Source: Streptomyces sp. NBC_01754 | GTDB taxonomy: Bacteria; Actinomycetota; Actinomycetes; Streptomycetales; Streptomycetaceae | Assembly: GCF_035918015.1 (NCBI RefSeq) | Contig: NZ_CP109132.1 | Span: 5,332,001-5,396,000, forward strand | Reading direction: 5' to 3' | Length of the DNA: 64,000 nucleotides | Shown: positions 1 through 64,000 of the stretch, piece after piece | Numbering within the stretch: position 1 is the stretch's first letter | Layout: every line of letters begins with the position of its first letter | The notes under the pieces: generated by a model | Told to the model about the DNA's origin: nothing | Seen by the model: only the letters and a program-made list of their open reading frames with translations | Databases searched by the model: none | Position numbers and translations under genes: made by a program

Positions 1-744
1 CCCCAGCAGTTCCCGTCCCGCGTCGTTGACCAGCGCGATCCGCCGCCGGCCGTCCAGCATCAGCAGCCCCTCCCGCACCGCGTGCAGGGTGGCCTCGTGG
101 TAGTCGTGCATCCGGCTCAGCTCCCGGGCGTTCATCCCGTGTGTGTGCCGGCGCAGCCTGGCGTTGATCACATACGTACCGAGCGCGCCCACTGCCAGGG
201 CCGCGCCCGCCGCCAGGCCCAGGGCACCGAGCTGCTCCCGCACCTGCGTGGACACCCGCTCCACGGTGATGCCCGCGCTCACCAGGCCGACCACCCTCTC
301 CCCGTCACGGACCGGTGTGACCACCCGTATCGAGGGCCCCAGCGTGCCGGTGTACGTCTCCTCGAACGTCTCGCCGAGCAGCGCCCGGTCGGTGTGCCCG
401 ATGAAGGACCGGCCGATCTCGGCGGGGTTCGGGTGGGTCCAGCGCACCCCGTCCGGGGCCATGATCGTGACGAAGGCGATCCCGGTCTCGGCGCGCACCC
501 GCTCCGCGTACGGCTGGAGTACGGCGGACGGGTCCGGGGTACGGATGGCCTCCCGCACCGACGGGGATTCGGCCATCGCGAGTGCGGCGGCCCGTACCTG
601 CCGTGCCGCGGTCTGTTCGGCCTGCGCCCTGCCCGACACATAGGCGAAGACGGCGCACCCGGCCACCACCGCGGCCACCAGCAGGGCCTGCATCACGAAG
701 AGCTGGCCCGCCAGACTGCGGGGGAGGACACGGGGCGGACGCAT
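1..744 (-). CDS. CitA/DcuS-type sensor histidine kinase, N-terminal part (runs off the window)
   Basis: Membrane sensor kinase, probably for C4-dicarboxylates or citrate. The visible 248 codons give a first membrane helix (about residues 13-33), an extracytoplasmic sensor domain of roughly 140 residues, a second helix (about 175-198) and the start of a cytoplasmic PAS-like region. The H-box and ATPase domain lie outside the window. The ATG start at 744 follows directly on a run of basic residues (RPPRVLPR). It is transcribed divergently from the dicarboxylate symporter gene across 160 bp, the usual arrangement of a DctA transporter and its sensor, so control of dctA is inferred. The response regulator would be expected downstream, outside the window. 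Confidence 0.8.
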   Translation of the reverse strand, partial: MRPPRVLPRSLAGQLFVMQALLVAAVVAGCAVFAYVSGRAQAEQTAARQVRAAALAMAESPSVREAIRTPDPSAVLQPYAERVRAETGIAFVTIMAPDGVRWTHPNPAEIGRSFIGHTDRALLGETFEETYTGTLGPSIRVVTPVRDGERVVGLVSAGITVERVSTQVREQLGALGLAAGAALAVGALGTYVINARLRRHTHGMNARELSRMHDYHEATLHAVREGLLMLDGRRRIALVNDAGRELLG

Positions 745-904
745 GGCCCCAGTCTGCCTGGCGGGCGACCCCGGCCCCAAGGTGGCTCGAATGCGTCTGT
801 GAACGATATGAACGCAAGGGTGACGGCCGTCACGTCCGAGGTGAATAGTCGCCGGGACCCCCAGGGACGGGGGAGCGACCCGCAGACCGCCGAGGAGGGC
901 CCCC

Positions 905-2269
905 GTGGCAGAGCAAGCCGCACGACGGGACCGTACGCACTACCTATACCTGGCCGTGATCGCCGCCGTGGCGCTCGGCATCACCGTGGGCTTCGTCGCC
1001 CCGGACCTGGCCGTCGACCTCAAGCCCCTGGGTACCGGCTTCGTCAACCTGATCAAGATGATGATCTCGCCGATCATCTTCTGCACGATCGTGCTGGGCG
1101 TCGGCTCCGTACGTAAGGCCGCCAAGGTCGGCGCGGTCGGCGGGCTCGCCCTCGGCTACTTCCTGGTGATGTCCACGGTCGCCCTGGCCATCGGCCTGGT
1201 GGTCGGCAACCTGCTGGAGCCGGGCTCCACCCTCCACCTCACCGACGCGGCCCGTGCCGCCGGGGAGCAGCAGGCGGCGGGCGCGAGCGAGTCCACCGTG
1301 GACTTCCTGCTCGGCATCATCCCGAACACGATCGTCTCCTCCTTCACCGAGGGCGAGGTCCTCCAGACCCTCCTCGTCGCCCTGCTCGCGGGCTTCGCCC
1401 TCCAGGCCATGGGCTCGGTCGGCGAACCCGTCCTGCGCGGCATCGGCCACATCCAGCGCCTCGTCTTCCGCATCCTCGCGATGATCATGTGGGCGGCGCC
1501 GGTGGGCGCGTTCGGCGCGATGGCGGCGGTGGTCGGGGAGACCGGGGCGGACGCGCTGAAGTCCCTGGCGATCATCATGATCGGCTTCTACGTCACCTGT
1601 GCGCTCTTCGTCTTCCTGGTCCTGGGCGCGATCCTGCGCCTGGTGGCCGGGATCAACATCGTGTCCCTGCTGAAGTACCTGGGCCGCGAGTTCCTGCTGA
1701 TCCTCTCCACCTCCTCCTCGGAGTCGGCCCTGCCGCGCCTCATCGCGAAGATGGAGCACATGGGCGTCAGCAAGCCCGTCGTCGGCATCACCGTGCCGAC
1801 CGGCTACTCCTTCAACCTCGACGGCACCGCGATCTACCTCACGATGGCCTCGCTCTTCATCGCCAACGCGACGGGCGACCCGCTGAGCATCGGCGAGCAG
1901 GTCTCGCTGCTGGTCTTCATGGTGATCGCGTCGAAGGGCGCGGCGGGCGTCACCGGCGCCGGCCTCGCCACCCTCGCGGGCGGCCTCCAGTCCCACCGGC
2001 CCGAACTGGTCGACGGCGTCGGCCTGATCGTCGGCATCGACCGCTTCATGAGCGAGGCCCGCGCCCTGACCAACTTCGCGGGCAACGCGGTGGCCACGGT
2101 GCTGGTCGGCACCTGGACGAAGGAGATCGACCGGGCCCGTGTCGACCAGGTCCTCTCCGGGGCGCTGCCGTTCGACGAGAAGACGATGACGGACGAGGCC
2201 CCGGCCGAACCGCACGTCCCGGAGCCCAGGGGCGGCGGCGAGGAGAAGCCGCTGCCGGCGAAGGTGTAA
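905..2269 (+). CDS. dctA: C4-dicarboxylate:cation symporter DctA
   Basis: A 454-residue secondary transporter of the dicarboxylate/amino acid:cation symporter family, predicted to import succinate, fumarate or malate across the cytoplasmic membrane. It shows many hydrophobic helices, the serine-rich re-entrant loop motif (STSSSESALPRL, about residue 264 on) and the later GYSFNLDGTAIYLT motif that forms the substrate and cation site. Length is normal for the family. The GTG start at 905 is preceded by a GAGGAGGG ribosome site. Divergence from a CitA/DcuS-like sensor supports dicarboxylates rather than glutamate as substrate. A strong hairpin follows the stop codon. Confidence 0.9.
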   Translation: MAEQAARRDRTHYLYLAVIAAVALGITVGFVAPDLAVDLKPLGTGFVNLIKMMISPIIFCTIVLGVGSVRKAAKVGAVGGLALGYFLVMSTVALAIGLVVGNLLEPGSTLHLTDAARAAGEQQAAGASESTVDFLLGIIPNTIVSSFTEGEVLQTLLVALLAGFALQAMGSVGEPVLRGIGHIQRLVFRILAMIMWAAPVGAFGAMAAVVGETGADALKSLAIIMIGFYVTCALFVFLVLGAILRLVAGINIVSLLKYLGREFLLILSTSSSESALPRLIAKMEHMGVSKPVVGITVPTGYSFNLDGTAIYLTMASLFIANATGDPLSIGEQVSLLVFMVIASKGAAGVTGAGLATLAGGLQSHRPELVDGVGLIVGIDRFMSEARALTNFAGNAVATVLVGTWTKEIDRARVDQVLSGALPFDEKTMTDEAPAEPHVPEPRGGGEEKPLPAKV

Positions 2270-2282
2270 GGGCGCGCGGGTG

Positions 2283-2319
2283 GGTGCGGCCGGTACGGGA
2301 TCCCCGTACCGGCCGCACC
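2283..2319. terminator. Hairpin terminator between dctA and the convergent acyl ligase gene
   Basis: A perfect 17-bp inverted repeat with a 3-base loop lies 14 bases after the dctA stop. It also lies past the end of the leftward gene ending at 2375, so it can serve both strands. There is no U tract, as is common in Streptomyces. Confidence 0.75.
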
Positions 2320-2374
2320 GCCGTGGACGACCGCGCCCGTCCGCGTACGGCCGCACCGCCGTGAACCGGCGGGC

Positions 2375-4048
2375 TCAGCGGCACTCCGCCGCCGCCCGCT
2401 CGGACAGGGTGCGGCGGCAGACCTTGCCCGTGGGACCCAGCGGCATGGCCGCCACACGCAGGAGACGTTCGGGCAGCTTGCGTCTTTCCAGGCCCCGGCC
2501 CACCAGGAAACCGTCGAGGTCCGGCAGCGAGGGGGCCGGGACGCCGGGCACCGGCCGGACGCAGGCGCAGAGGCGCTCGCCGAGATCCGGGTCGGGCACC
2601 GGGACGCAGACGGCCTCCGCGACCGCCGGATGGTGGGCGAGTTCGCGCTCGACCTCGGCCGGGCTGATGTTGAGACCGCCCCGGATCACCACGTCCTTCA
2701 GCCGGCCCAGCACGAACAGCCGCCCGTCCGGGCCGAGCCGTCCGAGGTCACCGGTGCGCACCCAGCCGTCGGCGGTGCGGTAGCGCGCGTCCAGCGCCGG
2801 TTCCGCGACGTAGCACAAGGGGGTCATCGGCCCCTTGGCCTGGATCTCCCCCGCGCCGCCGGGCGGTACGGGGCGGTCGCCGGGGCCGGTGATCCGGACG
2901 CGGGTGACGGCCGGGTCCGGCACTCCGGCGTACGCCTCGTCCGCACCCGGTGACCAGACCGTGTGGCAGTTGACGCCGTCCGAGGAGCCGTACACCGTCA
3001 GCACCGGCCGCCCGAAACGGCGCACGCAGGCCAGGGCCGTCGCGTGGGGGAGCGCCGCACCGCTGGACACGAACGCCCGCAGCCCCGGGAAGTCCTCGCC
3101 GGGCGCGACCGGGGTCTCCGCGAGCCACCGCAGCATCGTCGGCACCCCGAAGACGTGCGTGGGCCGGTGGACGCCGAGCGCCCGCAGTGTCCCGCGGACC
3201 GAGAACGACGGCGGCACGACGAGTGTGCCGCCCAGCGCCGCCACGGTCACGACGCCGCAGGACCCGAAGGAGGAGGCCAGTGGGGCGAGGACGAGATGGC
3301 GGCGCGGCTCCCCGGTCGGGGCGAGGGCCCTCAGATACGCCGCCCGGCCCCCGCCCATCGCCTGGTGCGCGTAGGCGACCATCTTGGGCGCCGACTCGGT
3401 GCCCGAAGAGACGAGGACACGGGCGGGCGCGGCCGGATCCACCGGCACGGGGCGCCAGGGGCGCGTGGCCGCACCACCGAGCCAGCGGGTGCCCGGCAGA
3501 CCGCGCAGCGGACTGAACACCACCTCCACCGACGGCAGCCGCCCGACCACCGCCACATCGTCCGGGTCGGCGAACACGGCCGCACGCGCGTGGGAGGCGC
3601 CCAGCAGCGCGAGGGTGTCCCGGCTGCCGCCGCCCGGCGGGTAGGGCAGGGCGACCGCGCCGATCGCGTACACCGCGAGCTCCGCGGCGACGGCGTCCCG
3701 GCCCCCGGGCAGGCGCAGCGCCACCACGTCCCCCACGCCGATCCCCGCTTGGCCGAACAGGGCCGCGATACGGCGGACTTCGGCGTCCAGGGCGGCGAAG
3801 GTGAGGCCGCCGCCGGCCGGTTCGCCGGTCTCCACGACGGCCTGGCGGCCGGGACGGCGCCGTACGTGGGCACGGAAGAGGGAGTAGAGGTCGCGGTCGG
3901 GGCACAGACCCCGGTCGGTCCAGGCGCGGCGGTCCGCCCGGGGCACCCGGTCGGGGAAGGGCACCCCGCCGCGGGAGGTCCAGGGCGCCCTCGCAGCCGG
4001 TACTCCGGTCCCCGGCACCCGCGCCCCGGTCCCCGGCACCCCCGTCAC
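2375..4048 (-). CDS. AMP-dependent acyl-CoA synthetase/acyl ligase (last gene of leftward biosynthetic string)
   Basis: A 557-residue ANL-superfamily enzyme that should adenylate a carboxylic acid and pass it to CoA or a carrier. It carries the P-loop-like motif SSGTESAPK (214-222), a YGSSD motif, the hinge motif RTGDLGRLGPDGR, a GRLKDVVIRGGLNISPAEVE segment and the C-terminal catalytic lysine in GPTGKVCRR. The GTG start at 4048 overlaps the stop of the upstream CaiB gene as GTGA, which fixes the start and shows coupling. The substrate cannot be read from sequence. Neighbouring CoA-transferase and second ligase suggest handling of acyl-CoA intermediates. Confidence 0.85.
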   Translation of the reverse strand: MTGVPGTGARVPGTGVPAARAPWTSRGGVPFPDRVPRADRRAWTDRGLCPDRDLYSLFRAHVRRRPGRQAVVETGEPAGGGLTFAALDAEVRRIAALFGQAGIGVGDVVALRLPGGRDAVAAELAVYAIGAVALPYPPGGGSRDTLALLGASHARAAVFADPDDVAVVGRLPSVEVVFSPLRGLPGTRWLGGAATRPWRPVPVDPAAPARVLVSSGTESAPKMVAYAHQAMGGGRAAYLRALAPTGEPRRHLVLAPLASSFGSCGVVTVAALGGTLVVPPSFSVRGTLRALGVHRPTHVFGVPTMLRWLAETPVAPGEDFPGLRAFVSSGAALPHATALACVRRFGRPVLTVYGSSDGVNCHTVWSPGADEAYAGVPDPAVTRVRITGPGDRPVPPGGAGEIQAKGPMTPLCYVAEPALDARYRTADGWVRTGDLGRLGPDGRLFVLGRLKDVVIRGGLNISPAEVERELAHHPAVAEAVCVPVPDPDLGERLCACVRPVPGVPAPSLPDLDGFLVGRGLERRKLPERLLRVAAMPLGPTGKVCRRTLSERAAAECR

Positions 4049-5784
4049 GCGAACGTCCAGGGGCTGCGGACCGTGGCGTGCCCGCCCGGCGGGGCGGGGT
4101 CCACGGCACCCAGGAAACGGGGGTCGCGGGGGAGGGCGCCGAGATCGGTGCAGACCTCGGTGGCCGACGCACCGGCGAGGTCCAGCAGTTCCAGCCACCG
4201 GCCGGTGGGGCGGCGGCCGAAGCGCGCGGCCACGGCGCGCGGACCGGCCGCACCGGGGCCGGTGAGGCGGGCGAGCAGGGGAAGGTCGGTCCGGGTCCGC
4301 TCGCCCAGGTACAGACAGCCGTCGGCCGTGCGCACCGGCAGCTCCAGCGGCGACGGGGCCCGGCGCCGCACGGGAGGGCGGGGCACCAGTCCGGCGGCCG
4401 ACAGCAGCGAGGACGCGGCGCGCACCCCGTGTCCCCGGTGGGCGCGCGACAGCAGTCCCGCCACCACCGCGTGGGCGCAGAGCAGGCCGCCCAGGACGTC
4501 GGTGAGCGTCATGAGCGAGGGCGCGGGCACCTCCCCGGCCGGACGCAGGGCGGCGGCGAGACCACTGCGCGCCTGGGCGAGGTAATCGGTGCCGATCGGG
4601 GTGAGCCCGGGAGGGTACGCGTCACCGAAGCCGGAGGCGCCGGCGTGCACCAGCCCCGGCCGGATCCGCCACAGGTCCTCCGCGTCGAGCCCCAGGCGCG
4701 AGGCGCGGCCGGGGGCCCAGTTGTGTACGAACACGTCGGCGCCCGCGACGAGTTCGCGGACCGTGTCCCTGCCGGCGGCGGTCCGCAGGTCGGCCTCGAC
4801 GACCCGTTTCCCGGCGTTGAGCGCCGAGTGGCGTGCGGAGCCGCCACGGGCCAGCGGAGGCAGCCCGCGCATCGGATCGCCGCCCGGCGGTTCGACGCGG
4901 ACCACCTCGGCGCCCAGCAGCCGCAGGACATGGCCGGCGAGGGGGCCCTGTACCCGGCTGGTGGACTCCACGACCCGTACACCCGCCAACGGCAGGGCAC
5001 CACCGGGTGTACCGGCCGCGGGCACCGGCGCGTACAGCGGTCCCGCCGTCAGGCGCACCGGCTCGGCGGCCGCCGCGAAGGCCGGATCGTCCGGCAGCGC
5101 GACGAGGCTGACACCCTCGGCAGCGGCGGCGGCGCCCAGGGCGGCGAGCGGCGTGCTGCGGACCGCCGCCCGCAGCTCCCCGGGCAGCGGGCACACGGCG
5201 GTGGCGAACCGCTGCCGGAAGGGCTCCCAGCCGCGCCCCGCCGTCCGTGCGGGGACGCCGAGCCGGTGCCAGAACCCCCGCCACGCCTCGGGGTCGAGTG
5301 TCTCGATCTCGAAGGCGGTGCCCTCGGCCGAGACGAGCGTCGCACCACCCGGAGCGGTCGGTTCCGTCGGGCCGGAGTCGTCCACCGGGGCCGTGGCGGC
5401 GGCGAGGTACTGGGAGAGGGCGAGCAGGGCCCCCTGCGCGGCCGAGGTCCGCACCTCGTCCAGGCCGAGTCCCCGGTGCCGGGCGAGCAGGACCGCGCAG
5501 ACGCCCTGTGCGGCGAGCACCCCGGCGGCGGTCGCGGCGTAGTCCACACCGAGCGGGAGCGGCCGGCCGGCCGCTCGTCCGTGGACGTGCATGATCCCGC
5601 AGGCCGCCTGGACCGCGTCCTCGCCGGTGAGGGGCGCCGACACGGGCCCGGCCCAGTCCGCGGTCAGGCGTACCGCCCGCACGGCCCCGGGCGGTACGAC
5701 CCCGTCGGTCGCCGACCTCAGCAGACGGGCCGTCACCTCGGCCGTGGTGGCCGGGGTGACGAGGGTGGGGGTGGCGGTGCTCAC
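4045..5784 (-). CDS. Oversized CaiB/BaiF family (class III) CoA-transferase
   Basis: A 579-residue member of the CaiB/BaiF family, which moves CoA between carboxylates. A complete family N-terminal fold begins only near residue 265 (LPLAGVRVVE, then LGAEVVRVEPPGGDP) and includes VFVHNWAPG and a GTDYLAQARSG segment, where Asp400 is the likely catalytic residue. Before it are about 260 extra residues, in which a stretch near 60-130 itself resembles the alanine-rich CaiB helical region. Typical members are about 400 residues, so this looks like a one-and-a-half-domain protein. GTGA overlaps join it to the methyltransferase upstream and the ligase downstream. Confidence 0.8.
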   Translation of the reverse strand: MSTATPTLVTPATTAEVTARLLRSATDGVVPPGAVRAVRLTADWAGPVSAPLTGEDAVQAACGIMHVHGRAAGRPLPLGVDYAATAAGVLAAQGVCAVLLARHRGLGLDEVRTSAAQGALLALSQYLAAATAPVDDSGPTEPTAPGGATLVSAEGTAFEIETLDPEAWRGFWHRLGVPARTAGRGWEPFRQRFATAVCPLPGELRAAVRSTPLAALGAAAAAEGVSLVALPDDPAFAAAAEPVRLTAGPLYAPVPAAGTPGGALPLAGVRVVESTSRVQGPLAGHVLRLLGAEVVRVEPPGGDPMRGLPPLARGGSARHSALNAGKRVVEADLRTAAGRDTVRELVAGADVFVHNWAPGRASRLGLDAEDLWRIRPGLVHAGASGFGDAYPPGLTPIGTDYLAQARSGLAAALRPAGEVPAPSLMTLTDVLGGLLCAHAVVAGLLSRAHRGHGVRAASSLLSAAGLVPRPPVRRRAPSPLELPVRTADGCLYLGERTRTDLPLLARLTGPGAAGPRAVAARFGRRPTGRWLELLDLAGASATEVCTDLGALPRDPRFLGAVDPAPPGGHATVRSPWTFA

Positions 5785-6602
5785 CGCTCCACCCGCCCCG
5801 GCCGTCGGCCCTGCGTCGAGTACAGGACGCTGCTGGTCGCGCGGAAGTCCGGGTTGCGCATGAGCTCCCCCACCCGGTCCAGCTGACGAGGCGTCAATCC
5901 CTGGGCGAGGAGCCGTTCGCGGAGGTGCTGGACGTGGTGGAGTTGGAGCTGGAGATTCGGTGAACCCGCGTGACGCACGTCGACGTACGGGCGCACGTCG
6001 ATGTCGGCCAGCCCGGCGGACCGCAGCTCGGCGGGCACCCGCCTGCCCCAGTGCGGATCGCCGCCCCCGGCGCGCATCGCGGCGGACTTGGCCTCCAGGA
6101 AGGCGGTGTAGAGCTGTTCGGCCTCCGGTCCGGGGGCGAGGAGCGGAGGCTCGTAGGAGGTGTCGAACTCGTCGATCTGGAGCACCCCGCCGGGCCGCAG
6201 CGCGCGGACCAGCTTGCCGAGCACGGCACGCCGCTCGGGCAGGTGCTGGAGGACGAGCCGGGCCACGACGAGGTCGTAGCGGTTGTGCGGGAGGGGGTCG
6301 CGTACGAGGTCGTGGGCGCGCACCTCCAGGTTCGGGGCGGGGGAGATGTGGCGGGGATCCACATCGGTGGCGAGGACCGAGCCACCCGGGCCGACGCGTC
6401 CGGCGAGCCAGCGGGCGACGCTGCCGCCGCCCGCGCCGACCTCCAGGCACTGCCAGCCGGGACCGACCCCGGTGGCGGCGAGCCGGGGCAGGGTCACGGG
6501 GTCGTAGGCCGCGGCGAGACAGCGGTGCTGTTCCGTGCTGTGTTCGGTGGCGTTGTCGAAGACGTAACCCGGGGCGGGCGGTGTGGCCGTCGGCTGCGGC
6601 AC
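5781..6602 (-). CDS. Class I SAM-dependent methyltransferase
   Basis: A 273-residue Rossmann-fold methyltransferase. The SAM-binding glycine motif is LEVGAGGGSVARWL, followed by an acidic post-motif (LATDVDPRHI) and DLVVARLVLQHLPE, which resembles motif IV of small-molecule methyltransferases. The GTG start at 6602 has a GAAGGA site 8 bases upstream. It lies 41 bp after the ligase gene and overlaps the CaiB gene by four bases. It probably tailors the pathway product on O, N or C. The target atom is not predictable. Confidence 0.8.
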   Translation of the reverse strand: MPQPTATPPAPGYVFDNATEHSTEQHRCLAAAYDPVTLPRLAATGVGPGWQCLEVGAGGGSVARWLAGRVGPGGSVLATDVDPRHISPAPNLEVRAHDLVRDPLPHNRYDLVVARLVLQHLPERRAVLGKLVRALRPGGVLQIDEFDTSYEPPLLAPGPEAEQLYTAFLEAKSAAMRAGGGDPHWGRRVPAELRSAGLADIDVRPYVDVRHAGSPNLQLQLHHVQHLRERLLAQGLTPRQLDRVGELMRNPDFRATSSVLYSTQGRRPGRVER

Positions 6603-6643
6603 GGTGGAGTCCTTCGGTGGGAGAGGGGAGAGGAGAGGGGCTG

Positions 6644-8233
6644 TCAGGTCCAGCGGCCGGTGCCGCAGGTGCCGGCGTCCCCGGTGAGCTGCTCCAGCAG
6701 GGCGGAGCGGCGCACCTTGCCGGTACCCGTGCGCGGCACCTCGTCCCAGGTGAGCACGGCCGGCCCGGCCAGCGGGAGGCCCGCGGCGGCGGTGCGCCAG
6801 CGCACCGGGTCGAGCTCCCCGTCGGGGGTGACGACGACGGGGAGCGGGTCCTTGCCGTCCGGGCGGCCGAGCACCACGCACTCCAGGGCCTCGGGGAGCC
6901 CTTCCTCCAGCAGGTCCTCGGTCTCCAGGCAGCTGAGCCGGCCGGGACTGTCGACCTCGCGGTCCAGCAGGCGGACGCTGCCGTCGCGGCGCAGCACCCC
7001 GAGGTCACCGGTGTTCCACCACCCGTCGTGGTGCTTGTCGGCCCAGCGGTCCTCCTCGCCGACGTAACCGAGCGCGAGGGCGGCGGTCCTGGCCTGGAGC
7101 AGACCGGCCCGGCCGCGCGGCACCGGCAGCCGGGTACGGGGATCGACCACCCGCAGCCGGGTCTTGAGCGGGATGGGCCGTCCCAGGTCACGGGCGGTGG
7201 AGGCGGTACGGCCGTCACCGGCGGCCGTACGCGTGTGGAAGCGGAAGGTGAGGGGGCCGGTCTCGGTCTGGCCCCAGCCCTGCATCCACACCGGACGCGG
7301 ACGCGCGCTGGCGTGCAGATAGGCGCGCAGCGTGGGCGGGTGCACGGCGTCGTACGTGCTGATGTAGAGGCGGACCCGGCCGAAGGGGTTGTCGAGCCGG
7401 CGGGTGAGGCCCTGGAGGCGGACGTAGACGCTCGGCAGGGCCTCGACGATGGTGGGCCGGTGGGCACGCAGCAGCGGGTCCGCCCGGTCGGGGTCGGTGC
7501 GGGAGAGCATGACCACGGCCTTCGGCGCGCGCGAGAAGGCCACCGCCGTCCAGCAGAAGGTGCGCCCGTGGGCGTAGGAACCGGCGTGCAGCAGGGTGTC
7601 GTCGCGGCGGACGCCGATACCGGGGTACGGGACCGCCTCGAAGCGGGCCAGTTTGCGGATGATCGTGCGGGTGGAGTGCACGACGAGTTTGGGTACGCCG
7701 GTGGTGCCGGAGGTGTGGTTGACGACGAGGGGCTCGTCGTCGTGGCGCCGGTGGTGCACCGGGGTGCCGGGCTCGACGGTGGCGAGCGGTACGGCGCCGG
7801 GGGCGGCCGCACCGACGGTGAGGCAGGTCCGGGCGAGGGCGGCCAGGTCGATGCCGGCGGCCCGGCCGCGTTCCAGCACGGCGGCGGAGGTGACGAGCAC
7901 CGCGGGCCGGAGCCGGGCGAGGAGGGCGGCGAGGACCGGGGGGTCGAGCGCCCCGGAGAGCTGGGCGGGTACGGCCCCGGCGCGGACGGCGGCGCAGGCG
8001 AGGAGGTCGTAGTCCCAGTGGTTCTCCTTGACGACGGCGACGCGGTCGCCGCGGCCCGCCCCCGCCCCCGCGAGCCGGGCGGCGGTGGTGGCCACCAGCC
8101 GGGCCAGCCCGGGGACGGTCCAGTGGGTGCCGCCCTCGGGTGCGAGGTCGAAGGGCCGGTCGAGGTGGACGGCGGTGGTGTGGTTCCGGGCCGCGGCCTC
8201 GTCGAAGAGCGCCCCCATGTCGTACGGCTTCAC
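6644..8233 (-). CDS. AMP-dependent acyl/aryl ligase
   Basis: A 529-residue ANL enzyme, a second carboxylate-activating ligase in the same string. The ATP loop [10 protein letters not shown] is at 173-182, with [22 protein letters not shown] and the terminal TGTGKVRRS lysine motif. The usual GRxKD hinge region is degenerate ([11 protein letters not shown]). That can mean relaxed thioesterification or transfer to something other than CoA; this is inference. The GTG start at 8233 overlaps the upstream FAD-enzyme stop as GTGA. Sitting next to UbiA, it could activate an aromatic acid, but no binding-pocket code was applied. Confidence 0.82.
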
Positions 8234-9594
8234 CGGGCCACCGCCGGCGTCCTGGCGGGACGAGGGAGCCGGGCACCGAGCCGGCTGAGGACGCGGGAGG
8301 CGGCGAGGCCACCGGAGCGTACGGCGCCCTCGGACGCGGGGCGCAGCATGACCCAGTCGCCCGCGTACTCGACGGCGCGGGTGGACCGCGCGGCGAACCG
8401 CCCGCGCAGGTGCAGGGCGCGGGGGGTGGCCTCGGGCAGGGCGTGGGGGAAGGCGTGCACGAAGGTACGCGCGGTGGCGGCGGCGAGCCCCGGCACGTAG
8501 CGCTCGGCGGCGGCGAGCAGCCGGCGGGCCGTCTCCTCGGGCGGGCCGTCCAGGAGTCCGGGCACGGTGCGGGGGGCGGCCATGAGGGTCAGCAGCCCCT
8601 TGCCGTGCGGGGCACGGCCGGGGTGTTTGACGTGATCGGCGATGACGGCGGACAGGACGTCCTCCTCGACGGCGGGGGTCAGCAGCAGATAGAGGGGCCG
8701 GCCGCCGGCGGTGGGGGCCAGGGGCCGCTCCAGCAGGCAGCTGACCTTGAGCGCGGCGCTGAAGGTGCAGGCATCCAGGAACGCGCGTTCCTCGGGGGGC
8801 GCCTGGGGCCGCAGGGCCACGGCGACGGGGGCCGGTACGGCCAGGACGGCGGCCCGCGCGGTGACCTCCCCGTCGTCGAGGCGCACCAGCGTGCCGCCCC
8901 GCGTCTCGACGACCTCGTGCACGGTGCGGCCGGTCTCGACGTCCACCGTCCCGGCGAGCCGCCGGGCCAGCAGGTCCATACCGTCGTGGTAGGTGCGCCA
9001 GCCGGACGGCGGACCGACCTCGGCGAGCAGGCTCAGCATCGGGGCGGCGGTGGAGCGGGCGGTGTCCCAGCCGAAGCAGCAGCCCGCGAGCGGCTGGAGC
9101 AGGTAGTCGTGCAGGTCCGGGTGGTAACGCCCGGCGAGGGCACGGACGGTGGCGGCGCCGGCCGGGGTGTCCTCGGGCCGGTCGCCGTCGTAGGAGCCCG
9201 GGTGCCGGGCGATCGGCCCCAGCAGCCGGGCCAGGTCGAGACGGGCGCCGGGACCGAGCCCGCCGCCCGCGAACAGGGAGCCCGGCCCGGCGACCCCCGG
9301 GCGGGCCCGGCCTCCGCGCCACACGGCGACGCCGCCGCCGATCCGGGGCACGTCGGTGCGCGGGACGCCGAGGCGGCCGAGGAGTTCCCAGGTGGCGCGG
9401 TAGCCCCGGGAGGGGACCTGCTCGGCGCCCTGGTCGACGGTCCAGCCGTCGTGGCGGAAGGAACGCATCCGGCCGCCCACCTCGGTGTGGCTTTCGAAGA
9501 CGCGTACGGCCAGCCCGGCGCGGCGCAGTTCGTGGGCGGCGGTGAGACCGGCCGGCCCGGCGCCGACGACGGCGACGTCGAGGTCGTGGCTCAT
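8230..9594 (-). CDS. FAD-dependent oxidoreductase, protoporphyrinogen-oxidase/amine-oxidase fold
   Basis: A 454-residue flavoenzyme. It has an N-terminal dinucleotide-binding motif [19 protein letters not shown] (from about residue 9), an [12 protein letters not shown] arginine motif and a C-terminal FAD-contact region ([20 protein letters not shown]). These mark the HemY/amine oxidase/phytoene desaturase superfamily. It is not obviously heme biosynthesis, because no hem genes are nearby. It probably oxidises or desaturates a pathway intermediate, perhaps the prenylated product. The start ATG at 9594 overlaps the UbiA stop (ATGA). Confidence 0.8.
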
Positions 9595-10568
9595 GAGGCC
9601 CCCGCCCCGACGAGGAGGTTCGCCACGACGAGCAGGACGACGCTCAGCCGGTGCACCAGGAAACCGGTGCGCCGGGCGACCATGACGTTCCCGGCCCGGA
9701 AGCCGGTGACGTACTGCCGCAGTCTCAGGCACCCGGCCGGGAGCATGACGAGGGCGAACCACCAGGGGGCGAGGCCGGTGACGGAGGCCATGACGCTGAT
9801 CAGGTACTCGGCCGCCGACAGGGCCCCGACGAAGACGGCGTTGCCGCGCGGGGAGACCAGGGCGGCGACGGTGGGGCGCCCGACGGCACGGTCGCCCTCG
9901 ACGTCGTTGGTGTTGGAGTACACCCCGAACATCAGCGGCCCGAAGCCGAAGAGGAGCCCCTGCACCAGGAGGAAGCCGGTGTACTGCCCGGTCAGCAGCC
10001 CGTAGGGGGCGAGCACCAGGACGAGCCCCAGGGCGACGAGGAACGCCTCCTGGAAGCCGTGGTAACTGATCTTCAGTCCGTAGGAGTACTGGAGGGAGAC
10101 CACGTAGAGCAGGGCCAGCAGCACGACCGCCCAGAGCGGCCGGTGCGGGGCGACGGCGACGGTGAGCGCCCAGACGGCCGCGCCGGCCACGGCGCAGATC
10201 CAGGCGAAGCGGAGCGCCTCGCGTTCGGTGAGGGTCCCGGCGACGAGTGGTTTGCGCAGTTTGTTGCGCAGGGGGTGGTCCGGGCCGTAGTTGGCGAGGT
10301 CGCTGCCGTCGCGGTATCCGGTCACGTCGTCCAGGGCGACCATCGCCATGATGACGAGGACCTGTCCGAGGAGGAGGAGGGCGAGCGTGCCGACGCCGCG
10401 CCCGGAGAGTCCGGAGAGCGGCAGTAGGATCGCGGCCAGGACGACCGGGGCGCTCAGGTAGTAGTCGAAGACGTCGAGTTTGCCCAGTCTCCGGTAGCTC
10501 TGCGACTTGCCCTCGGGGCGGGGCGTGGCGGGGGCGGTCCCCGCTTCGGCCACGACGCTCTGTGTCAT
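9591..10568 (-). CDS. UbiA-family membrane prenyltransferase
   Basis: A 325-residue integral membrane protein with the two aspartate motifs of UbiA enzymes: [13 protein letters not shown] (79-90) and [15 protein letters not shown] (219 on). These bind the Mg-diphosphate of a prenyl donor. Several hydrophobic helices follow the family pattern. The ATG at 10568 has a GAGGAA site. UbiA enzymes prenylate aromatic acids or quinones, or transfer lipid-linked groups. Here the acceptor is unknown. With the adjacent FAD enzyme and ligases, a meroterpenoid step is a reasonable inference. The first motif begins DD rather than the common ND. Confidence 0.85.
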
Positions 10569-10705
10569 TGTTCCTCGGTCTTTCGTGTCGTTCGTCTCGG
10601 GCCCGTGGGGCGGGCGGCGCGGGGCGGGTTCGGGCGCCCGCGGGTGACGGCGGCCCGTGGGTGACGGCGGCCGTGAGTGACAGGGCGTCCGTGTATGACG
10701 GGTCG

Positions 10706-12007
10706 TCAGTGTGCGAAGGAGAGGACGCTCTCGGTGACGTGCTCCACCTCGGCGTCGGTCAGGAGGTGGTGCACCGGGAGCGCGAGGATGCGCGCGGCGG
10801 CGGCGGCGGCCCGTGGCCAGGTTTCCCCGGGGCGGGCGTACCGGGCGAAGGCCGGTTGCGCGGGCAGCGGCAGAGGGTAGTAGACGTGGGTCTCCACCCC
10901 CGCACGCCTGAGGTGGGCGCGCAGCGCGTCGCGTTCTTCGGCGAGCAGGCAGTAGACGTAGTGGCAGCGGCCGTCCCGTCCGGAGGGAGGCGGAACGATT
11001 CCGTGTTCCGCGAGCGGCGCGAAGCGCTCGGTGTAGTGGGCGGCGATACGGGCCCGGCGCTCCAGCCGGGCCGGGAAGCCGTCGAAGCGGTGCAGCTGGA
11101 AGGCGGCCTGCACCTCGTCGAAGCGGCTGTTGCGGCCGATCACCTGGTGGACGAAGCGCCGCTGTCCGTCCTGCCCGTGGTTGCGCAGCATCCGTACCCG
11201 GCGGGCGAGTCCGGCGTCGTGGGTGACCACCGCCCCGCCCTCGCCGGGCATTCCGCAGGACTTCACCTGGACGAAGGAGTACACCCCGGCGTCGCCCCAC
11301 AGGCCCGCCGGTGTGGTGCCCAGGACGGCTCCCTGGGCGACGGCGGAGTCCTCGAGGAGTCGCAGCCCGTGGCGTCGGGCGAGTGCGGTGAAGCGGGGCA
11401 TGTCGGCCATGACGGAGAACATGTGCGCGGGCATCAGGGCCTTGGTCCTCGACGTGACGCGCCGTTCCACGTCGTCGGGGTCGGCGACCATGGTGTGCGG
11501 GTCGATGTCGGCGAAGACCGGTACGGCCCCGACGTTGACGACGGAGGCGGCGAGCGGGGCGCAGCCGAAGGCGGGCACCACCACCTCGTCGCCGGGGCCC
11601 ACGTCCATGGCGGTGAGCACGAGTTCGAGCGCCGAGGTGCCGCTGCCGCAGAGTACGACGTCGGTGGCGCCCAGGGACTCGCGCAGCACCCGCTCGAACT
11701 CCTGCGTGCGGTGGCCGAGGATGAAGCGCTGCGAGGGGTCGAGGGCCACGTCGCGGACGAGGTCCAGCAGGGCCCTGCGGTCGGCCTCGAAGAGGTGGGG
11801 CGGGAAGAAGGGGACGGGCGCGGCGCGGGGGTGCCCGGACCCCGGGCCAGGGCCTCCCGCCGGAGCGGTGAGCCCCGGGGGCGTGGCGGTCCCCGCCGGC
11901 GCGGTGGCTGCCACCGCCGTGGTGACGGGCCCTGATACGGGCACGGTGGGGTGTCCGGCCGGTGTGGTGGTCGCCGCCACCCCGCCGTCGGGGGTCGGTC
12001 CGGTCAC
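10706..12007 (-). CDS. DegT/DnrJ/EryC1/StrS-family PLP aminotransferase
   Basis: A 433-residue sugar or cyclitol aminotransferase of fold type I. The PLP Schiff-base lysine is probably Lys249 in [15 protein letters not shown]. The motifs [18 protein letters not shown] and EDSAVAQGA match the family. A proline/alanine/threonine-rich stretch of about 60 residues precedes the fold and has no counterpart in typical members. The start ATG at 12007 overlaps the stop of the next DegT gene. These enzymes convert a keto-sugar or inosose to an amine, so an oxidising partner is expected; the Gfo/Idh genes across the promoter region are candidates. Confidence 0.88.
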
Positions 12008-13269
12008 TTCGTGCTCCCGCTCTCCTCGGTCTCCGCCTGGGTGTGTGCCGCGTAGAAGCCGGTGACGGCGGCGCAGACCCGGTCGGCCTCCTCGGTGGTG
12101 AGGTCCGGGTACAGCGGCAGTGCCAGCGCCCGGCCGGCCGCGGCCTCGGCGTGCGGGAACTCGCCGGGCCGGTGGCCGAGTCCGGCGAAGGCGGGCTGGA
12201 GCGGCAGGGGCACCGGGTAGTAGACCTCGGTGCCGATGCCCTGCCGGTCGAGGTGGGCGACGAGGCCGTCGCGGTGCTCGGCCTCGACCAGGTAGACGTA
12301 GAAGACGTCGCGGTCCCCGTCCTCGGGCCGGGCGGTGGAGCCCGGCAGCCGCAGTACGCCGGGGACGTGGCGCAGCCGCTCGGTGTAGTGGGCGGCGAGG
12401 AGGGCACGGCGGGCGATGTCGTCCTCGAGCGTCGTCATCCGTGCCAGGAGCACGGCCGCCTGCACATCGTCCATCTTGCTGTTGGTGCCGGCCCAGGTGC
12501 TCTCGGTCGCGATCGCGGGGAAGTCGTCGAGCGTCAGCCCCGCCCGGCCGTGATGGCGCAACGCACCGACGTCACGGGCCAGTGCGGGGTCGTCGGTGAT
12601 GACGGCGCCGGCGTCGCCCAGCGCGCCGAGGGTCTTGCTCGGGAAGAAGGACAGCACCCCTCCGGCGCCGGACAGCCCCGCGTGCCGTCCCCGCCGGAAC
12701 ATCCCGACGGCCTCGGCGCTGTCCTCCACGACGGTCAGCCCGTGGGTCCGGGCCACGGCGCCGATCGCGGCCATGTCGGCCGTCCCGTGGAACAGGTGGG
12801 CGGGCATCACGAAGCGGCAGGCCGGGGTGACCGAGGCGGCCAGGGCCTCCGGGTCCATGGCGTACGTGACGGGGTCGATGTCCACGAACCTCGGGGTGCC
12901 CCCCGCGAGGACGACGGACGAGGCGGTGGCGAAGAAGGAGTAGGCGGGCACCAGAACTTCGTCACCGGGGCGCAGACCGCAGGCGCGCAACAGCAGGACC
13001 AGCGCGTCCGTCCCACTGTTCACCGCGACGGCGAACCGGGCCCCGGTATAGGCCGCGAGCTCCCTTTCCCACGCGGACACCTGGGCACCGTGCGAGAACT
13101 TCCCGTTGTCGAACACGCGCTCAATATTCTGTTCGATGAGAGGCCACAGGTGAGGGAATCCGCGGGCCTGGGAGAAGAAGGGGATTTCCGGCGGGGCGGC
13201 CTCGGAGGCCTCCGGGCCGGCCGAAGCGGCTATCTCCGCCAGGCCATTGGCCCCTGAGGTGGAACTCAT
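12004..13269 (-). CDS. DegT/DnrJ/EryC1/StrS-family PLP aminotransferase (first gene of leftward string)
   Basis: A 421-residue PLP aminotransferase with a textbook lysine motif, FFPSKTLGALGDAGA (Lys212), plus VNSGTDALVL, DEVLVPAYSFFATA and VEDSAEAVG. It is closer to the canonical family consensus than its downstream neighbour, so the two are distant paralogues that probably act on different keto-intermediates. Two starts are possible. ATG 13269 has GGAAGG nine bases upstream and is chosen. ATG 13296 would add nine residues but lacks a ribosome site. It leads the leftward string and reads away from the shared control region. Confidence 0.88.
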   Translation of the reverse strand: MSSTSGANGLAEIAASAGPEASEAAPPEIPFFSQARGFPHLWPLIEQNIERVFDNGKFSHGAQVSAWERELAAYTGARFAVAVNSGTDALVLLLRACGLRPGDEVLVPAYSFFATASSVVLAGGTPRFVDIDPVTYAMDPEALAASVTPACRFVMPAHLFHGTADMAAIGAVARTHGLTVVEDSAEAVGMFRRGRHAGLSGAGGVLSFFPSKTLGALGDAGAVITDDPALARDVGALRHHGRAGLTLDDFPAIATESTWAGTNSKMDDVQAAVLLARMTTLEDDIARRALLAAHYTERLRHVPGVLRLPGSTARPEDGDRDVFYVYLVEAEHRDGLVAHLDRQGIGTEVYYPVPLPLQPAFAGLGHRPGEFPHAEAAAGRALALPLYPDLTTEEADRVCAAVTGFYAAHTQAETEESGSTK

Positions 13270-13725
13270 TCCCGAAACCCTTCCGATCTTCGCCATGAAC
13301 GCACACAGACTTGCCTAAACGCGGGCCGGACGACAGCGGAAACAATCCTCTTCACACTTTGTAGTGCAAATTCCCGAGCTGGCTTGACGTCGGTTCGGTC
13401 CTACGGAAAAGCTCCATGGAGAATCTGGACGCGGGGGCGTCGGACACGGGCGTCGGGACGCGGGGGATCCACGAGTCCCGACTCCGCCCCTTGCCGACGG
13501 AGCCCCGGGCCTTCGGCCCGACGGCCGTTGCCGTACGGACCGGGGGACCGCGCGGGGAGCCCGGCCGCGCGTACCCGGGACCGGCTCCCACACGGATCGG
13601 ATCCCGCACCGGAGCGGGCCGCGCCCTGGCCCGGGCCCGTACGGCTGGTCCGGATCGGCTCCGCCCGCACCGCCCCCCGTCGCACCCTCACCCCGTCCCA
13701 CCCTCCCACCCCCGAAGGAGCCATC
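13270..13725. promoter_or_regulatory. Divergent control region of the two biosynthetic strings
   Basis: 456 bp without a convincing gene, separating leftward and rightward strings. An AT-richer patch at about 13335-13430 is the likely promoter zone. It holds the small palindrome CACTTTGTAGTG at 13355-13366, and a TTGACG at 13384-13389 is a possible rightward -35 element without a clear -10. A 6-bp stem with TTC loop sits at 13506-13520. No regulator gene lies in the locus, so control may come from elsewhere. Confidence 0.45.
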
Positions 13726-14706
13726 GTGTTGCAGCCCCTGGTGATAGGACTCGGCCGCTCAGGGGCCGGGCTGCACCTCAAGGCCCTGCGGAACCTGGCG
13801 AGTTCGTCCGACGGGTCGATCGCCCCGGTGATCGGCTGCGATCCGTGCCCCGACGCCACCCGCGACCTGTCGGGGGTGGTCCTCACCGGCTCACCGGCCG
13901 AGGCCCTGCGCCGGGTGCCCGACCCGGCGGCGGTCGTGGCCCATGTGTGCACACCGCCCCATGACCGGCTGCCGCTGTTACGCGAACTCGCGGACCACGG
14001 CGTGACCAGGATGCTGGTCGAGAAACCCCTCGCCACCTCCCACACCGAGCTCGACGCACTGCGCGACCTGCGTGCGGGGGCGGGCCTGCGCATCACCGTC
14101 GTCACCCACTGGCTCGCCGCCGAACTGACCTCCCGGCTCACCGAACTGGTGGCACGCCGGCCGTACGGGCCGCTGCGGGCCGTCGCCGTGGAACAGCACA
14201 AACCGCGTTTCACCAGATCGCTCGCCTCCTCCGCGCACGCCGGAGCGCTGGAGGTGGAGGTCCCGCACGCGCTCGCCCTCGCGGTCCATCTGGCGGGCCC
14301 GGCCCGCGTGGAGCGTGCCCACTGCGCGGACCTGCGCGTCGGCCGGGAACTACGCCGGGGCCTGGGCGGAGCCGAGGTGGCCCTGTGCCACGCCGACGGG
14401 GTGCGCACGGTGATCCGTTCGGACCTGACGGCTCCCGTGCGGCGGCGCAGCGTGGTCCTCTCCTTCCGGGACGCCGAGGTGACCGCGCACTTCCCGGTCG
14501 GCGAGGACGACGACCACGCCCAGCTGGTGCTGCCCGGCGAGGACCGCCGGATCTTCCGCGACGACGCGATGCTGGCCCTCTTCCGTGCCGTCTACCGGCC
14601 CCTGCCGGACCGTTCACCGGCGACGGACTTCACCGTCGCCGAGGAGGCGGCGCGGCTGCTCTGCGAGGCGCGGTCGCTCGTCTCCCCGGACCGGGTGACG
14701 GCATGA
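13726..14706 (+). CDS. Gfo/Idh/MocA-family oxidoreductase carrying a TTA codon
   Basis: A 326-residue NAD(P)-dependent sugar or cyclitol dehydrogenase. It shows an N-terminal nucleotide-binding loop (VIGLGRSGAGLH) and the family LVEKPLA motif, with VEVPHALALAVHL in the catalytic-histidine region. GTG 13726 has GAAGGAG five bases upstream. Codon 85 (13978-13980) is TTA, in the run encoding LPLLREL. In Streptomyces this codon depends on the developmentally controlled bldA tRNA. As first gene of a coupled six-gene string, its translation could gate the rest. It probably makes the keto group used by a DegT aminotransferase. Confidence 0.85.
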   Translation: MLQPLVIGLGRSGAGLHLKALRNLASSSDGSIAPVIGCDPCPDATRDLSGVVLTGSPAEALRRVPDPAAVVAHVCTPPHDRLPLLRELADHGVTRMLVEKPLATSHTELDALRDLRAGAGLRITVVTHWLAAELTSRLTELVARRPYGPLRAVAVEQHKPRFTRSLASSAHAGALEVEVPHALALAVHLAGPARVERAHCADLRVGRELRRGLGGAEVALCHADGVRTVIRSDLTAPVRRRSVVLSFRDAEVTAHFPVGEDDDHAQLVLPGEDRRIFRDDAMLALFRAVYRPLPDRSPATDFTVAEEAARLLCEARSLVSPDRVTA

Positions 14707-15635
14707 CGACACGGAACCAGGCCCCGCCGCACGCCCCCGCCCCGCACCCCCTGGCCGGTATCGGCGACGAGGCCGCCCCGTCCCTGGAGGGCCAACTCGC
14801 CGCCGTCCAGACACTCGGCTGGCAGGCCCTCGAACTCCGCTCCCTGGACGGCGTCCCCCTGGCCGACGTCCCCGCCGCCGACATCCGTGCGGCGGCCCGC
14901 CGACTGGCCGGTGCCGGGGTCCGGGTGGTCGCCCTCGCCTCCCGTATCGGCAACTGGTCCCGCCCCGTGACCGGCGACCTCGCTCAAGACCTCGACGAAC
15001 TACGGGTCATGGAGGAGTACGCGGCGCTGCTGGACTGCCGACGCGTCAGGGTCATGTCGTACCCCAACGCCGGTCTGCCGCAGGACGAGTGGGGCAGACG
15101 AGCGGTCGAGCGCCTGGGCCTGCTGACGGGCCGGGCCGAGGCCGCGGGACTCACCCTGCTCCACGAGAACTGCGCGGGCTGGGCCGGCTCCGACGCCGGT
15201 CGCACGCTGCGCCTGCTGAGCGAGGTGGACAGCCCGGCCCTTCGGGTGCTCTTCGACACCGGCAACGGCGTCCCCCACGGATACCGCGCCGCGGACCTGC
15301 TGGGGCCCCTGCTGCCCTACGTCGCGCATGTGCACATCAAGGACGCCGTGCGCAGTCCGGACGGTACGACGGCGTACGTCCTTCCCGGCGACGGGGAGGC
15401 GGAGGTGGAGCACTGCCTGCGGACCCTCCTGGCGGCCGGGTACACCGGCCCCCTCTCGCTCGAACCCCACCTGGCGCTGCGCCCGCACGAGGGCCTGCTG
15501 CGACCGGGCGAGGGCGCGGGGGAGCTCTTCGTCCGGGCCGGCCGCCGCCTGGAAGGGCTCCTGGCCGGGCTGACCGACGACACCGGGCCCGGCCACGCAC
15601 GGGGGAACGCCCCGGTGCCCAGGCGGATCCCATGA
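14703..15635 (+). CDS. Sugar phosphate isomerase/epimerase (xylose isomerase-like TIM barrel)
   Basis: A 310-residue AP-endonuclease-2/xylose-isomerase-fold protein. Metal-ligand motifs are visible: LLHENCAGW, VLFDTGNGV, HVHIKDAV and LSLEPHLAL. Relatives include inosose dehydratase, hydroxypyruvate isomerase and tagatose epimerase, so an isomerase, epimerase or dehydratase acting on a sugar or cyclitol is likely. The start ATG overlaps the upstream stop (ATGA) and its own stop overlaps the M20 start. Its position between two oxidoreductases supports a role on the same carbohydrate. Confidence 0.8.
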   Translation: MTTRNQAPPHAPAPHPLAGIGDEAAPSLEGQLAAVQTLGWQALELRSLDGVPLADVPAADIRAAARRLAGAGVRVVALASRIGNWSRPVTGDLAQDLDELRVMEEYAALLDCRRVRVMSYPNAGLPQDEWGRRAVERLGLLTGRAEAAGLTLLHENCAGWAGSDAGRTLRLLSEVDSPALRVLFDTGNGVPHGYRAADLLGPLLPYVAHVHIKDAVRSPDGTTAYVLPGDGEAEVEHCLRTLLAAGYTGPLSLEPHLALRPHEGLLRPGEGAGELFVRAGRRLEGLLAGLTDDTGPGHARGNAPVPRRIP

Positions 15636-17062
15636 CGACTCCACCGCACGCCCCACCACCGCGACCGCTCCCGCCGGAGTCCCCGCCCCCGCGGCGCCAG
15701 GCAGCCCAGCCCCCGGCACCGTACCCCCTGCCCGGCACGCCCCTCCTCGGCGAGGGGGACCACGAACTGCTCCTGAGCCTCCTGTCGTTGCCCACGGCCG
15801 GCCCTCTGGAGGGCGGTACCGCACCCGGGGCGGTCCGGTCCGCCCAGCGGCTCTACGCACGCGCCGCGGCCGAGGCCGGGATGCGCGTCGTACACCACGC
15901 TCCCCCCGGCCCGGAATGGCTGGACCGGCCCGGGGTACCCGCCGTGGTGCGCCGGGCGGCCGACGCCGACCCCGGGTTCCTCGCCGCCCAACCGAGCCTC
16001 CTGCTGCGCATGGGGCCGGAGCTGCCCCGCTCCCGCACCGTGATGTTCAACGTCCACCTCGACACCGTGGCCGGGGACGAGCCCGTGCGGTTCACCGGAC
16101 GGCGCTTCCACGGGCGGGGGGCCGTCGACGCCAAGGGCCCCGCCGTCGCGCTGCTCGCCGGTATCCGGGCGGCGGCGGCCACCCGTCCCGCACTGGGCCG
16201 GGACGTGGGCGTCCTGGTGCAGGCCGTGGCCGGTGAGGAGGGCGGCGCGATGGGCACGTACGGCACCCGCCCCCTGCTCGCCGCCGGCCACTACGGGCGG
16301 CTCAACGTGTTCTGCGAACCGACCGGCCTGCGGTCGCTGCCCCGGGCCACCGCCTCGATGACCGCACGGATCACCGTGGAGGGTGAGGACGCCGTCGACG
16401 ACCGCCCCGAGGCCGGACACAACGCGAGCGTGCTGCTCGGCCACCTCGCCCAGCATCTGGGCCACCGCCTCGACGGCGCCGTCCCCGGTACCCGCGTCTG
16501 CGTCGCGGGGCTGTACACGGGCGAACTGCACAACCGTGTCTACGGCCGCGGCACGCTGCTGCTCAACCTCTCCTACGGCCACGAGGACGACGGCCGCCGG
16601 CTCGCCGAGACGCTGGCCGAGGCACTCCGGGACGGCCTGGCGCGGTTCACCGAACGCTTCGGCGGGAAGGACGCGTTCGCGCGTACCGCCGAGGACGCGG
16701 CCGGTCTCGTCAGGCTCCGCTGGGACAAACGGGACCTGCCCGCGCTGCACGACTCCGACCTCTGGGCCGAGGCCCTGCTCGCCGGGGCGGGGGCGGCGCC
16801 CGCTCCCGCCGACGACCCCGGCTTCACCTGTGACGCCCTCTGGGCGAGCGGACTTCCCGGGGCCTTCACCACGGTCCTCGGCCCCGGCTCGCTGGAGGCC
16901 AACCACGCCCACGCCCGAGGCGAGTTCATCGACCTCGGCGACCTGGAGGAGTTCGCGCGGGTCGTCGCCCGGCTCCTCGGTGCCTTCGCCGATCGGCCCG
17001 CACCCCCTGCCCCCTCCGGGGAAGCCCCGGACCCCTGCCGGAAAGGCGGTACCACCGCGTGA
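15632..17062 (+). CDS. M20-family metallohydrolase (peptidase/deacylase)
   Basis: A 476-residue dinuclear zinc hydrolase. Family landmarks are FNVHLDTVAG (His142, Asp144), GRGAVDAKGP (bridging Asp166) and AGEEGGAMGT (Glu202 as base, Glu203 as ligand), followed by a dimerisation-type domain. M20 enzymes cleave peptides, acylated amino acids or carbamoyl amides. In a biosynthetic string it may remove an N-acyl protecting group or hydrolyse an amide intermediate (inference). A proline-rich N-terminus of about 30 residues precedes the fold. Four-base overlaps couple it on both sides. Confidence 0.82.
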   Translation: MTTPPHAPPPRPLPPESPPPRRQAAQPPAPYPLPGTPLLGEGDHELLLSLLSLPTAGPLEGGTAPGAVRSAQRLYARAAAEAGMRVVHHAPPGPEWLDRPGVPAVVRRAADADPGFLAAQPSLLLRMGPELPRSRTVMFNVHLDTVAGDEPVRFTGRRFHGRGAVDAKGPAVALLAGIRAAAATRPALGRDVGVLVQAVAGEEGGAMGTYGTRPLLAAGHYGRLNVFCEPTGLRSLPRATASMTARITVEGEDAVDDRPEAGHNASVLLGHLAQHLGHRLDGAVPGTRVCVAGLYTGELHNRVYGRGTLLLNLSYGHEDDGRRLAETLAEALRDGLARFTERFGGKDAFARTAEDAAGLVRLRWDKRDLPALHDSDLWAEALLAGAGAAPAPADDPGFTCDALWASGLPGAFTTVLGPGSLEANHAHARGEFIDLGDLEEFARVVARLLGAFADRPAPPAPSGEAPDPCRKGGTTA

Positions 17063-18198
17063 CGACCACCACCCCCCGACCCGAGGCGCCCACGGCCCTC
17101 GTCGGCCACGAGCGGCTGCTCCGCGCCGTCACGGGCCTCTTCACCCGCCGGGGGCTGCCCGTCGCACGGGCCCGCACGGCGGCCGAGGCGCTCTGCCACG
17201 GTGACCTCGTCGGGTTCCCCTCGCACGGACTGTTCAACCTGGAGCGGCTCTACCTGCCCCTGCTGGATACCGGGCGCTGCGACCCACGGGCCGAACCGGT
17301 GACCGTGAACGACCTGGGGGCCTGCGCCGTCGTCGACCACCGCGGAGCGCTCGGGCTGTGGGCGGCGGCGGAGGCGATGGACGACGCCGTGGCCCGTGCG
17401 CGGCGCCACGGCGTGGGAATCGTGGCCGTGCGCGGCGGCACCCACTTCGGCTGCGCCGGGTTCCACGCGGCGCGGGCGGCCGCCGCCGGCATGGTCGGCG
17501 TCGTGGCGGCCAACTGCGGCGGCCAGCGGCTCGTCCCGGCGCCGGGCGGCGGTCTGCCGCTGCTCGGCACCAATCCGCTGAGTGTGGCCGCGCCGGGCCT
17601 GCCCGGTCGCCCCTTCGTCCTCGACATGAGCACGACGGTGGTCCCCACCGGCCGGCTCCGGCTCGCCGAGCGGGAGGGCGCGCCGGTGCCGGCGGGCTGG
17701 CTGGAGGACGAGCGCGGCGCCCCCGTCACCGACCCCGGCGCCTACGACCGCGCCGAGGCCCGGCTGCGCTGGCTCGGCGGCGAGACCGGGACGGGCGCGT
17801 ACAAGGGCTTCGGGCTGGGACTGGCGGTCGAGGTGCTGGCCGCCGGACTGTCCGGAAGCGCCACCGGACCGGCCCCCGGGGCACTGACGGGCGACGGCGC
17901 CCAGGGCACGGACGACGGCGTCGGCTTCCTGCTGCTCGCGGTGGACGCCGTGCGACTGCGCCCCGGCGGGGACTTCACCCAGGCGATGCGGGACCTGTTC
18001 GGGACGGTCGCGGACTGTCCGCCGGCCCGGGACGCGGACGGCGAGCCGCGCTATCCGGGCTGGTGGGAGGCGGAACGGGCACAGCGCCGCCGCCGCGAGG
18101 GGGTCCCGCTGCCCGCCGGGCTGTACGAGGAGCTGGCGGCCCTGGGACTCTTCGACGCCACAGAGGACGCGGGGCACGAGGGCGGTGGGGCGCGATGA
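17059..18198 (+). CDS. Ldh2/MdhB-family malate/lactate/ureidoglycolate-type dehydrogenase
   Basis: A 379-residue NAD(P)H-dependent 2-ketoacid reductase of the Ldh2/YiaK fold, unrelated to Rossmann lactate dehydrogenases. Signature stretches are GTHFGCAGFHA, GTNPLSVAAPG, FVLDMSTTVVPTGRL and TGAYKGFGLGLAVEVL. The family reduces keto acids such as 2,3-diketogulonate or oxidises ureidoglycolate and sulfolactate. GTG 17059 overlaps the M20 stop. The substrate is unknown, but a carboxylated sugar or hydroxy acid would suit the neighbouring uronate-type and keto-sugar enzymes. Confidence 0.83.
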   Translation: MTTTTPRPEAPTALVGHERLLRAVTGLFTRRGLPVARARTAAEALCHGDLVGFPSHGLFNLERLYLPLLDTGRCDPRAEPVTVNDLGACAVVDHRGALGLWAAAEAMDDAVARARRHGVGIVAVRGGTHFGCAGFHAARAAAAGMVGVVAANCGGQRLVPAPGGGLPLLGTNPLSVAAPGLPGRPFVLDMSTTVVPTGRLRLAEREGAPVPAGWLEDERGAPVTDPGAYDRAEARLRWLGGETGTGAYKGFGLGLAVEVLAAGLSGSATGPAPGALTGDGAQGTDDGVGFLLLAVDAVRLRPGGDFTQAMRDLFGTVADCPPARDADGEPRYPGWWEAERAQRRRREGVPLPAGLYEELAALGLFDATEDAGHEGGGAR

Positions 18199-19190
18199 CG
18201 GACACCCGTGCCGCCCTCGGTGTGATCGGCCTCGGCGCGATCTCCCGCTACTACCTCGCCGCCCTGGAACACTCCCCGCACTGGCGGCTCGCCGCGGTGT
18301 GCGACGCCCGTCCCGAGGCGCTGCTCGGGCGCGGAGGCGGGGTACCGGCCTGGAGTGAGGCCACTGCGATGGTGCGGGAGGCCGGACTGGACGGGGTGGT
18401 CGTCGCCGTCCCGAACGACGCGCACGCCGAGGTGTGCCGGACGGCGCTCACCGCCGGTGTCCCGGTCTGTGTGGAGAAGCCCCTGGCCCTCACGGTGGCA
18501 CAGGGCCGCGAACTCACCGCCCTGGCGGCCGGATCCGGCACACCGCTGCTCACCGCGTTCCACCGCCGCCACAACCACGCCTTCCGTACCCTGCGGGACG
18601 CCGTCGTGGCGGCGGGGTCCCCCGTACGGCGGCTGCGGGTGCGCTATCTGGAGCGCATCGAGGAACACACCGGCGGCGAGTCCTGGTATCTGGAGCCGGA
18701 ACGCTGCGGGGGCGGGTGCGTCGCCGACAACGGGCCCAACGCCTTCGACCTCGTACGGCAGTTGACGGGCGAGGTCGCGATGGAGCACGCCTCCGTCGGC
18801 CGGGACGCGGCGGGCGTGGACCGGACGGCCCGGCTGCGGCTGCGGGCGGCCGGCGGGGCCGAGGCGGAGGTGCTGCTCGACTGGTCGTACGACGGGGAGC
18901 GGAAGGACGTCACCGTGACCTTGGCGGACGGCCGCACCCTGTACGCGGACCTCCTCGCGGGCCATTACGGCTTCAAGGGGTCGCTGTGGCACGAGTACGA
19001 GGGCATCCTCGCGGAGTTCGCCGCGCTGCGGGCCGAGGGCACGGGTCCGGGTTCGGGGTCCGGGCACGGTCCTGGGGACGGCGCGTCGGGTGGGCTGGCC
19101 TGCCTGGAACTCGCGGCGGCGGCGTACGCCCTGGAGGAGACCGGTCCGCCGTCCGGGCGGGAACCGCGCGGTGCGGCGGCCGGCACATGA
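18195..19190 (+). CDS. Gfo/Idh/MocA-family oxidoreductase, second copy
   Basis: A 331-residue sugar/cyclitol dehydrogenase with LGVIGLGAISRYYL at the N-terminus and CVEKPLAL for substrate and nicotinamide contact. In the usual GxxxDxxxH catalytic stretch it has CVADNGPNAFD. The Asp is present, but the His position appears to be Asn, which may alter chemistry or only reflect subfamily variation. A glycine/serine-rich insertion lies near the C-terminus. ATG 18195 overlaps the preceding stop. It is one of two Gfo/Idh genes matched by two DegT genes, suggesting two oxidation-transamination rounds. Confidence 0.83.
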   Translation: MTDTRAALGVIGLGAISRYYLAALEHSPHWRLAAVCDARPEALLGRGGGVPAWSEATAMVREAGLDGVVVAVPNDAHAEVCRTALTAGVPVCVEKPLALTVAQGRELTALAAGSGTPLLTAFHRRHNHAFRTLRDAVVAAGSPVRRLRVRYLERIEEHTGGESWYLEPERCGGGCVADNGPNAFDLVRQLTGEVAMEHASVGRDAAGVDRTARLRLRAAGGAEAEVLLDWSYDGERKDVTVTLADGRTLYADLLAGHYGFKGSLWHEYEGILAEFAALRAEGTGPGSGSGHGPGDGASGGLACLELAAAAYALEETGPPSGREPRGAAAGT

Positions 19191-19612
19191 GGAACACGGC
19201 GGAGGACGGTCCCAAGCGCCCTGTACGCGCCACGCTGGTGAAGGTGCTGCTGCACCGGCGCACGGACCGTGGCATGACCCTGCTGGAGTGGGCGAGCCGT
19301 TGTGTGCGGCGGGGCGAGGTGCACGAGCTGGTGGTGACCGACCAGTGGGACCCGCGCCCGGGCGCCCGGATCGACCGGGTCGGCTTCCTCGGATTCGCGG
19401 AGATGGAGTGCGGCGGGGTGGTGGACCGGGGGGACGTCATGACCATCGGCGGGGTCGAGTGCGGGACGGTGCTCGGCTTCGACGGCTGCCATCTGCCGAA
19501 CCACTACAACATCCTGGTGCGTGCTCCCCGGTTGCTGACCGGGGGGTCGCTGGGACTGCGGCCGGAGCTGCCGGTGGTCCTGCGCCAGGGCGCGGCGGAG
19601 GAGCCCGGCTGA
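19187..19612 (+). CDS. Small conserved-looking protein of unknown function
   Basis: A 141-residue soluble protein that I do not recognise. It has no signal peptide or membrane segment. Notable features are a glycine/cysteine-rich stretch (MECGGVVDRGDVMTIGGVECG), then GFDGCHLPNHYNILV, giving conserved-looking Cys, His and Asn residues that could bind metal or form a small beta-barrel. ATG 19187 overlaps the stop of the second Gfo/Idh gene, so it belongs to the rightward string and is its last member. A strong hairpin follows. Confidence 0.7.
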   Translation: MRNTAEDGPKRPVRATLVKVLLHRRTDRGMTLLEWASRCVRRGEVHELVVTDQWDPRPGARIDRVGFLGFAEMECGGVVDRGDVMTIGGVECGTVLGFDGCHLPNHYNILVRAPRLLTGGSLGLRPELPVVLRQGAAEEPG

Positions 19613-19632
19613 GCAGCGTGGACCGTACGCGG

Positions 19633-19668
19633 GCCGGGGCCGGTGGTCGCTCGACCACCGGCCCCGGC
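19633..19668. terminator. Bidirectional hairpin between the biosynthetic string and the EF-hand gene
   Basis: A perfect 17-bp inverted repeat with a 2-base apex, centred between convergent stops at 19612 and 19684. No U tract is present on either side. Confidence 0.75.
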
Positions 19669-19683
19669 TGTGCGGGGGTGGGC

Positions 19684-20214
19684 TCAGCCCAGCAGCTCGA
19701 TGTCGAGACGGCCGTAGTGGTACTCGCGCACCACACGCAGCAGCTCGTCCTCGCTCAGCACGCCGTCACCGTTGGTGTCGACCTTGCGCAGGACCTCGCC
19801 GGCCTGGCCCGCCGGCAGACCGATGGCGACGAGCCACGCCTCGAACTCGTTGCTGTCGAGCACGCCGTCACCGTTGGTGTCCGAGAGGTCCACCAGGGAC
19901 TTGACGACCGGGCCGAGGGCGCGGTTGAAGGCGGCCTCGCCCTCGCTGAACAGCAGCTGCTCGGTCGCGCGCAGGAAGTTGTCCTCGGTGATCCCGGCCT
20001 GGGCCGAACCGGACTGCTCGGCGAGGTGGGCGTAGAGGGCCTCGAAGGCGTCGCGCAGCCCCTGCACCTCGGGGGCGTCCTCCGGCTTGCCGAAGCCCTG
20101 CGCGATACGGGCGGCCTCCTGCCGGAAGTCCTCGAGCTCCAGCAGGCCGTTGCCGTCGACGTCCCAGCGGGCGAAACGCTTGCGCAGGCGCTCGTTGGCC
20201 AGGGCAGTGCTCAT
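19684..20214 (-). CDS. EF-hand calcium-binding protein (calerythrin/sarcoplasmic type)
   Basis: A 176-residue cytoplasmic protein with three clear EF-hand loops: DVDGNGLLELED near the start, and DTNGDGVLDSNE and DTNGDGVLSEDE near the end. A degenerate second hand lies around AGITEDNF. The four-hand layout is that of calerythrin-like calcium buffers or sensors known from actinomycetes. ATG 20214 has AAGGAG eight bases upstream, which is preferred over longer frames. It has its own upstream gap of 190 bp, so it is probably monocistronic. Any link to the biosynthetic locus is positional only. Confidence 0.88.
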   Translation of the reverse strand: MSTALANERLRKRFARWDVDGNGLLELEDFRQEAARIAQGFGKPEDAPEVQGLRDAFEALYAHLAEQSGSAQAGITEDNFLRATEQLLFSEGEAAFNRALGPVVKSLVDLSDTNGDGVLDSNEFEAWLVAIGLPAGQAGEVLRKVDTNGDGVLSEDELLRVVREYHYGRLDIELLG

Positions 20215-20403
20215 GGATGTGCTCCTTCTTCTGTGTGGGTGTGGGGAAAGCGGTGCGATGGCGCACCAGACCCCGTGACTCGGGCAGGAGCGGAGCCACG
20301 GGGCCGCACGCACCGTGGAGGCGCGCGAGCCGGGAGAGGCCGCCGCGCGGGCGGGGCCTGGGAGTGGGGCCGGGGGTACAGGACCGGGGTAGGGGCCCGC
20401 AGG

Positions 20404-21765
20404 TCAGAGCGGGGTGACGTACCGGCCGGTGACGACCGTGCCCCGGGTGTCGAGCAGGGGCCGGCCGCGGCGCCCGAGTGCTCCGAGGTCGTAACAGGAG
20501 TGGAGCTGGAGGAGGACGACGAGGTCGGCCGTGTCCAGCGCCGCGTCCAGGTCGGTGGCCCGGGGCAGCGTCGTACCGCCCACGCGGAAGTGCTCCACGT
20601 ACGGGTCGTGGTAGGTGACCTGGGCGCCGGACTCGGCCAGCACCGCCGCGACGGCCCGTGCCGGGGTCTCGCGGATGTCGGCCACATCGGGTTTGTAGGT
20701 GACGCCCAGGAGCAGCACCCGGGCGCCGTCGGGTTTGATCCCGTGATCGTCCAGGACTCCGAGGGCCCGCTGGGCGACGTGCCCGGGCATGGAGTCGAGC
20801 ACCTGGCGGGCGGCGTCGAGCAACCGGAAGGAGTAGCCCTGGCGTTCCGCCTCGGCGGCGAGGTAGCGGGGATCGACCGGAATGCAGTGCCCGCCCACCC
20901 CGGGGCCGGGAGCGAAGCGGCCGAACCCGAAGGGCTTCGTCCCGGCACAGTGCAGGACGTCCCATACGTCGATACCGCTCTGCCGGCAGTAGAGGGCCAC
21001 CTCGTCGACGAGGGCGATGTTGACGTACCGGTAGGTGTTCTCCAGGAGTTTGGCCATCTCCGCCTCGCGGGTGCCTTTCGCGAGGACGATATCCCGGACG
21101 AAATGGGAATAGAAGGCGACAGTGCGCCTCGCGCAGTCGGTCGTGTATCCGCTGACGATTTTAGGAGTGTTCTCCACCCCCCATTCGCTGTTTCCGGGAT
21201 CGATGCGCTGCGGTGAATAGGCGAGATGGAAATCCCGCCCGGCGACGAGCCCGCTGCCCTTCTCCAGGAGCGGTTTCACGAGTTGTTCGGTGGTGCCCGG
21301 ATAGCTGGTCGACTCCAGCACCACGAGGGTGCCGGGCGTGAGCCGTCGGGCCACTTCCCCGGTGGCGGCCTCGACCTGCGCGAGGTCGGGCCCGCCGTCG
21401 GCGACCAGCCCGGTGGGCACGCAGACGACCACGGTACGGGCGTGGCGCACGACCTCCGGGTCGGTGCCCGCCCGGAAGTCCTGGGCGAGCATCGCCACGA
21501 CGTCCGCGTCGGTCACCCCGCCCACGTGCGACCGCCCCGAGCCGAGTCCGGAGGCGACCCGGGCGCTCACGTCGAGCCCCCGCACCCGCAGTCCCGCGGC
21601 ACAGGCGCTGCGCGCGAGCGGCAGCCCGACGTGGCCGAGCCCGACCACCACCAGGTCGGCGGTCTCGGACGCCGTGGGCGCCGAAACCTGCCGGGGCACG
21701 TGCACGGACGCCGGCTCGGACGTCGCCTCGGACGACGCGGTCCCCCGCTGCGTCGACTCGGCCAT
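20404..21765 (-). CDS. Nucleotide-sugar dehydrogenase (UDP-HexNAc/GDP-mannose 6-dehydrogenase family)
   Basis: A 453-residue NAD-dependent enzyme that oxidises the C6 hydroxyl of an NDP-sugar twice to a uronate. It has an N-terminal NAD loop (LVVVGLGHVGLPLA), the central TYRYVNIALVDEV helix and the catalytic cysteine, Cys294, in GGHCIPVDPRYLA. The C-terminal domain starts near LLLGVTYKPDVADIRETPA. Sequence style is closer to WbpA/WecC (UDP-N-acetyl sugars) than to UDP-glucose dehydrogenase, a judgement from motifs only. About 35 low-complexity residues precede the fold. The ATG shares one base with the upstream gene's stop. Confidence 0.85.
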   Translation of the reverse strand: MAESTQRGTASSEATSEPASVHVPRQVSAPTASETADLVVVGLGHVGLPLARSACAAGLRVRGLDVSARVASGLGSGRSHVGGVTDADVVAMLAQDFRAGTDPEVVRHARTVVVCVPTGLVADGGPDLAQVEAATGEVARRLTPGTLVVLESTSYPGTTEQLVKPLLEKGSGLVAGRDFHLAYSPQRIDPGNSEWGVENTPKIVSGYTTDCARRTVAFYSHFVRDIVLAKGTREAEMAKLLENTYRYVNIALVDEVALYCRQSGIDVWDVLHCAGTKPFGFGRFAPGPGVGGHCIPVDPRYLAAEAERQGYSFRLLDAARQVLDSMPGHVAQRALGVLDDHGIKPDGARVLLLGVTYKPDVADIRETPARAVAAVLAESGAQVTYHDPYVEHFRVGGTTLPRATDLDAALDTADLVVLLQLHSCYDLGALGRRGRPLLDTRGTVVTGRYVTPL

Positions 21766-22073
21766 CAGCCGGAGAAGCTGCCGCTGCCGGGGACGACGTG
21801 GGCCCCGTGCCCCGGCTGGACGGTCAGCCCGGGGGTGAGGCAGAACGGGTCCCCGTACACCGTCACCGGCCGGTCGCTCCGGTTGACGAGCACGTGGGCG
21901 TCGGCCGGGAGCTTGTGGCAGCCCCGGGGACGCTCGTACGTGGTCAACGGCGCCACCTCGGTACGGAAGACGACCACCTCACCCGTGTCCGCCGGGGCGG
22001 CCGAAGCCGCGGGCGTGAACGCGGTGAACAGTCCCGCAGCGGCGAGTACGGCTGCGGCCCCGAAGCGGTGCAA
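21765..22073 (-). CDS. Small secreted protein of unknown function
   Basis: 102 residues with a signal peptide (MHRFGAAAVLAAAGLFTAF, cleavage probably after PAASA) and a mature part of about 78 residues holding two cysteines (RPRGCHKL and DPFCLTP) that could form one disulfide. The only usable start in frame is TTG at 22073; an in-frame TGA lies two codons upstream. A GGAAAAGAG-like site precedes it. It reads into the nucleotide-sugar dehydrogenase gene with a one-base overlap, forming a two-gene unit. No family is recognised. Confidence 0.6.
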   Translation of the reverse strand: MHRFGAAAVLAAAGLFTAFTPAASAAPADTGEVVVFRTEVAPLTTYERPRGCHKLPADAHVLVNRSDRPVTVYGDPFCLTPGLTVQPGHGAHVVPGSGSFSG

Positions 22074-22375
22074 TGTTCAACTCTTTTCCGTGACACATGC
22101 ATCTGAAGAAACGATGCACATGAAGAACGCATGGACAGTGAACATTCTGTGGTCTGTGGAAGGGGCGGAAGGCCATAGATCGGAATATGCACCTGTACGA
22201 GTGACGGAATTCGATAGAAAGAGCGAAAGGGGGTGTGCGAGGTCCGCCGGCCGGGGTCGCGGAGCCGACCGGAACCGTACGACGCCGGCGGCGCGCGGGC
22301 CGGCACGCCCGTGCATACCGCCCCCTCTGCGGTACGCGCGGGTATGCCGGACCGGTGCGCCAGGCGGGCCACCGC
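22074..22375. promoter_or_regulatory. Upstream region of the secreted-protein/dehydrogenase unit
   Basis: 302 bp without a gene. The portion 22080-22230 is noticeably AT-richer than its surroundings and probably carries the leftward promoter. No palindrome stands out. The remainder lies downstream of the truncated GH16 gene. Confidence 0.35.
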
Positions 22376-23686
22376 TCAGCCGAACGGGATGTGGACGACC
22401 GACTGGTTGCCGACCCCCACCGTGCCGGGGCCGTCGCCGATGGCGTTCCAGATCTCGACCCTGACCGTGCCGTTGACGAGGTCGCCGTGGGTGCCGGTGG
22501 ACGACTTCAGTCCCCTCGCCCGGGTGTGGTGCCCGTAGCCGGGGACCGGATCGGTGGCGAAGTACTGGTACGTCTCCGTGCGCTCCCAGGACCCGTCCCC
22601 CGTACGGTCGTAACTCACCTTCACCTGCTGCCCGTCGGCGACCGCGGTCCCCGAGTCCACGAACAGGCCGAACTGGGTGGAACCGCCGTCGTACGCTCCG
22701 CTGACGCCCGTCGCCGTGAACGTCTGCGGGCTGTGCGGGGTGCCGTCGTGATTCGCCCCGCCCGCCGAGGCGACCGTCGCCGAGGAGGCCGTGGACTGCG
22801 CCGTGCCCAGACCGTCGCCACCGCGCAGGGCGAGCGAGGCGGAGCCGGACGGAGGGTCGGTGGGCGGGTCGGTCGGCGGATCGGTGGTCCCGCCTCCGCC
22901 ACGGGTCCAGACGCCCACGTAGTCCACGAGCATGGGACGGCCGGGCACGGTCCCGGCGGTCGGGGTCGAGCCGCCCAGCGGGTTCGGGAACGCCCCGCCG
23001 ATCGCCAGGTTCAGCAGCAGGAAGTGTCCGGCGTGGTCCGCCATGTCCGTCCAGGTCGCCGCGCCCATCCGGCTCTCGGTGACACTGTGGAAGAGCTGGC
23101 CGTCCACGTACCGGCGCAGGGCCTGCGGGGCGACGGAGCGGTCCCACTCGAAGCCGTAGGTGGGGAACGCGGACCGGCAGCCGGCTCCCGGGCAGGCGCG
23201 GCTGTCGCCCAGGCCGGTGGTCTCGTCGCAGGGGCCGCCGGGGTTGACCTCGCAATGGAGCACGCCCCGGACGGAGTTGATCCCGTTGACGTTCTCCATG
23301 ATGTCGAACTCGCCGATGCACGGCCAGTTCCAGTAGTTCCTCCGGTTCGGGGAGCCGAGCGCCCAGAACGCGGGCCAGTAGCCGAGGGCGGCGTCACCCG
23401 TGACGTTCGGCATCCGGACGCGGCCCTCGATGCGCAGGGTGCCGCCGGCCGGCGCCTTGAAGTCGGCCCGCCTGGTCTCGATCCGGCCGGAGGTCCAGTT
23501 GCCCGCGCCGTCGCGGAGCGGGGTGATGCGGAGGTTGCCGTTGCCGTCGAGGCTGAAGTTGTCGGGGCTCGCGGTGTAGTTCTGGATCTCGCCGGTGCCC
23601 CGGTCGCCGGGACCGCCGGGGTAGCCGTGGCCGGTGTCGATCTGCCGGTTCGCCGAGGACGGCAGGCTGCCGTCCGCCGCGAGCCG
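22376..23686 (-). pseudogene. GH16 endo-beta-1,3-glucanase, 5' end lost
   Basis: Glycoside hydrolase family 16, laminarinase type. The catalytic motif GEFDIMEN, with both acidic residues, is intact, as is the upstream fold segment (EIQNYTASPDNFSLDG, LRITPLRDG). A proline/threonine linker (PTDPPTDPPT) leads to a C-terminal carbohydrate-binding-like domain ending HIPFG. The frame is open only back to a TAG at 23687-23689, just inside the mature domain. No signal peptide, start or promoter remains, so secretion and function are presumably lost. A W-to-R-like change (SANRQIDTG; the family usually has SANWQ) also suggests decay. It abuts a thioredoxin fragment. Confidence 0.8.
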
Positions 23687-23813
23687 CTACGCGGTGCTGT
23701 CGATGCCGACGCTCATGGTGTTCCGGGACGGTGAACCGGTGAAGTCGATGGTGGGCACCCGCCCGAAGCGCCGACTGCTCCGGGAGCTGGACGAGGCGCT
23801 GGGGGAGCCGCCG
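23676..23813 (+). pseudogene. Thioredoxin 3' remnant
   Basis: About 45 codons match the C-terminal half of a thioredoxin: ASRYAVLSMPTLMVFRDGEP with the cis-proline (SMPT), then RPKRRLLRELDEAL. The N-terminal half with the CGPC active site is absent. In its place, immediately to the left, is the truncated GH16 gene on the other strand. The frame then runs on into meaningless sequence to 23960. Confidence 0.7.
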
Positions 23814-23944
23814 GTCCAGAGTCTGCCGCGAGTCCGAGGAACAGACGCGCTCGACGCGCAACGCGCCGCAGGCGCAACTCGCCGCGCCGACCGGTCCGGT
23901 CCGCCCGCGCCAGTGCCTTCGCCCCGGGCCGGCCAGGCCGACCG

Positions 23945-23989
23945 TGTCAGGGTGCCTTGACAACCGTGTGCTGTCAGGGCAGCCTGACA
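23945..23989. promoter_or_regulatory. Twin 18-bp palindromes over the HTH/Clp-R operon promoter
   Basis: Two related inverted repeats: TGTCAGGGTGCCTTGACA (23945-23962, one imperfect position) and TGTCAGGGCAGCCTGACA (23972-23989, perfect 7-bp arms). Their starts are 27 bp apart. The first contains TTGACA, a consensus -35 element, and the second ends three bases before the ATG at 23993. Placement suggests repression or autoregulation by the HTH protein encoded just downstream. Confidence 0.7.
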
Positions 23990-23992
23990 TGT

Positions 23993-24235
23993 ATGGGAGC
24001 TGAGGACACACCGGCCTCGCTGGCCGGACAAGTCACCAACAAGGATCCCGCTGTGGGTCTCCAGGCCGTCGTCGCACTGCGGCGTCTCCTGGAAGAGCTG
24101 GAGCGGGTGCACGTGGACAACGCCCGTGACCAGGGCTGGTCGTGGCAGGGCATCGCCACGTCACTGGACGTCAGCAGGCAGTCGGTGCACGAGAAACACG
24201 CGAGCAGGCGCAAAGCCACGGGCAAGGAGGAGTAA
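23993..24235 (+). CDS. Small helix-turn-helix protein
   Basis: An 80-residue protein with a C-terminal helix-turn-helix, WSWQGIATSLDVSRQSVHEK, followed by a basic tail (ASRRKATGKEE). The N-terminal half is a helical segment rich in Leu/Glu that may dimerise. It precedes a Clp-R-domain gene by two bases, a pairing common in actinomycetes, and likely regulates that operon through the twin palindromes overlapping its promoter. There is no ribosome site before ATG 23993, and TTGACA lies about 30 bases upstream, so a leaderless or near-leaderless transcript is possible. Confidence 0.75.
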   Translation: MGAEDTPASLAGQVTNKDPAVGLQAVVALRRLLEELERVHVDNARDQGWSWQGIATSLDVSRQSVHEKHASRRKATGKEE

Positions 24236-24237
24236 AG

Positions 24238-24783
24238 GTGTTCGAGTTCTTCACCGACCGCGCGCGGCACGCCGTGGTGCTGTCCCAGGACGAGGCGATC
24301 GCCCTGGGGCACGACTTCATCGGCACGGAGCACATCCTGCTCGGTCTGGTCGGCACCGACCGGAGCACGGCGGGGGACGTGCTGCGCGAGCAGGGCGTCG
24401 AACTGACGCGGGCCAGGGAGGAGTCCGTACGGATCCTGGAGGCCGCCGGAATCGTCGGCACGGGCGGCCGGACCGCGAAGGACGCCCTGTCGTCCATCGG
24501 GATCGATGTCGAGGAGATCCAGCGCCGGGCCGACGACACCTTCGGCCCCGGTGCCTTCCAGTACCCGAGGCCCGCCTACACCCCGGACGCCAAGAAGGCC
24601 CTCGAACACACCCTGAGCGAGGCCCAGGCACTGGGCCACGAGAGCTTCGGCACGGAACACATCCTGCTCGGCCTGCTGGCGGCGGGAGAGGGCCGGGGGC
24701 TCGACGTACTGGCTGCCCTGGGGGTGGACCGTGCCGGTCTGCGTGAGGCGGTACTCGCCCGGTTGGCGGGGGAGGCCTCGTAG
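24238..24783 (+). CDS. Clp N-terminal (R) domain protein, double repeat without ATPase
   Basis: A 181-residue protein made of two Clp R repeats, each carrying the GTEHILLGL motif (near 30 and 140), as at the N-terminus of ClpA/ClpC. There is no AAA+ module and no Walker motif. Such stand-alone proteins may act as substrate adaptors or decoys for ClpC (inference). GTG 24238 has an excellent GGAGGAG site that overlaps the end of the HTH gene, so the two are coupled. A strong hairpin follows 25 bases after the stop. Confidence 0.85.
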   Translation: MFEFFTDRARHAVVLSQDEAIALGHDFIGTEHILLGLVGTDRSTAGDVLREQGVELTRAREESVRILEAAGIVGTGGRTAKDALSSIGIDVEEIQRRADDTFGPGAFQYPRPAYTPDAKKALEHTLSEAQALGHESFGTEHILLGLLAAGEGRGLDVLAALGVDRAGLREAVLARLAGEAS

Positions 24784-24808
24784 CGACGCGAGTCAGGACG
24801 CACGGACA

Positions 24809-24834
24809 CCCGCCCGGCCTCCCGGCCGGGCGGG
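24809..24834 (+). terminator. Hairpin after the HTH/Clp-R operon
   Basis: An 11-bp perfect GC stem (CCCGCCCGGCC and its complement) with a 4-base loop, 25 bases after the Clp-R stop. The following 200 bp to 25041 show GC-rich sequence without a gene. Confidence 0.65.
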
Positions 24835-25041
24835 CACACCGGCACACCCTCGCGCACGGCTCCGCCGGACGGCCACCGGCCCGGCTCCCGGGTCCTGCCG
24901 GCGGCCGCCCGCGCCGGACGCACCCGCCGTGCCAGGGGCGGGTGCGCGCGGCCACGGTCCCGGGCACGGAGCCCGCAGGGAGCTACGGCCCCGGCGCGGC
25001 GCTTCGGCCCCCGGCACGGAGCCCGCACGGACGCCCGCCGT

Positions 25042-25357
25042 TCAGCCGAGGTCGTAGTCGAACCAGACGCGGTGTGTGCCGTCGGCGTCGACCGCCATGC
25101 CTCCGCCACCGGAGATTCCCGCTGGCGCACCGGTGCCGCTCGTGGGCACGATCGTGAAGAACTCGCGGTGCGGTCGCTACCGGACGCGGTGGCCGAATGC
25201 ACGAAGTCGTACGCCCCTCCAGGCCGTTCAGCGACCCCTCGAAGTGATTCTCCATCGTTGCTGCACCCATGGGCAGCGCGGTGGAGACGGCCGGTTCGGG
25301 CTTCAGCTCGGTCGGGACGAATGCTTGGACGGTGAACGTTCGGCAACTCCCATGCAC
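25042..25357 (-). pseudogene. DUF3224-family gene, frameshifted and internally deleted
   Basis: Pieces of a DUF3224 beta-barrel protein in three frames. First comes FTVQAFVPTELKPEPAVSTA through ATMENHFEGSLNGLEG, then YDFVHSATASGSDRTA, then EFFTIVPTSGTGAPAG ending DGTHRVWFDYDLG and TGA. The join at FEG/SLNG lacks the 30-40 residues normally between two FEG-like stretches, suggesting deletion between short direct repeats. The family identity is from memory of its consensus. A possible original start is GTG 25357. Confidence 0.65.
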
Positions 25358-25369
25358 CGACCGTACTGA

Positions 25370-26401
25370 GAGGGTCTGGCAACCGGCGGCCGAAGGAAGC
25401 GGCGACCCGTACGCCGAGGGGCCGAGGTCACGACACAGTGGGACGACGGGGCGTACACGGGCCCTGGGCGAGGGCGGACCCCCTCCTCCTCCAGCTCGAT
25501 GCCGACCATGGTGTTCTCCATGCTTGCGGCCCTCGATGTCGAACCCGGTAACCGGGTGTTGGAGAGCGGTACGGGAACCGGCTGGAACGCGGCCCTGCTC
25601 TGCCATCGACTCGGGGACCTGAACGTCGTCTCCGTCGAAGTGGACGAGCAGGTTGCGGCCGAGGCCCGCACCAGGCTGCTGGCGGCGGGGTATCACCCGG
25701 AACTCGTGGTCGGTGACGGCACACGCGGCTACGGTGAGGGCGCGCCGTACGACCGGGTCCTCGCCACCTGTTCGGTCGGGAACATTCCCGGGCAGTGGGT
25801 CGGCCAGGCGAAGCCGGGAGCCGTACTCGTCGCGCCGTGGGGGCCGGTGTACGGCGGTGAGGCGGTGGCCAGGCTCACCGTCACGCGAACCGGCATGCTG
25901 AACGGCCGGTTCGTGGGCTCGTCGGCGTTCATGCGACTCCGTGAGCAGAGGCGGACACTGCCGCCGACAAACGCGTTTCTTGACTCGCGTGCGTGGCCGG
26001 CCGGAGGGGCGGAGTCCGCGACGGGCCTGTGCCCTGACGACGTCGGCGACTGGATCCACATGTTCGCCATCGGGGTGCAGGTCCCGGATCTGTTCTGCCG
26101 GGTGTCGGACGTCCGGCGGGACTCGTACCGCCTGTGGCTGTTCGACACGGGCGGGACGAGCTGGGCGTCGGCCGACTACGTCAAGGGGGCGGGCTCCTTC
26201 CGCGTCGTGCAGTCAGGGCGTCGTCGGCTGTGGCATGAACTGGAGTCCGCGTGGTGTTGGTGGGACGGACAGGGGCGTCCCGGCTTCGACCGCTTCGGTC
26301 TCACGGTGGACCACCGGGGCCATGTGGTGTGGCTGGACGAGCCGTCCGCCCCTGTACCCCGGCGGGGCCGTGATCCGCGTGCGAGGGGGGACTCCGTGTG
26401 A
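25370..26401 (+). pseudogene. Protein-L-isoaspartate-methyltransferase-like gene, N-terminus missing
   Basis: The frame is open from 25370 (TGA at 25367-25369) and first offers a start at ATG 25499, giving 300 residues. The preceding open codons still encode family sequence (VTTQWDDGAYTGPGRGRTPSS), so translation from 25499 would omit real protein. The SAM loop reads VLESGTGTGWNAALL, where Ile is usual before GTGTG. VVGDGTRGY and VLVAPWGP motifs follow. Relatives include repair enzymes and methyltransferases attached to graspetide clusters. No ATP-grasp gene or precursor peptide is nearby. The N-terminal region of roughly 80-100 residues has been replaced by unrelated sequence. Confidence 0.65.
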
Positions 26402-26451
26402 GGCGCACCCGCCTCCCGGCCTGCCTCAGCAAGCGGGGGGCACAGGGCGGG

Positions 26452-26946
26452 TCACCGCTTGTCGAGCCTCTCAGCGGCGCCCAGCCCCGGCAGGCAGCTC
26501 CCGTCGGCGGTGCGGCCGAGGACCTCGGCCTTCGCGTGGCCCGTACCGTCGACCGCCCCGTTCACGCACACCCGGCCCTCGCCCCCGCCCACCCGCGGGT
26601 TCCGCAGGGCGATGAAGTCGTCTCCTCGCAGTTCGACCCGCTCCGGTGCCACATGGATGGCCTCGGCGGCCGCGGTGCGGACGCCGTCCTCCGTGGTCCC
26701 GGTGGCCACCAGCTTCGCCAGGGCGGCGGCGAGCGCCTCCGCCCGGGGTGCGGCTTCCGCTTCCTGCTCGGTGGTGCGCCACGACTACCGCATCGGGGTG
26801 GGGGACGGTGCCGGGCCCTTGGCCCCGGACGAGTTCGGCGCGGGCCCGTCGCCGCCCGGCAGGGAGCCGGCCCTCACGTCACCGCACCCGGCCACCGTCG
26901 CCGTGAGGAGCACCAGGGGAAGAACGGCGGTGAGACGAAAAGGCAT
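26452..26946 (-). pseudogene. Lipoprotein gene interrupted by an amber codon
   Basis: One continuous frame of 164 sense codons broken by a single TAG at codon 54 (26787-26785). The start is a lipoprotein signal, MPFRLTAVLPLVLL, with lipobox TVAGC. The distal part (TEQEAEAAPRAEALAAALAK, later CVNGAVDGTGHAKAEVLG) looks like a normal small secreted domain, with a cysteine near the end. The TAG lies inside a 44-bp segment nearly identical to part of glgB. Either the gene is dead or a truncated lipopeptide of 53 residues is made. No family is recognised. Confidence 0.6.
26769..26812 (+). repeat. 44-bp glgB-like segment (inverted copy of 27921-27964)
   Basis: By eye, 40 of 44 bases match the glgB coding strand that encodes [15 protein letters not shown], whose native copy lies 1.15 kb to the right in opposite orientation. 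Similarity fades on both sides. Its antisense supplies the amber codon in the lipoprotein gene. Confidence 0.75.
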
Positions 26947-27099
26947 CCATGTCATGGACCAATCGTGTCACCGGTTTCGCCTGTCTCACCGGGTCCACCG
27001 CCTCCCGGCCCCCTACGGCCGCTGTCGGCAGCACTGACTACGCTCCTCCAGGACCTGGTCGTGTCGAGCGTGCCGGGGAGATCCGATCATGGGGGAGAA

Positions 27100-27558
27100 A
27101 TGCGCAAGACACTCACCGCGACGGCCTTCGTCCTGGCAGCCGTTCTGCTGACGGGCTGCGGTGGTGACGAGGGGAAGTCCGCCGACGAGGGCAAGGCGAG
27201 GACGCCCGCCGCCGAGGAGAACGCCGAGCCGAAGGAGACCGGAGGGGGCGCCGTGGAGGAAGGCCCCTCGCACGAGGTGACGATCAAGGTGGAGGGGACG
27301 GGCCGGAGCACCGTCATGTACACCCTGGACGACTCGGACTTCGCCAAGGTGGACCTGCCGTGGACGAAGACGGCCACCATCGCCGCACGGGGCGCCGAGC
27401 GTGAGGTCGGCCGACTGGTGATCGTCACGCCCGGCTCGATGGCCGCGGCCGACGGCATGCTGGTCGGGGCAGGATGTTCGATCACCGTCGACGGCAAGAC
27501 GGTCGTGGAGAAGGAGAGTGGCGGCAAGACCGAATCCTGCTCGTACAAGATCAAGTAA
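27100..27558 (+). CDS. MmpS-like lipoprotein
   Basis: A 152-residue secreted lipoprotein. The signal peptide MRKTLTATAFVLAAVLLTGC ends in the lipobox LTGC. An acidic/lysine-rich linker of about 35 residues follows, then an MmpS-type beta domain with VEGTGRSTVMYTLDD, VDLPWTKT, CSITVDG and a closing CSYKIK, giving a probable disulfide. MmpS proteins in mycobacteria assist MmpL exporters; no mmpL is adjacent here. The ATG at 27100 follows GGGGGAG with unusually tight spacing. Promoter sequence is not obvious. Confidence 0.7.
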   Translation: MRKTLTATAFVLAAVLLTGCGGDEGKSADEGKARTPAAEENAEPKETGGGAVEEGPSHEVTIKVEGTGRSTVMYTLDDSDFAKVDLPWTKTATIAARGAEREVGRLVIVTPGSMAAADGMLVGAGCSITVDGKTVVEKESGGKTESCSYKIK

Positions 27559-27689
27559 GGCAGGCTCGGATTCTCACGGTGATGCGGCCGGGAACAGCGG
27601 GTTCGCCGGCGGCGGCCCGCCACCTCCGCGCGAGCGGAGGCGTACCCCGGTGAAGACCGGCTCGCGGTTCACGGGCCGCGGGAGCTGAA

Positions 27690-27730
27690 CCACCGGGGAA
27701 CCCGCACGAGCGTGCGGGCGTCCCCGGTGG
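27690..27730. terminator. Bidirectional hairpin between lipoprotein gene and glgB
   Basis: A two-part stem: CCACCGGGG pairs with CCCCGGTGG, and inside it CCCGCAC pairs with GTGCGGG. Small bulges separate them. It lies between convergent stops at 27558 and 27756. Confidence 0.7.
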
Positions 27731-27755
27731 TTCGCGGACACCGGGCCGGCGGCGG

Positions 27756-30353
<2,598 letters not shown>

Positions 30354-30439
30354 GGGGACGGCCTCCTAGCAGGGGAGAGGGGAGGGGCGGGAGGAGGAAG
30401 GGGAGAGCGGGGAGGGAGGGGATACGGGCGAGGGGGAGG

Positions 30440-31876
30440 TCAGACGGCCGCGGTGGCCAGGCGCTGGATCGCCGCCATCGGGACCGGCAGCCAGTCGGGG
30501 CGGTGCCGGGCCTCGTACAGCACCTCGTACACCGCCTTGTCGGTCTCGAGGGCGCGGAGCAGCTCCGGTTCGCCGCGTGGATCCGTGCCCGACGCCGCCT
30601 CATAGCCCTCGCAGTACGCGGCACGGCAGCGGGCCGCCCAGTCGGGACTCCACGGGCGGTGCGAACGTGCCGCGTAGTCGAAGGACCGCAGCATCCCCGC
30701 CACATCACGCACCGGCGGCTGTGGACTGCGGCGCTCGGGCAGGGTTTTGGACGGCTCGCCCTCGAAGTCGATCAGTGACCAGAAGCCGTCCTCCCCGCAC
30801 AGGGTCTGGCCGAGGTGCAGGTCGCCGTGGACCCGCTGGGCGGCCCAGCCGCGGCCTTGGTGACCCAGTGCGGTCACGGCGTCGAAGGCGGTGCGCAGCC
30901 CCGGTACGTAGGGGGCGAGGGCCGGGACCGCCTGCGCGGTGGTTTCCAGCCGTTCGACCATCCCCGTCACCAAGGTCCGGGTCTGGGAGTGGAGCAGGGC
31001 GGGCGTCGGGAGGGCCGCGGCGAGCGCCGTGTGCACCTCCGCCGTCGCCCGTCCCAGCGCGTGGGCCTCGGGGAGGAAGTCGCGTCCCGCGGCGAGCGCG
31101 GCCAGCGCGAGCTGCCAGCCGTCCCGTGCTCCGTGCAGGAACGGCTGGAGCACACCGAGCGTCAGCGCCTCCGGGGTGGCCGCCTCGAACCAGGCGACCG
31201 GGGCCGGTACCCGGCCGCATCCCTCGCGGGCGAGTGCCAGCGGCAGCTCCAGATCGGGGTTGGTACCGGGAAAGACCCGGCGGAAGATCTTCAGGATGAA
31301 GGCGTCGCCGTAGACCAGCGAGGAGTTGGACTGCTCGGTGTCCAGGACCCGCGGGGTCAGGCCCGGCTCGATCGGCGCCGCCCGTTCGAAGCGGAGCGGT
31401 CCGAGTGATCCGGCGTGACGGAATCGTTCCAGCAGAAGGTCGGCGACGCGCGGATCGTGCAGCCCCTCGTACAGGGTGCGCCCGGCCAGCGGGCCGTCGG
31501 CCACCTGGCCGATACGCGCCGCCGCCAGGTGCGGGGGCAGCGTGGTGCGGACCCCGAGCAGGAGCTGGTAGCAGTCGCCGTGGGTCTGCGCCGGGCGGCT
31601 CCGCTGGTGGGCCCGGACCAGCAGATGCAGCAGCCCGGGCCCCGCAGCGGCCGCGTTCAGCGGCAGTATCTCCGTCACGGCGACGAGCGAGAAGCCGGTG
31701 ACGGGGCGGCCCTTTCCCGCGAACCACCGCTGCCGCGGCAGCCACTCGTGGAGCAACGGCGCCAGCGACAGCAGCAGAGCCGTCGTGCCCGTCGTGCCCG
31801 ACGGACTTCGTCTCGGGGTCTTTCTCGTTGTCGTGCTCTTCGCCAGGGCGACTCGAGTGGATGCAGCCTCCGACAT
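30440..31876 (-). CDS. mak: Maltokinase Mak (Pep2)
   Basis: A 478-residue kinase that uses ATP to make maltose-1-phosphate, the donor for GlgE. Visible motifs are LPRQRWFAGKGRPV near the start, NSSLVYGDAFILKIFR (ATP-binding lysine), RVHGDLHLGQTL (catalytic Asp) and SLIDFEGEPS (metal Asp). ATG 31876 is chosen because GGAAGG precedes it; GTG 31906 would add ten residues without support. It lies 252 bp after treS, with a hairpin in the gap, so it may be transcribed separately from glgE-treS and together with glgB. Confidence 0.92.
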   Translation of the reverse strand: MSEAASTRVALAKSTTTRKTPRRSPSGTTGTTALLLSLAPLLHEWLPRQRWFAGKGRPVTGFSLVAVTEILPLNAAAAGPGLLHLLVRAHQRSRPAQTHGDCYQLLLGVRTTLPPHLAAARIGQVADGPLAGRTLYEGLHDPRVADLLLERFRHAGSLGPLRFERAAPIEPGLTPRVLDTEQSNSSLVYGDAFILKIFRRVFPGTNPDLELPLALAREGCGRVPAPVAWFEAATPEALTLGVLQPFLHGARDGWQLALAALAAGRDFLPEAHALGRATAEVHTALAAALPTPALLHSQTRTLVTGMVERLETTAQAVPALAPYVPGLRTAFDAVTALGHQGRGWAAQRVHGDLHLGQTLCGEDGFWSLIDFEGEPSKTLPERRSPQPPVRDVAGMLRSFDYAARSHRPWSPDWAARCRAAYCEGYEAASGTDPRGEPELLRALETDKAVYEVLYEARHRPDWLPVPMAAIQRLATAAV

Positions 31877-32052
31877 GGCATCGCGTCCCTTCCCCGGGCA
31901 CACCACAGGATGCGAAGATTGTCCCTAATTGCGGCAATGGGTGTCCGACTGTGGGGGACGTGTCGGGTGAGGATGATCCGTACGGACTCGATCGGCCGAA
32001 GGGCACCGGGGGCCCAGGGGTCGCGCGGAGCGCGCCAGGGCGTCCGGACGCG

Positions 32053-32086
32053 CCCGTGCGGGGCGGCGTGAACCGCCCCGCACGGG
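32053..32086 (-). terminator. Hairpin after treS
   Basis: A 14-bp perfect stem (CCCGTGCGGGGCGG and its complement) with a 6-base loop. It is 43 bases beyond the treS stop, in the treS-mak gap. The remaining 31877-32052 probably contains the mak promoter. Confidence 0.7.
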
Positions 32087-32128
32087 GTGCCAATCAGGTG
32101 ACGTGCCGTCAGGTCTGACGGCGTACCG

Positions 32129-33856
32129 TCAGTTCTGTGCTGTGGGCGGGAGGGCGGCCGGAGTGTCCTTGCGCATCCGGAACCAGTAGAAGCCGTGCCC
32201 GGCGAGCGTCAGCAGGTAGGGCCACTGGCCGACGGCCGGGAAGCGCACCCCGCCGATCAGTTCCACCGGATGACGCCCGTCGAAGGCCCGCAGATCCAGC
32301 TCGGTCGGCTGTGCGAACCGCGAGAAGTTGTGGACGCACATGACGAGGTCGTCCTGGAACTCGCGGGTGAACGCGATCACCGCCGGGTTCGACGACGGAA
32401 GCTCGGTGTACGAGCCGAGGCCGAACGCCGGGTTCTGCTTGCGGATCTCGATCATCCGCCGTGTCCAGTGCAGCAGCGAGGAGGGCGACGCCATCGACGC
32501 CTCCACGTTGGTGACCTGGTAGCCGTAGACCGGGTCCATGATCGTGGGGAGGTAGAGCCGGCCCGGATCGCTGGAGGAGAAACCGGCGTTGCGGTCCGGT
32601 GTCCACTGCATCGGGGTGCGCACCGCGTCGCGGTCGCCCAGCCAGATGTTGTCGCCCATCCCGATCTCGTCCCCGTAGTAGAGGATCGGGGAGCCGGGCA
32701 GCGACAGCAGCAGTGCCGTGAACAGCTCGATCTGGTTGCGGTCGTTGTCCAGGAGCGGCGCGAGGCGGCGGCGGATGCCGATGTTGGCCCGCATCCGCGG
32801 ATCCTTGGCGTACTCCGCGTACATGTAGTCGCGCTCTTCGTCCGTGACCATTTCGAGCGTGAGCTCGTCGTGGTTGCGCAGGAAGACGCCCCACTGGCAG
32901 CCGGACGGGATCTCCGGGGTCTTCGCCAGGATCTCGGAGACCGGGTAGCGGCTCTCCCGGCGTACCGCCATGAAGATCCGCGGCATGACGGGGAAGTGGA
33001 ACGCCATGTGGCATTCGTCGCCGCCGGCCGCGTAGTCGCCGAAGTAGTCGACGACGTCCTCCGGCCACTGGTTGGCCTCGGCCAACAGCACCGTGTCCGG
33101 GTAGTCGGCGTCGATCTCCTTGCGGACCCGCTTGAGGAAGTCGTGGGTCTCCGGGAGGTTCTCGCAGTTCGTGCCCTCGCGCTGGTAGAGGTACGGCACG
33201 GCGTCCACCCGGAAGCCGTCGATGCCGAGGTCCAGCCAGAAGCGGAGCGCCGAGATGATCTCCTCCTGCACCGCCGGGTTCTCGTAGTTGAGATCGGGCT
33301 GGTGCGAGAAGAACCGGTGCCAGTAGTACTGCTTGCGCACCGGGTCGAAGGTCCAGTTGGACGTCTCCGTGTCGACGAAGATGATCCGGGCGTCCGGGAA
33401 CTGCTTGTCGTCGTCGGCCCAGATGTAGTAGTCGCCGTACGGCCCGTCGGGGTCGGTGCGGGACTGCTGGAACCAGTCGTGCTGGTCGCTCGTGTGATTC
33501 ATGACGAAGTCGATGATCACGCGCATGCCGCGCTGGTGCGCGGCGTCCACGAACTCCACGAAGTCGGCGAGGTCGCCGAACTCCGGCAGCACGGCGGTGT
33601 AGTCGGAGACGTCGTAACCGCCGTCGCGCAGGGGCGACTTGAAGAACGGCGGCAGCCAGAGGCAGTCGACGCCGAGCCACTGGAGGTAGTCCAGTTTGGC
33701 GGTGAGTCCTTTGAGGTCGCCGACGCCGTCGCCGTTGGAGTCCTGGAAGGACCGGACGAGTACCTCGTAGAAGACGGCGCGCTTGAACCAGTCGGGATCG
33801 CGGTCCTTGGCGGGAGTGTCCGCGAACAGGTCGTGGACAGGCTCATTGACGATCAT
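32129..33856 (-). CDS. treS: Trehalose synthase / maltose alpha-D-glucosyltransferase TreS
   Basis: A 575-residue GH13 isomerase interconverting trehalose and maltose. The nucleophile region [13 protein letters not shown] (Asp218), acid/base LLAEANQWP (Glu260) and FLRNHDEL (Asp330) are intact, and the (beta/alpha)8 barrel plus C-terminal beta domain fill the length. There is no fused maltokinase domain; that enzyme is encoded separately next door. ATG 33856 overlaps the glgE stop (ATGA), so it is the second gene of glgE-treS. It supplies maltose to Mak. Confidence 0.93.
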
Positions 33857-35949
33857 GGTGTGGGTGACCCTCCGGTCGGCGGGGACGGTCGCAGGACCGC
33901 GATGTGCGCGGGTGTCGCACCCGGCTCCAGACGCACATAGAAGGTCCTGCCCCAGTGATAGGTGTCGCCGGTGAGCTCGTCGCGCACCGGCACGCGCTCG
34001 TGCCGGTCGAGGCCGAGACGCGGCATGTCCAACGAGACCGTGGCCTCCTGGGTGTGGTGAGGGTCGAGGTTGACGACCACCAGAACGATGTTCGAACCGG
34101 AACGCTTGCTGTATGCGATCAGCGCCTCGTTGTCGACCGAGTGGAAGTGGACGTCGCGCAGTTGCTGGAGCGCCGGGTGGCGACGACGGATCCGGTTGAG
34201 GGAGGTGATCAGGGGTGCCAGTGAGCGGCCCTCACGTTCCGCAGACTCCCAGTCCCTGGGCCTGAGTTGGTACTTCTCCGAGTCCTGGTACTCCTCGCTC
34301 CCGGGATGCACCGGGGTGTTCTCGCACAGCTCGAAGCCCGCGTACACGCCCCAGGAGGGGGAGAGGGTGGCGGCCAGCACGGCCCGCGCCTCGAAGGCCG
34401 GGCGGCCTCCGTCCTGGAGGTAACCGGGAAGGATGTCGGGCGTGTTCACGAAGAAGTTGGGACGCATGTACGAGGCACTCTCGCCCGAAAGCTCGGTGAC
34501 GTACTCGGTGATCTCCTGCTTCGTGTTACGCCAGGTGAAGTAGGTGTAGGACTGCTGGAAGCCGACCGCGGCCAGCGTCCGCATCATCGCCGGGCGGGTG
34601 AACGCCTCCGCCAGGAAGATCACGTCCGGATCGGTGCGGTTGACGTCGGCGATGACCTTCTCCCAGAAGACCACCGGCTTGGTGTGCGGGTTGTCCACGC
34701 GGAAGATCCGTACGCCGTGGCCCATCCAGAACCGCAGGACGCGCACGGTCTCCGCGACGATCCCGGCGAGGTCCTGGTCGAAGGCGATCGGATAGATGTC
34801 CTGGTACTTCTTCGGCGGGTTCTCGGCGTAGGCGACGGAACCGTCCGGCCGGTGGTGGAACCACTCCGGGTGCTCCTTCACCCAGGGATGGTCCGGGGAG
34901 CACTGGAGGGCGAAGTCCAGCGCGATCTCCATCCGCAGGGTGCGGGCCGTCTCGACGAAGTGGTCGAAGTCCTCCAGCGTGCCGAGCTCCGGGTGGACCG
35001 CGTCGTGGCCGCCGTCCGCCGAACCGATCGCCCAGGGCACCCCCGGGTCGTCGGCGCCCGGGGTGAGGCTGTTGTTGGGGCCCTTGCGGTGGGTGGTGCC
35101 GATGGGGTGGACCGGTGGGAGGTAGACCACGTCGAAGCCCATGGCGGCGACGGCGGGCAGCCGCTCGGCCGCCGTGCGGAAGGTGCCGCTGACCAGGCGC
35201 GGGGCCCGCGGCGGCAGCTGTGCGGAGGCCTCCGCGCGCTTCTTCGCGGCCGTGGTGGCGGCGGCCGTCTTCGCCGTCTTCGGCCTGCGGGCGGGCTTCG
35301 CGGGCGCCGTGGGCTCCTCCCACCGCGCACCCTCCGACCGCGGGAACAACTCGTACCAGGCGCCGAACAGGGCGCGCCGGCGCTCCACCACCAGGGGCTG
35401 CGGGCGCGACGCGGTGACCAGCTCGCGCAGGGGGTGGCGGTCGAGGGCCTCGTGGACCTCGGGGGTGAGCGCCGCCGCGAGCCGCGCGGCCGCCGGCCGG
35501 CCCGGGTCGCGCAGCGCGTCGAGAGCGGCCAGTACCGCCTCGCGCCCGTCCCGCTTCGGTACGCCCGCGGCGGCCCGCTCGTACAACTCGGCGCCCTCCG
35601 CGAAGACCAGGTCCGTGTCGATCCCGGCGGGGACCTTGATCCGGGCGTGCGCCCGCCAGGTGGTGACCGGATCGCTCCACGCCTCGACGGTGTACGTCCA
35701 GCGGCCCTCGGCGTCGGGAGTCACCTCGGCGCCCCAGCGGTCCGTCCCCGGGGCGAGCTCACGCATCGGCGTCCAGGGGCCGGGCCGTCCGCTCGGGTCG
35801 CACAGCACCACATTGGCGGCCACCGCGTCATGGCCTTCACGGAAGACCGTGGCGCTGACCTGGAAGGTCTCGCCTGCGACGGCCTTGGCCGGCCGTCTCC
35901 CGCAGTCGACGAGGGGACGGACGTCCAGGACGGGGATGCGACCGATCAT
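33853..35949 (-). CDS. glgE: Alpha-1,4-glucan:maltose-1-phosphate maltosyltransferase GlgE
   Basis: A 698-residue GH13_3 enzyme that extends alpha-glucan with maltosyl units from maltose-1-phosphate. Nucleophile Asp419 ([12 protein letters not shown]), acid/base Glu448 (FLAEAFTRP) and Asp505 (NTPDILPGY) are present, as is [16 protein letters not shown] Lys/Ala/Pro-rich insert (about 213-248, [20 protein letters not shown] and on) sits between the N-terminal domain and the barrel. ATG 35949 has an AGGTGA site; longer frames lack one. It leads the leftward glgE-treS unit, divergent from glgP. Confidence 0.94.
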
Positions 35950-36647
35950 GGAATCACCTGGGGGCTGGAGCTCGGCATGCACGAGGCGCGGGCTGGGCGG
36001 GGAGGGCTGACCGCGTGCGCCGCGGATGGGGGGTTGCGTCCTTTGTAGCCGCTCGGACGCCGGGTGACGGGTGGTGTGCATGGCCGCTCCTGTCCGCGTT
36101 CACTCGAATGGCACTCGAATGGCAGGTGCGAAGGGGTGTTCGTGCCCGGACCGGACACCTGGGTCGCGCCCCGGTCCGATGTCGGGGAAGCATTCCCACC
36201 GCTTCCGGGCGGTCAACCCGGCGCTGTGTCAACTCCTGAGTGCACCCGGCGCACGTGTCGCGTGCCGCGCGCCGGTCCCCGGCTGCCTCAGGGGCGCACT
36301 CCGTCACTCTTCCCGTGGTGCGAAACGCCACAAGACCGAGCAAGGACCAGAAATCTGCTATGTCCCCTGTACCGGGTGTATACGCGCATCTGGCCCACGC
36401 GGGGCCCGGTACCCCCGTGACACCGGGGCCGGGCGTGGCGGACGGGCCTCAGGAGGGGGCGGGGAAGGGCGCGTGCGGTGCAACGACAGGGGCGGGGGCG
36501 GAAGATCCGCGCGGCCTCCGGACCACTGAGCCGGTCGCGCGCCGTGGTTGCGTGACACCGCACGCCACCACCGTCGAGGGTGACGGTCGGGGCGCACACC
36601 GCCGTGCGTCCCCTCGGATCCGTACGTCCCCTGTAAAGGTGGGACAC
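35950..36647. promoter_or_regulatory. Divergent glgE/glgP control region
   Basis: 698 bp with no recognisable gene, though long open frames cross it. It contains two adjacent copies of CACTCGAATGG (36101-36122) on the glgE side, and an AT-richer stretch around 36330-36380 with TATACG as a possible -10 for glgP. No typical riboswitch was recognised. Confidence 0.45.
36101..36122. repeat. Tandem 11-bp repeat upstream of glgE
   Basis: CACTCGAATGG occurs twice without spacer. Across the junction it forms the near-palindrome CGAATGGCACTCG, the sort of half-site arrangement seen in operators. It lies 152 bp upstream of the glgE start. Confidence 0.6.
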
Positions 36648-39347
36648 GTGAAGGCCATTCGTCGATTCACCGTGCGTCCCGTCCTCCCCGAACCCCTGCG
36701 ACCGCTCAGTGACCTCGCCCGCAACCTGCGCTGGTCCTGGCACACCGAGACCCAGCAGCTCTTCCGGGCGGCGGACCCGGAGGGCTGGCGGCCCGCGGAC
36801 GCCGACCCCGTGCGCCTGCTCGGCGCCGTGTCCGCCGGCCGCCTCGCCGAGCTGGCCGCGGACCGGCACTTCCTGCACCGGCTCACCGAGGTGTCGAAGG
36901 ACCTGCGGGCGTACCTCGACGGACCGAGGTGGTACCAGGACCAGCTCGCCGAGGGAACGGAACTCCCCGCCGCCGTCGCCTACTTCTCGCCCGAATTCGG
37001 TGTCACCGCCGCGCTGCCCCAGTACTCCGGCGGTCTCGGCATCCTCGCCGGGGACCACCTCAAGGCCGCCAGCGACCTCGGGGTGCCGCTCGTCGGGGTC
37101 GGTCTGCTCTACCGCCACGGCTACTTCCGCCAGAGCCTGTCCCACGACGGCTGGCAGCAGGAGCACTACCCCGTCCTCGATCCCAACGAGCTGCCGCTCA
37201 CCCTCCTGCGGGAGGCCGACGGCACCCCCAGCCGGGTGATGCTGGCCCTGCCCGGCGGGCGCTCGCTGTACGCCGCCGTCTGGGAGGCCCAGGTCGGCCG
37301 CGTCCCGCTGCTGCTGCTCGACTCCGACGTCGAGGAGAACGCGCCGGGCGAACGCGACGTCACCGACCGGCTCTACGGTGGCGGAAGCGACCACCGGCTG
37401 CTCCAGGAGATGCTGCTGGGGATCGGCGGGGTACGCGCCGTGCGCACCTACTGCCGGCTCACCGGCCGTCCCGCCCCCGAGGTCTTCCACACCAACGAGG
37501 GACACGCCGGGTTCCTCGGCCTGGAACGTGTCCGGGAACTCACCGAGACCGGGCTCGGCTTCGAGGCCGCCCTGGAGACGGTGCGGGCGGGTGCGGTCTT
37601 CACCACGCACACCCCGGTCCCCGCCGGGATGGACCGGTTCGAGCGCCAGCTCGTCGCCCGCCACTTCGGCGACGACGGCGAGCTGCCCGGCGTCGACGTC
37701 GAACGGATCCTGGCCCTCGGTACCGAGACCTCCCCGGGCGGTGAGCCCGGCCTCTTCAACATGGCGGTGATGGGCCTGCGGCTCGCCCAGCGGGCCAACG
37801 GCGTCTCCACCCTGCACGGGGCGGTCAGCCGCGGGATGTTCTCCGGGCTGTGGCCCGGCTTCGATCCCGCCGAGGTCCCGATCACCTCCGTCACCAACGG
37901 CGTGCACGCCCCCACCTGGGTCGCACCCGAGGTGCTCCGCCTCGGATCCGGGAAACGCGGCACCGGACGCGCGGAGAACGCACCGGCCGGTGCCGAGGCA
38001 GGCGACGGGTGCGGCCACGGGGACCGCGGCCAGGCGGTCCGCCCCGGCACCGACCGGCGCCAGGACACCCTCACCGCCGTCCCGGACAGGGAGATCTGGG
38101 ACCTCCGGCGCGGCCTGCGCGAACAGCTGGTCACCGAGGTCCGCGAGCGGCTCCACGCCTCCTGGCGCGGACGTGGCGCGGGCGCCGCCGAACTCGGCTG
38201 GATCGACGGCGTACTCGACCCGGACGTGCTGACCATCGGCTTCGCCCGCCGGGTGCCCTCGTACAAACGGCTCACGCTGATGCTGCACGACCGCGACCGG
38301 TTGCGGGCGCTGCTGCTGCACCCCACGCACCCCGTCCAGATCGTCGTCGCCGGCAAGGCCCACCCCGCCGACGACGGCGGGAAGCGGCTCATCCAGGAGC
38401 TGGTGCGGTTCGCCGACGACCCGCGCGTACGCCACCGCATCGTCTTCCTGCCGGACTACGGCATGGGCATGGCGCGGAAGCTCTACCCGGGCTGCGACGT
38501 CTGGCTCAACAACCCGCTGCGCCCCCTGGAGGCGTGCGGTACCAGCGGGATGAAGGCCGCGCTGAACGGCTGCCTCAACCTCTCGGTGCGCGACGGCTGG
38601 TGGGACGAGTGGTACGAAGCCGACTTCGGCTGGGCGATCCCCACCGCCGACGGTTCGGCCACCGACGAGGAGCGGCGCGACGAACTGGAGGCTGGCGCCC
38701 TCTACGCGCTCCTGGAGGACCGGGTCGCCCCCCGTTTCTACGACCGCGACGCCGACGGCCTGCCCGAACGCTGGATCGAGATGGTCCGCAGCACCCTGGT
38801 CACCCTCGGCCCCAAGGTCCTCGCCGACCGTATGGTCCGCGAGTACGTGGAGCGGCTCTACGCCCCCGCCGCACTGGCCCGCAGGGCGCTGACCCCGGCG
38901 GCGGCCCGCGAGCTGGCCGACTGGAAGGCGAGGATCCACGCGGCCTGGCCCCAGGTCGCCGTCGACCACGTGGAGGCCACCCCAGACGCGGTCGTCAGCG
39001 GCTCCGCCGAGCTCGGCTCCACGCTGGCGCTGCGGGTCAGGGTCGCCCTGGGCGGTCTCGACCCCGACGACGTGGAGGTCCAGGCCGTGGCCGGACGGGT
39101 CGACTCCGGCGACGCGATCGCCGAGGCCCGGACGGTCCCGCTGAAGCCGGTCGGCGGCCACGACCTGGAGGACCGGCTGCTGTACGAGGGCCCGCTCGCC
39201 CTGGACCGCACCGGGCCCTACGGCTACACCGTGCGCGTACTGCCCTCGCATCCGCTGCTCGCCTCGGGCGCGGAGCTCGGCCTGGTCGCGGTGCCCGGCG
39301 AGGCCGCCGGGGACGCGGACGGCGACACGGGCGTGTTCCTGCGCTGA
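36648..39347 (+). CDS. glgP: Alpha-glucan (glycogen/maltodextrin) phosphorylase GlgP
   Basis: An 899-residue GT35 enzyme releasing glucose-1-phosphate from alpha-glucan. The N-terminal DUF3417 domain (FTVRPVLPEPLRPLSDLARN) marks the actinobacterial short-type phosphorylase. The PLP lysine is Lys636 in GTSGMKAALNG. FSPEFGV, YSGGLGILAGDHLKAASDLG and VFHTNEGHAGF are also conserved. A Gly/Ala/Arg-rich insert of about 45 residues (around 425-470) interrupts the fold between TWVAPEVLRLGSG and DREIWDLRRGLRE. GTG 36648 has AAAGGTGG upstream; longer open sequence to the left is not conserved-looking and is excluded. Confidence 0.93.
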   Translation: MKAIRRFTVRPVLPEPLRPLSDLARNLRWSWHTETQQLFRAADPEGWRPADADPVRLLGAVSAGRLAELAADRHFLHRLTEVSKDLRAYLDGPRWYQDQLAEGTELPAAVAYFSPEFGVTAALPQYSGGLGILAGDHLKAASDLGVPLVGVGLLYRHGYFRQSLSHDGWQQEHYPVLDPNELPLTLLREADGTPSRVMLALPGGRSLYAAVWEAQVGRVPLLLLDSDVEENAPGERDVTDRLYGGGSDHRLLQEMLLGIGGVRAVRTYCRLTGRPAPEVFHTNEGHAGFLGLERVRELTETGLGFEAALETVRAGAVFTTHTPVPAGMDRFERQLVARHFGDDGELPGVDVERILALGTETSPGGEPGLFNMAVMGLRLAQRANGVSTLHGAVSRGMFSGLWPGFDPAEVPITSVTNGVHAPTWVAPEVLRLGSGKRGTGRAENAPAGAEAGDGCGHGDRGQAVRPGTDRRQDTLTAVPDREIWDLRRGLREQLVTEVRERLHASWRGRGAGAAELGWIDGVLDPDVLTIGFARRVPSYKRLTLMLHDRDRLRALLLHPTHPVQIVVAGKAHPADDGGKRLIQELVRFADDPRVRHRIVFLPDYGMGMARKLYPGCDVWLNNPLRPLEACGTSGMKAALNGCLNLSVRDGWWDEWYEADFGWAIPTADGSATDEERRDELEAGALYALLEDRVAPRFYDRDADGLPERWIEMVRSTLVTLGPKVLADRMVREYVERLYAPAALARRALTPAAARELADWKARIHAAWPQVAVDHVEATPDAVVSGSAELGSTLALRVRVALGGLDPDDVEVQAVAGRVDSGDAIAEARTVPLKPVGGHDLEDRLLYEGPLALDRTGPYGYTVRVLPSHPLLASGAELGLVAVPGEAAGDADGDTGVFLR

Positions 39348-39514
39348 CGGCGGCGGCGCCGGCGTGGTGTTCCGGCCCCGACGGGGGGCGGGGCCCGCGG
39401 GTGTGCTCCCGCGACGGCGGGGCGGGTCCGTGGTGTGTCCCCGCGCCGGTACGGCCGGGAGCGCGGGCGTGTTCCCGCGCCGACTCGCGTCCGTCCGCAC
39501 GCTCCCCCCGTCCG

Positions 39515-39557
39515 CCGGTGGGCCCGGCGCCGTCCCGTACGGCGCCGGGCCCACCGG
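39515..39557 (+). terminator. Hairpin after glgP
   Basis: A 19-bp perfect stem with a 5-base loop (CCCGT), the strongest in the window. It lies in the 355-bp gap before the SpoIIE-type gene. The rest of the gap (39348-39514) is made of degenerate GC-rich repeats without coding signal. Confidence 0.75.
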
Positions 39558-39702
39558 TGTCCGCACACCGGATCACCCCGCCACCGGCGGGAGTGATTTC
39601 ACCGTGACCTGGCTAACATGACAGCCGGTGCCGGTGTGGCCTGGTCCCACCGATGTGACAGGACAGCGAGGCGTCCGGCGGGCGCGAGTGGAGGTCGGCA
39701 CG

Positions 39703-41502
39703 GTGAACGGCGGCGGAAGCCGAGCGAGACGCCTGACCCGTCGGCTGGCCGCACAGCGCGGCGTGTCCCGTCAACTGCACATCCGCCCGCCGGAGGCCGG
39801 TACACAGCTGCGGGCCGACCGCTTCACCACCGCGGCCCGGCTGCGCTGGCTGCACACCGCGAGCACTCGGATCGGCACCACCCTCGACCTGGAGCGCACC
39901 GCGCGGGAGCTGGCCGAATTCAGCGTCCCGCGGCTGGCGGACGGTGCCGCCGTGGACCTGCTGGAGTCGGTCCTGATGGGCGAGGAGGGGGAGCGGGTCA
40001 CCGGCTCGGCCGTCCCCGTCACCCGCGCCATCGCGGTCAAGGCCGTCGACTCGCTGGCCAGTCTCGAACCCGCGCCGGTCGGTGAGGTCGTCGACCGCAG
40101 CGGGCGGCGTGAGACCCTCCTGACCGTCCACTGCCTGCGCAACGGCCGTCCGGTGCTGGTCAGCCGGATGACCGACGAGGACTACGGACGCGTCGCCCCC
40201 ACCGACAGCGCCGCCGCGGCGATGCGCCGTCAGGGCGTCCACAGCTACATGGCCGTTCCGCTGATCGCCCGGGGTGTCCTGCTGGGCTCCGCCGACTTCG
40301 TACGCGCCGGCGGCAGCCCGCCGTTCAACCGTGCCGATGTGGGCCTGGCCGGTCAACTTGCCGCGATGGCGGCCGTGTTCATGGACAACGCCAGGCTCTA
40401 CGGGCGCGAGCGCGAACATGTCGTCTCGCTCCAGCGCAGCCTGCTGCCGCGCGCCACCCCGCACACCCCCGGCCTGCGCGTCCACTCCCACTACGCGCCC
40501 GCCACCGAGGCCCACGGCGTGGGCGGCGACTGGTACGACGTGGTGGCGCTGCCCGGTGGGCGTACGGCCCTGCTGGTCGGGGACGTCACCGGGCACGGGC
40601 TGCCGGCCGCCGCCACGATGGGCAGGCTGCGCACGGTCGCCCGTACGCTCATGACGCTGGACATCGCGCCCGACCGGGTACTGGCCCGGCTCGACCTGGC
40701 CACCCGTGACCTGGAGGACGACCAGGTCGCCACCTGTCTCTGCGCGGTCTACGACCCGGCCGACCACAGCTACACCCTCGCCAGCGCGGGCCACCCGCCG
40801 CCGCTGCTGGTCGACGGTGAGGGCTCGCCCCACTTCCTGGACGTGCCGGTCGGCGCGCCGCTGGGGGCCGGGGTCATCCCGTACGACCCGCTGCGGCTGT
40901 GCGTCCCCGAGGGCGGGCGGCTGGTGCTCTACACGGACGGCCTGATCAAGAACCGCACCGACGACGTGGACGTCCAGCTGGCCGGGCTGCGCGCCGCGAT
41001 CGGGGCGATGCCGCCCGGGCGGCTCGACGACGGCGGACTGCTCGCCTCGCTCAGGAAGGACGACGCGCGGTTCGACGAGGCGGTGCTCCAGGTCGCCGAG
41101 GCCTGCGCGTTGCCGGCCGACACCGGACTGCGGGTGTGGGACCTGCCCGCCGACGGGAACGCCGCCTCCACCGCACGCAAGCTGGTCAACGAACAGCTGG
41201 CCCGGTGGGACCTGGCCGAGCTCGTGGACGTCACCGAACTGGTCGTCAGCGAGCTGGTCGGCAACGCCCTGCGCTACGGCGGCGGGCCCGGACAGCTGCG
41301 GCTGATGCGCGACGACCGGATCCGGGTCGAGGTGTCCGACACCGGGCCCGACCTGCCGCAGATCCAGCACGCCGACGTCAGCGACGAGGGCGGACGGGGA
41401 CTCCAGCTCATCAACCTGCTGTGCCGCAGGTGGGGTTCGTGCCGTACGGCGGACGGCAAGGTCGTCTGGGCCGAGCAGAACATCCCCGACGGTTTCGGCT
41501 GA
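39703..41502 (+). CDS. GAF-SpoIIE(PP2C)-HATPase regulatory protein
   Basis: A 599-residue signalling protein. A GAF-like sensor spans about 40-215, a SpoIIE/PP2C serine phosphatase about 225-440 (GVGGDWYDVVAL and LVGDVTGHGLPAAATM give the metal-binding aspartates; YTDGLIKNR follows), and an RsbW-like HATPase_c kinase domain ends the protein (VSELVGNALRYGG, EVSDTGPDLP, GRGLQLI). Both switch activities of a partner-switching system are thus in one chain. It probably acts on an anti-anti-sigma factor, but none is adjacent. GTG 39703 is chosen for its GGAGGT at ideal spacing over a frame open from 39628. Confidence 0.9.
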   Translation: MNGGGSRARRLTRRLAAQRGVSRQLHIRPPEAGTQLRADRFTTAARLRWLHTASTRIGTTLDLERTARELAEFSVPRLADGAAVDLLESVLMGEEGERVTGSAVPVTRAIAVKAVDSLASLEPAPVGEVVDRSGRRETLLTVHCLRNGRPVLVSRMTDEDYGRVAPTDSAAAAMRRQGVHSYMAVPLIARGVLLGSADFVRAGGSPPFNRADVGLAGQLAAMAAVFMDNARLYGREREHVVSLQRSLLPRATPHTPGLRVHSHYAPATEAHGVGGDWYDVVALPGGRTALLVGDVTGHGLPAAATMGRLRTVARTLMTLDIAPDRVLARLDLATRDLEDDQVATCLCAVYDPADHSYTLASAGHPPPLLVDGEGSPHFLDVPVGAPLGAGVIPYDPLRLCVPEGGRLVLYTDGLIKNRTDDVDVQLAGLRAAIGAMPPGRLDDGGLLASLRKDDARFDEAVLQVAEACALPADTGLRVWDLPADGNAASTARKLVNEQLARWDLAELVDVTELVVSELVGNALRYGGGPGQLRLMRDDRIRVEVSDTGPDLPQIQHADVSDEGGRGLQLINLLCRRWGSCRTADGKVVWAEQNIPDGFG

Positions 41503-41528
41503 GCGGGAGAGGGCGGGGAGGGGCGGGT

Positions 41529-41559
41529 GCGGCCCGGGAGAGTCGTTCTCCCGGGCCGC
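41529..41559. terminator. Bidirectional hairpin between the phosphatase and M4 protease genes
   Basis: A 13-bp perfect stem (GCGGCCCGGGAGA and complement) with loop GTCGT, between convergent stops at 41502 and 41580. Confidence 0.8.
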
Positions 41560-41579
41560 GCCGTGTGTGTGGGGGTGGA

Positions 41580-43628
41580 TCAGAAGGTCAGCTTGACACT
41601 GTTGAACGTGCCGCTGTCGCCCCAGTAGACGTCCTGGATCCGCAGCTTCCAGGTGCCGTTGGCGGTCTTGGACGAGGCGTTGACCGTGTAGGTCGCCACC
41701 ACGTCGTCCGCCGAGTCCGTTATCGAGGAGTTCTTCAGCCGGAAGGCCGTACCGTCCGGGGCGAGCAGGTCCAGGACCAGGTCACCGCGGTAGGTGTGAC
41801 GGATGTCGACCGCGACGGAGAGGTTGCTCGGCGCCTTGCCGCTGACACCGGAGACGACCACGGGGACGGTCGTGGTGCCGCCGTCGGCCAGGGCCTTCGC
41901 GGTGGTGTTCTGGAAGACCGTGCCGCCCGGCTCCGGGTCGGTGCTGCCACCGGGGCGGCTGCCCACGTTGATGGCGGCCCAGGCGTTGGCGACCCCGGCG
42001 TACTCGGTGCTGTCGGTGCCGTACAGCTCACCTGCCACGGCGAGGGTGCCGGTGCGGGCCGCCGCGTAGTTCGTGGTGGAGGTGAACTTCGTGGTGAGTG
42101 CCTTGTACCAGATCTGCAGCGCCTTGTCGCGGCCGATGCCGGTCACCGGGAGGCCGTCGGAGGTGGGGGAGTCGTAGGCCACCCCGTTGACGGTCTTGGC
42201 TCCGCTGCCCTCGGAGAGCAGGTAGAAGAAGTGGTTCGCCGGGCCCGAGGAGTAGTGGACGTCGATCGAGCCGAGCCCCGAGTACCAGGAGTCCTTGGAC
42301 ATCCCGTCCTTGCTGGGCTTGTCCATGTAGCGCAGCGGGGTGCCGTCACCGTTGATGTCGATCATCTCGCCGACGAGGTAGTCGCCCGGGTCCGTGGCGG
42401 TGTCGGAGTAGAACTCCACGCCCGCCGCGAGGATGTCCGAGGTCGCCTCGTTGAGGCCGCCCGACTCGCCGCTGTAGTTGAGGCCGGCGGTGTTGGAGGT
42501 GACGCCGTGCGTCATCTCGTGGGCCGCCACGTCCAGGGAGGTCAGGGGCGCCAGGTTGCCGCTGCCGTCGCCGTAGGTCATGCAGAAGCAGCTGTCGGTC
42601 CAGAAGGCGTTGACGTAGTTGTTGCCGTAGTGGACGCGGGAGTACGCGCCCACGCCGTCACCCCGGATGCCGGTCCGGCCCATGACGTTCTTGTAGAAGT
42701 CCCAGGTCTCCGCGGCCCCGTAGTGGGCGTCCGCGGCCGCGGTCTCGACGTTCGACGGGTTGCCGTTGCCCCAGATGTCGTCGGGGCCGGAGAACAGGGT
42801 CCCGGTGCCCGACGTCCCGTGGTTCAGGTTGTACGTCTTGTGGTTGCCGCGGGTGGTGTCGGTGAGGGTGTACGAGCTGCCGGAGCTCGAGGTGCCGAGC
42901 GTCACCGGACCGCTGTACTGGGTGTTGCCGGTGCCGGTCTCGATGGCCTGCCACTCGTAGAGCTTGGCGCCGGAGGTGGCGTCCGTGATCACGTGCAGCT
43001 CGTTCGGGGTGCCGTCGTGCTGGAGGCCGCCGACGACCGTCTCGTACGCCAGCTGCGGGGTGCCGCTCGCCATCCAGACGACCTTGCGCGGCGCCTTGCT
43101 CGCCTCGGTGCTCTTCGAGCCGTCGGCCTTGGCCGCGGTCAGGGCCTGCTTCTCGGCGGCGGCCGGGGCGATGTCCGCCGTGGTCCCGACGGCCTTGAGC
43201 TGCGCGCTCGTCGCCTTGGACGCCTTGGTCACGCTCTTGGTCTTCCCGGCCTTCGACTCGGCCACGACCAGGTCGCCGCCGAGGACGGGCAGCCCGTCGA
43301 GGGTGCGCTCGTAGCGGGTGTGCGTGGTGCCGTCGACGTCCTGGACGACATCGCGGACCACCAGCTTCTCGGTGGCGCCGAGGCCGAGTTCCTTCGCGGT
43401 GGCGGCCTTGGTGGCGTTGGCCTCGCGGAGCAGTTCGGCGCGCTGGGCGGGGGAGAGCAGGGCGGGGAGCGCGCCGGGGTCGGCGCCCTTCACCGCGGCG
43501 GCCGGGGCGGCGGTGCCGCTCACGGGTGCGGCGGTCGCGCCGCCGGTCTGCACGCCGACGGCGAGGAGTGCCGCCGCGGCTATCAGGGCGCCGGTCGCGG
43601 TGGTACGACGGCTGAGCGTGGATCTCAC
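41580..43628 (-). CDS. Secreted M4 (thermolysin-type) neutral zinc metalloprotease with P-domain
   Basis: A 682-residue preproprotein. Signal peptide at 1-33, an FTP/PepSY propeptide to about 230, and a catalytic domain with HEMTH (370-374) and the third zinc ligand Glu394 in GGLNEATSD. A C-terminal proprotein-convertase P-domain (about 575-682) includes AVDIRHTYRGDLVLDLLAPD and ends FNSVKLTF. It should be exported, self-processed and digest extracellular protein. GTG 43628 has AAGGAG seven bases upstream. It is probably monocistronic, bounded by a hairpin at its 3' side. Confidence 0.93.
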   Translation of the reverse strand: MRSTLSRRTTATGALIAAAALLAVGVQTGGATAAPVSGTAAPAAAVKGADPGALPALLSPAQRAELLREANATKAATAKELGLGATEKLVVRDVVQDVDGTTHTRYERTLDGLPVLGGDLVVAESKAGKTKSVTKASKATSAQLKAVGTTADIAPAAAEKQALTAAKADGSKSTEASKAPRKVVWMASGTPQLAYETVVGGLQHDGTPNELHVITDATSGAKLYEWQAIETGTGNTQYSGPVTLGTSSSGSSYTLTDTTRGNHKTYNLNHGTSGTGTLFSGPDDIWGNGNPSNVETAAADAHYGAAETWDFYKNVMGRTGIRGDGVGAYSRVHYGNNYVNAFWTDSCFCMTYGDGSGNLAPLTSLDVAAHEMTHGVTSNTAGLNYSGESGGLNEATSDILAAGVEFYSDTATDPGDYLVGEMIDINGDGTPLRYMDKPSKDGMSKDSWYSGLGSIDVHYSSGPANHFFYLLSEGSGAKTVNGVAYDSPTSDGLPVTGIGRDKALQIWYKALTTKFTSTTNYAAARTGTLAVAGELYGTDSTEYAGVANAWAAINVGSRPGGSTDPEPGGTVFQNTTAKALADGGTTTVPVVVSGVSGKAPSNLSVAVDIRHTYRGDLVLDLLAPDGTAFRLKNSSITDSADDVVATYTVNASSKTANGTWKLRIQDVYWGDSGTFNSVKLTF

Positions 43629-44319
43629 GCGGACTCCTTCTGCGAGGGGGGTACCGGTCGGCAAGGGGTGCCGACGGGGCAGAACAGGCGGTGCGCGGAA
43701 CGGGGGGAAGAGTGCCAGCAGAAGGAGGGGCGTGTCAGGACCGCGTCAACAAATTGGCCGGATCTCGTCCGTTGCCGGAGCAGGTGTGTTCGCTGAGCGG
43801 ACGTTTCCCGGGTGTCGTCCCGCTGGCGTACCGGAGGGTAAGGAAGGGCCCGGGACCTGAAGGTGCAGGGTGTGCGGGGGCTTCGGCGGAGCCGGTGGTC
43901 TTCGGACGCGAGGGGCCCGAGTGACGGAGGACCACGGACTGAGACGGCGCCGAAAGGTGGCCGGTTCCACGCCGTGGGGTGGAGGTGACGGGCTTGGCGA
44001 GAGGACGTGGGATCGTGGCCCGTCGCGGCCCCTGGCCTTGAGCACGAGAAGGGCACCGGTCGAGGCCTCCCGCTCGGCCCCCCGCCGACCACCGTGATGA
44101 TCGGGCGGGGCGCGCCCTCACTCCCGACGTGGGAGTGGGCGGACGCCGTAGAACTGCCGGAGAACCTCGGCATTCCGGAGGCCGCGATGCCGGAGCGCAA
44201 CGGCTGCGCGACCGGGGCTGGGCCCCGGTACGTACGGTGGGCAGGGCAGGGCAGGGCAGGGGGCCGGGCCGGGAAGCCCACGAGTTGACTCGTACTTCGG
44301 GCACCGGCCGGTGGCTCTC
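43629..44319. other. Non-coding gap at the left edge of the inserted block
   Basis: 691 bp between the M4 protease start and the MATE gene end. I see no convincing gene, only open frames of biased composition. The right part of the M4 side must hold that gene's promoter. A short pentamer run (GGGCA about four times, 44238-44258) is present. No transposase or att-like duplication was recognised. Confidence 0.4.
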
Positions 44320-45687
44320 TCACGTGGCGGCAGGCGCGTGTTCGCGGTACTCGGTGAACGTGCTGTGTCGGTAGAAGGAGTAGGCCTTGCTCACTGCCTG
44401 GAGGAGATTGGCAAGGGCGAGGGCCGTCCACAGAGCCGCAAGCCCCCCGGCTGTGGCGACCGGAGCGGCGACAGCGGCCAGGACTCCGTAGCAGATGAAG
44501 GTCGACACGAAACTCGGCACGGTGCGCTTGAGACCGATGAGGCCGAAGCCGACGACTGCTTGCAGTGCGTCGGTGACGACCACGGCCGACACCAGGGGCA
44601 GAAGGTCCGTGATCTGCGGTCGTACAGCGGCATCCTGGGTGAACAGCGGAACGACCCACGCACTGAGGGCGATCACCGTTGCCGCGATGAACCCCACAAC
44701 GGCCAGGGCCAGCCATGTCCCTGCCCGCACGCCGCGGCGGACCTTCACGCGGTCGTGTTTCTCCGCGGAGGCCGAGACCAGGGGGATGGTGGCCTGGCCG
44801 ACCGCCACCGCAGCTGTGAAGATGAGGTTGACCAGGGAGATACCGACGCTGTGCACCGCGGCGCTGTCGGTCCCGATCCTGGCCGCCGCGAAGGTCAACA
44901 CGCCCAGGACGGCGAACTTGACGAGTACCGTGCCGGCCAGCGGAATCCCCACGGCGCCCAAGGTCCAGATCTGCTTCACATCAGGACGACCCGGATACAG
45001 GGAGCGGCCGGTCAGCACGGTAGAGCGGCGGAGGGCCACCTGGTTGACGCAGGCGCTGACCACGCTGGAAGCCAGCATGGCGATGCCTGCCCCGGTCAGG
45101 CCGTAACCCGGCAGCGGGCCGGGACCACCCACGAGAAGGACGGAGAGCGTGACGGACGAGGCGGTGCCGAGCAGTCCGGCCCGCATCACCAGCTTCGAGT
45201 GGCCCAGTGCGACCAGGACGGACGTGGCCGACGAGCTGACCGCGATGGCGAGCACGCTTCCGGCCAGCAGGAAGGGGAAGATCCCCAGCTGGTGGAGGAC
45301 GATGAGGGGAACCCCGGCCGCTTGACCGATCAGGGGAACTGACGCGACCGCCGTCGCGGCGACGGCACCCACGGTGATCGCGAGCCACATCCCGCTGCGC
45401 ACCACGGACAGGAGATGATCAGGATCCCCCTTGCACGGTGCGACGAATGGCATCACGCCGCGCAGCGCGCCCGCCACCGTGGCGGTGGCGGGGCTGAACA
45501 CGGCCAGGGCGACGGCGAAGGCCGCGAGCGTGGCGGTGGAGTGGTTACCGAGCAGCGCGGTGTCGACCAGAGCGCCCGCCGATGCGGCGATCATCGTCAG
45601 GTACAGCGGGAGCGCTGCCGCCGCTATCCCGATCCACGTACTGCGTCCGGCCGGTTCGGTCCCCTTGCTGATCATGGGTTCGAGCAT
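44320..45687 (-). CDS. MATE-family multidrug/metabolite exporter
   Basis: A 455-residue polytopic membrane protein with twelve predicted helices in two related halves. Family-type features include LVDTALLGNHSTATLAAFA near the first helix and a second-half counterpart, VGQATIPLVSAS. MATE pumps use Na+ or H+ gradients to expel drugs or natural products. Starts at GTG 45690, ATG 45687 and ATG 45672 are all possible, with no good ribosome site. It lies downstream of the mutarotase gene on the same strand with a 160-bp gap containing a TGAGAA/TTCTCA inverted repeat (45740-45756), so it may have its own promoter. Confidence 0.82.
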   Translation of the reverse strand: MLEPMISKGTEPAGRSTWIGIAAAALPLYLTMIAASAGALVDTALLGNHSTATLAAFAVALAVFSPATATVAGALRGVMPFVAPCKGDPDHLLSVVRSGMWLAITVGAVAATAVASVPLIGQAAGVPLIVLHQLGIFPFLLAGSVLAIAVSSSATSVLVALGHSKLVMRAGLLGTASSVTLSVLLVGGPGPLPGYGLTGAGIAMLASSVVSACVNQVALRRSTVLTGRSLYPGRPDVKQIWTLGAVGIPLAGTVLVKFAVLGVLTFAAARIGTDSAAVHSVGISLVNLIFTAAVAVGQATIPLVSASAEKHDRVKVRRGVRAGTWLALAVVGFIAATVIALSAWVVPLFTQDAAVRPQITDLLPLVSAVVVTDALQAVVGFGLIGLKRTVPSFVSTFICYGVLAAVAAPVATAGGLAALWTALALANLLQAVSKAYSFYRHSTFTEYREHAPAAT

Positions 45688-45847
45688 CACACCGGCGACG
45701 CAACCGCCACTGGGATTCAGACAACTTGCCGGCAGGGGATGAGAAACGGGTTCTCACTCTCCGGTTCGTGTACACCCGTTCCTGATCCACCGTGCCCCCG
45801 GTTCGGCATCACGAGGCGTGCGGCTACACGCCCGCGTCCGTGCGGCT

Positions 45848-46291
45848 TCAGGGGCGGCCTGGCTCCGGCAGTACACCCTTGACGGCCAGGAAGCAGCCGT
45901 ACGGCCGTGTCTCGCCGGTCTTGACGACCGCGAACACGCCCTTCGTCCGGGAGTAGAAGGCATGGCGTTCGATCGGCTCCACATCGAGAGAGCGATCGGC
46001 GGACCGCGAGGCGGCATCGATGAACTCGGCCTGCACCTCGGGAATTGTGGCCGGGTCTCCGACGACCTCCATCCGTGCGAGCGGTGACGGTGTGAAGGTG
46101 TCGAGCGGCAGCAGGCTGAAGATGGCCTCGCCGGTGTCGACGACACCCGCTGCGGTCAGGTGGATGACGCGATCGCTCAGCGAGTACGCCGGGAAGTTGC
46201 GGTCGACGATCGCGATCGTGTCGCCGTGCCCCATCTCGGCAAGGGCGTGCAGCAGGTCCGGGGTGAGGAGCGGGTTGAGTCCTTTAAGCAT
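45848..46291 (-). CDS. RbsD/FucU-family sugar mutarotase
   Basis: A 147-residue protein that speeds interconversion of sugar anomers. The N-terminal MLKGLNPLLTPDLLHALAEMGHGD, with the catalytic His, and the distal AFYSRTKGVFAVVKTGE segment are characteristic, and the length fits FucU. It may serve L-fucose, L-rhamnose or ribose. The start overlaps the glycoside hydrolase gene by eight bases. This indicates coupled expression, so it probably processes the sugar released by that enzyme. Confidence 0.88.
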   Translation of the reverse strand: MLKGLNPLLTPDLLHALAEMGHGDTIAIVDRNFPAYSLSDRVIHLTAAGVVDTGEAIFSLLPLDTFTPSPLARMEVVGDPATIPEVQAEFIDAASRSADRSLDVEPIERHAFYSRTKGVFAVVKTGETRPYGCFLAVKGVLPEPGRP

Positions 46292-49031
46292 GGTGGCTCT
46301 CTGAGTCGTCCATCAATACGACGGATTCGGATTCGGATTCGGATTCGGCGTCGGCGAGTACCGGCGGTGCGAGTAGACCGCACGGCTCCGGGCCTGCGCG
46401 CAGGCCCGTGCCGGCGTAGTAGCGGTTTGCCGCCGGGGGCGCCACACGTACGCGGAGTTCGCAGGTCTCGACACCGGGTGACAGTAGGCCGGGCAGGACG
46501 AACCGGTACGGTCCCCACCCGGCGGCGGCGATGCTCACGCCGTCGACGAGGACCTCCACCGCGCCTGCCACAGCCGGTAGTTCGAGGTGGCGCGGCGTCC
46601 CGCTCGCGGGGATCTCGCGTACGTAGTCCGCGATGCCGGCGAAGGTGTCCAGGCCCTGCTGTTCCCATCCAGCGGTCACGGCGACGGGGCGGCTGGTGCC
46701 CGGGCTTGTATGAGCGTCCTGTGGGATCTCGAGGTGCCAGCCCGAATCGAGCACGGTGGCGGCTGTCAGCGAGGGCCCTTCGAAACGCGACGGGACGTGC
46801 GCCGGCCCGCTCGCCCCGGTACCGGGCCCGTCCGCATCCGCGCGTTGGCGTAGGCGGAGCAGGCGTACCTCTTGATCGGCCAGAGCGATCGTCAGGCTGG
46901 ACGAGGCGGCGCCGATCGTCCGCTGCCGTCCGGTAGCCGGCTCCCAGTCCTCGACGATCCAGTCTCCCGGCGGGAGGCCGACCGTCGCCTGTCCACCGTC
47001 GACCGCGAACAGTGCGACGCGCAGCGCCCCGAGGTCGTCCGTCCCCGCGCGGACGTGCACTGCCGCATCCGACGGAGCCCGCACCGACAACTCCTCTGCT
47101 GGAGCCGGGAAGAGGCCGGGCAGTTCGGCGGCAGTGGGGACGGCCTCGAGACTCGTGGCCGATGAGCTGAGGCGCGCCCAGTCCGAGTTCGCCGTCTGCG
47201 GACCGTACTCGTAGACTTCCGGCTTCGGCCCGCTCGCCACCACCAGTACGCCCGCGGCGATCAGGTCGCGCAGCGCGTCCATCGTCCTGCTCGAGCGCAG
47301 TGTGGTCGTCGCGGGCAGGACGAGGGCGCGGAAACTCCGGTCGCCGATGCGCAGGACCCCGTCCTTGGCCTCCGCGGCGGCGAGGTCACGCTCGTCGATG
47401 AGCAGGAAGGGCACGCCCGCCGATGACAACCCGGCCGCCCACTGTCCCAGTTCACGCGCCTGCCGTGCGCACTGGCCTTGCGACCACACCGTACGGAGCG
47501 GGTAGAGGACCGCGACATCGGTTCGCGGACGTACGGGTTCGAGGAACTCGCTCACCCGCGCGCTCTCCTGCGCGAAGCGGGCGTGATGACCGGCGAACCA
47601 CGGTTCGAAGTTGATCCCCGGCGGGAAGTCGAACCGGGGGTTGGCGAGGGACTCGTGGTCGTTGCCGTGGCCATGGGTCTGGTAGAAGCCGTGGAAGATC
47701 ATCTGCCGCATGCCGCGCAGGTGATGCGTCATCGCGGTGGCCCGCAGTTCTCGCAGGCTCAGACCCCAGTGCCCCGACCAGGGCGTGCTGCCCTGTGGCG
47801 GAGTGAGGAAGTACTGCTCGACCAGCGTGCCGCTGCGCCCGTGGTGGCGGGCCACCGAGTCGCCGAACACCGGGCTCAGCTGGTCGACGGCGTCCTGCGC
47901 GTCCACCGCGGTCAGGTCGCGGTAGCCGTCGACACCGAAGTGGTCGAGGCCGAAGTTGACGCGCAGATCCCAGTCCGAGAAGGCCGTGTCGAGGTTCCAG
48001 CCGCCGACGTGACCGAGGACTTCGTGCCCGGACACGAGCAGTCCGTGGCGGTGGCACCAGTCTCGGACACGTCCGAGGAACGTCTCCTGCGCGTACTGGC
48101 TGAAGTGGTCGTAGAAGCGGGTGCGCAGGCTGCGCGCCTCGGTGTCTTCTCCGCCGAGCAGGGCGGTGAGGGCGCGCGGCAGGTCATCGGCGAGGGCCAT
48201 GCGCAGCGCGTCGCCGAGGCTGTGATGGTACGGGATCGCCGAACGCTGCTGACCTGTTCGTTCCGCCCAGTCGTAGAAGACGGCGTGCGGCTGGTCGAAG
48301 AACAGGTAGGCGACGGTCGAGCCGAAGTGGTCGCCGAGGGCCCGGGCGAAGGGTTCATAGCCGGCCGCGATGAATCGGTCGACGGCGACGGGATCCATCG
48401 GGTTGACCAGACGCGACGTCGCACAGCGGGCGGACACGAACACCACGACCTCGGTATCGGCCGGCGCCGCGTCCTCCAGCGTGACCCGGCAGCCCTGTGC
48501 CTGCCCGTCCACCTGGACGCTCGCGGCGCCGAGCTCGGCGCCGTCGGCCACCACGTACTCGCAACGCCAGTCCGCCCAGGCGACTTCGCCGTCCTCGTAG
48601 TGCCACTCCATCGCCGCCGGGCCGAGGGAATGGGTCGCTGAGCGGATGCGGCTCACCTCGCCCGTGCGGGAGCCCGGCGCGAGCCGGACCCAGAACAGAT
48701 GGCGTTCGCGCAGCTCGTCATGGCCGTGGACCGCCCGCCCCGCGGCGTGGCCGCTCTGCCAGTTGTAGTCGTCGTAGAGCCCGACGACCATGCCGAGCTC
48801 ACTCGCCGTATCGACCGCGATCCGGCACGCCGCGAGGAAATCCTCGTCCAGATAGCCCTCGCGCGGGTACGACAGGCGAGCCTGGATCTGGAAGCTGCGG
48901 ATCTCCGCCTCGTACATCTCGTTCACCTGGCGCCGGATCAGTGCCGGGTCCGGCGGCTCGTGCCAGAACCAGTAGGCGGCCGGCCGATGCCAGACGTCCG
49001 GCTCGGCGAACGTCCCCTGCCCGTGTGCCAT
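46284..49031 (-). CDS. Large glycoside hydrolase, GH106/alpha-L-rhamnosidase-like
   Basis: A 915-residue enzyme without signal peptide, so probably intracellular. The N-terminal half is a TIM-barrel-like glycosidase (WFWHEPPDPALIRRQVNEM, VVGLYDDYNWQSGHAAGRA, GLLVSGHEVLGHVGG). A central alpha/beta region (VAVLYPLRTVWSQGQ, VLVVASGPKPEVY) and a C-terminal beta-sandwich (VEVLVDGVSIAAAGWGPYRF) follow. This architecture matches large uncharacterised glycosidases near GH106; family placement is by impression. ATG 49031 is eight bases after the permease stop. The tail carries four SE repeats from a tandem hexamer. It may hydrolyse imported rhamnosyl or related glycosides. Confidence 0.75.
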   Translation of the reverse strand: MAHGQGTFAEPDVWHRPAAYWFWHEPPDPALIRRQVNEMYEAEIRSFQIQARLSYPREGYLDEDFLAACRIAVDTASELGMVVGLYDDYNWQSGHAAGRAVHGHDELRERHLFWVRLAPGSRTGEVSRIRSATHSLGPAAMEWHYEDGEVAWADWRCEYVVADGAELGAASVQVDGQAQGCRVTLEDAAPADTEVVVFVSARCATSRLVNPMDPVAVDRFIAAGYEPFARALGDHFGSTVAYLFFDQPHAVFYDWAERTGQQRSAIPYHHSLGDALRMALADDLPRALTALLGGEDTEARSLRTRFYDHFSQYAQETFLGRVRDWCHRHGLLVSGHEVLGHVGGWNLDTAFSDWDLRVNFGLDHFGVDGYRDLTAVDAQDAVDQLSPVFGDSVARHHGRSGTLVEQYFLTPPQGSTPWSGHWGLSLRELRATAMTHHLRGMRQMIFHGFYQTHGHGNDHESLANPRFDFPPGINFEPWFAGHHARFAQESARVSEFLEPVRPRTDVAVLYPLRTVWSQGQCARQARELGQWAAGLSSAGVPFLLIDERDLAAAEAKDGVLRIGDRSFRALVLPATTTLRSSRTMDALRDLIAAGVLVVASGPKPEVYEYGPQTANSDWARLSSSATSLEAVPTAAELPGLFPAPAEELSVRAPSDAAVHVRAGTDDLGALRVALFAVDGGQATVGLPPGDWIVEDWEPATGRQRTIGAASSSLTIALADQEVRLLRLRQRADADGPGTGASGPAHVPSRFEGPSLTAATVLDSGWHLEIPQDAHTSPGTSRPVAVTAGWEQQGLDTFAGIADYVREIPASGTPRHLELPAVAGAVEVLVDGVSIAAAGWGPYRFVLPGLLSPGVETCELRVRVAPPAANRYYAGTGLRAGPEPCGLLAPPVLADAESESESESVVLMDDSESHHA
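46322..46345. repeat. Tandem hexamer (four copies) in the glycosidase 3' end
   Basis: CGGATT repeated four times, encoding Ser-Glu dipeptides on the minus strand near the glycosidase C-terminus. Its length being a multiple of three makes copy-number change frame-neutral. Confidence 0.85.
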
Positions 49032-49039
49032 CGCGCGCG

Positions 49040-50554
49040 TCAACGTTCCACCACCGCAGGATCGTTCGTGCGGGCGTCGGCCGGCGCACGTGAGTAGTCG
49101 GGCTTCGGATCGAGCTTGAGCACGTACGTGAGCAGTACGTAGAGCGCCGCCGCGATCACCATCGCGATGACGACGCCGAGACCGCTGGCGCCGATCACCC
49201 CGTCGCGGCCCGCCTCCGTGAGCAGGAAGCCGGTCACCTTCGCGAAGTTGGGGTCGGCACTGGTGACGAGGCCGAGCCCGACGACGGTCGCGACGCCGAG
49301 GCTGACCAGGGCCGTCCAGCGGCCGTTGCGCCCGCCGTATCCGGCCGGCAGCGCCATGTCCGTGTTCCACCCCATCCGGCGCTGTCGCACGAAGTCGACC
49401 AGCTGGATGCCGCCCATGGTCCCCATCATCACGGCGATCAGCGACAGGAACGACTGGAACGTGTCCAGGAACGAGGTCGAGATGAACAGCAGGTAGAACG
49501 CGCCCAGAGCGATGACCACCGCGTTGAACGCGGTCGTCGCCGAGCGGCGCAGGGGGACACCGACGGCCATCAGGGCGAGCCCGGAGCTGTAGATGCCGGT
49601 GATGGCGGCGGAGACGAGGGAGACGACGATGACGACGGAGAAGGGGACGAAGAACCACATGGGCAGCAGATCGGTGAGCGCGCCGATCGGATCGGCCGCG
49701 GCGGACGCGCCGAGGTCGGGGTCGCTGCCGACCAGCAGGGCACCGACGATCAGCAGCAGCACGACGGGCAGGCTCAGTCCGGCGGCGGTCCAGCCGACGA
49801 CACCGCGCGCCGGGGTGTCCGGCCGCAGGTAACGGGCGAAGTCACCGCCGTAGTTGAGGAACCCGAGGCCGACCATCGTCATCGCCATGACGATGCCGCC
49901 GATGAAGACGAACGGCCCGCCGGCGGGCGAGTCACCGAGATGGGACCAGTGCACCTCGGGGAGGACGAACCCGAGGAACGCGACGGTCATGACGCCCGTC
50001 ACCCACGAGACCCACACCTCGATCCGCATGATGAACTCGTGCCCCAGCACGGACACGATCATCGTGACGGCCAGAACGAGGACGAACCAGATCACGATCG
50101 TGAAGGTCAGGCTCGAACCGGCGGAGTCCGCGAAGACGCCCGGCCACAGCTTCGCGAACAGGTTCGCGCCCGTCGTCGAGGCGAGCGTGATGATGGTGAC
50201 CTTCCAGCCCATGTTGGAGAGATAGGCGAAGAACGCCGGTATGCGATTCCCCTGGATACCGAAGGCGAACCTCGTCTGCACGAGGGTCGGAAGGCCGGTG
50301 CGCGGACCACCGACGGCGAGCACCCCGACCAGCGTGCAGGAGATCGCATACCCGAGAGTTCCGGCCACGATGGTCTGCCAGACGTTCAAGCCCAGGCCGA
50401 AGATGTAGATGCCGTAACTGATCCCCAGGATCGAGATGTTCCAGGCGAACCAGACCGGGAAGAGACCACTGGGCTTACCCCGGCGCTCGTCGAGTGGAAC
50501 GGGATTGACCCCGTTCGTCTCGATCGCTCTGCCCTTCTTCTCATCGACGCTCAT
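49040..50554 (-). CDS. NCS1-family (purine-cytosine permease type) transporter
   Basis: A 504-residue membrane protein with about twelve helices and NCS1 hallmarks: FPVWFAWNISILGISYGIYI in helix 1, GLPTLVQTRFAFGIQGNRIP before helix 3, and GFLNYGGDFARYLRP near the sixth helix. Known members carry nucleobases, allantoin, hydantoins, thiamine or pyridoxine with Na+ or H+. Its coupling to a glycosidase and mutarotase suggests a nucleoside-like or glycosylated substrate (inference). ATG 50554 has AAGGAG eight bases upstream. It is the first gene of the leftward operon. Confidence 0.88.
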   Translation of the reverse strand: MSVDEKKGRAIETNGVNPVPLDERRGKPSGLFPVWFAWNISILGISYGIYIFGLGLNVWQTIVAGTLGYAISCTLVGVLAVGGPRTGLPTLVQTRFAFGIQGNRIPAFFAYLSNMGWKVTIITLASTTGANLFAKLWPGVFADSAGSSLTFTIVIWFVLVLAVTMIVSVLGHEFIMRIEVWVSWVTGVMTVAFLGFVLPEVHWSHLGDSPAGGPFVFIGGIVMAMTMVGLGFLNYGGDFARYLRPDTPARGVVGWTAAGLSLPVVLLLIVGALLVGSDPDLGASAAADPIGALTDLLPMWFFVPFSVVIVVSLVSAAITGIYSSGLALMAVGVPLRRSATTAFNAVVIALGAFYLLFISTSFLDTFQSFLSLIAVMMGTMGGIQLVDFVRQRRMGWNTDMALPAGYGGRNGRWTALVSLGVATVVGLGLVTSADPNFAKVTGFLLTEAGRDGVIGASGLGVVIAMVIAAALYVLLTYVLKLDPKPDYSRAPADARTNDPAVVER

Positions 50555-50579
50555 GCTGCGGACTCCTTGGTCTTCATAG

Positions 50580-50595
50580 CGTTCACTTTTGAACG
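50580..50595. promoter_or_regulatory. Palindrome in the permease operon promoter
   Basis: CGTTCACTTTTGAACG, 6-bp arms with a 4-base centre, 25 bases upstream of the NCS1 permease start. It differs from the operators near the LacI gene. Confidence 0.55.
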
Positions 50596-50828
50596 TCAGG
50601 TTTGATCGGGGTGGTCGACCCGCGCGTCGTGGCGCCGGTCTTGGTGGTGTGGCGATCGGCGATCGATGTGGTCGCGCCGCGCCGGTGACTTCCATCGCCG
50701 TACACGGGGCACAGCCCCCGGCGACGGTGCGGCGGGATTGCAGTCAGCTGCCTCGAGCGACGGTGGTGTCGACGACGCGCGCGGCGCGCCCCGGACGGGT
50801 ACCGCCGAGCCGTTCACCGCACGCGAGG

Positions 50829-51010
50829 TCAGCCGTTGGCCGATGCGGCTCCGTGTAGGGCACCACCGACCCGCCCGCCGCGCCGCCGCGTCGCCGTGGC
50901 GCGCTCGCGCACGATGCGTAAGGGCAGTTCCAGCCGCAGCAGCCCGAGGCCTTCGGCGGCGAGCTGCCGGAGGCCTGATGGGACGTGCACGTTCGGCACC
51001 TGGGAGTTGG
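50829..51010 (-). pseudogene. Possible regulator C-terminal remnant
   Basis: A frame ending at 50829 encodes VPSGLRQLAAEGLGLLRLEL followed by PLRIVRERATATRRR. It resembles the C-terminus of LacI/GntR-type regulators, where an RE(S/R)T-like motif is common. No credible upstream part is present in one frame. The surrounding gap, 50596-51298, otherwise shows no gene. Low certainty. Confidence 0.3.
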
Positions 51011-51298
51011 CTCCGGCGCCAGGATGACGGCGCCTTTGACGGTCACCACGGCGGACCTCGTCGGCTCCGTCACTGCGACGAGCCGCGCGGTGACGCACTG
51101 GGCAGCTGACCGCTCGAGCGCGGCTGGTCCCGTTGTCACCGGTATGCCGACCTGCGAGGGCCGGGCTGATCCCCCTGCCGCCCAACCGGTGGGAGCAACG
51201 GGAGCATGATGCAGCAGCAAGGGCCACGCCGGGCCGCACATGCCGGCCGGCCTCGGGCCGGAGGGATTCGCTGACACTTCCCCCGTCCCACAGGGAGC

Positions 51299-52285
51299 TC
51301 ATGACGGCGCCCGCGTCGTGCAGCGCTCGACGAGACGGGCACGGAGCGGGACCGTCCGTACCGCAAGATCGCCGGACATCTGCCGGTCGAGTTCCGCCAC
51401 GGCGCGTGAACCCAGCTCCCCGATCTCCTGGGCGACCGTCGTCAAGCCGGGACGGACGAGCGCCGCCAGCGCGATGTCGTCGTAGCCGACGACGCTCAGA
51501 TCTTCCGGCACCCGCCCACCGCGGGAGAACACGGCGTTCATGGCACCGATGGCGGAGATGTCGTTCGCGGTGGTGACGGCCGTCGGGGGCTGGGGCCCGT
51601 CGAGCAGCCGGCACACGGCGTCGGCTCCGCAGTCCGCTGTGAAACCGCCCTCGACGACGACTGGCCGGAGGCCCGCCGCGCGCATCTCCCTCTCGTATCC
51701 GCTGACACGCAGCGCGGTGACATCGAGTTCGGAGGGGCCGCTGATATGGGCGATCCGAGTGTGCCCCAGCGCCAGCAGGTGGCGCACCGCGAGCGTGGCA
51801 CCCTCGACGTGATCGGAGACCACCGTCGAGATGTCGGTGACGGACTCCGCCCGGTCGACGACGACGAGCGGGCGCGCCCCGGCTGCCTCCCGGAGCTGCG
51901 CGGAGGAGGCGAACGGATTGCCCACCACGATGAAGCCGTCGACCCCGCGCGAACGCAACAGTCGGAGATCCTCTCGTGCCGACACCGCCCCGGGCGCCGC
52001 GGCGAGCAGGATGGTCTGCCCGAGTGCCTTCGCTGCGCTCTCCGCGCCGGCCATGAGCTCGGGAAAGAACGGGTTCGTGATATCCGGAACGATCAGTCCG
52101 ACAGAGTGTGAGCGGCCCGAAGACAGGCTCCGTGCTATCTCGCTCGGTTGGAAGTGCAGCCGATCCGCGACGGAGCGCACCCGTTCCACCGTCGCGGCGG
52201 AGACCCGGCCCTTGCCGGTGAGCGCGCGCGACGCCGTCGCGGCGGACACACCGGCCTCGGCTGCGATGTCTCGGATGTTCACCAC
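51299..52285 (-). CDS. LacI-family transcriptional repressor
   Basis: A 328-residue regulator with an N-terminal LacI helix-turn-helix (VNIRDIAAEAGVSAATASRA), hinge helix (FQPSEIARSLSSGRS) and a periplasmic-binding-protein-like sugar domain (GLIVPDITNPFFPELMAGAE, ISAIGAMNAVF, VVGYDDIALAALVRPGLTTV). It should bind a sugar or related effector from the adjacent catabolic operon. Two starts, GTG 52285 and GTG 52282, are adjacent; GAGGAA lies 5-8 bases upstream. Longer frames to 52393 run through its own operators and are rejected. It is transcribed toward the permease operon. Confidence 0.92.
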   Translation of the reverse strand: MVNIRDIAAEAGVSAATASRALTGKGRVSAATVERVRSVADRLHFQPSEIARSLSSGRSHSVGLIVPDITNPFFPELMAGAESAAKALGQTILLAAAPGAVSAREDLRLLRSRGVDGFIVVGNPFASSAQLREAAGARPLVVVDRAESVTDISTVVSDHVEGATLAVRHLLALGHTRIAHISGPSELDVTALRVSGYEREMRAAGLRPVVVEGGFTADCGADAVCRLLDGPQPPTAVTTANDISAIGAMNAVFSRGGRVPEDLSVVGYDDIALAALVRPGLTTVAQEIGELGSRAVAELDRQMSGDLAVRTVPLRARLVERCTTRAPS

Positions 52286-52309
52286 TCGCGTTCCTCTGCT
52301 TCCGAAGGT

Positions 52310-52327
52310 TGCGTAACCGGTTGCGCA
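52310..52327. promoter_or_regulatory. LacI-type operator 1
   Basis: TGCGTAACCGGTTGCGCA, an 18-bp palindrome with central CCGG and one mismatched pair, 25 bp upstream of the LacI gene start. Confidence 0.8.
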
Positions 52328-52354
52328 GGTCACATTAGGCAGGCCCGACGATGT

Positions 52355-52372
52355 TGTGCAACCGGTTGCGCA
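52355..52372. promoter_or_regulatory. LacI-type operator 2
   Basis: TGTGCAACCGGTTGCGCA, the same palindrome with a different single mismatch. Its centre is 45 bp from that of operator 1, on a similar DNA face within about a third of a turn. Dual sites suggest autoregulation with cooperative binding. Confidence 0.8.
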
Positions 52373-52389
52373 CATCAATTTCTGTGGAT

Positions 52390-52650
52390 TCACCGGCCCG
52401 GGTTCGAGGGAGACTCCGCGAGGGCGGGGACATCGGTCACGCCGTCGAATCGGCAGTGTCCAAGGCGGAGCGTCGGAGCCCTTCGAGTCCTCGCAGTGAT
52501 CCTGGCGACCTCGAGGTCGAACACCGTGCCGTCAACGGCGACCAGCCGCCACCGGTGGTGCCAGGCCCCGGCCGTCTGCCCCGTTGCCACCGGTCGGCAC
52601 ACCCACTCAACGACCCGGACAACACAGAATCACCGGTACTGCACCGAGGT
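52390..52650 (-). pseudogene. Degenerate IS4-type transposase fragment
   Basis: A short frame encodes WHHRWRLVAVDGTVFDLE, which resembles the first catalytic-Asp region (a LVAIDGT-like motif) of IS4-family transposases. Continuation is in broken frames. No terminal inverted repeats were found. It lies at the right edge of the accessory block and is otherwise surrounded by non-coding sequence up to 52719. Confidence 0.4.
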
Positions 52651-52719
52651 CCGTGGCCGGTCGATGTCCAAGGCCGCGCCTGGAAGCAGTCGGACTCCGC
52701 GGTGGCCGACCGGACTGCC

Positions 52720-54648
52720 TCAGGCCAGACTCTCCCTCCACGCCTGGTGCAGCCCCGCGAAGCGGCCCGTGCCCGCGATGAGATCGGCCGGGGTGCCGTC
52801 CTCCACGATCCGGCCGTGTTCCATCACCAGCACCCGGTCCGCGATCTCGACCGTCGAGAGCCGGTGGGCGACGACCACCGCCGTGCGGCCGTGCAGCACC
52901 GTGTCCATGGCCTGCTGGACCGCCCTTTCGCCGGGGACGTCCAGTGAACTGGTCGCCTCGTCGAGAATCAGGACGGCCGGATCGGCGAGCAACGCGCGGG
53001 CGAAGGCGACCAGTTGGCGTTGCCCGGCGGAGATGCGGCCACCCCGCTTACGTACGTCCGTGTCGTAGCCGTCGGGCAGACAGCTGATGAAGTCGTGTGC
53101 GCCGATGGCCTTGGCCGCGTGTTCGATCTCCTCCGGGGTGGCGTCCGGGCGGCCGATGGCGATGTTCTCCGCGATCGTTCCGGAGAAGAGGAACGCCTCC
53201 TGGGTCACCATCACCACGCCCCGGCGCAGTTCGGGCATCGGCAGGTCGCGCAGGTCGGTACCGTCCAGCAGGATCCGGCCCTCGGTCGGATCGTAGAAGC
53301 GGGCGAGCAGCTTGGCGAGCGTCGACTTGCCGGCACCCGTCGAGCCGACCACGGCGACGGTCTGGCCCGCCGGGAGCGTCAGGTCGAAGCGCGGCAGGAC
53401 CTCGCCGCCCGTGCGGTAGGCGAACCGGACCTCCTCGAACCGCACCTCGCGGCCGGGCAGCTCACCTGTCAGGGGCGGCAGTTCCTTCGGCGCGACCGGC
53501 TCCGGGACCGTGGGCGTCTGGGCCAGCAGGCCGGCGATCTTCTCCAGCGAGGCCGCCGCCGACTGGTAGGAGTTGAGGAACATCGCGAGCCGGTCGATCG
53601 GGTCGTACAGCCGTCGCAGATACAGCACCGCCGCGGCCAGCACCCCCAGCTCCAGGGTGCCCGAGGCCACCCGGTAGGCGCCCCACAGCACCATCCCGGC
53701 GACCGCCGTGTTCGCGACCAGCCGGGATCCGACGACGTAACGGGCCATCTCCAGCAGCGCGTCGCCGTTGCGCCGCTCGTGCTGGTGGTTGAGCACCGCG
53801 AAGTCCGTGTCGTTGGCGCGCTCCCTGCGGAAGGCCTGCACGGGACGGATGCCGTTCATCGTCTCGGCGAACTTCACGATCACTCTGGCGATGGCCGTGG
53901 ACCGTCCCGAGTAGGCCTTCGCCGCGCGTCGCCGGTACATGCGCACCAGCAGGTACAGGGGGCCGAAGGAGGCCACGGCGATGGCGCCGATCCCGAGGTC
54001 CAGCCAGAGCAGCATCAGCGAGATGGACACGAACGACAGGATCACCGTGAGGAGTTCCTGTAGGCCCTCGCTCAGCAGTTCGCGCAGTGACTCGACGTCG
54101 GTGGTCGAACGGGAGATGAGCCGGCCCGAGGTGTAACGCTCGTGGAAGTCGACGCTGAGCGCCTGGGAGTGGCGGAAGATACGTCCGCGCAGGTCGAGCA
54201 GCACGTCCTGGTTGATCCGGGCGGCGGCCCGGATGAAGGCGTACTGGAGCAGTCCGGCCCCGACCGCGCACGCGGTGTATCCGACGCCGACGGCGACCAG
54301 CGGTCCGTGGTCGTGGTTCCGGAACGCGGGCACGCCCCGGTCGATGGCGTACGCGACGAGCAGCGGCCCGGCCTGTACGGCGGCCTGCTGGACCAGCAGC
54401 ACGAGGGACGCCACCACCACCCTGGCGCGCAGCGGCCCGAGCAGGGACGTCAGCAGCGCCCAGGTCGCGCCGGGCGGGGTGGGCAGGTCGTCCCGGTCGA
54501 ACGAGTCGGACGAGTCGGGGGAATCGGAGAAATGGGGGGAGTCGTGGGCGCCGGGGGTGTCCTGGGGGCCGGGCGGGGGCGTGCCGGGCTTCCTGCCGGG
54601 CAGGCCGTCGTCGGCCAGGGCGGGATCGTCGGCGGTGGTACTGGTCAT
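52720..54648 (-). CDS. ABC exporter half-transporter (TMD-NBD), second subunit
   Basis: A 642-residue type IV ABC exporter. A Ser/Asp/Pro-rich N-terminal tail of about 60 residues precedes six helices and then the ATPase. Walker A is GSTGAGKST and Walker B is VLILDEATSSLD with the catalytic Glu. The signature reads ISAGQRQLV instead of LSGGQ. ATG 54648 overlaps the stop of the partner gene. The non-canonical signature matches the degenerate Walker B of the partner, so the pair probably forms a heterodimer with one consensus ATP site. Substrate unknown; lipids or drugs are usual. Confidence 0.9.
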   Translation of the reverse strand: MTSTTADDPALADDGLPGRKPGTPPPGPQDTPGAHDSPHFSDSPDSSDSFDRDDLPTPPGATWALLTSLLGPLRARVVVASLVLLVQQAAVQAGPLLVAYAIDRGVPAFRNHDHGPLVAVGVGYTACAVGAGLLQYAFIRAAARINQDVLLDLRGRIFRHSQALSVDFHERYTSGRLISRSTTDVESLRELLSEGLQELLTVILSFVSISLMLLWLDLGIGAIAVASFGPLYLLVRMYRRRAAKAYSGRSTAIARVIVKFAETMNGIRPVQAFRRERANDTDFAVLNHQHERRNGDALLEMARYVVGSRLVANTAVAGMVLWGAYRVASGTLELGVLAAAVLYLRRLYDPIDRLAMFLNSYQSAAASLEKIAGLLAQTPTVPEPVAPKELPPLTGELPGREVRFEEVRFAYRTGGEVLPRFDLTLPAGQTVAVVGSTGAGKSTLAKLLARFYDPTEGRILLDGTDLRDLPMPELRRGVVMVTQEAFLFSGTIAENIAIGRPDATPEEIEHAAKAIGAHDFISCLPDGYDTDVRKRGGRISAGQRQLVAFARALLADPAVLILDEATSSLDVPGERAVQQAMDTVLHGRTAVVVAHRLSTVEIADRVLVMEHGRIVEDGTPADLIAGTGRFAGLHQAWRESLA

Positions 54649-56471
54649 CGGGTGCTGCTCTCCTCGGCAGTGGGGACACCGGCGTGGTCGTCCGCGCCCA
54701 TGGCGCCTTCCGCGCCCGACATCAGCCAGGCGTACTCGGCGTTGTGGTGCAGCAGTTCCTGGTGGGTGCCGACGGCGCTGATCCGGCCGCCGGACAGCAG
54801 TGCCACCCGGTCGGCCAGCATCACCGTGGACGGGCGGTGCGCGACGACCAGGGCCGTCGTCTCCTCCAGCACCCGCCGCAGCGCGGCCTCCACCAGGGCC
54901 TCCGTGTGCACGTCCAGCGCGGAGAGCGGGTCGTCGAGCACCAGGAAGCGGGGCTTGCCGACGACGGCGCGGGCCAGCGCGAGGCGCTGGCGCTGACCGC
55001 CGGACAGGCTCAGCCCCTGCTCGCCGACCTGGGTGTCCACGCCGAGCGGCAGGTCGTACACGAAGTCGGCCTGCGCGACGGACAGGGCCCGGCGCAGCTC
55101 CTCCTCGCTCGCGCCCTCCGCGCCCATCAGCACGTTCTCCCCGACGGTCGCCGAGAAGAGCGTCGGTTCCTCGAAGGCCACCGACACCAGCTCGCGCAGC
55201 CGGGGGCGCTCCATGCCCGCGATGTCCTCGCCGTCCAGCAGGATGCGGCCCTCGGTGATCTCGTGCAGCCGGGGTACGAGCGTGGTCAGCGTGGTCTTGC
55301 CCGAACCGGTCGCCCCGACCAGGGCCATCGTCTCCCCTGGCCGGATCCGCAGATCGATCCGGGACAGTACGGGGACGGACGCGGCGTCGGCGTCCGGGTA
55401 GCGGAACCCGACCCCTTCGAGGACGAGGCCGGCACCGCCGTCCTCGGGCTCCCGCCCGCCCTCGACCGCTGTGGAGGGCTCCTCCGGGACGTCCATGACC
55501 TCGAAGAAGCGGTCGGCGGCCGTCGCCGACTCCTGGCTCATCGCCAGCAGGAAGCCGATCGACTCCACCGGCCAGCGCAGCGCCAGCGCCGTCGACAGGA
55601 AGGCGACCAGGGTCCCGGCCGACAGGCTGCCGTCCGCCACCTCGATCGTCCCCAGCACCAGGGCCGCCCCGATGGCCAGTTCCGGGATGGCGGTCACCAG
55701 CGCCCAGATCCCCGCCAGCAGCCGGGCCTTGACCAGCTCCGTACCGCGCAGCCGCTGGGCGAGCGCCCGGAAGGCCTGGGCCTGACTGCGGTTGCGGCCG
55801 AAGCCCTTGACGATGCGGATGCCCAGCACGCTCTCCTCGACGACCGTCGCCAGATCGCCGACCTGGTCCTGTGCCTTGCGCGCCACCAGCGAGTACTTCG
55901 TCTCGAAGACGGAGCACAGGATCATCAGGGGCACGGCGGGCGCCAGCAGTACGAGGCCGAGTGTCCACTCCTGGGCGAACAGGATGACGAAACCGACCAG
56001 GATCGTCGTGGCGTTGACCAGCAGGAAGGTCAGCGGGAACGCCAGGAACATACGCAGCAGCATCAGGTCCGTGGTCCCGCGCGACAGCAGCTGTCCGGAG
56101 GGCCAGCGGTCGTGGAAGGCCACCGGGAGCCGCTGGAGGTGGCGGTAGAGGTCCGCGCGCATCGACGCCTCCACCCCGGCCAGCGGGCGTGCGACCAGCC
56201 ACCGCCGCAGTCCGAAGAGCCCCGCCTCCACCAGCCCGAGCAGCAACAGGTACAGCGCGCCCAGCCACACTCCCCCCGGATCGCGGTCGGCGACGGGGCC
56301 GTCCACCATCCATTTCAGGACAAGGGGGATCACCAGACCGAGGCAGGAGGCGAGTACCGCGATGAACGCGGCGACGAACCAACGCACCCGCACCGGTCGG
56401 ACGTAGGGCCACAGACGCAGGAGGGAGCGCACGGCGGACCGTTCCGTGGGCTCTGCAAGTGTTTCGGGCAT
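54645..56471 (-). CDS. ABC exporter half-transporter (TMD-NBD), first subunit
   Basis: A 608-residue partner of the preceding exporter, with six helices followed by an ATPase. Walker A GATGSGKTT and signature LSGGQRQRL are canonical. Walker B reads FLVLDDPLSALD, so the catalytic Glu is replaced by Asp, as in the degenerate site of TM287/288-type exporters. ATG 56471 is chosen because upstream frame lacks conserved sequence; the ribosome site is weak. It is divergent from an ABC-2 transporter operon across 164 bp. Confidence 0.9.
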   Translation of the reverse strand: MPETLAEPTERSAVRSLLRLWPYVRPVRVRWFVAAFIAVLASCLGLVIPLVLKWMVDGPVADRDPGGVWLGALYLLLLGLVEAGLFGLRRWLVARPLAGVEASMRADLYRHLQRLPVAFHDRWPSGQLLSRGTTDLMLLRMFLAFPLTFLLVNATTILVGFVILFAQEWTLGLVLLAPAVPLMILCSVFETKYSLVARKAQDQVGDLATVVEESVLGIRIVKGFGRNRSQAQAFRALAQRLRGTELVKARLLAGIWALVTAIPELAIGAALVLGTIEVADGSLSAGTLVAFLSTALALRWPVESIGFLLAMSQESATAADRFFEVMDVPEEPSTAVEGGREPEDGGAGLVLEGVGFRYPDADAASVPVLSRIDLRIRPGETMALVGATGSGKTTLTTLVPRLHEITEGRILLDGEDIAGMERPRLRELVSVAFEEPTLFSATVGENVLMGAEGASEEELRRALSVAQADFVYDLPLGVDTQVGEQGLSLSGGQRQRLALARAVVGKPRFLVLDDPLSALDVHTEALVEAALRRVLEETTALVVAHRPSTVMLADRVALLSGGRISAVGTHQELLHHNAEYAWLMSGAEGAMGADDHAGVPTAEESSTR

Positions 56472-56635
56472 CAGGTTCGAGCCTAAGGTTCGCCGCGGAC
56501 ATTCCTCACATGGTTTTCCGGCCACCGCCCTCCCCGCGTCAGCCGTTCGCGGCGCCGTGTCAACCGATCGGCCGATGCCCGTCCGACCAGGTCGGCGGAT
56601 GCCGCCGCCGCCCGCCCGCCGGAATCCTTGAGGGC

Positions 56636-57553
56636 ATGCCAATCATCGAAGTGAACGGGGTACGCAAGGCCTACGCGGGGCGCCTTGCCGTCGACGGGGT
56701 GAGCTTCCACGTCGACGAGGGGGAGATCTTCGGGATCCTGGGCCCCAACGGGGCGGGCAAGACCACCACCGTCGAATGCGTCGAGGGACTGCGCGTCCCC
56801 GACGCCGGCACCGTCCGGGTCGCCGGACTGGACCCGGTGGCCGACCACGGGCGGATCACCTCACTGCTCGGCGCGCAGCTCCAGGAGAGCGAACTCCAGC
56901 CCAAACTGACCGTGCGCGAGGCGCTGGAGCTGTACAGCGCCTTCTACGCGAAACCCGCCGACTGGCGGCGGCTCGCCGAGCGGCTCGGGCTGGAGGACCA
57001 CCTCAGCCGCCGCTTCGCCAAGCTGTCCGGCGGCCAGAAGCAGCGGCTGTTCATCGCGCTCGCCCTCGTCGGGAACCCCCGGGTGGTCGTGCTCGACGAA
57101 CTCACCACCGGTCTCGACCCCCGGGCCCGCCGGGACACCTGGCGGCTCATCGAAGAGGTGCGCGCGAGCGGGGTGACCGTCCTGCTGGTCACCCACTTCA
57201 TGGAGGAGGCCCAGCGGCTCTGCGACCGGGTCGCGGTCATCGACCGGGGACGTGTCGTCGCGCTCGACACCCCGGCGGGGCTGATCAGCCGGTCCACCGG
57301 CTCCACCGTCATCTCCTTCACCCCCTCCGAACCGCTCCCGGACACCGGCGGACTCATCCACCTGCCCGGGGCCGTGTCCGTCTCGGTCGGCGAACAGGAC
57401 GGCCGGGTCACCATCCACGGCGACGACGACACCGCCGACGCCGTGATCAAGCTGCTGGCCGCCCACCACATCACCGCCCGTCATCTGCGCGTCCTGGAGA
57501 CCACCCTGGACGACGCCTTCCTCGACCTCACGGAGCAGGACGCCCGAGCATGA
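56636..57553 (+). CDS. ABC-2 type exporter ATPase (drug-resistance type)
   Basis: A 305-residue soluble ATPase of the DrrA/CcmA class. Walker A is GPNGAGKTTT, Q-loop near LGAQLQESELQ, signature KLSGGQKQRL and Walker B VVVLDELTTGLD; the H-loop is LLVTHFMEE. A C-terminal domain of about 90 residues (AVSVSVGEQDGRV onward) is typical of DrrA. The start ATG is immediately preceded by a weak GAGGG. Its stop overlaps the permease start. It powers export of an unknown hydrophobic compound, with the two-component genes downstream probably controlling it. Confidence 0.9.
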   Translation: MPIIEVNGVRKAYAGRLAVDGVSFHVDEGEIFGILGPNGAGKTTTVECVEGLRVPDAGTVRVAGLDPVADHGRITSLLGAQLQESELQPKLTVREALELYSAFYAKPADWRRLAERLGLEDHLSRRFAKLSGGQKQRLFIALALVGNPRVVVLDELTTGLDPRARRDTWRLIEEVRASGVTVLLVTHFMEEAQRLCDRVAVIDRGRVVALDTPAGLISRSTGSTVISFTPSEPLPDTGGLIHLPGAVSVSVGEQDGRVTIHGDDDTADAVIKLLAAHHITARHLRVLETTLDDAFLDLTEQDARA

Positions 57554-58320
57554 CCACCACCGACCTCGCCCCGGTCACCAGGGGCCCGATCTCCGCCGTC
57601 CTCCGCACGGAGACCCGTCTCTTCCTGCGCGAACCGGGCAGCCTCTTCTGGATGCTGGTCTTCCCGGTCGCCCTGCTGACCGTCCTGGGCCTCATCCCCT
57701 CCTTCCGGGAGGACGACGACGCCCTCGGCGGACGCAGCGTCATCGACCTGTACGTCCCCGTGGCCGTGCTGCTCGCCATGATCATGGCCAGTCTCCAGGC
57801 CATGCCGCCGGTCCTCGCCAGTTACCGCGAACGCGGCATCCTGCGCCGGATGTCGGCGACCCCGGTCCGCCCCTCCGCCCTGCTCATCGCGCAGATCGCG
57901 CTGCACGGGGCGGCCTCGCTGGGGGCCGCCGTCCTCGTCATGGCCGCCGGCCGGATCGCCTTCGGGGTGCGGCTGCCGGGGCAGATCGCCGGTTACGTGC
58001 TGGCCCTGCTGCTGGCCGTGGCCTGCGCCCTCGCCCTCGGCGCCACCATCTGCGCGCTGTCCCGGACGACCAAGGTCTCGGCGGCCGTCGGTTCGGTGGC
58101 GTACCTGGTGATGATGTTCACGGCCGGGGTCTGGGTGCCCGTCCAGACCATGCCGGACCTGCTCCGCCGGATCGTCGAGTTCACCCCCTTCGGCGCCGCC
58201 TCCCAGGCCCTCGACCAGGCGGCCCGGGGCGACTGGCCGGGCTGGGCGCACCTCGCGGTCATGGTGGTGTGGACGGTGCTCCTGGGCGCGGCGTCGACCC
58301 GGCTCTTCCGCTGGGAGTGA
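57550..58320 (+). CDS. ABC-2 type exporter permease
   Basis: A 256-residue membrane protein with six helices, the DrrB-type partner of the preceding ATPase. Typical features are RTETRLFLREPGSLFWMLVF at the first helix and the conserved RERGILRRMSATPVRPS coupling region. A late motif, FTAGVWVPVQTMPDLLRRI, precedes the last helices. ATG 57550 overlaps the ATPase stop (ATGA). Confidence 0.9.
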   Translation: MTTTDLAPVTRGPISAVLRTETRLFLREPGSLFWMLVFPVALLTVLGLIPSFREDDDALGGRSVIDLYVPVAVLLAMIMASLQAMPPVLASYRERGILRRMSATPVRPSALLIAQIALHGAASLGAAVLVMAAGRIAFGVRLPGQIAGYVLALLLAVACALALGATICALSRTTKVSAAVGSVAYLVMMFTAGVWVPVQTMPDLLRRIVEFTPFGAASQALDQAARGDWPGWAHLAVMVVWTVLLGAASTRLFRWE

Positions 58321-58375
58321 CCCGGGCCGGGAGGCGGGTGGAGACTGGATCCCGGACGAGGAGGGGGAGACACCG

Positions 58376-59626
58376 ATGAACGGTGACGACACGACGGCGG
58401 AGCGGTTCTACCGGTACGGCCCGTACTCCCTCCTGGGCGTCGCCGTCCTGATGTCCGCCCTGTCCGCCGGCGTCGTCGGCATGTCCGGCACGGACATGTA
58501 CGTGGCGGCCGCCCTGGTCCCGGCGGCCGTCGGCCTCCAGCTGTGGTGGGCCCGGGCCAGGCGGCGGCTGCCCTCGCCCGCCCGCGCCGCCCAGGCCTAC
58601 TACGTGCTGCGGACCGCTCTGGGCTTCGCGCTCTGCTGGTGCAACCCCTTCTTCTCCGTCTACGCCATCGTCGGCTACTTCGACGTCGGCACACTGCTGC
58701 CGAAGCGCTTCGTCCGTGCCGGTCTGCTGTGTACCGCCGTCACGATGGCCGGAGCGCAGTCCGGCAGCGGTCTGCCGCCGGTCTCCCTCATCGACTGGGT
58801 GGCCTTCGGCGCGCTGTTCGTGCTGCATTCCTCCCTCGCGCTCCTCTTCGGCCGTATCGGCGCCCACGAAGAGCAGAAGGCCCGGCGCCAGCGGGAGACC
58901 ATCAGCGACCTGGAGTGCGCCAACTCCCGCCTGGAGCAGGCCCTCGCCGAGAACGCCACCCTGCACGCCCAGCTGCTCCTCCAGGCCCGGGAGGCCGGGG
59001 TCGCCGACGAACGACGCCGTCTGGCCGCCGAGATCCACGACACCCTCGCCCAGGGCCTGGCCGGAATCATCACCCAGCTCCAGGCCGCCACCGCCACCAC
59101 CGAGAGCGACCCCGCCCTGGCCCGGCAGCACCTCGACCGCGCCTCGGGGCTCGCCCGGCACAGCCTCGGCGAGGCCCGCCGCTCCGTGCACAACCTGGTG
59201 CCCGCCGCGCTGGAGGAGGACGACCTGCCCCAGGCGCTCAGGAAGACGGTGGTCGAGTGGTCCGAACGGCACGGCACACGCGCCGACTTCACGGTCACCG
59301 GGACCGTCGAACCGCTGCACGACGAGGTCGGTGCCACCCTCCTCCGGGTCGCCGAGGAGTCCCTGGCCAACGCGGCCCGGCACGCCGGCGCGGGACGGGC
59401 GGGTGTCACGCTCTCCTACATGGGCGACGAGATCACCCTGGACGTACGCGACGACGGCCGGGGGTTCGACCCGGCCGTGCTCCCGCCGTACAGCGGCACC
59501 GGCGGCTTCGGTCTGGGCGGGATGCGCGCCCGCGCCGAGCGGATCGCGGGAACGGTCACGGTGGAGACCGGGCCCGGACTGGGCACCGCGGTCTCGGCCA
59601 GGGTACCGCTGGTCCGCCCTGGATGA
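58376..59626 (+). CDS. NarL/DesK-type sensor histidine kinase
   Basis: A 416-residue membrane kinase. An N-terminal block of about four to five helices (to about 160) with little extracellular loop suggests membrane or intramembrane sensing. A coiled segment leads to the HisKA_3 box ERRRLAAEIHDTLAQG with His221. HATPase_c shows EESLANAARHAG, DVRDDGRGFDP and GFGLGGMRARAERI. ATG 58376 has GAGGAGGGGGA upstream. It is 55 bp after the exporter permease and coupled to its response regulator, so export control is likely, as in LiaRS/BceRS-like sets. Confidence 0.9.
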   Translation: MNGDDTTAERFYRYGPYSLLGVAVLMSALSAGVVGMSGTDMYVAAALVPAAVGLQLWWARARRRLPSPARAAQAYYVLRTALGFALCWCNPFFSVYAIVGYFDVGTLLPKRFVRAGLLCTAVTMAGAQSGSGLPPVSLIDWVAFGALFVLHSSLALLFGRIGAHEEQKARRQRETISDLECANSRLEQALAENATLHAQLLLQAREAGVADERRRLAAEIHDTLAQGLAGIITQLQAATATTESDPALARQHLDRASGLARHSLGEARRSVHNLVPAALEEDDLPQALRKTVVEWSERHGTRADFTVTGTVEPLHDEVGATLLRVAEESLANAARHAGAGRAGVTLSYMGDEITLDVRDDGRGFDPAVLPPYSGTGGFGLGGMRARAERIAGTVTVETGPGLGTAVSARVPLVRPG

Positions 59627-60306
59627 CGGGCGCTACCGTGAGCCCCGACATGACTGAGGCACCGGACACCGCACGCGTCATCACCCTCGTCCTCGTCGAC
59701 GACCACCCCGTCGTACGGGACGGCCTGCGCGGGATGTTCACCTCCGCGCCCGGCTTCGAGGTGCTCGGCGAGGCCGCCGACGGGGTGGCCGCCGTCGCGC
59801 TCGTCCGCACACTCGACCCGGACGTCGTGCTGATGGACCTGCGGATGCCGGGCGGTGGGGGAGTGGCCGCCATCGCGGAACTCGCCCGGCTCGGCGTCCG
59901 GTCCAGGGTGCTCGTCCTGACCACGTACGACACCGACTCCGACACGCTGCCCGCGATCGAGGCGGGCGCGACCGGTTACCTCCTCAAGGACGCACCCCGC
60001 GACGAGCTGTTCACCGCCGTGCGCGCCGCGGCGGACGGGCGGACCGTGCTCTCACCGGCCGTGGCCTCCCGGCTGGTCACCCGGGTCCGGACACCGGCGG
60101 TCCCCGGCGGGGAGGCGCTGTCCACGCGGGAGCGGGAGGTGCTGGCCCTCGTCGCGAAGGGCACCTCGAACCGGGAGATCGCCGCGGAGCTGTTCATCAG
60201 CGAGGCGACCGTGAAGACCCACCTCACCCATGTCTTCGCCAAGCTGGGCGCCAAGGACCGCGCGGCCGCCGTCGCCCTCGGCTACGAACGCGGCATCCTC
60301 GGCTGA
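59623..60306 (+). CDS. NarL/LuxR-family response regulator
   Basis: A 227-residue two-domain regulator. The receiver has the acidic pair LVLVDDHPVV, phospho-acceptor Asp72 in VLMDLRMPG, Thr in VLVLTTYDT and Lys in GYLLKDAPR. The C-terminal LuxR helix-turn-helix is LSTREREVLALVAKGTSNRE with ATVKTHLTHVFAKL. ATG 59623 overlaps the kinase stop; ATG 59650 is a possible shorter start. The gene ends inside the first unit of a 9-bp tandem repeat. Confidence 0.92.
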   Translation: MTGATVSPDMTEAPDTARVITLVLVDDHPVVRDGLRGMFTSAPGFEVLGEAADGVAAVALVRTLDPDVVLMDLRMPGGGGVAAIAELARLGVRSRVLVLTTYDTDSDTLPAIEAGATGYLLKDAPRDELFTAVRAAADGRTVLSPAVASRLVTRVRTPAVPGGEALSTREREVLALVAKGTSNREIAAELFISEATVKTHLTHVFAKLGAKDRAAAVALGYERGILG

Positions 60307-60354
60307 CCCGGCTGACCCGGCTGACCCGGCTGACCCGGCTGACCCGGCACCGTG
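60301..60354. repeat. Six tandem copies of a 9-bp unit at the response-regulator stop
   Basis: GGCTGACCC repeated six times without variation, starting in the last codons of the response-regulator gene. The TGA in the first unit is its stop, and each further unit places another TGA in the same frame. The rest of the gap to 60608 is non-coding in appearance and probably carries the L,D-transpeptidase promoter. Confidence 0.9.
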
Positions 60355-60608
60355 GTATCCGGCCATACGGGTGGTCCGTCCGCTTCCCGCCCCGGTGCCC
60401 CGCCGCCCGCCCCCTCGTGCGCGGCGCTTCCTCCCGCCCGGCTGTGCCCGACACCTCTCCGCCTCCCGCGACTCGTCGGACGGGCCACCCGGGAGGGGCG
60501 CGTGGCACCCTGGCCACGGCCCTTCCCGGTGGTGTCCTCCCCCCTGTTCCGCCCACGGCTGGGCCCGCACCCACGTTTCCCCGGGGCGGGCCCGTCGTTG
60601 GGGGGAGC

Positions 60609-61829
60609 GTGAACCACGAAGCGAAGAGAGCACGGGCGGGTTCGGCCGCCGTGCTGACATGGGCAGGAATGTTCACCGTGCTGGCCCTCCTGACGGGCTG
60701 CACCGAGGCGACGTCGTTCTTCGGGGACAGCCGCGCACCCGGGGACGCCATCCGCATCGTCCCGAAGGACGGTGCCGAGAACGTGGGCGCGGACGACCGG
60801 ATCGAGGTGACCGTCCCGGACGGACGGCTCGAACGGGTCGAGGTGACCCGGATCCAGGACGCGGAACAGGAGAAGGTGCCCGGGAAGATCGCCGACGACG
60901 GCCGGTCCTGGGCCCCCCGGGACCGGGAGTACCGGCTCGGGCTCGCCGGGAAGTACAGCGTCGAGGCCGTCGCGGTCGACGGCGCCGGGCGACGCTCGGC
61001 CCGGAACACCACCTTCACCACCCTGGTCCCGAAGGACCGCTTCATCGGCTACTTCAAGCCGGAGAACCGGTCGACCGTGGGCACGGGGATGATCATCTCG
61101 TTCGACTTCAACCGGCCGGTCAAGAACCGCGCCGCGGTCGAGAAGGCGATCCGCGTCACCACCGAACCGCGGGTGGAGGTGGTGGGCCACTGGTTCGGCG
61201 CGGAGCGGCTCGACCTCCGGCCCGCCGACTACTGGGAGCCGGGCACCGAGGTCACCGTCGACGTCGGACTGCGCGATGTGGAGGGCGCGCCCGGGGTGTA
61301 CGGCAGCCAGCGCAAGAAGGTGACCTTCCGGGTCGGCCGTTCCCAGACGTCGGTGGTGGACGCCGCATCCCACACGATGGAGGTGCGCCGTGACGGCGAG
61401 GTCGTCAGCACGGTGCCCGTCACGGCGGGCGCGGAGAAGACCACCACGTACAACGGGAAGATGGTGGTCTCCGAACTCCACGAGGTGACCCGGATGGACG
61501 GGCGGACGGTCGGCTTCGGCGGCGAGTACGACATCAAGGACGTCCCGCACGCCATCCGGCTCACCAAGTCCGGAACCTTCCTGCACGGCAACTACTGGGA
61601 ATCCCCCGACACCTTCGGTTCCGAGAACACCAGCCACGGCTGCATCGGGCTCAGGGACATGAAGGGCGGGGGGTCGGACACCCCGGCCGGATGGTTCTTC
61701 GAGCGGACCCTCGTCGGCGACGTGGTCGAGGTGGTCAACTCCACGGACGGGACGGTCGCCCCGGACAACGGGCTCGGTGGCTGGAATCTCGGGTGGCCGC
61801 AGTGGAAGGCGGGTTCCGCGCTGCGCTGA
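60609..61829 (+). CDS. L,D-transpeptidase lipoprotein (Ig-like + YkuD)
   Basis: A 406-residue secreted lipoprotein that makes 3-3 cross-links in peptidoglycan. Lipobox LLTGC follows a hydrophobic segment near residues 20-35. Two Ig-like domains (ending in TTFTTLVPKDRFIGYF and FRVGRSQTSVV) precede the YkuD catalytic domain, with HGNYW and the active-site SHGCIGLRD (Cys345). A C-terminal tail, NGLGGWNLGWPQW, is typical of actinobacterial Ldt enzymes. GTG 60609 follows GGGGGAG with very short spacing; the start is therefore less certain than the identity. Confidence 0.9.
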   Translation: MNHEAKRARAGSAAVLTWAGMFTVLALLTGCTEATSFFGDSRAPGDAIRIVPKDGAENVGADDRIEVTVPDGRLERVEVTRIQDAEQEKVPGKIADDGRSWAPRDREYRLGLAGKYSVEAVAVDGAGRRSARNTTFTTLVPKDRFIGYFKPENRSTVGTGMIISFDFNRPVKNRAAVEKAIRVTTEPRVEVVGHWFGAERLDLRPADYWEPGTEVTVDVGLRDVEGAPGVYGSQRKKVTFRVGRSQTSVVDAASHTMEVRRDGEVVSTVPVTAGAEKTTTYNGKMVVSELHEVTRMDGRTVGFGGEYDIKDVPHAIRLTKSGTFLHGNYWESPDTFGSENTSHGCIGLRDMKGGGSDTPAGWFFERTLVGDVVEVVNSTDGTVAPDNGLGGWNLGWPQWKAGSALR

Positions 61830-61852
61830 CCACCGTCCCGACCTGCACGGGT

Positions 61853-61873
61853 CCCGGGGACGCCGTCCCCGGG
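61853..61873 (+). terminator. Hairpin after the first L,D-transpeptidase gene
   Basis: A GC stem formed by CCCGGGGA and TCCCCGGG around a short loop, 23 bases after the stop codon. The rest of the 215-bp gap probably holds the promoter of the second gene. Confidence 0.5.
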
Positions 61874-62044
61874 GCCCTCCGGTGACGCCTCCGGGCCGGC
61901 TGGGACGAGTTGGGACACAACGGTGACATCCGGAGGGGAGTTCTCCTCGCGTCCGGTGTGATTGTCTTGCGCCGAACGTGCGCATCCAGCGCGTGGGTGT
62001 GCGGGCCATGGCGGGGCCAGGCCGTGCGAGGGGAGACGACCACA

Positions 62045-63301
62045 GTGAACGGGCTGCCGATATCGGGGGCATCGGCCGGGACGGGCGGGATACGGGACGG
62101 GCGCGGGGCGCACGGACTTCTCGCGCTGGTGCTCGGTGCGCTGCTGTTGCTGGTGACGGCGTGCGGGGGCACCGGTGCCGCCGCGGACAAGGGCGCGGGG
62201 GCCAAGGGCGGCGGGGGCGACAGTCCCGACACCACCGCCTCGCAGGCGGTCGTGACCATCGCCCCGAAGGACGGCGCCGACGACGTGGCGACCAGCGGGG
62301 CACTGAAGATCACGGCCGAGCGGGGGAAGCTCAGCACCGTGAAGGTCGCCGACCCCAAGGGCAACGAGGTCGAGGGCGAGATCGCCGCGGACGGGCTGAG
62401 CTGGGTGCCGGACCGGCATCTGGCGGCGGCCACCAAGTACACGGTGCACGCGGTCGCCAAGGACGAGAAGGGCCGCCAGTCGGCCAAGGACACCACCTTC
62501 ACGACGCTGGTCCCGCAGAACACCTTCATCGGGCAGTACACCCCCGAGGACGGTTCGACGGTCGGCGTCGGCATGCCGGTGTCGATCCACTTCACCCGGG
62601 GCATCACCGATCCCGAGGCCGTCGAGAAGGCGATCGAGGTGACGGCGGAGCCGGCCGTCGAGATCGAACCCCACTGGTTCGGCAACGACCGCCTCGACTT
62701 CCGCCCGGAGAAGTACTGGGCCGCGGGCACCAAGGTGACCCTGCGGCTCGACCTCGACGGCGTCGAGGGGCGGCCGGGGGTCTACGGCAAGCAGGCCAAG
62801 ACCGTGTCGTTCACCATCGGCCGCAGCCAGGTCTCCACCGTCGACGCGCGCTCGCACCGTATGAAGGTCGTCCGCGACGGCAAGCAGATCAAGGACATCC
62901 CGATCTCCGCGGGCGCCCCGTCCACGACCACGTACAACGGCCAGATGGTCATCAGCGAGAAGCTCAAGGTGACCCGGATGAACGGTGACACCGTCGGCTT
63001 CGGCGGCGAGTACGACATCAAGGACGTTCCGCACGCGATGCGGCTGTCCACCTCCGGCACCTTCATCCACGGCAACTACTGGGGCGGGGCCGGCATCTTC
63101 GGTTCGGCCAACACCAGCCACGGCTGCGTCGGCCTGCGGGACGTACGCGGCGGCTGGGACGGCAAGACCCCGGCCGCCTGGTTCTTCGACAACTCGCTGA
63201 TCGGCGACGTCGTCGTCGTGAAGAACTCCCAGGACCGGGTGATCCAGCCGGACAACGGCTTCAGCGGCTGGAACATGGACTGGTCGGAGTGGATCAGTTG
63301 A
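62045..63301 (+). CDS. L,D-transpeptidase lipoprotein, paralogue
   Basis: A 418-residue paralogue of the preceding gene with the same plan: signal ending in the lipobox LVTAC, a Gly/Ala/Lys-rich linker, two Ig-like domains and YkuD with HGNYW and SHGCVGLRD (Cys361), then NGFSGWNMDWSEW. GTG 62045 has GAGGGGAG eight bases upstream. Extended identical stretches (TVGFGGEYDIKDVPHA) show that the two arose by duplication, but signal and linker sequences have diverged. Both act in the cell wall outside the membrane. Confidence 0.92.
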   Translation: MNGLPISGASAGTGGIRDGRGAHGLLALVLGALLLLVTACGGTGAAADKGAGAKGGGGDSPDTTASQAVVTIAPKDGADDVATSGALKITAERGKLSTVKVADPKGNEVEGEIAADGLSWVPDRHLAAATKYTVHAVAKDEKGRQSAKDTTFTTLVPQNTFIGQYTPEDGSTVGVGMPVSIHFTRGITDPEAVEKAIEVTAEPAVEIEPHWFGNDRLDFRPEKYWAAGTKVTLRLDLDGVEGRPGVYGKQAKTVSFTIGRSQVSTVDARSHRMKVVRDGKQIKDIPISAGAPSTTTYNGQMVISEKLKVTRMNGDTVGFGGEYDIKDVPHAMRLSTSGTFIHGNYWGGAGIFGSANTSHGCVGLRDVRGGWDGKTPAAWFFDNSLIGDVVVVKNSQDRVIQPDNGFSGWNMDWSEWIS

Positions 63302-63381
63302 GTCCCTTCGCGTGACGGTCCCGGGCGCTGTGACCGACGGCACCGGGCCCGTCCCCGTTAGCGGCGGTTAACCTGCCTCTC

Positions 63382-64000
63382 ATGACCGTAACCCTCGAAG
63401 TACGCGACGGCGTCGGCACGATCCGTCTGGACCGCCCGCCGATGAACGCGCTGGACGTGGCCGTGCAGGACCGGCTGCGGGAACTCGCCGAGGAGGCGTC
63501 CCGGCGTGACGACGTCCGGGCCGTGATCCTCTACGGCGGTGAGAAGGTGTTCGCCGCGGGCGCGGACATCAAGGAGATGCAGGCGATGGACCATACGGCG
63601 ATGGCCAAGCGCGCCAAGGACCTCCAGGACTCCTTCACCGCCGTGGCACGAGTCCCCAAGCCCGTGGTGGCCGCCGTCACCGGCTACGCGCTGGGGGGCG
63701 GATGCGAACTCGCGCTCTGTGCCGACTTCCGGATCGCCGCCGACAACGCCAAGCTCGGGCAGCCGGAGATCCTGCTGGGACTGATCCCGGGAGCCGGGGG
63801 TACCCAGCGCCTCGCCCGGCTGGTCGGCCCGTCCAAGGCCAAGGACCTGATCTTCACGGGCCGTCAGGTCCGGGCCGAGGAGGCGCTGGCGATCGGCCTG
63901 GTGGACCGGGTGGTACCCGCCGCCGAGGTGTACGAGCAGGCCCACACCTGGGCTTCCCGGCTGGCCAAGGGGCCCGCGCTGGCACTTCGGGCCGCCAAGG
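63382..64000 (+). CDS. Enoyl-CoA hydratase/isomerase family protein, N-terminal part
   Basis: The first 206 codons of a crotonase-fold enzyme; the 3' end is outside the window. The oxyanion-hole motifs are KVFAAGADIKEM and TGYALGGGCELAL, and the second catalytic Glu lies in GQPEILLGLIPGAGGTQRL, as in true hydratases, so both catalytic glutamates appear present. It hydrates enoyl-CoA in fatty acid beta-oxidation. No ribosome site precedes ATG 63382. Instead TAACCT lies seven bases upstream, consistent with a leaderless transcript. Confidence 0.92.
   Translation, partial: MTVTLEVRDGVGTIRLDRPPMNALDVAVQDRLRELAEEASRRDDVRAVILYGGEKVFAAGADIKEMQAMDHTAMAKRAKDLQDSFTAVARVPKPVVAAVTGYALGGGCELALCADFRIAADNAKLGQPEILLGLIPGAGGTQRLARLVGPSKAKDLIFTGRQVRAEEALAIGLVDRVVPAAEVYEQAHTWASRLAKGPALALRAAK

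Follow-up and report, generated by a model that had tools for sequence, protein, structure and literature searches.

Gene content and layout of the locus

The locus lies within a 64,000-nucleotide stretch of the genome of Streptomyces sp. NBC_01754 (hereafter the window), where a unit of 14 genes in two divergent strings occupies positions 2375-19612 and, counting the genes for an EF-hand protein and a nucleotide-sugar dehydrogenase, extends to 21765. All the enzymes named in a preliminary description of these 14 coupled genes were found with Pfam; the Ldh_2 dehydrogenase, the DUF6917 protein and the EF-hand gene had not been listed in it. Start codons were assigned from overlap and homologue length and, with starts chosen to fit, the four-base overlaps claimed earlier are exact at 10 of the 12 same-strand junctions of the unit. 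The remaining two junctions are gaps of 41 bases (MT/ligB) and 137 bases (UbiA/DegT1), and 456 bases separate the divergent strings.

The minus-strand string begins with ligA (2375..4048), encoding an AMP-binding acyl/aryl ligase (PF00501, 167 bits, and PF13193, with the shorter start) of 557 aa from GTG 4048 or 529 aa from 3964. It overlaps by four bases the gene of CaiB (4045..5784; PF02515 in two stretches, 205 bits), a class III CoA-transferase with an additional N-terminal half. A SAM methyltransferase, MT (5781..6602; PF08241/PF08242), is followed by a second AMP-binding ligase, ligB (6644..8233; PF00501, 156 bits), whose HTSGTTG and C-terminal Lys motifs are conserved among 61 sequences. 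AMP-binding ligases belong to the same superfamily as NRPS adenylation domains and by themselves do not constitute an NRPS; ligA and ligB scored 121 and 97 bits with the NCBIfam NRPS adenylation model, far under its cut-off of 317. FADox (8230..9594; PF01593, 121 bits) is a flavin enzyme of the amine-oxidase fold, HpnE-like at a low score (75 bits vs a cut-off of 283). The next protein (9591..10568) is a UbiA-family prenyltransferase by its PF01040 score of 60.1 bits, above the curated cut-off of 34.2, and by both Asp-rich motifs, DDxTGxxDGSD and YSNTNDxxGD, each at least 97% conserved in 62 sequences. DegT1 (10706..12007, 433 aa from GTG 12007; PF01041, 300 bits) and DegT2 (12004..13269, 421 aa from ATG 13269; PF01041, 342 bits) are sugar-type PLP aminotransferases with a conserved Lys. 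With shorter starts, their closest solved chains are 7b0d and WbpE for DegT1, and 2oga and WbpE for DegT2; the top match of DegT1 is a chain named glutamine-scyllo-inositol transaminase. The DegT enzymes resemble nucleotide-sugar aminotransferases and would also suit an aminosugar that is never aromatised.

The plus-strand string comprises Gfo1 (13726..14706), a divergent Gfo/Idh/MocA oxidoreductase (PF01408, 25.6 bits, cut-off 24); TIM (14703..15635; PF01261, 96 bits), a xylose-isomerase-like sugar isomerase, epimerase or dehydratase with conserved Glu/Asp/His/Glu positions; M20 (15632..17062, 476 aa from ATG 15632; PF01546, 61 bits), a metallo-amidohydrolase with conserved His/Asp/Glu/His positions; and Ldh2 (17059..18198), a malate/lactate-type NAD(P) dehydrogenase (PF02615, 305 bits) with solved relatives, from a family that also includes piperideine-2-carboxylate reductase and YiaK. 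It ends with Gfo2 (18195..19190), a second Gfo/Idh/MocA oxidoreductase (PF01408, 76 bits, and PF22725, from start 18222), the best NCBIfam match of which is inositol 2-dehydrogenase at 66 bits, under the cut-off of 355, and with a 141-aa DUF6917 protein (19187..19612, from ATG 19187), assigned to PF21891 by 163.7 bits with the shorter start against a curated cut-off of 27 and predicted to be all-beta (model pLDDT 86). Beyond it, both on the minus strand, lie a syntenic EF-hand calcium-binding protein (19684..20214; EF-hand families) and UGD (20404..21765), a nucleotide-sugar 6-dehydrogenase (TIGR03026, 366 bits, cut-off 190) with the catalytic Cys context GVGGHC conserved in 12 sequences. Among the matches listed, UGD alone passed an NCBIfam cut-off; the genome holds seven UGD-family places in all.

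As was claimed earlier, sugar-type chemistry is joined to prenylation in one unit that lacks a usual core synthase: no PKS, NRPS condensation or terpene-synthase/cyclase domain was detected in the 16 genes (Pfam, E 0.001), which thus do not form a classical-core cluster. Pfam likewise revealed no aromatic-acid supply gene or glycosyltransferase among the 16 genes, and no obvious gene for UDP release or aromatisation was recognised in the locus.

Conservation across genomes

A search of one-genome-per-species records with UbiA as bait returned 62 loci, 49 of which have identical gene order and strands. Gene presence was counted over the 54 loci longer than 20 kb: ligB occurs in all 54, MT in 53, ligA and CaiB in 45 each, the EF-hand gene in 40 and UGD in 36, and CaiB and ligA are jointly missing from the other nine. 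The flanking genes mostly differ, with a few recurrent families, one of them in 12 loci. In one genome (G003) the cluster is split between two contigs: UbiA, FADox and ligB make up L101, and the 13 remaining genes L178.

The UbiA loci were divided into 62 close, 20 middle and 14 distant ones, the close and middle groups (n = 82) being referred to as closer. Among 392 genomes of the genus, each from a different species, 26 carry the closest group, 44 a closer UbiA, 52 DUF6917 and 40 both. DUF6917 is therefore present in 40/44 genomes with a closer UbiA vs 12/348 others (Fisher p about 3e-39, uncorrected for shared ancestry); by the best UbiA of each genome, the two co-occur in 25/26 close, 15/18 middle and 0/13 distant cases. 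The kept order and strands and the association of UbiA with DUF6917 confirm the locus as a real unit, and the neighbourhood check proposed earlier bore this out, as the suggested marker genes recur together in actinomycetes.

Two modules and their separate reuse

Two modules were distinguished: a prenylating core of UbiA, the FAD oxidase, an AMP ligase and the methyltransferase, and module X, consisting of UGD, Gfo1, DegT2, DegT1, TIM, M20, Ldh2, Gfo2 and DUF6917. In most distant UbiA loci aromatic-acid genes take the place of module X. When five kinds of chorismate- or kynurenine-type aromatic-acid genes were sought and their families checked, they were found in none of the 62 close or 20 middle loci and in 9 of the 14 distant ones (none in the other five), and 13 of the 14 distant loci contain no module X genes. 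In the UbiA tree 13 distant proteins stand apart from the other 35 (support 100/98); the distant UbiA of locus L118, which overlaps the module X locus L115 on the same contig, is placed with the module X loci, at the tip of a very long branch. Four distant loci are in genomes that also have a middle-group UbiA and DUF6917 (G338, G354, G184, G058). Nine of the 20 middle loci have no module X genes within 20 kb; of these nine genomes, six carry DUF6917 elsewhere and three lack it (G289, G380, G385).

The 20 middle loci include genes for polyprenyl synthase (6), DXS (6), IspG (6), IspH (3) and MMPL proteins (8), several of which directly adjoin module X (L113, L175, L179 and L180; families tested in L113 and L179), indicating that prenyl supply belongs to the chemistry of the locus. 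None of the 62 close loci has its own polyprenyl synthase; six polyprenyl-synthase places lie elsewhere in the genome of Streptomyces sp. NBC_01754, outside the window.

Module X also occurs on its own. In 7 of 12 UbiA-less genomes UGD, two DegT, TIM, M20, Gfo2 and DUF6917 are found together, UGD at 38-53% identity, next to either trp genes or the gene of an enolase-family enzyme; Gfo1 is missing in L163, L164, L170 and L171, and Ldh2 in L165, L166 and L169. In all seven loci Gfo2 and DUF6917 are fused in a single frame, as they are in the Rugamonas protein P0314. A plasmid of Rhizobium sp. T136 carries Gfo1, two DegT, TIM, M20, Ldh2 and Gfo2 in order, at 32-47% identity. Since this stretch is without UGD and DUF6917 (a DUF6917 plasmid search gave no Rhizobium), neither a uronate start nor DUF6917 is required in every case. 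ATP-grasp ligases adjoin module X in L169 and in Rhizobium. DUF6917 without module X was found beside threonine-synthase-like and ThDP genes (L167, L168, L173, L174).

Proposed pathway and competing explanations

Our tentative main reading, with a probability of about 0.4, is that the locus is a meroterpenoid-type biosynthetic cluster of two modules in which UbiA prenylates the acid made by module X itself. Against it count the variable content of module X, DUF6917 genes that occur without the module, close loci without a polyprenyl synthase, middle loci with no module X gene nearby, distant loci devoid of aromatic-acid genes, the placement of the L118 UbiA and the aminosugar-like character of the DegT enzymes. 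We infer the following substrate, order of steps and product. UGD would oxidise a UDP-hexose to a uronate, and Gfo and DegT enzymes would act twice in oxidation and transamination of ring carbons. TIM, Ldh2 and the Gfo2-DUF6917 pair might then open and rearrange the chain, and M20 remove a protecting acyl group, before closure to an N-containing, probably heteroaromatic, carboxylic acid. DUF6917 is offered for its role only because no other gene remains to fill it. UbiA would attach a polyprenyl chain from the general pool of the cell, FADox may oxidise or cyclise the prenylated product, MT would methylate it and ligB activate the carboxylate; a further acyl-CoA could come from ligA and CaiB, which most loci have. 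It is possible, if doubtful, that module X is more broadly an undescribed portable route from a hexuronate to an N-heteroaromatic or comparable acid, with Gfo2-DUF6917 as a new pair performing the decisive ring-forming step in actinomycetes, and that it repeatedly serves actinomycetes, rhizobia and other bacteria as a source of a building block, which is prenylated by UbiA here and coupled to tryptophan or peptides by AMP ligases or ATP-grasp enzymes elsewhere.

These approximately 16 conserved actinomycete genes may hide both a product class and a new enzyme family. If the main reading is true, prenylated natural products that make up a sizeable class have so far gone unnamed because their clusters are without the enzymes to which search programs are keyed. 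Were the broader view of module X true, the module would define a natural-product class overlooked by core-synthase searches; its reuse in unrelated clusters leads one to expect the same block in several products, which offers a route to what it makes. DUF6917, a family without an assigned function, can be tested as an enzyme, given that it is fused to a sugar-type oxidoreductase.

Known systems resemble the locus in part. The O-antigen UDP-2,3-diamino-uronate pathway consists of WbpA, WbpB, WbpE, WbpD and WbpI, and its nucleotide-sugar dehydrogenase, Gfo/Idh and DegT enzymes have counterparts of related families here (UGD, Gfo2 and both DegT proteins, near WbpE). However, the 16 genes contain no WbpD-type N-acetyltransferase, WbpI-type UDP-sugar 2-epimerase or glycosyltransferase, and have TIM, M20, Ldh_2 and DUF6917 in addition. 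Diaminocyclitol pathways (streptidine, actinamine) likewise employ two Gfo/Idh and two DegT enzymes, but inositol phosphate synthase, DOI synthase, kinase and phosphatase domains are absent here and UGD is present. To our knowledge, the congocidine pathway has no M20, Ldh_2, TIM barrel or DUF6917 protein. The likeness lies in sugar-processing enzymes that lead to a heteroaromatic carboxylic acid coupled via its carboxyl, and the difference in the NRPS condensation domain, which is missing here. PMC4047045, citing Lautru 2012, gives a sugar origin for the congocidine/pyrrolamide precursor 4-acetamidopyrrole-2-carboxylate. Among bacterial UbiA meroterpenoid clusters, the zigralone (zig) cluster of Micromonospora zingiberis has, like our locus, an aminotransferase, methyltransferases and a UbiA-like prenyltransferase, which there acts on a small acceptor (PMC13307353). 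It differs in using indole derived from tryptophan and in having a polyprenyl synthase of its own, five P450s, a TPP enzyme and a Pyr4-like terpene cyclase (PMC13307353). The 16 genes include no counterpart of these, and the zig gene list as described names no sugar-type module.

A somewhat unlikely alternative is that the product of module X is a diamino-cyclitol or amino-uronic acid, which ligB joins by an amide to a prenylated aromatic acid of primary metabolism (e.g. 4-hydroxybenzoate). The paired Gfo/Idh and DegT enzymes, the sub-cut-off likeness of Gfo2 to inositol 2-dehydrogenase, the top-matching chain of DegT1 and the Rhizobium module without UGD are in its favour, as are the neighbouring ATP-grasp ligases, from which it is plausible that X can form amides. 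Nevertheless, the closer loci are devoid of the five aromatic-acid gene kinds, no DHQ-synthase-family domain of a 2-deoxy-scyllo-inosose- or valiolone-type cyclase occurs in the 16 genes, and UGD, for which a cyclitol route would have no use, accompanies the module in actinomycete loci. The preliminary description had proposed an acyl or prenylated aromatic group attached to an aminated carbohydrate or cyclitol; because the 16 genes lack a recognised aromatic-acid supply or glycosyltransferase and most distant loci have aromatic-acid genes and no module X gene, a sugar-derived product as the prenyl acceptor fits better. The earlier interpretation as a whole is thus partly supported.

That the compound is known and its cluster already published is improbable: open-licence literature gave no paper describing the locus, in line with the earlier statement that no characterised pathway with this gene set is known, and the single NCBIfam cut-off passed among the matches listed also argues against it, even though a cluster that is not rare in the genus could match a familiar compound, and both prenylated pyrroles and aminopyrrole acids of sugar origin are known. 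Still less probable is an envelope glycolipid, with UbiA acting like phosphoribosyl-decaprenyl synthases or alkylating a sugar hydroxyl to give a cell-surface lipid-linked amino-uronic acid. Gene order stable over many genera, EF-hand and UGD genes as frequent neighbours and a conserved close-locus set without a dedicated transporter or prenyl synthase would agree with such a lipid; however, the distribution is patchy, middle-group relatives have MMPL exporters and MEP genes, and a cluster on the NBC_00490 plasmid contains genes for SARP and AfsA-related hotdog proteins, as antibiotic clusters typically do. Finally, Ldh_2, Gfo/Idh and CaiB families occur in catabolism too, so that unrelated sugar and fatty-acid metabolism operons might lie side by side by chance. 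This very remote explanation is refuted in the main by synteny, as order and strand are kept although flanks mostly differ, CaiB and ligA are lost together, and the split cluster falls into complementary halves.

Organisation and conservation of the gene set

The host genome comprises 7.77 Mb in two contigs. According to Pfam matches, the locus is built of a minus-strand string (ligA, CaiB, MT, ligB, FADox, UbiA, DegT1 and DegT2) and a divergent plus-strand string (Gfo1, TIM, M20, Ldh2, Gfo2 and DUF6917), which together span positions 2375-19612 and are separated by 456 bases; beyond the plus-strand string lie an EF-hand gene and then the nucleotide-sugar dehydrogenase gene UGD, which extends the locus to 21765. 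Here, ligA and ligB denote AMP-binding ligases, CaiB a CoA-transferase, MT a methyltransferase, and FADox a flavin enzyme of the amine-oxidase fold. With start codons picked from overlap and homologue length, four-base overlaps were found at 10 of the 12 same-strand junctions. Among the matches listed (the best 25 rows for ligA, ligB and FADox), only UGD passed a curated NCBIfam cut-off. Conserved motif positions include the Asp motifs of UbiA, the DegT lysines, the metal-ligand positions of M20 and TIM, the ligase motifs, and the cysteine context of UGD, all of which we take to be catalytic from general family knowledge. A 70-aa small protein without a Pfam match is encoded immediately upstream of UGD (21765-21977, minus strand), and relatives of it lie next to UbiA or UGD, or in their vicinity, in six loci (L010, L033, L040, L052, L099 and L102).

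With UbiA as bait and one genome per species, 62 distinct loci were recovered from Streptomyces, Saccharopolyspora, Amycolatopsis, Saccharothrix, Lentzea, Actinophytocola, Actinomadura, Catenuloplanes and Actinoplanes. One locus is a short contig that carries the label of a Melainabacteria bin. With genes called by a gene finder, the order and strand seen in the window were kept in 49 of the 62 loci and rearranged in 13. Such synteny leads us to reject a chance neighbouring of unrelated operons and confirms that the genes are coupled, as the preliminary description had stated; its chemistry is supported in part, an aminated carbohydrate or cyclitol joined to an acyl or prenylated aromatic moiety being a possible product. 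The flanks were largely dissimilar between loci; 12 loci share one flank family, and eight share one inserted family.

Gene counts rest on the 54 loci that exceed 20 kb; the eight shorter ones were left out. UbiA (the bait), FADox, ligB, DegT1 and DegT2 were present in all 54, followed by MT (53), Gfo1 and M20 (52 each), TIM (51), Ldh2 (48), CaiB and ligA (45 each), DUF6917 (44), Gfo2 (43), the EF-hand gene (40) and UGD (36); the counts of the last-listed genes are lower in part because the fetched stretch stops there. Since CaiB and ligA were both missing from the fetched stretch in nine of these loci, the acyl branch that they form seems to be optional.

UbiA groups and their partner genes

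At an E cut-off of 1e-15, 57 of 392 genomes of the genus contain a relative of UbiA. Placed by best match into groups set by hand, 26 genomes were close (63-100% identity), 18 middle (45-56%, plus G375, whose genome is 55% complete and whose UbiA is fragmented) and 13 distant (33-38%). DUF6917, found in 52 of the 392 genomes, accompanied UbiA in 25 of the 26 close, 15 of the 18 middle and none of the 13 distant genomes; the sole close genome lacking it, G325, has a locus (L093) of only 2,569 bases. The co-occurrence of the two genes (Fisher 2.9e-39) serves as a guide only, as the species are related. In wider draws, DUF6917 was present in 11 of 394 genomes (4 of 137 genera) of the class and in one of 396 genomes of the phylum, that of the host itself.

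The DUF6917 structure model, obtained with 38 sequences, is all-beta with a mean pLDDT of 86, and Cys, His, Asp and Asn residues are invariant. Structural matches listed for the model were limited to weak beta-barrel ones, from which neither a function nor a new fold can be concluded; the best hit of a PDB sequence search had an E of 0.71, and the open-licence literature searched does not name the family.

To compare the surroundings of UbiA, 20 of 24 middle places (not that of G375), 14 of 17 distant places and 20 DUF6917 stretches were fetched. Five kinds of aromatic-acid enzymes (chorismate-binding, PobA-like, class IV lyase/aminotransferase, tryptophan dioxygenase and kynureninase) were sought by Blast; none was found in the 62 close or 20 middle loci, whereas nine of the 14 distant loci carried them. 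One of these nine, L118, overlaps on the same contig a locus of module X, by which we mean UGD, Gfo1, DegT2, DegT1, TIM, M20, Ldh2, Gfo2 and DUF6917; with a threshold of 38% identity, no gene of module X was found in the other 13 distant loci. Four of the 14 belong to genomes with DUF6917 elsewhere. In an IQ-TREE phylogeny of 48 UbiA proteins, 13 distant ones split from the other 35 (support 100/98), with L118 on the opposite side on a long branch. The opposition of aromatic-acid genes to module X suggests that two suppliers replace each other: in the simplest reading, which rests on a correlation over related loci, distant UbiA proteins use chorismate- or tryptophan-derived acids, whereas close and middle ones use the product of module X.

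In the middle group, the module comprises Gfo1, TIM, M20, Ldh2, Gfo2 and DUF6917, often together with DegT2, DegT1 and UGD, and in several cases adjoins polyprenyl synthase, DXS, IspG, IspH, BenE or MMPL genes (families tested on L113 and L179). By Blast, polyprenyl synthase, DXS and IspG were each found in six of the 20 middle loci, IspH in three and MMPL in eight. Nine of the 20 had no module X gene within 20 kb, though it lies just outside for L107 and L108 (as L179 and L180). On plasmid NZ_CP107870, the gene set is scattered across about 40 kb and DUF6917 forms the N-terminal part of a DXS protein; in G003, the cluster is split, with UbiA, FADox and ligB on L101 and all the others on L178, a different contig. 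Read by eye, some UbiA loci of the middle and distant groups have nitrite-type genes nearby, and genes resembling the nitrosuccinate (CreE/CreD) pair lie close to UbiA and ligB relatives in L109, L121, L122 and L123.

Module X outside UbiA loci

Beyond what had been described before, the sugar-type half of the locus is a portable module. Twelve genomes of the genus bear DUF6917 and lack a UbiA relative, and in seven of them UGD, two DegT genes, TIM, M20, Gfo2 and DUF6917 occur together, Gfo2 and DUF6917 being a single reading frame in all seven. Four of these loci (L163, L164, L170 and L171) have Ldh2 and no Gfo1, and are accompanied by TrpD, C, B and A and by a protein with a B3/4 domain, familiar from tRNA editing; three of the four further carry TrpE, TrpG, TrpF-like and PaaK-like genes. 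Families were tested on L163, where TrpC and TrpE score under their cut-offs, and the other three loci were compared with it by Blast. This combination perhaps makes a tryptophan-related antimetabolite with self-protection. The remaining three (L165, L166 and L169) have Gfo1 and no Ldh2, accompanied by an enolase-superfamily and a GNAT-like protein, and in L169 also by two ATP-grasp ligases (family assignments made for members of L165 and L169, the remainder by Blast). Gfo1 (three loci) and Ldh2 (four) are thus mutually exclusive here, while both occur in most UbiA loci and in Rhizobium. In L167, L168, L173 and L174, DUF6917 stands beside threonine-synthase-like and ThDP genes, module X is absent, and three of the four have an ATP-grasp gene; in L172, the Pfam model found DUF6917, yet the window's protein gave no tblastn match.

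Relatives of the module reach conjugative plasmid pT136b of the root-nodule isolate Rhizobium sp. T136 (L185, 8.3-20.5 kb), where Gfo1, DegT, DegT, TIM, M20, Ldh and Gfo2 follow in this order at 32-47% identity, next to an EctB-type transaminase, a histidine-type methyltransferase, an MFS transporter and an ATP-grasp protein. UGD and DUF6917 are absent from the 29 kb examined around it, and DUF6917 was not found elsewhere on the plasmid at E 1e-5. The Rhizobium Gfo2 has relatives in Paenibacillus, Bacillus, Brenneria, Reinekea and others; nine of the 120 listed (982 found) contain DUF6917 in the same protein, the one named being Rugamonas P0314, whose fusion was checked. A plasmid search with the Rhizobium M20 returned four records and no additional genera, and the open-licence literature yielded no description of the Rhizobium or Paenibacillus settings. 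A Thermomicrobium roseum plasmid (L184, 10.9-16.2 kb) carries a stand-alone DUF6917 relative adjoining LysX, a proline-racemase-family gene and a ThDP enzyme.

Proposed route and alternative assignments

From these gene families, a route may be proposed: UGD would supply a UDP-uronate, the Gfo/DegT pairs would oxidise and aminate it, TIM, Ldh2 and Gfo2-DUF6917 would carry out a rearrangement, M20 would take off an acyl group, and ring closure would give an N-heteroaromatic acid. UbiA would then prenylate this acid, and FADox, MT and ligB, with ligA and CaiB where present, would finish the product. The congocidine precursor is a precedent for the conversion of a sugar to an aminopyrrole acid (Lautru 2012, as cited in PMC4047045). 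Solved relatives of the Ldh_2 family include a piperideine-2-carboxylate reductase, a kinship consistent with a cyclic imine, though no proof of one. The host genome has six polyprenyl-synthase places, all outside the window, and seven places of the nucleotide-sugar-dehydrogenase family, one being UGD, so neither supply is confined to this locus. Because some loci of the module lack Gfo1, some Ldh2, some UGD and some DUF6917, confidence was lowered slightly both in this main reading, to a probability of about 0.42, and in the reading of module X as an undescribed pathway from a hexuronate to a nitrogen heteroaromatic or comparable acid, with Gfo2-DUF6917 as a new enzyme pair, which we consider less likely than not.

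Better-known sugar-derived routes were considered for the same enzymes, and AHBA/kanosamine, DOI-type aminoglycoside and Wbp-type assignments were each rejected as parts of these pathways are missing from the 16 genes. Nor does a diazotase role follow for ligB: it matches NF058622 with 68 bits, and generic ligase models outscore that match (up to 154 bits). That rule-based finders would overlook the locus is, we assume, plausible from their rules. Titles, abstract starts and passages of the open-licence literature contained no description of the cluster. The passages seen of the zigralone paper (PMC13307353) do not describe it, conkatamycin is unrelated to it judging by parts of PMC9448795, and Synteruptor, from passages of PMC11195616, finds non-classical clusters but a different one, that of sphydrofuran.

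Elsewhere in the window, a 345-aa frame (22376-23413, minus strand) reads by eye as a laminarinase-type glycoside hydrolase fragment, with no Pfam match at 0.001. A 919-aa predicted protein (46284-49043, minus strand), likewise without a Pfam match at 0.001, adjoins a purine/cytosine-type permease. Positions 27756-39347 hold glycogen/maltose-1-phosphate genes: GlgB, a maltokinase-cap protein, a maltogenic-amylase-type protein that reads as TreS-like, GlgE and a DUF3417 phosphorylase.
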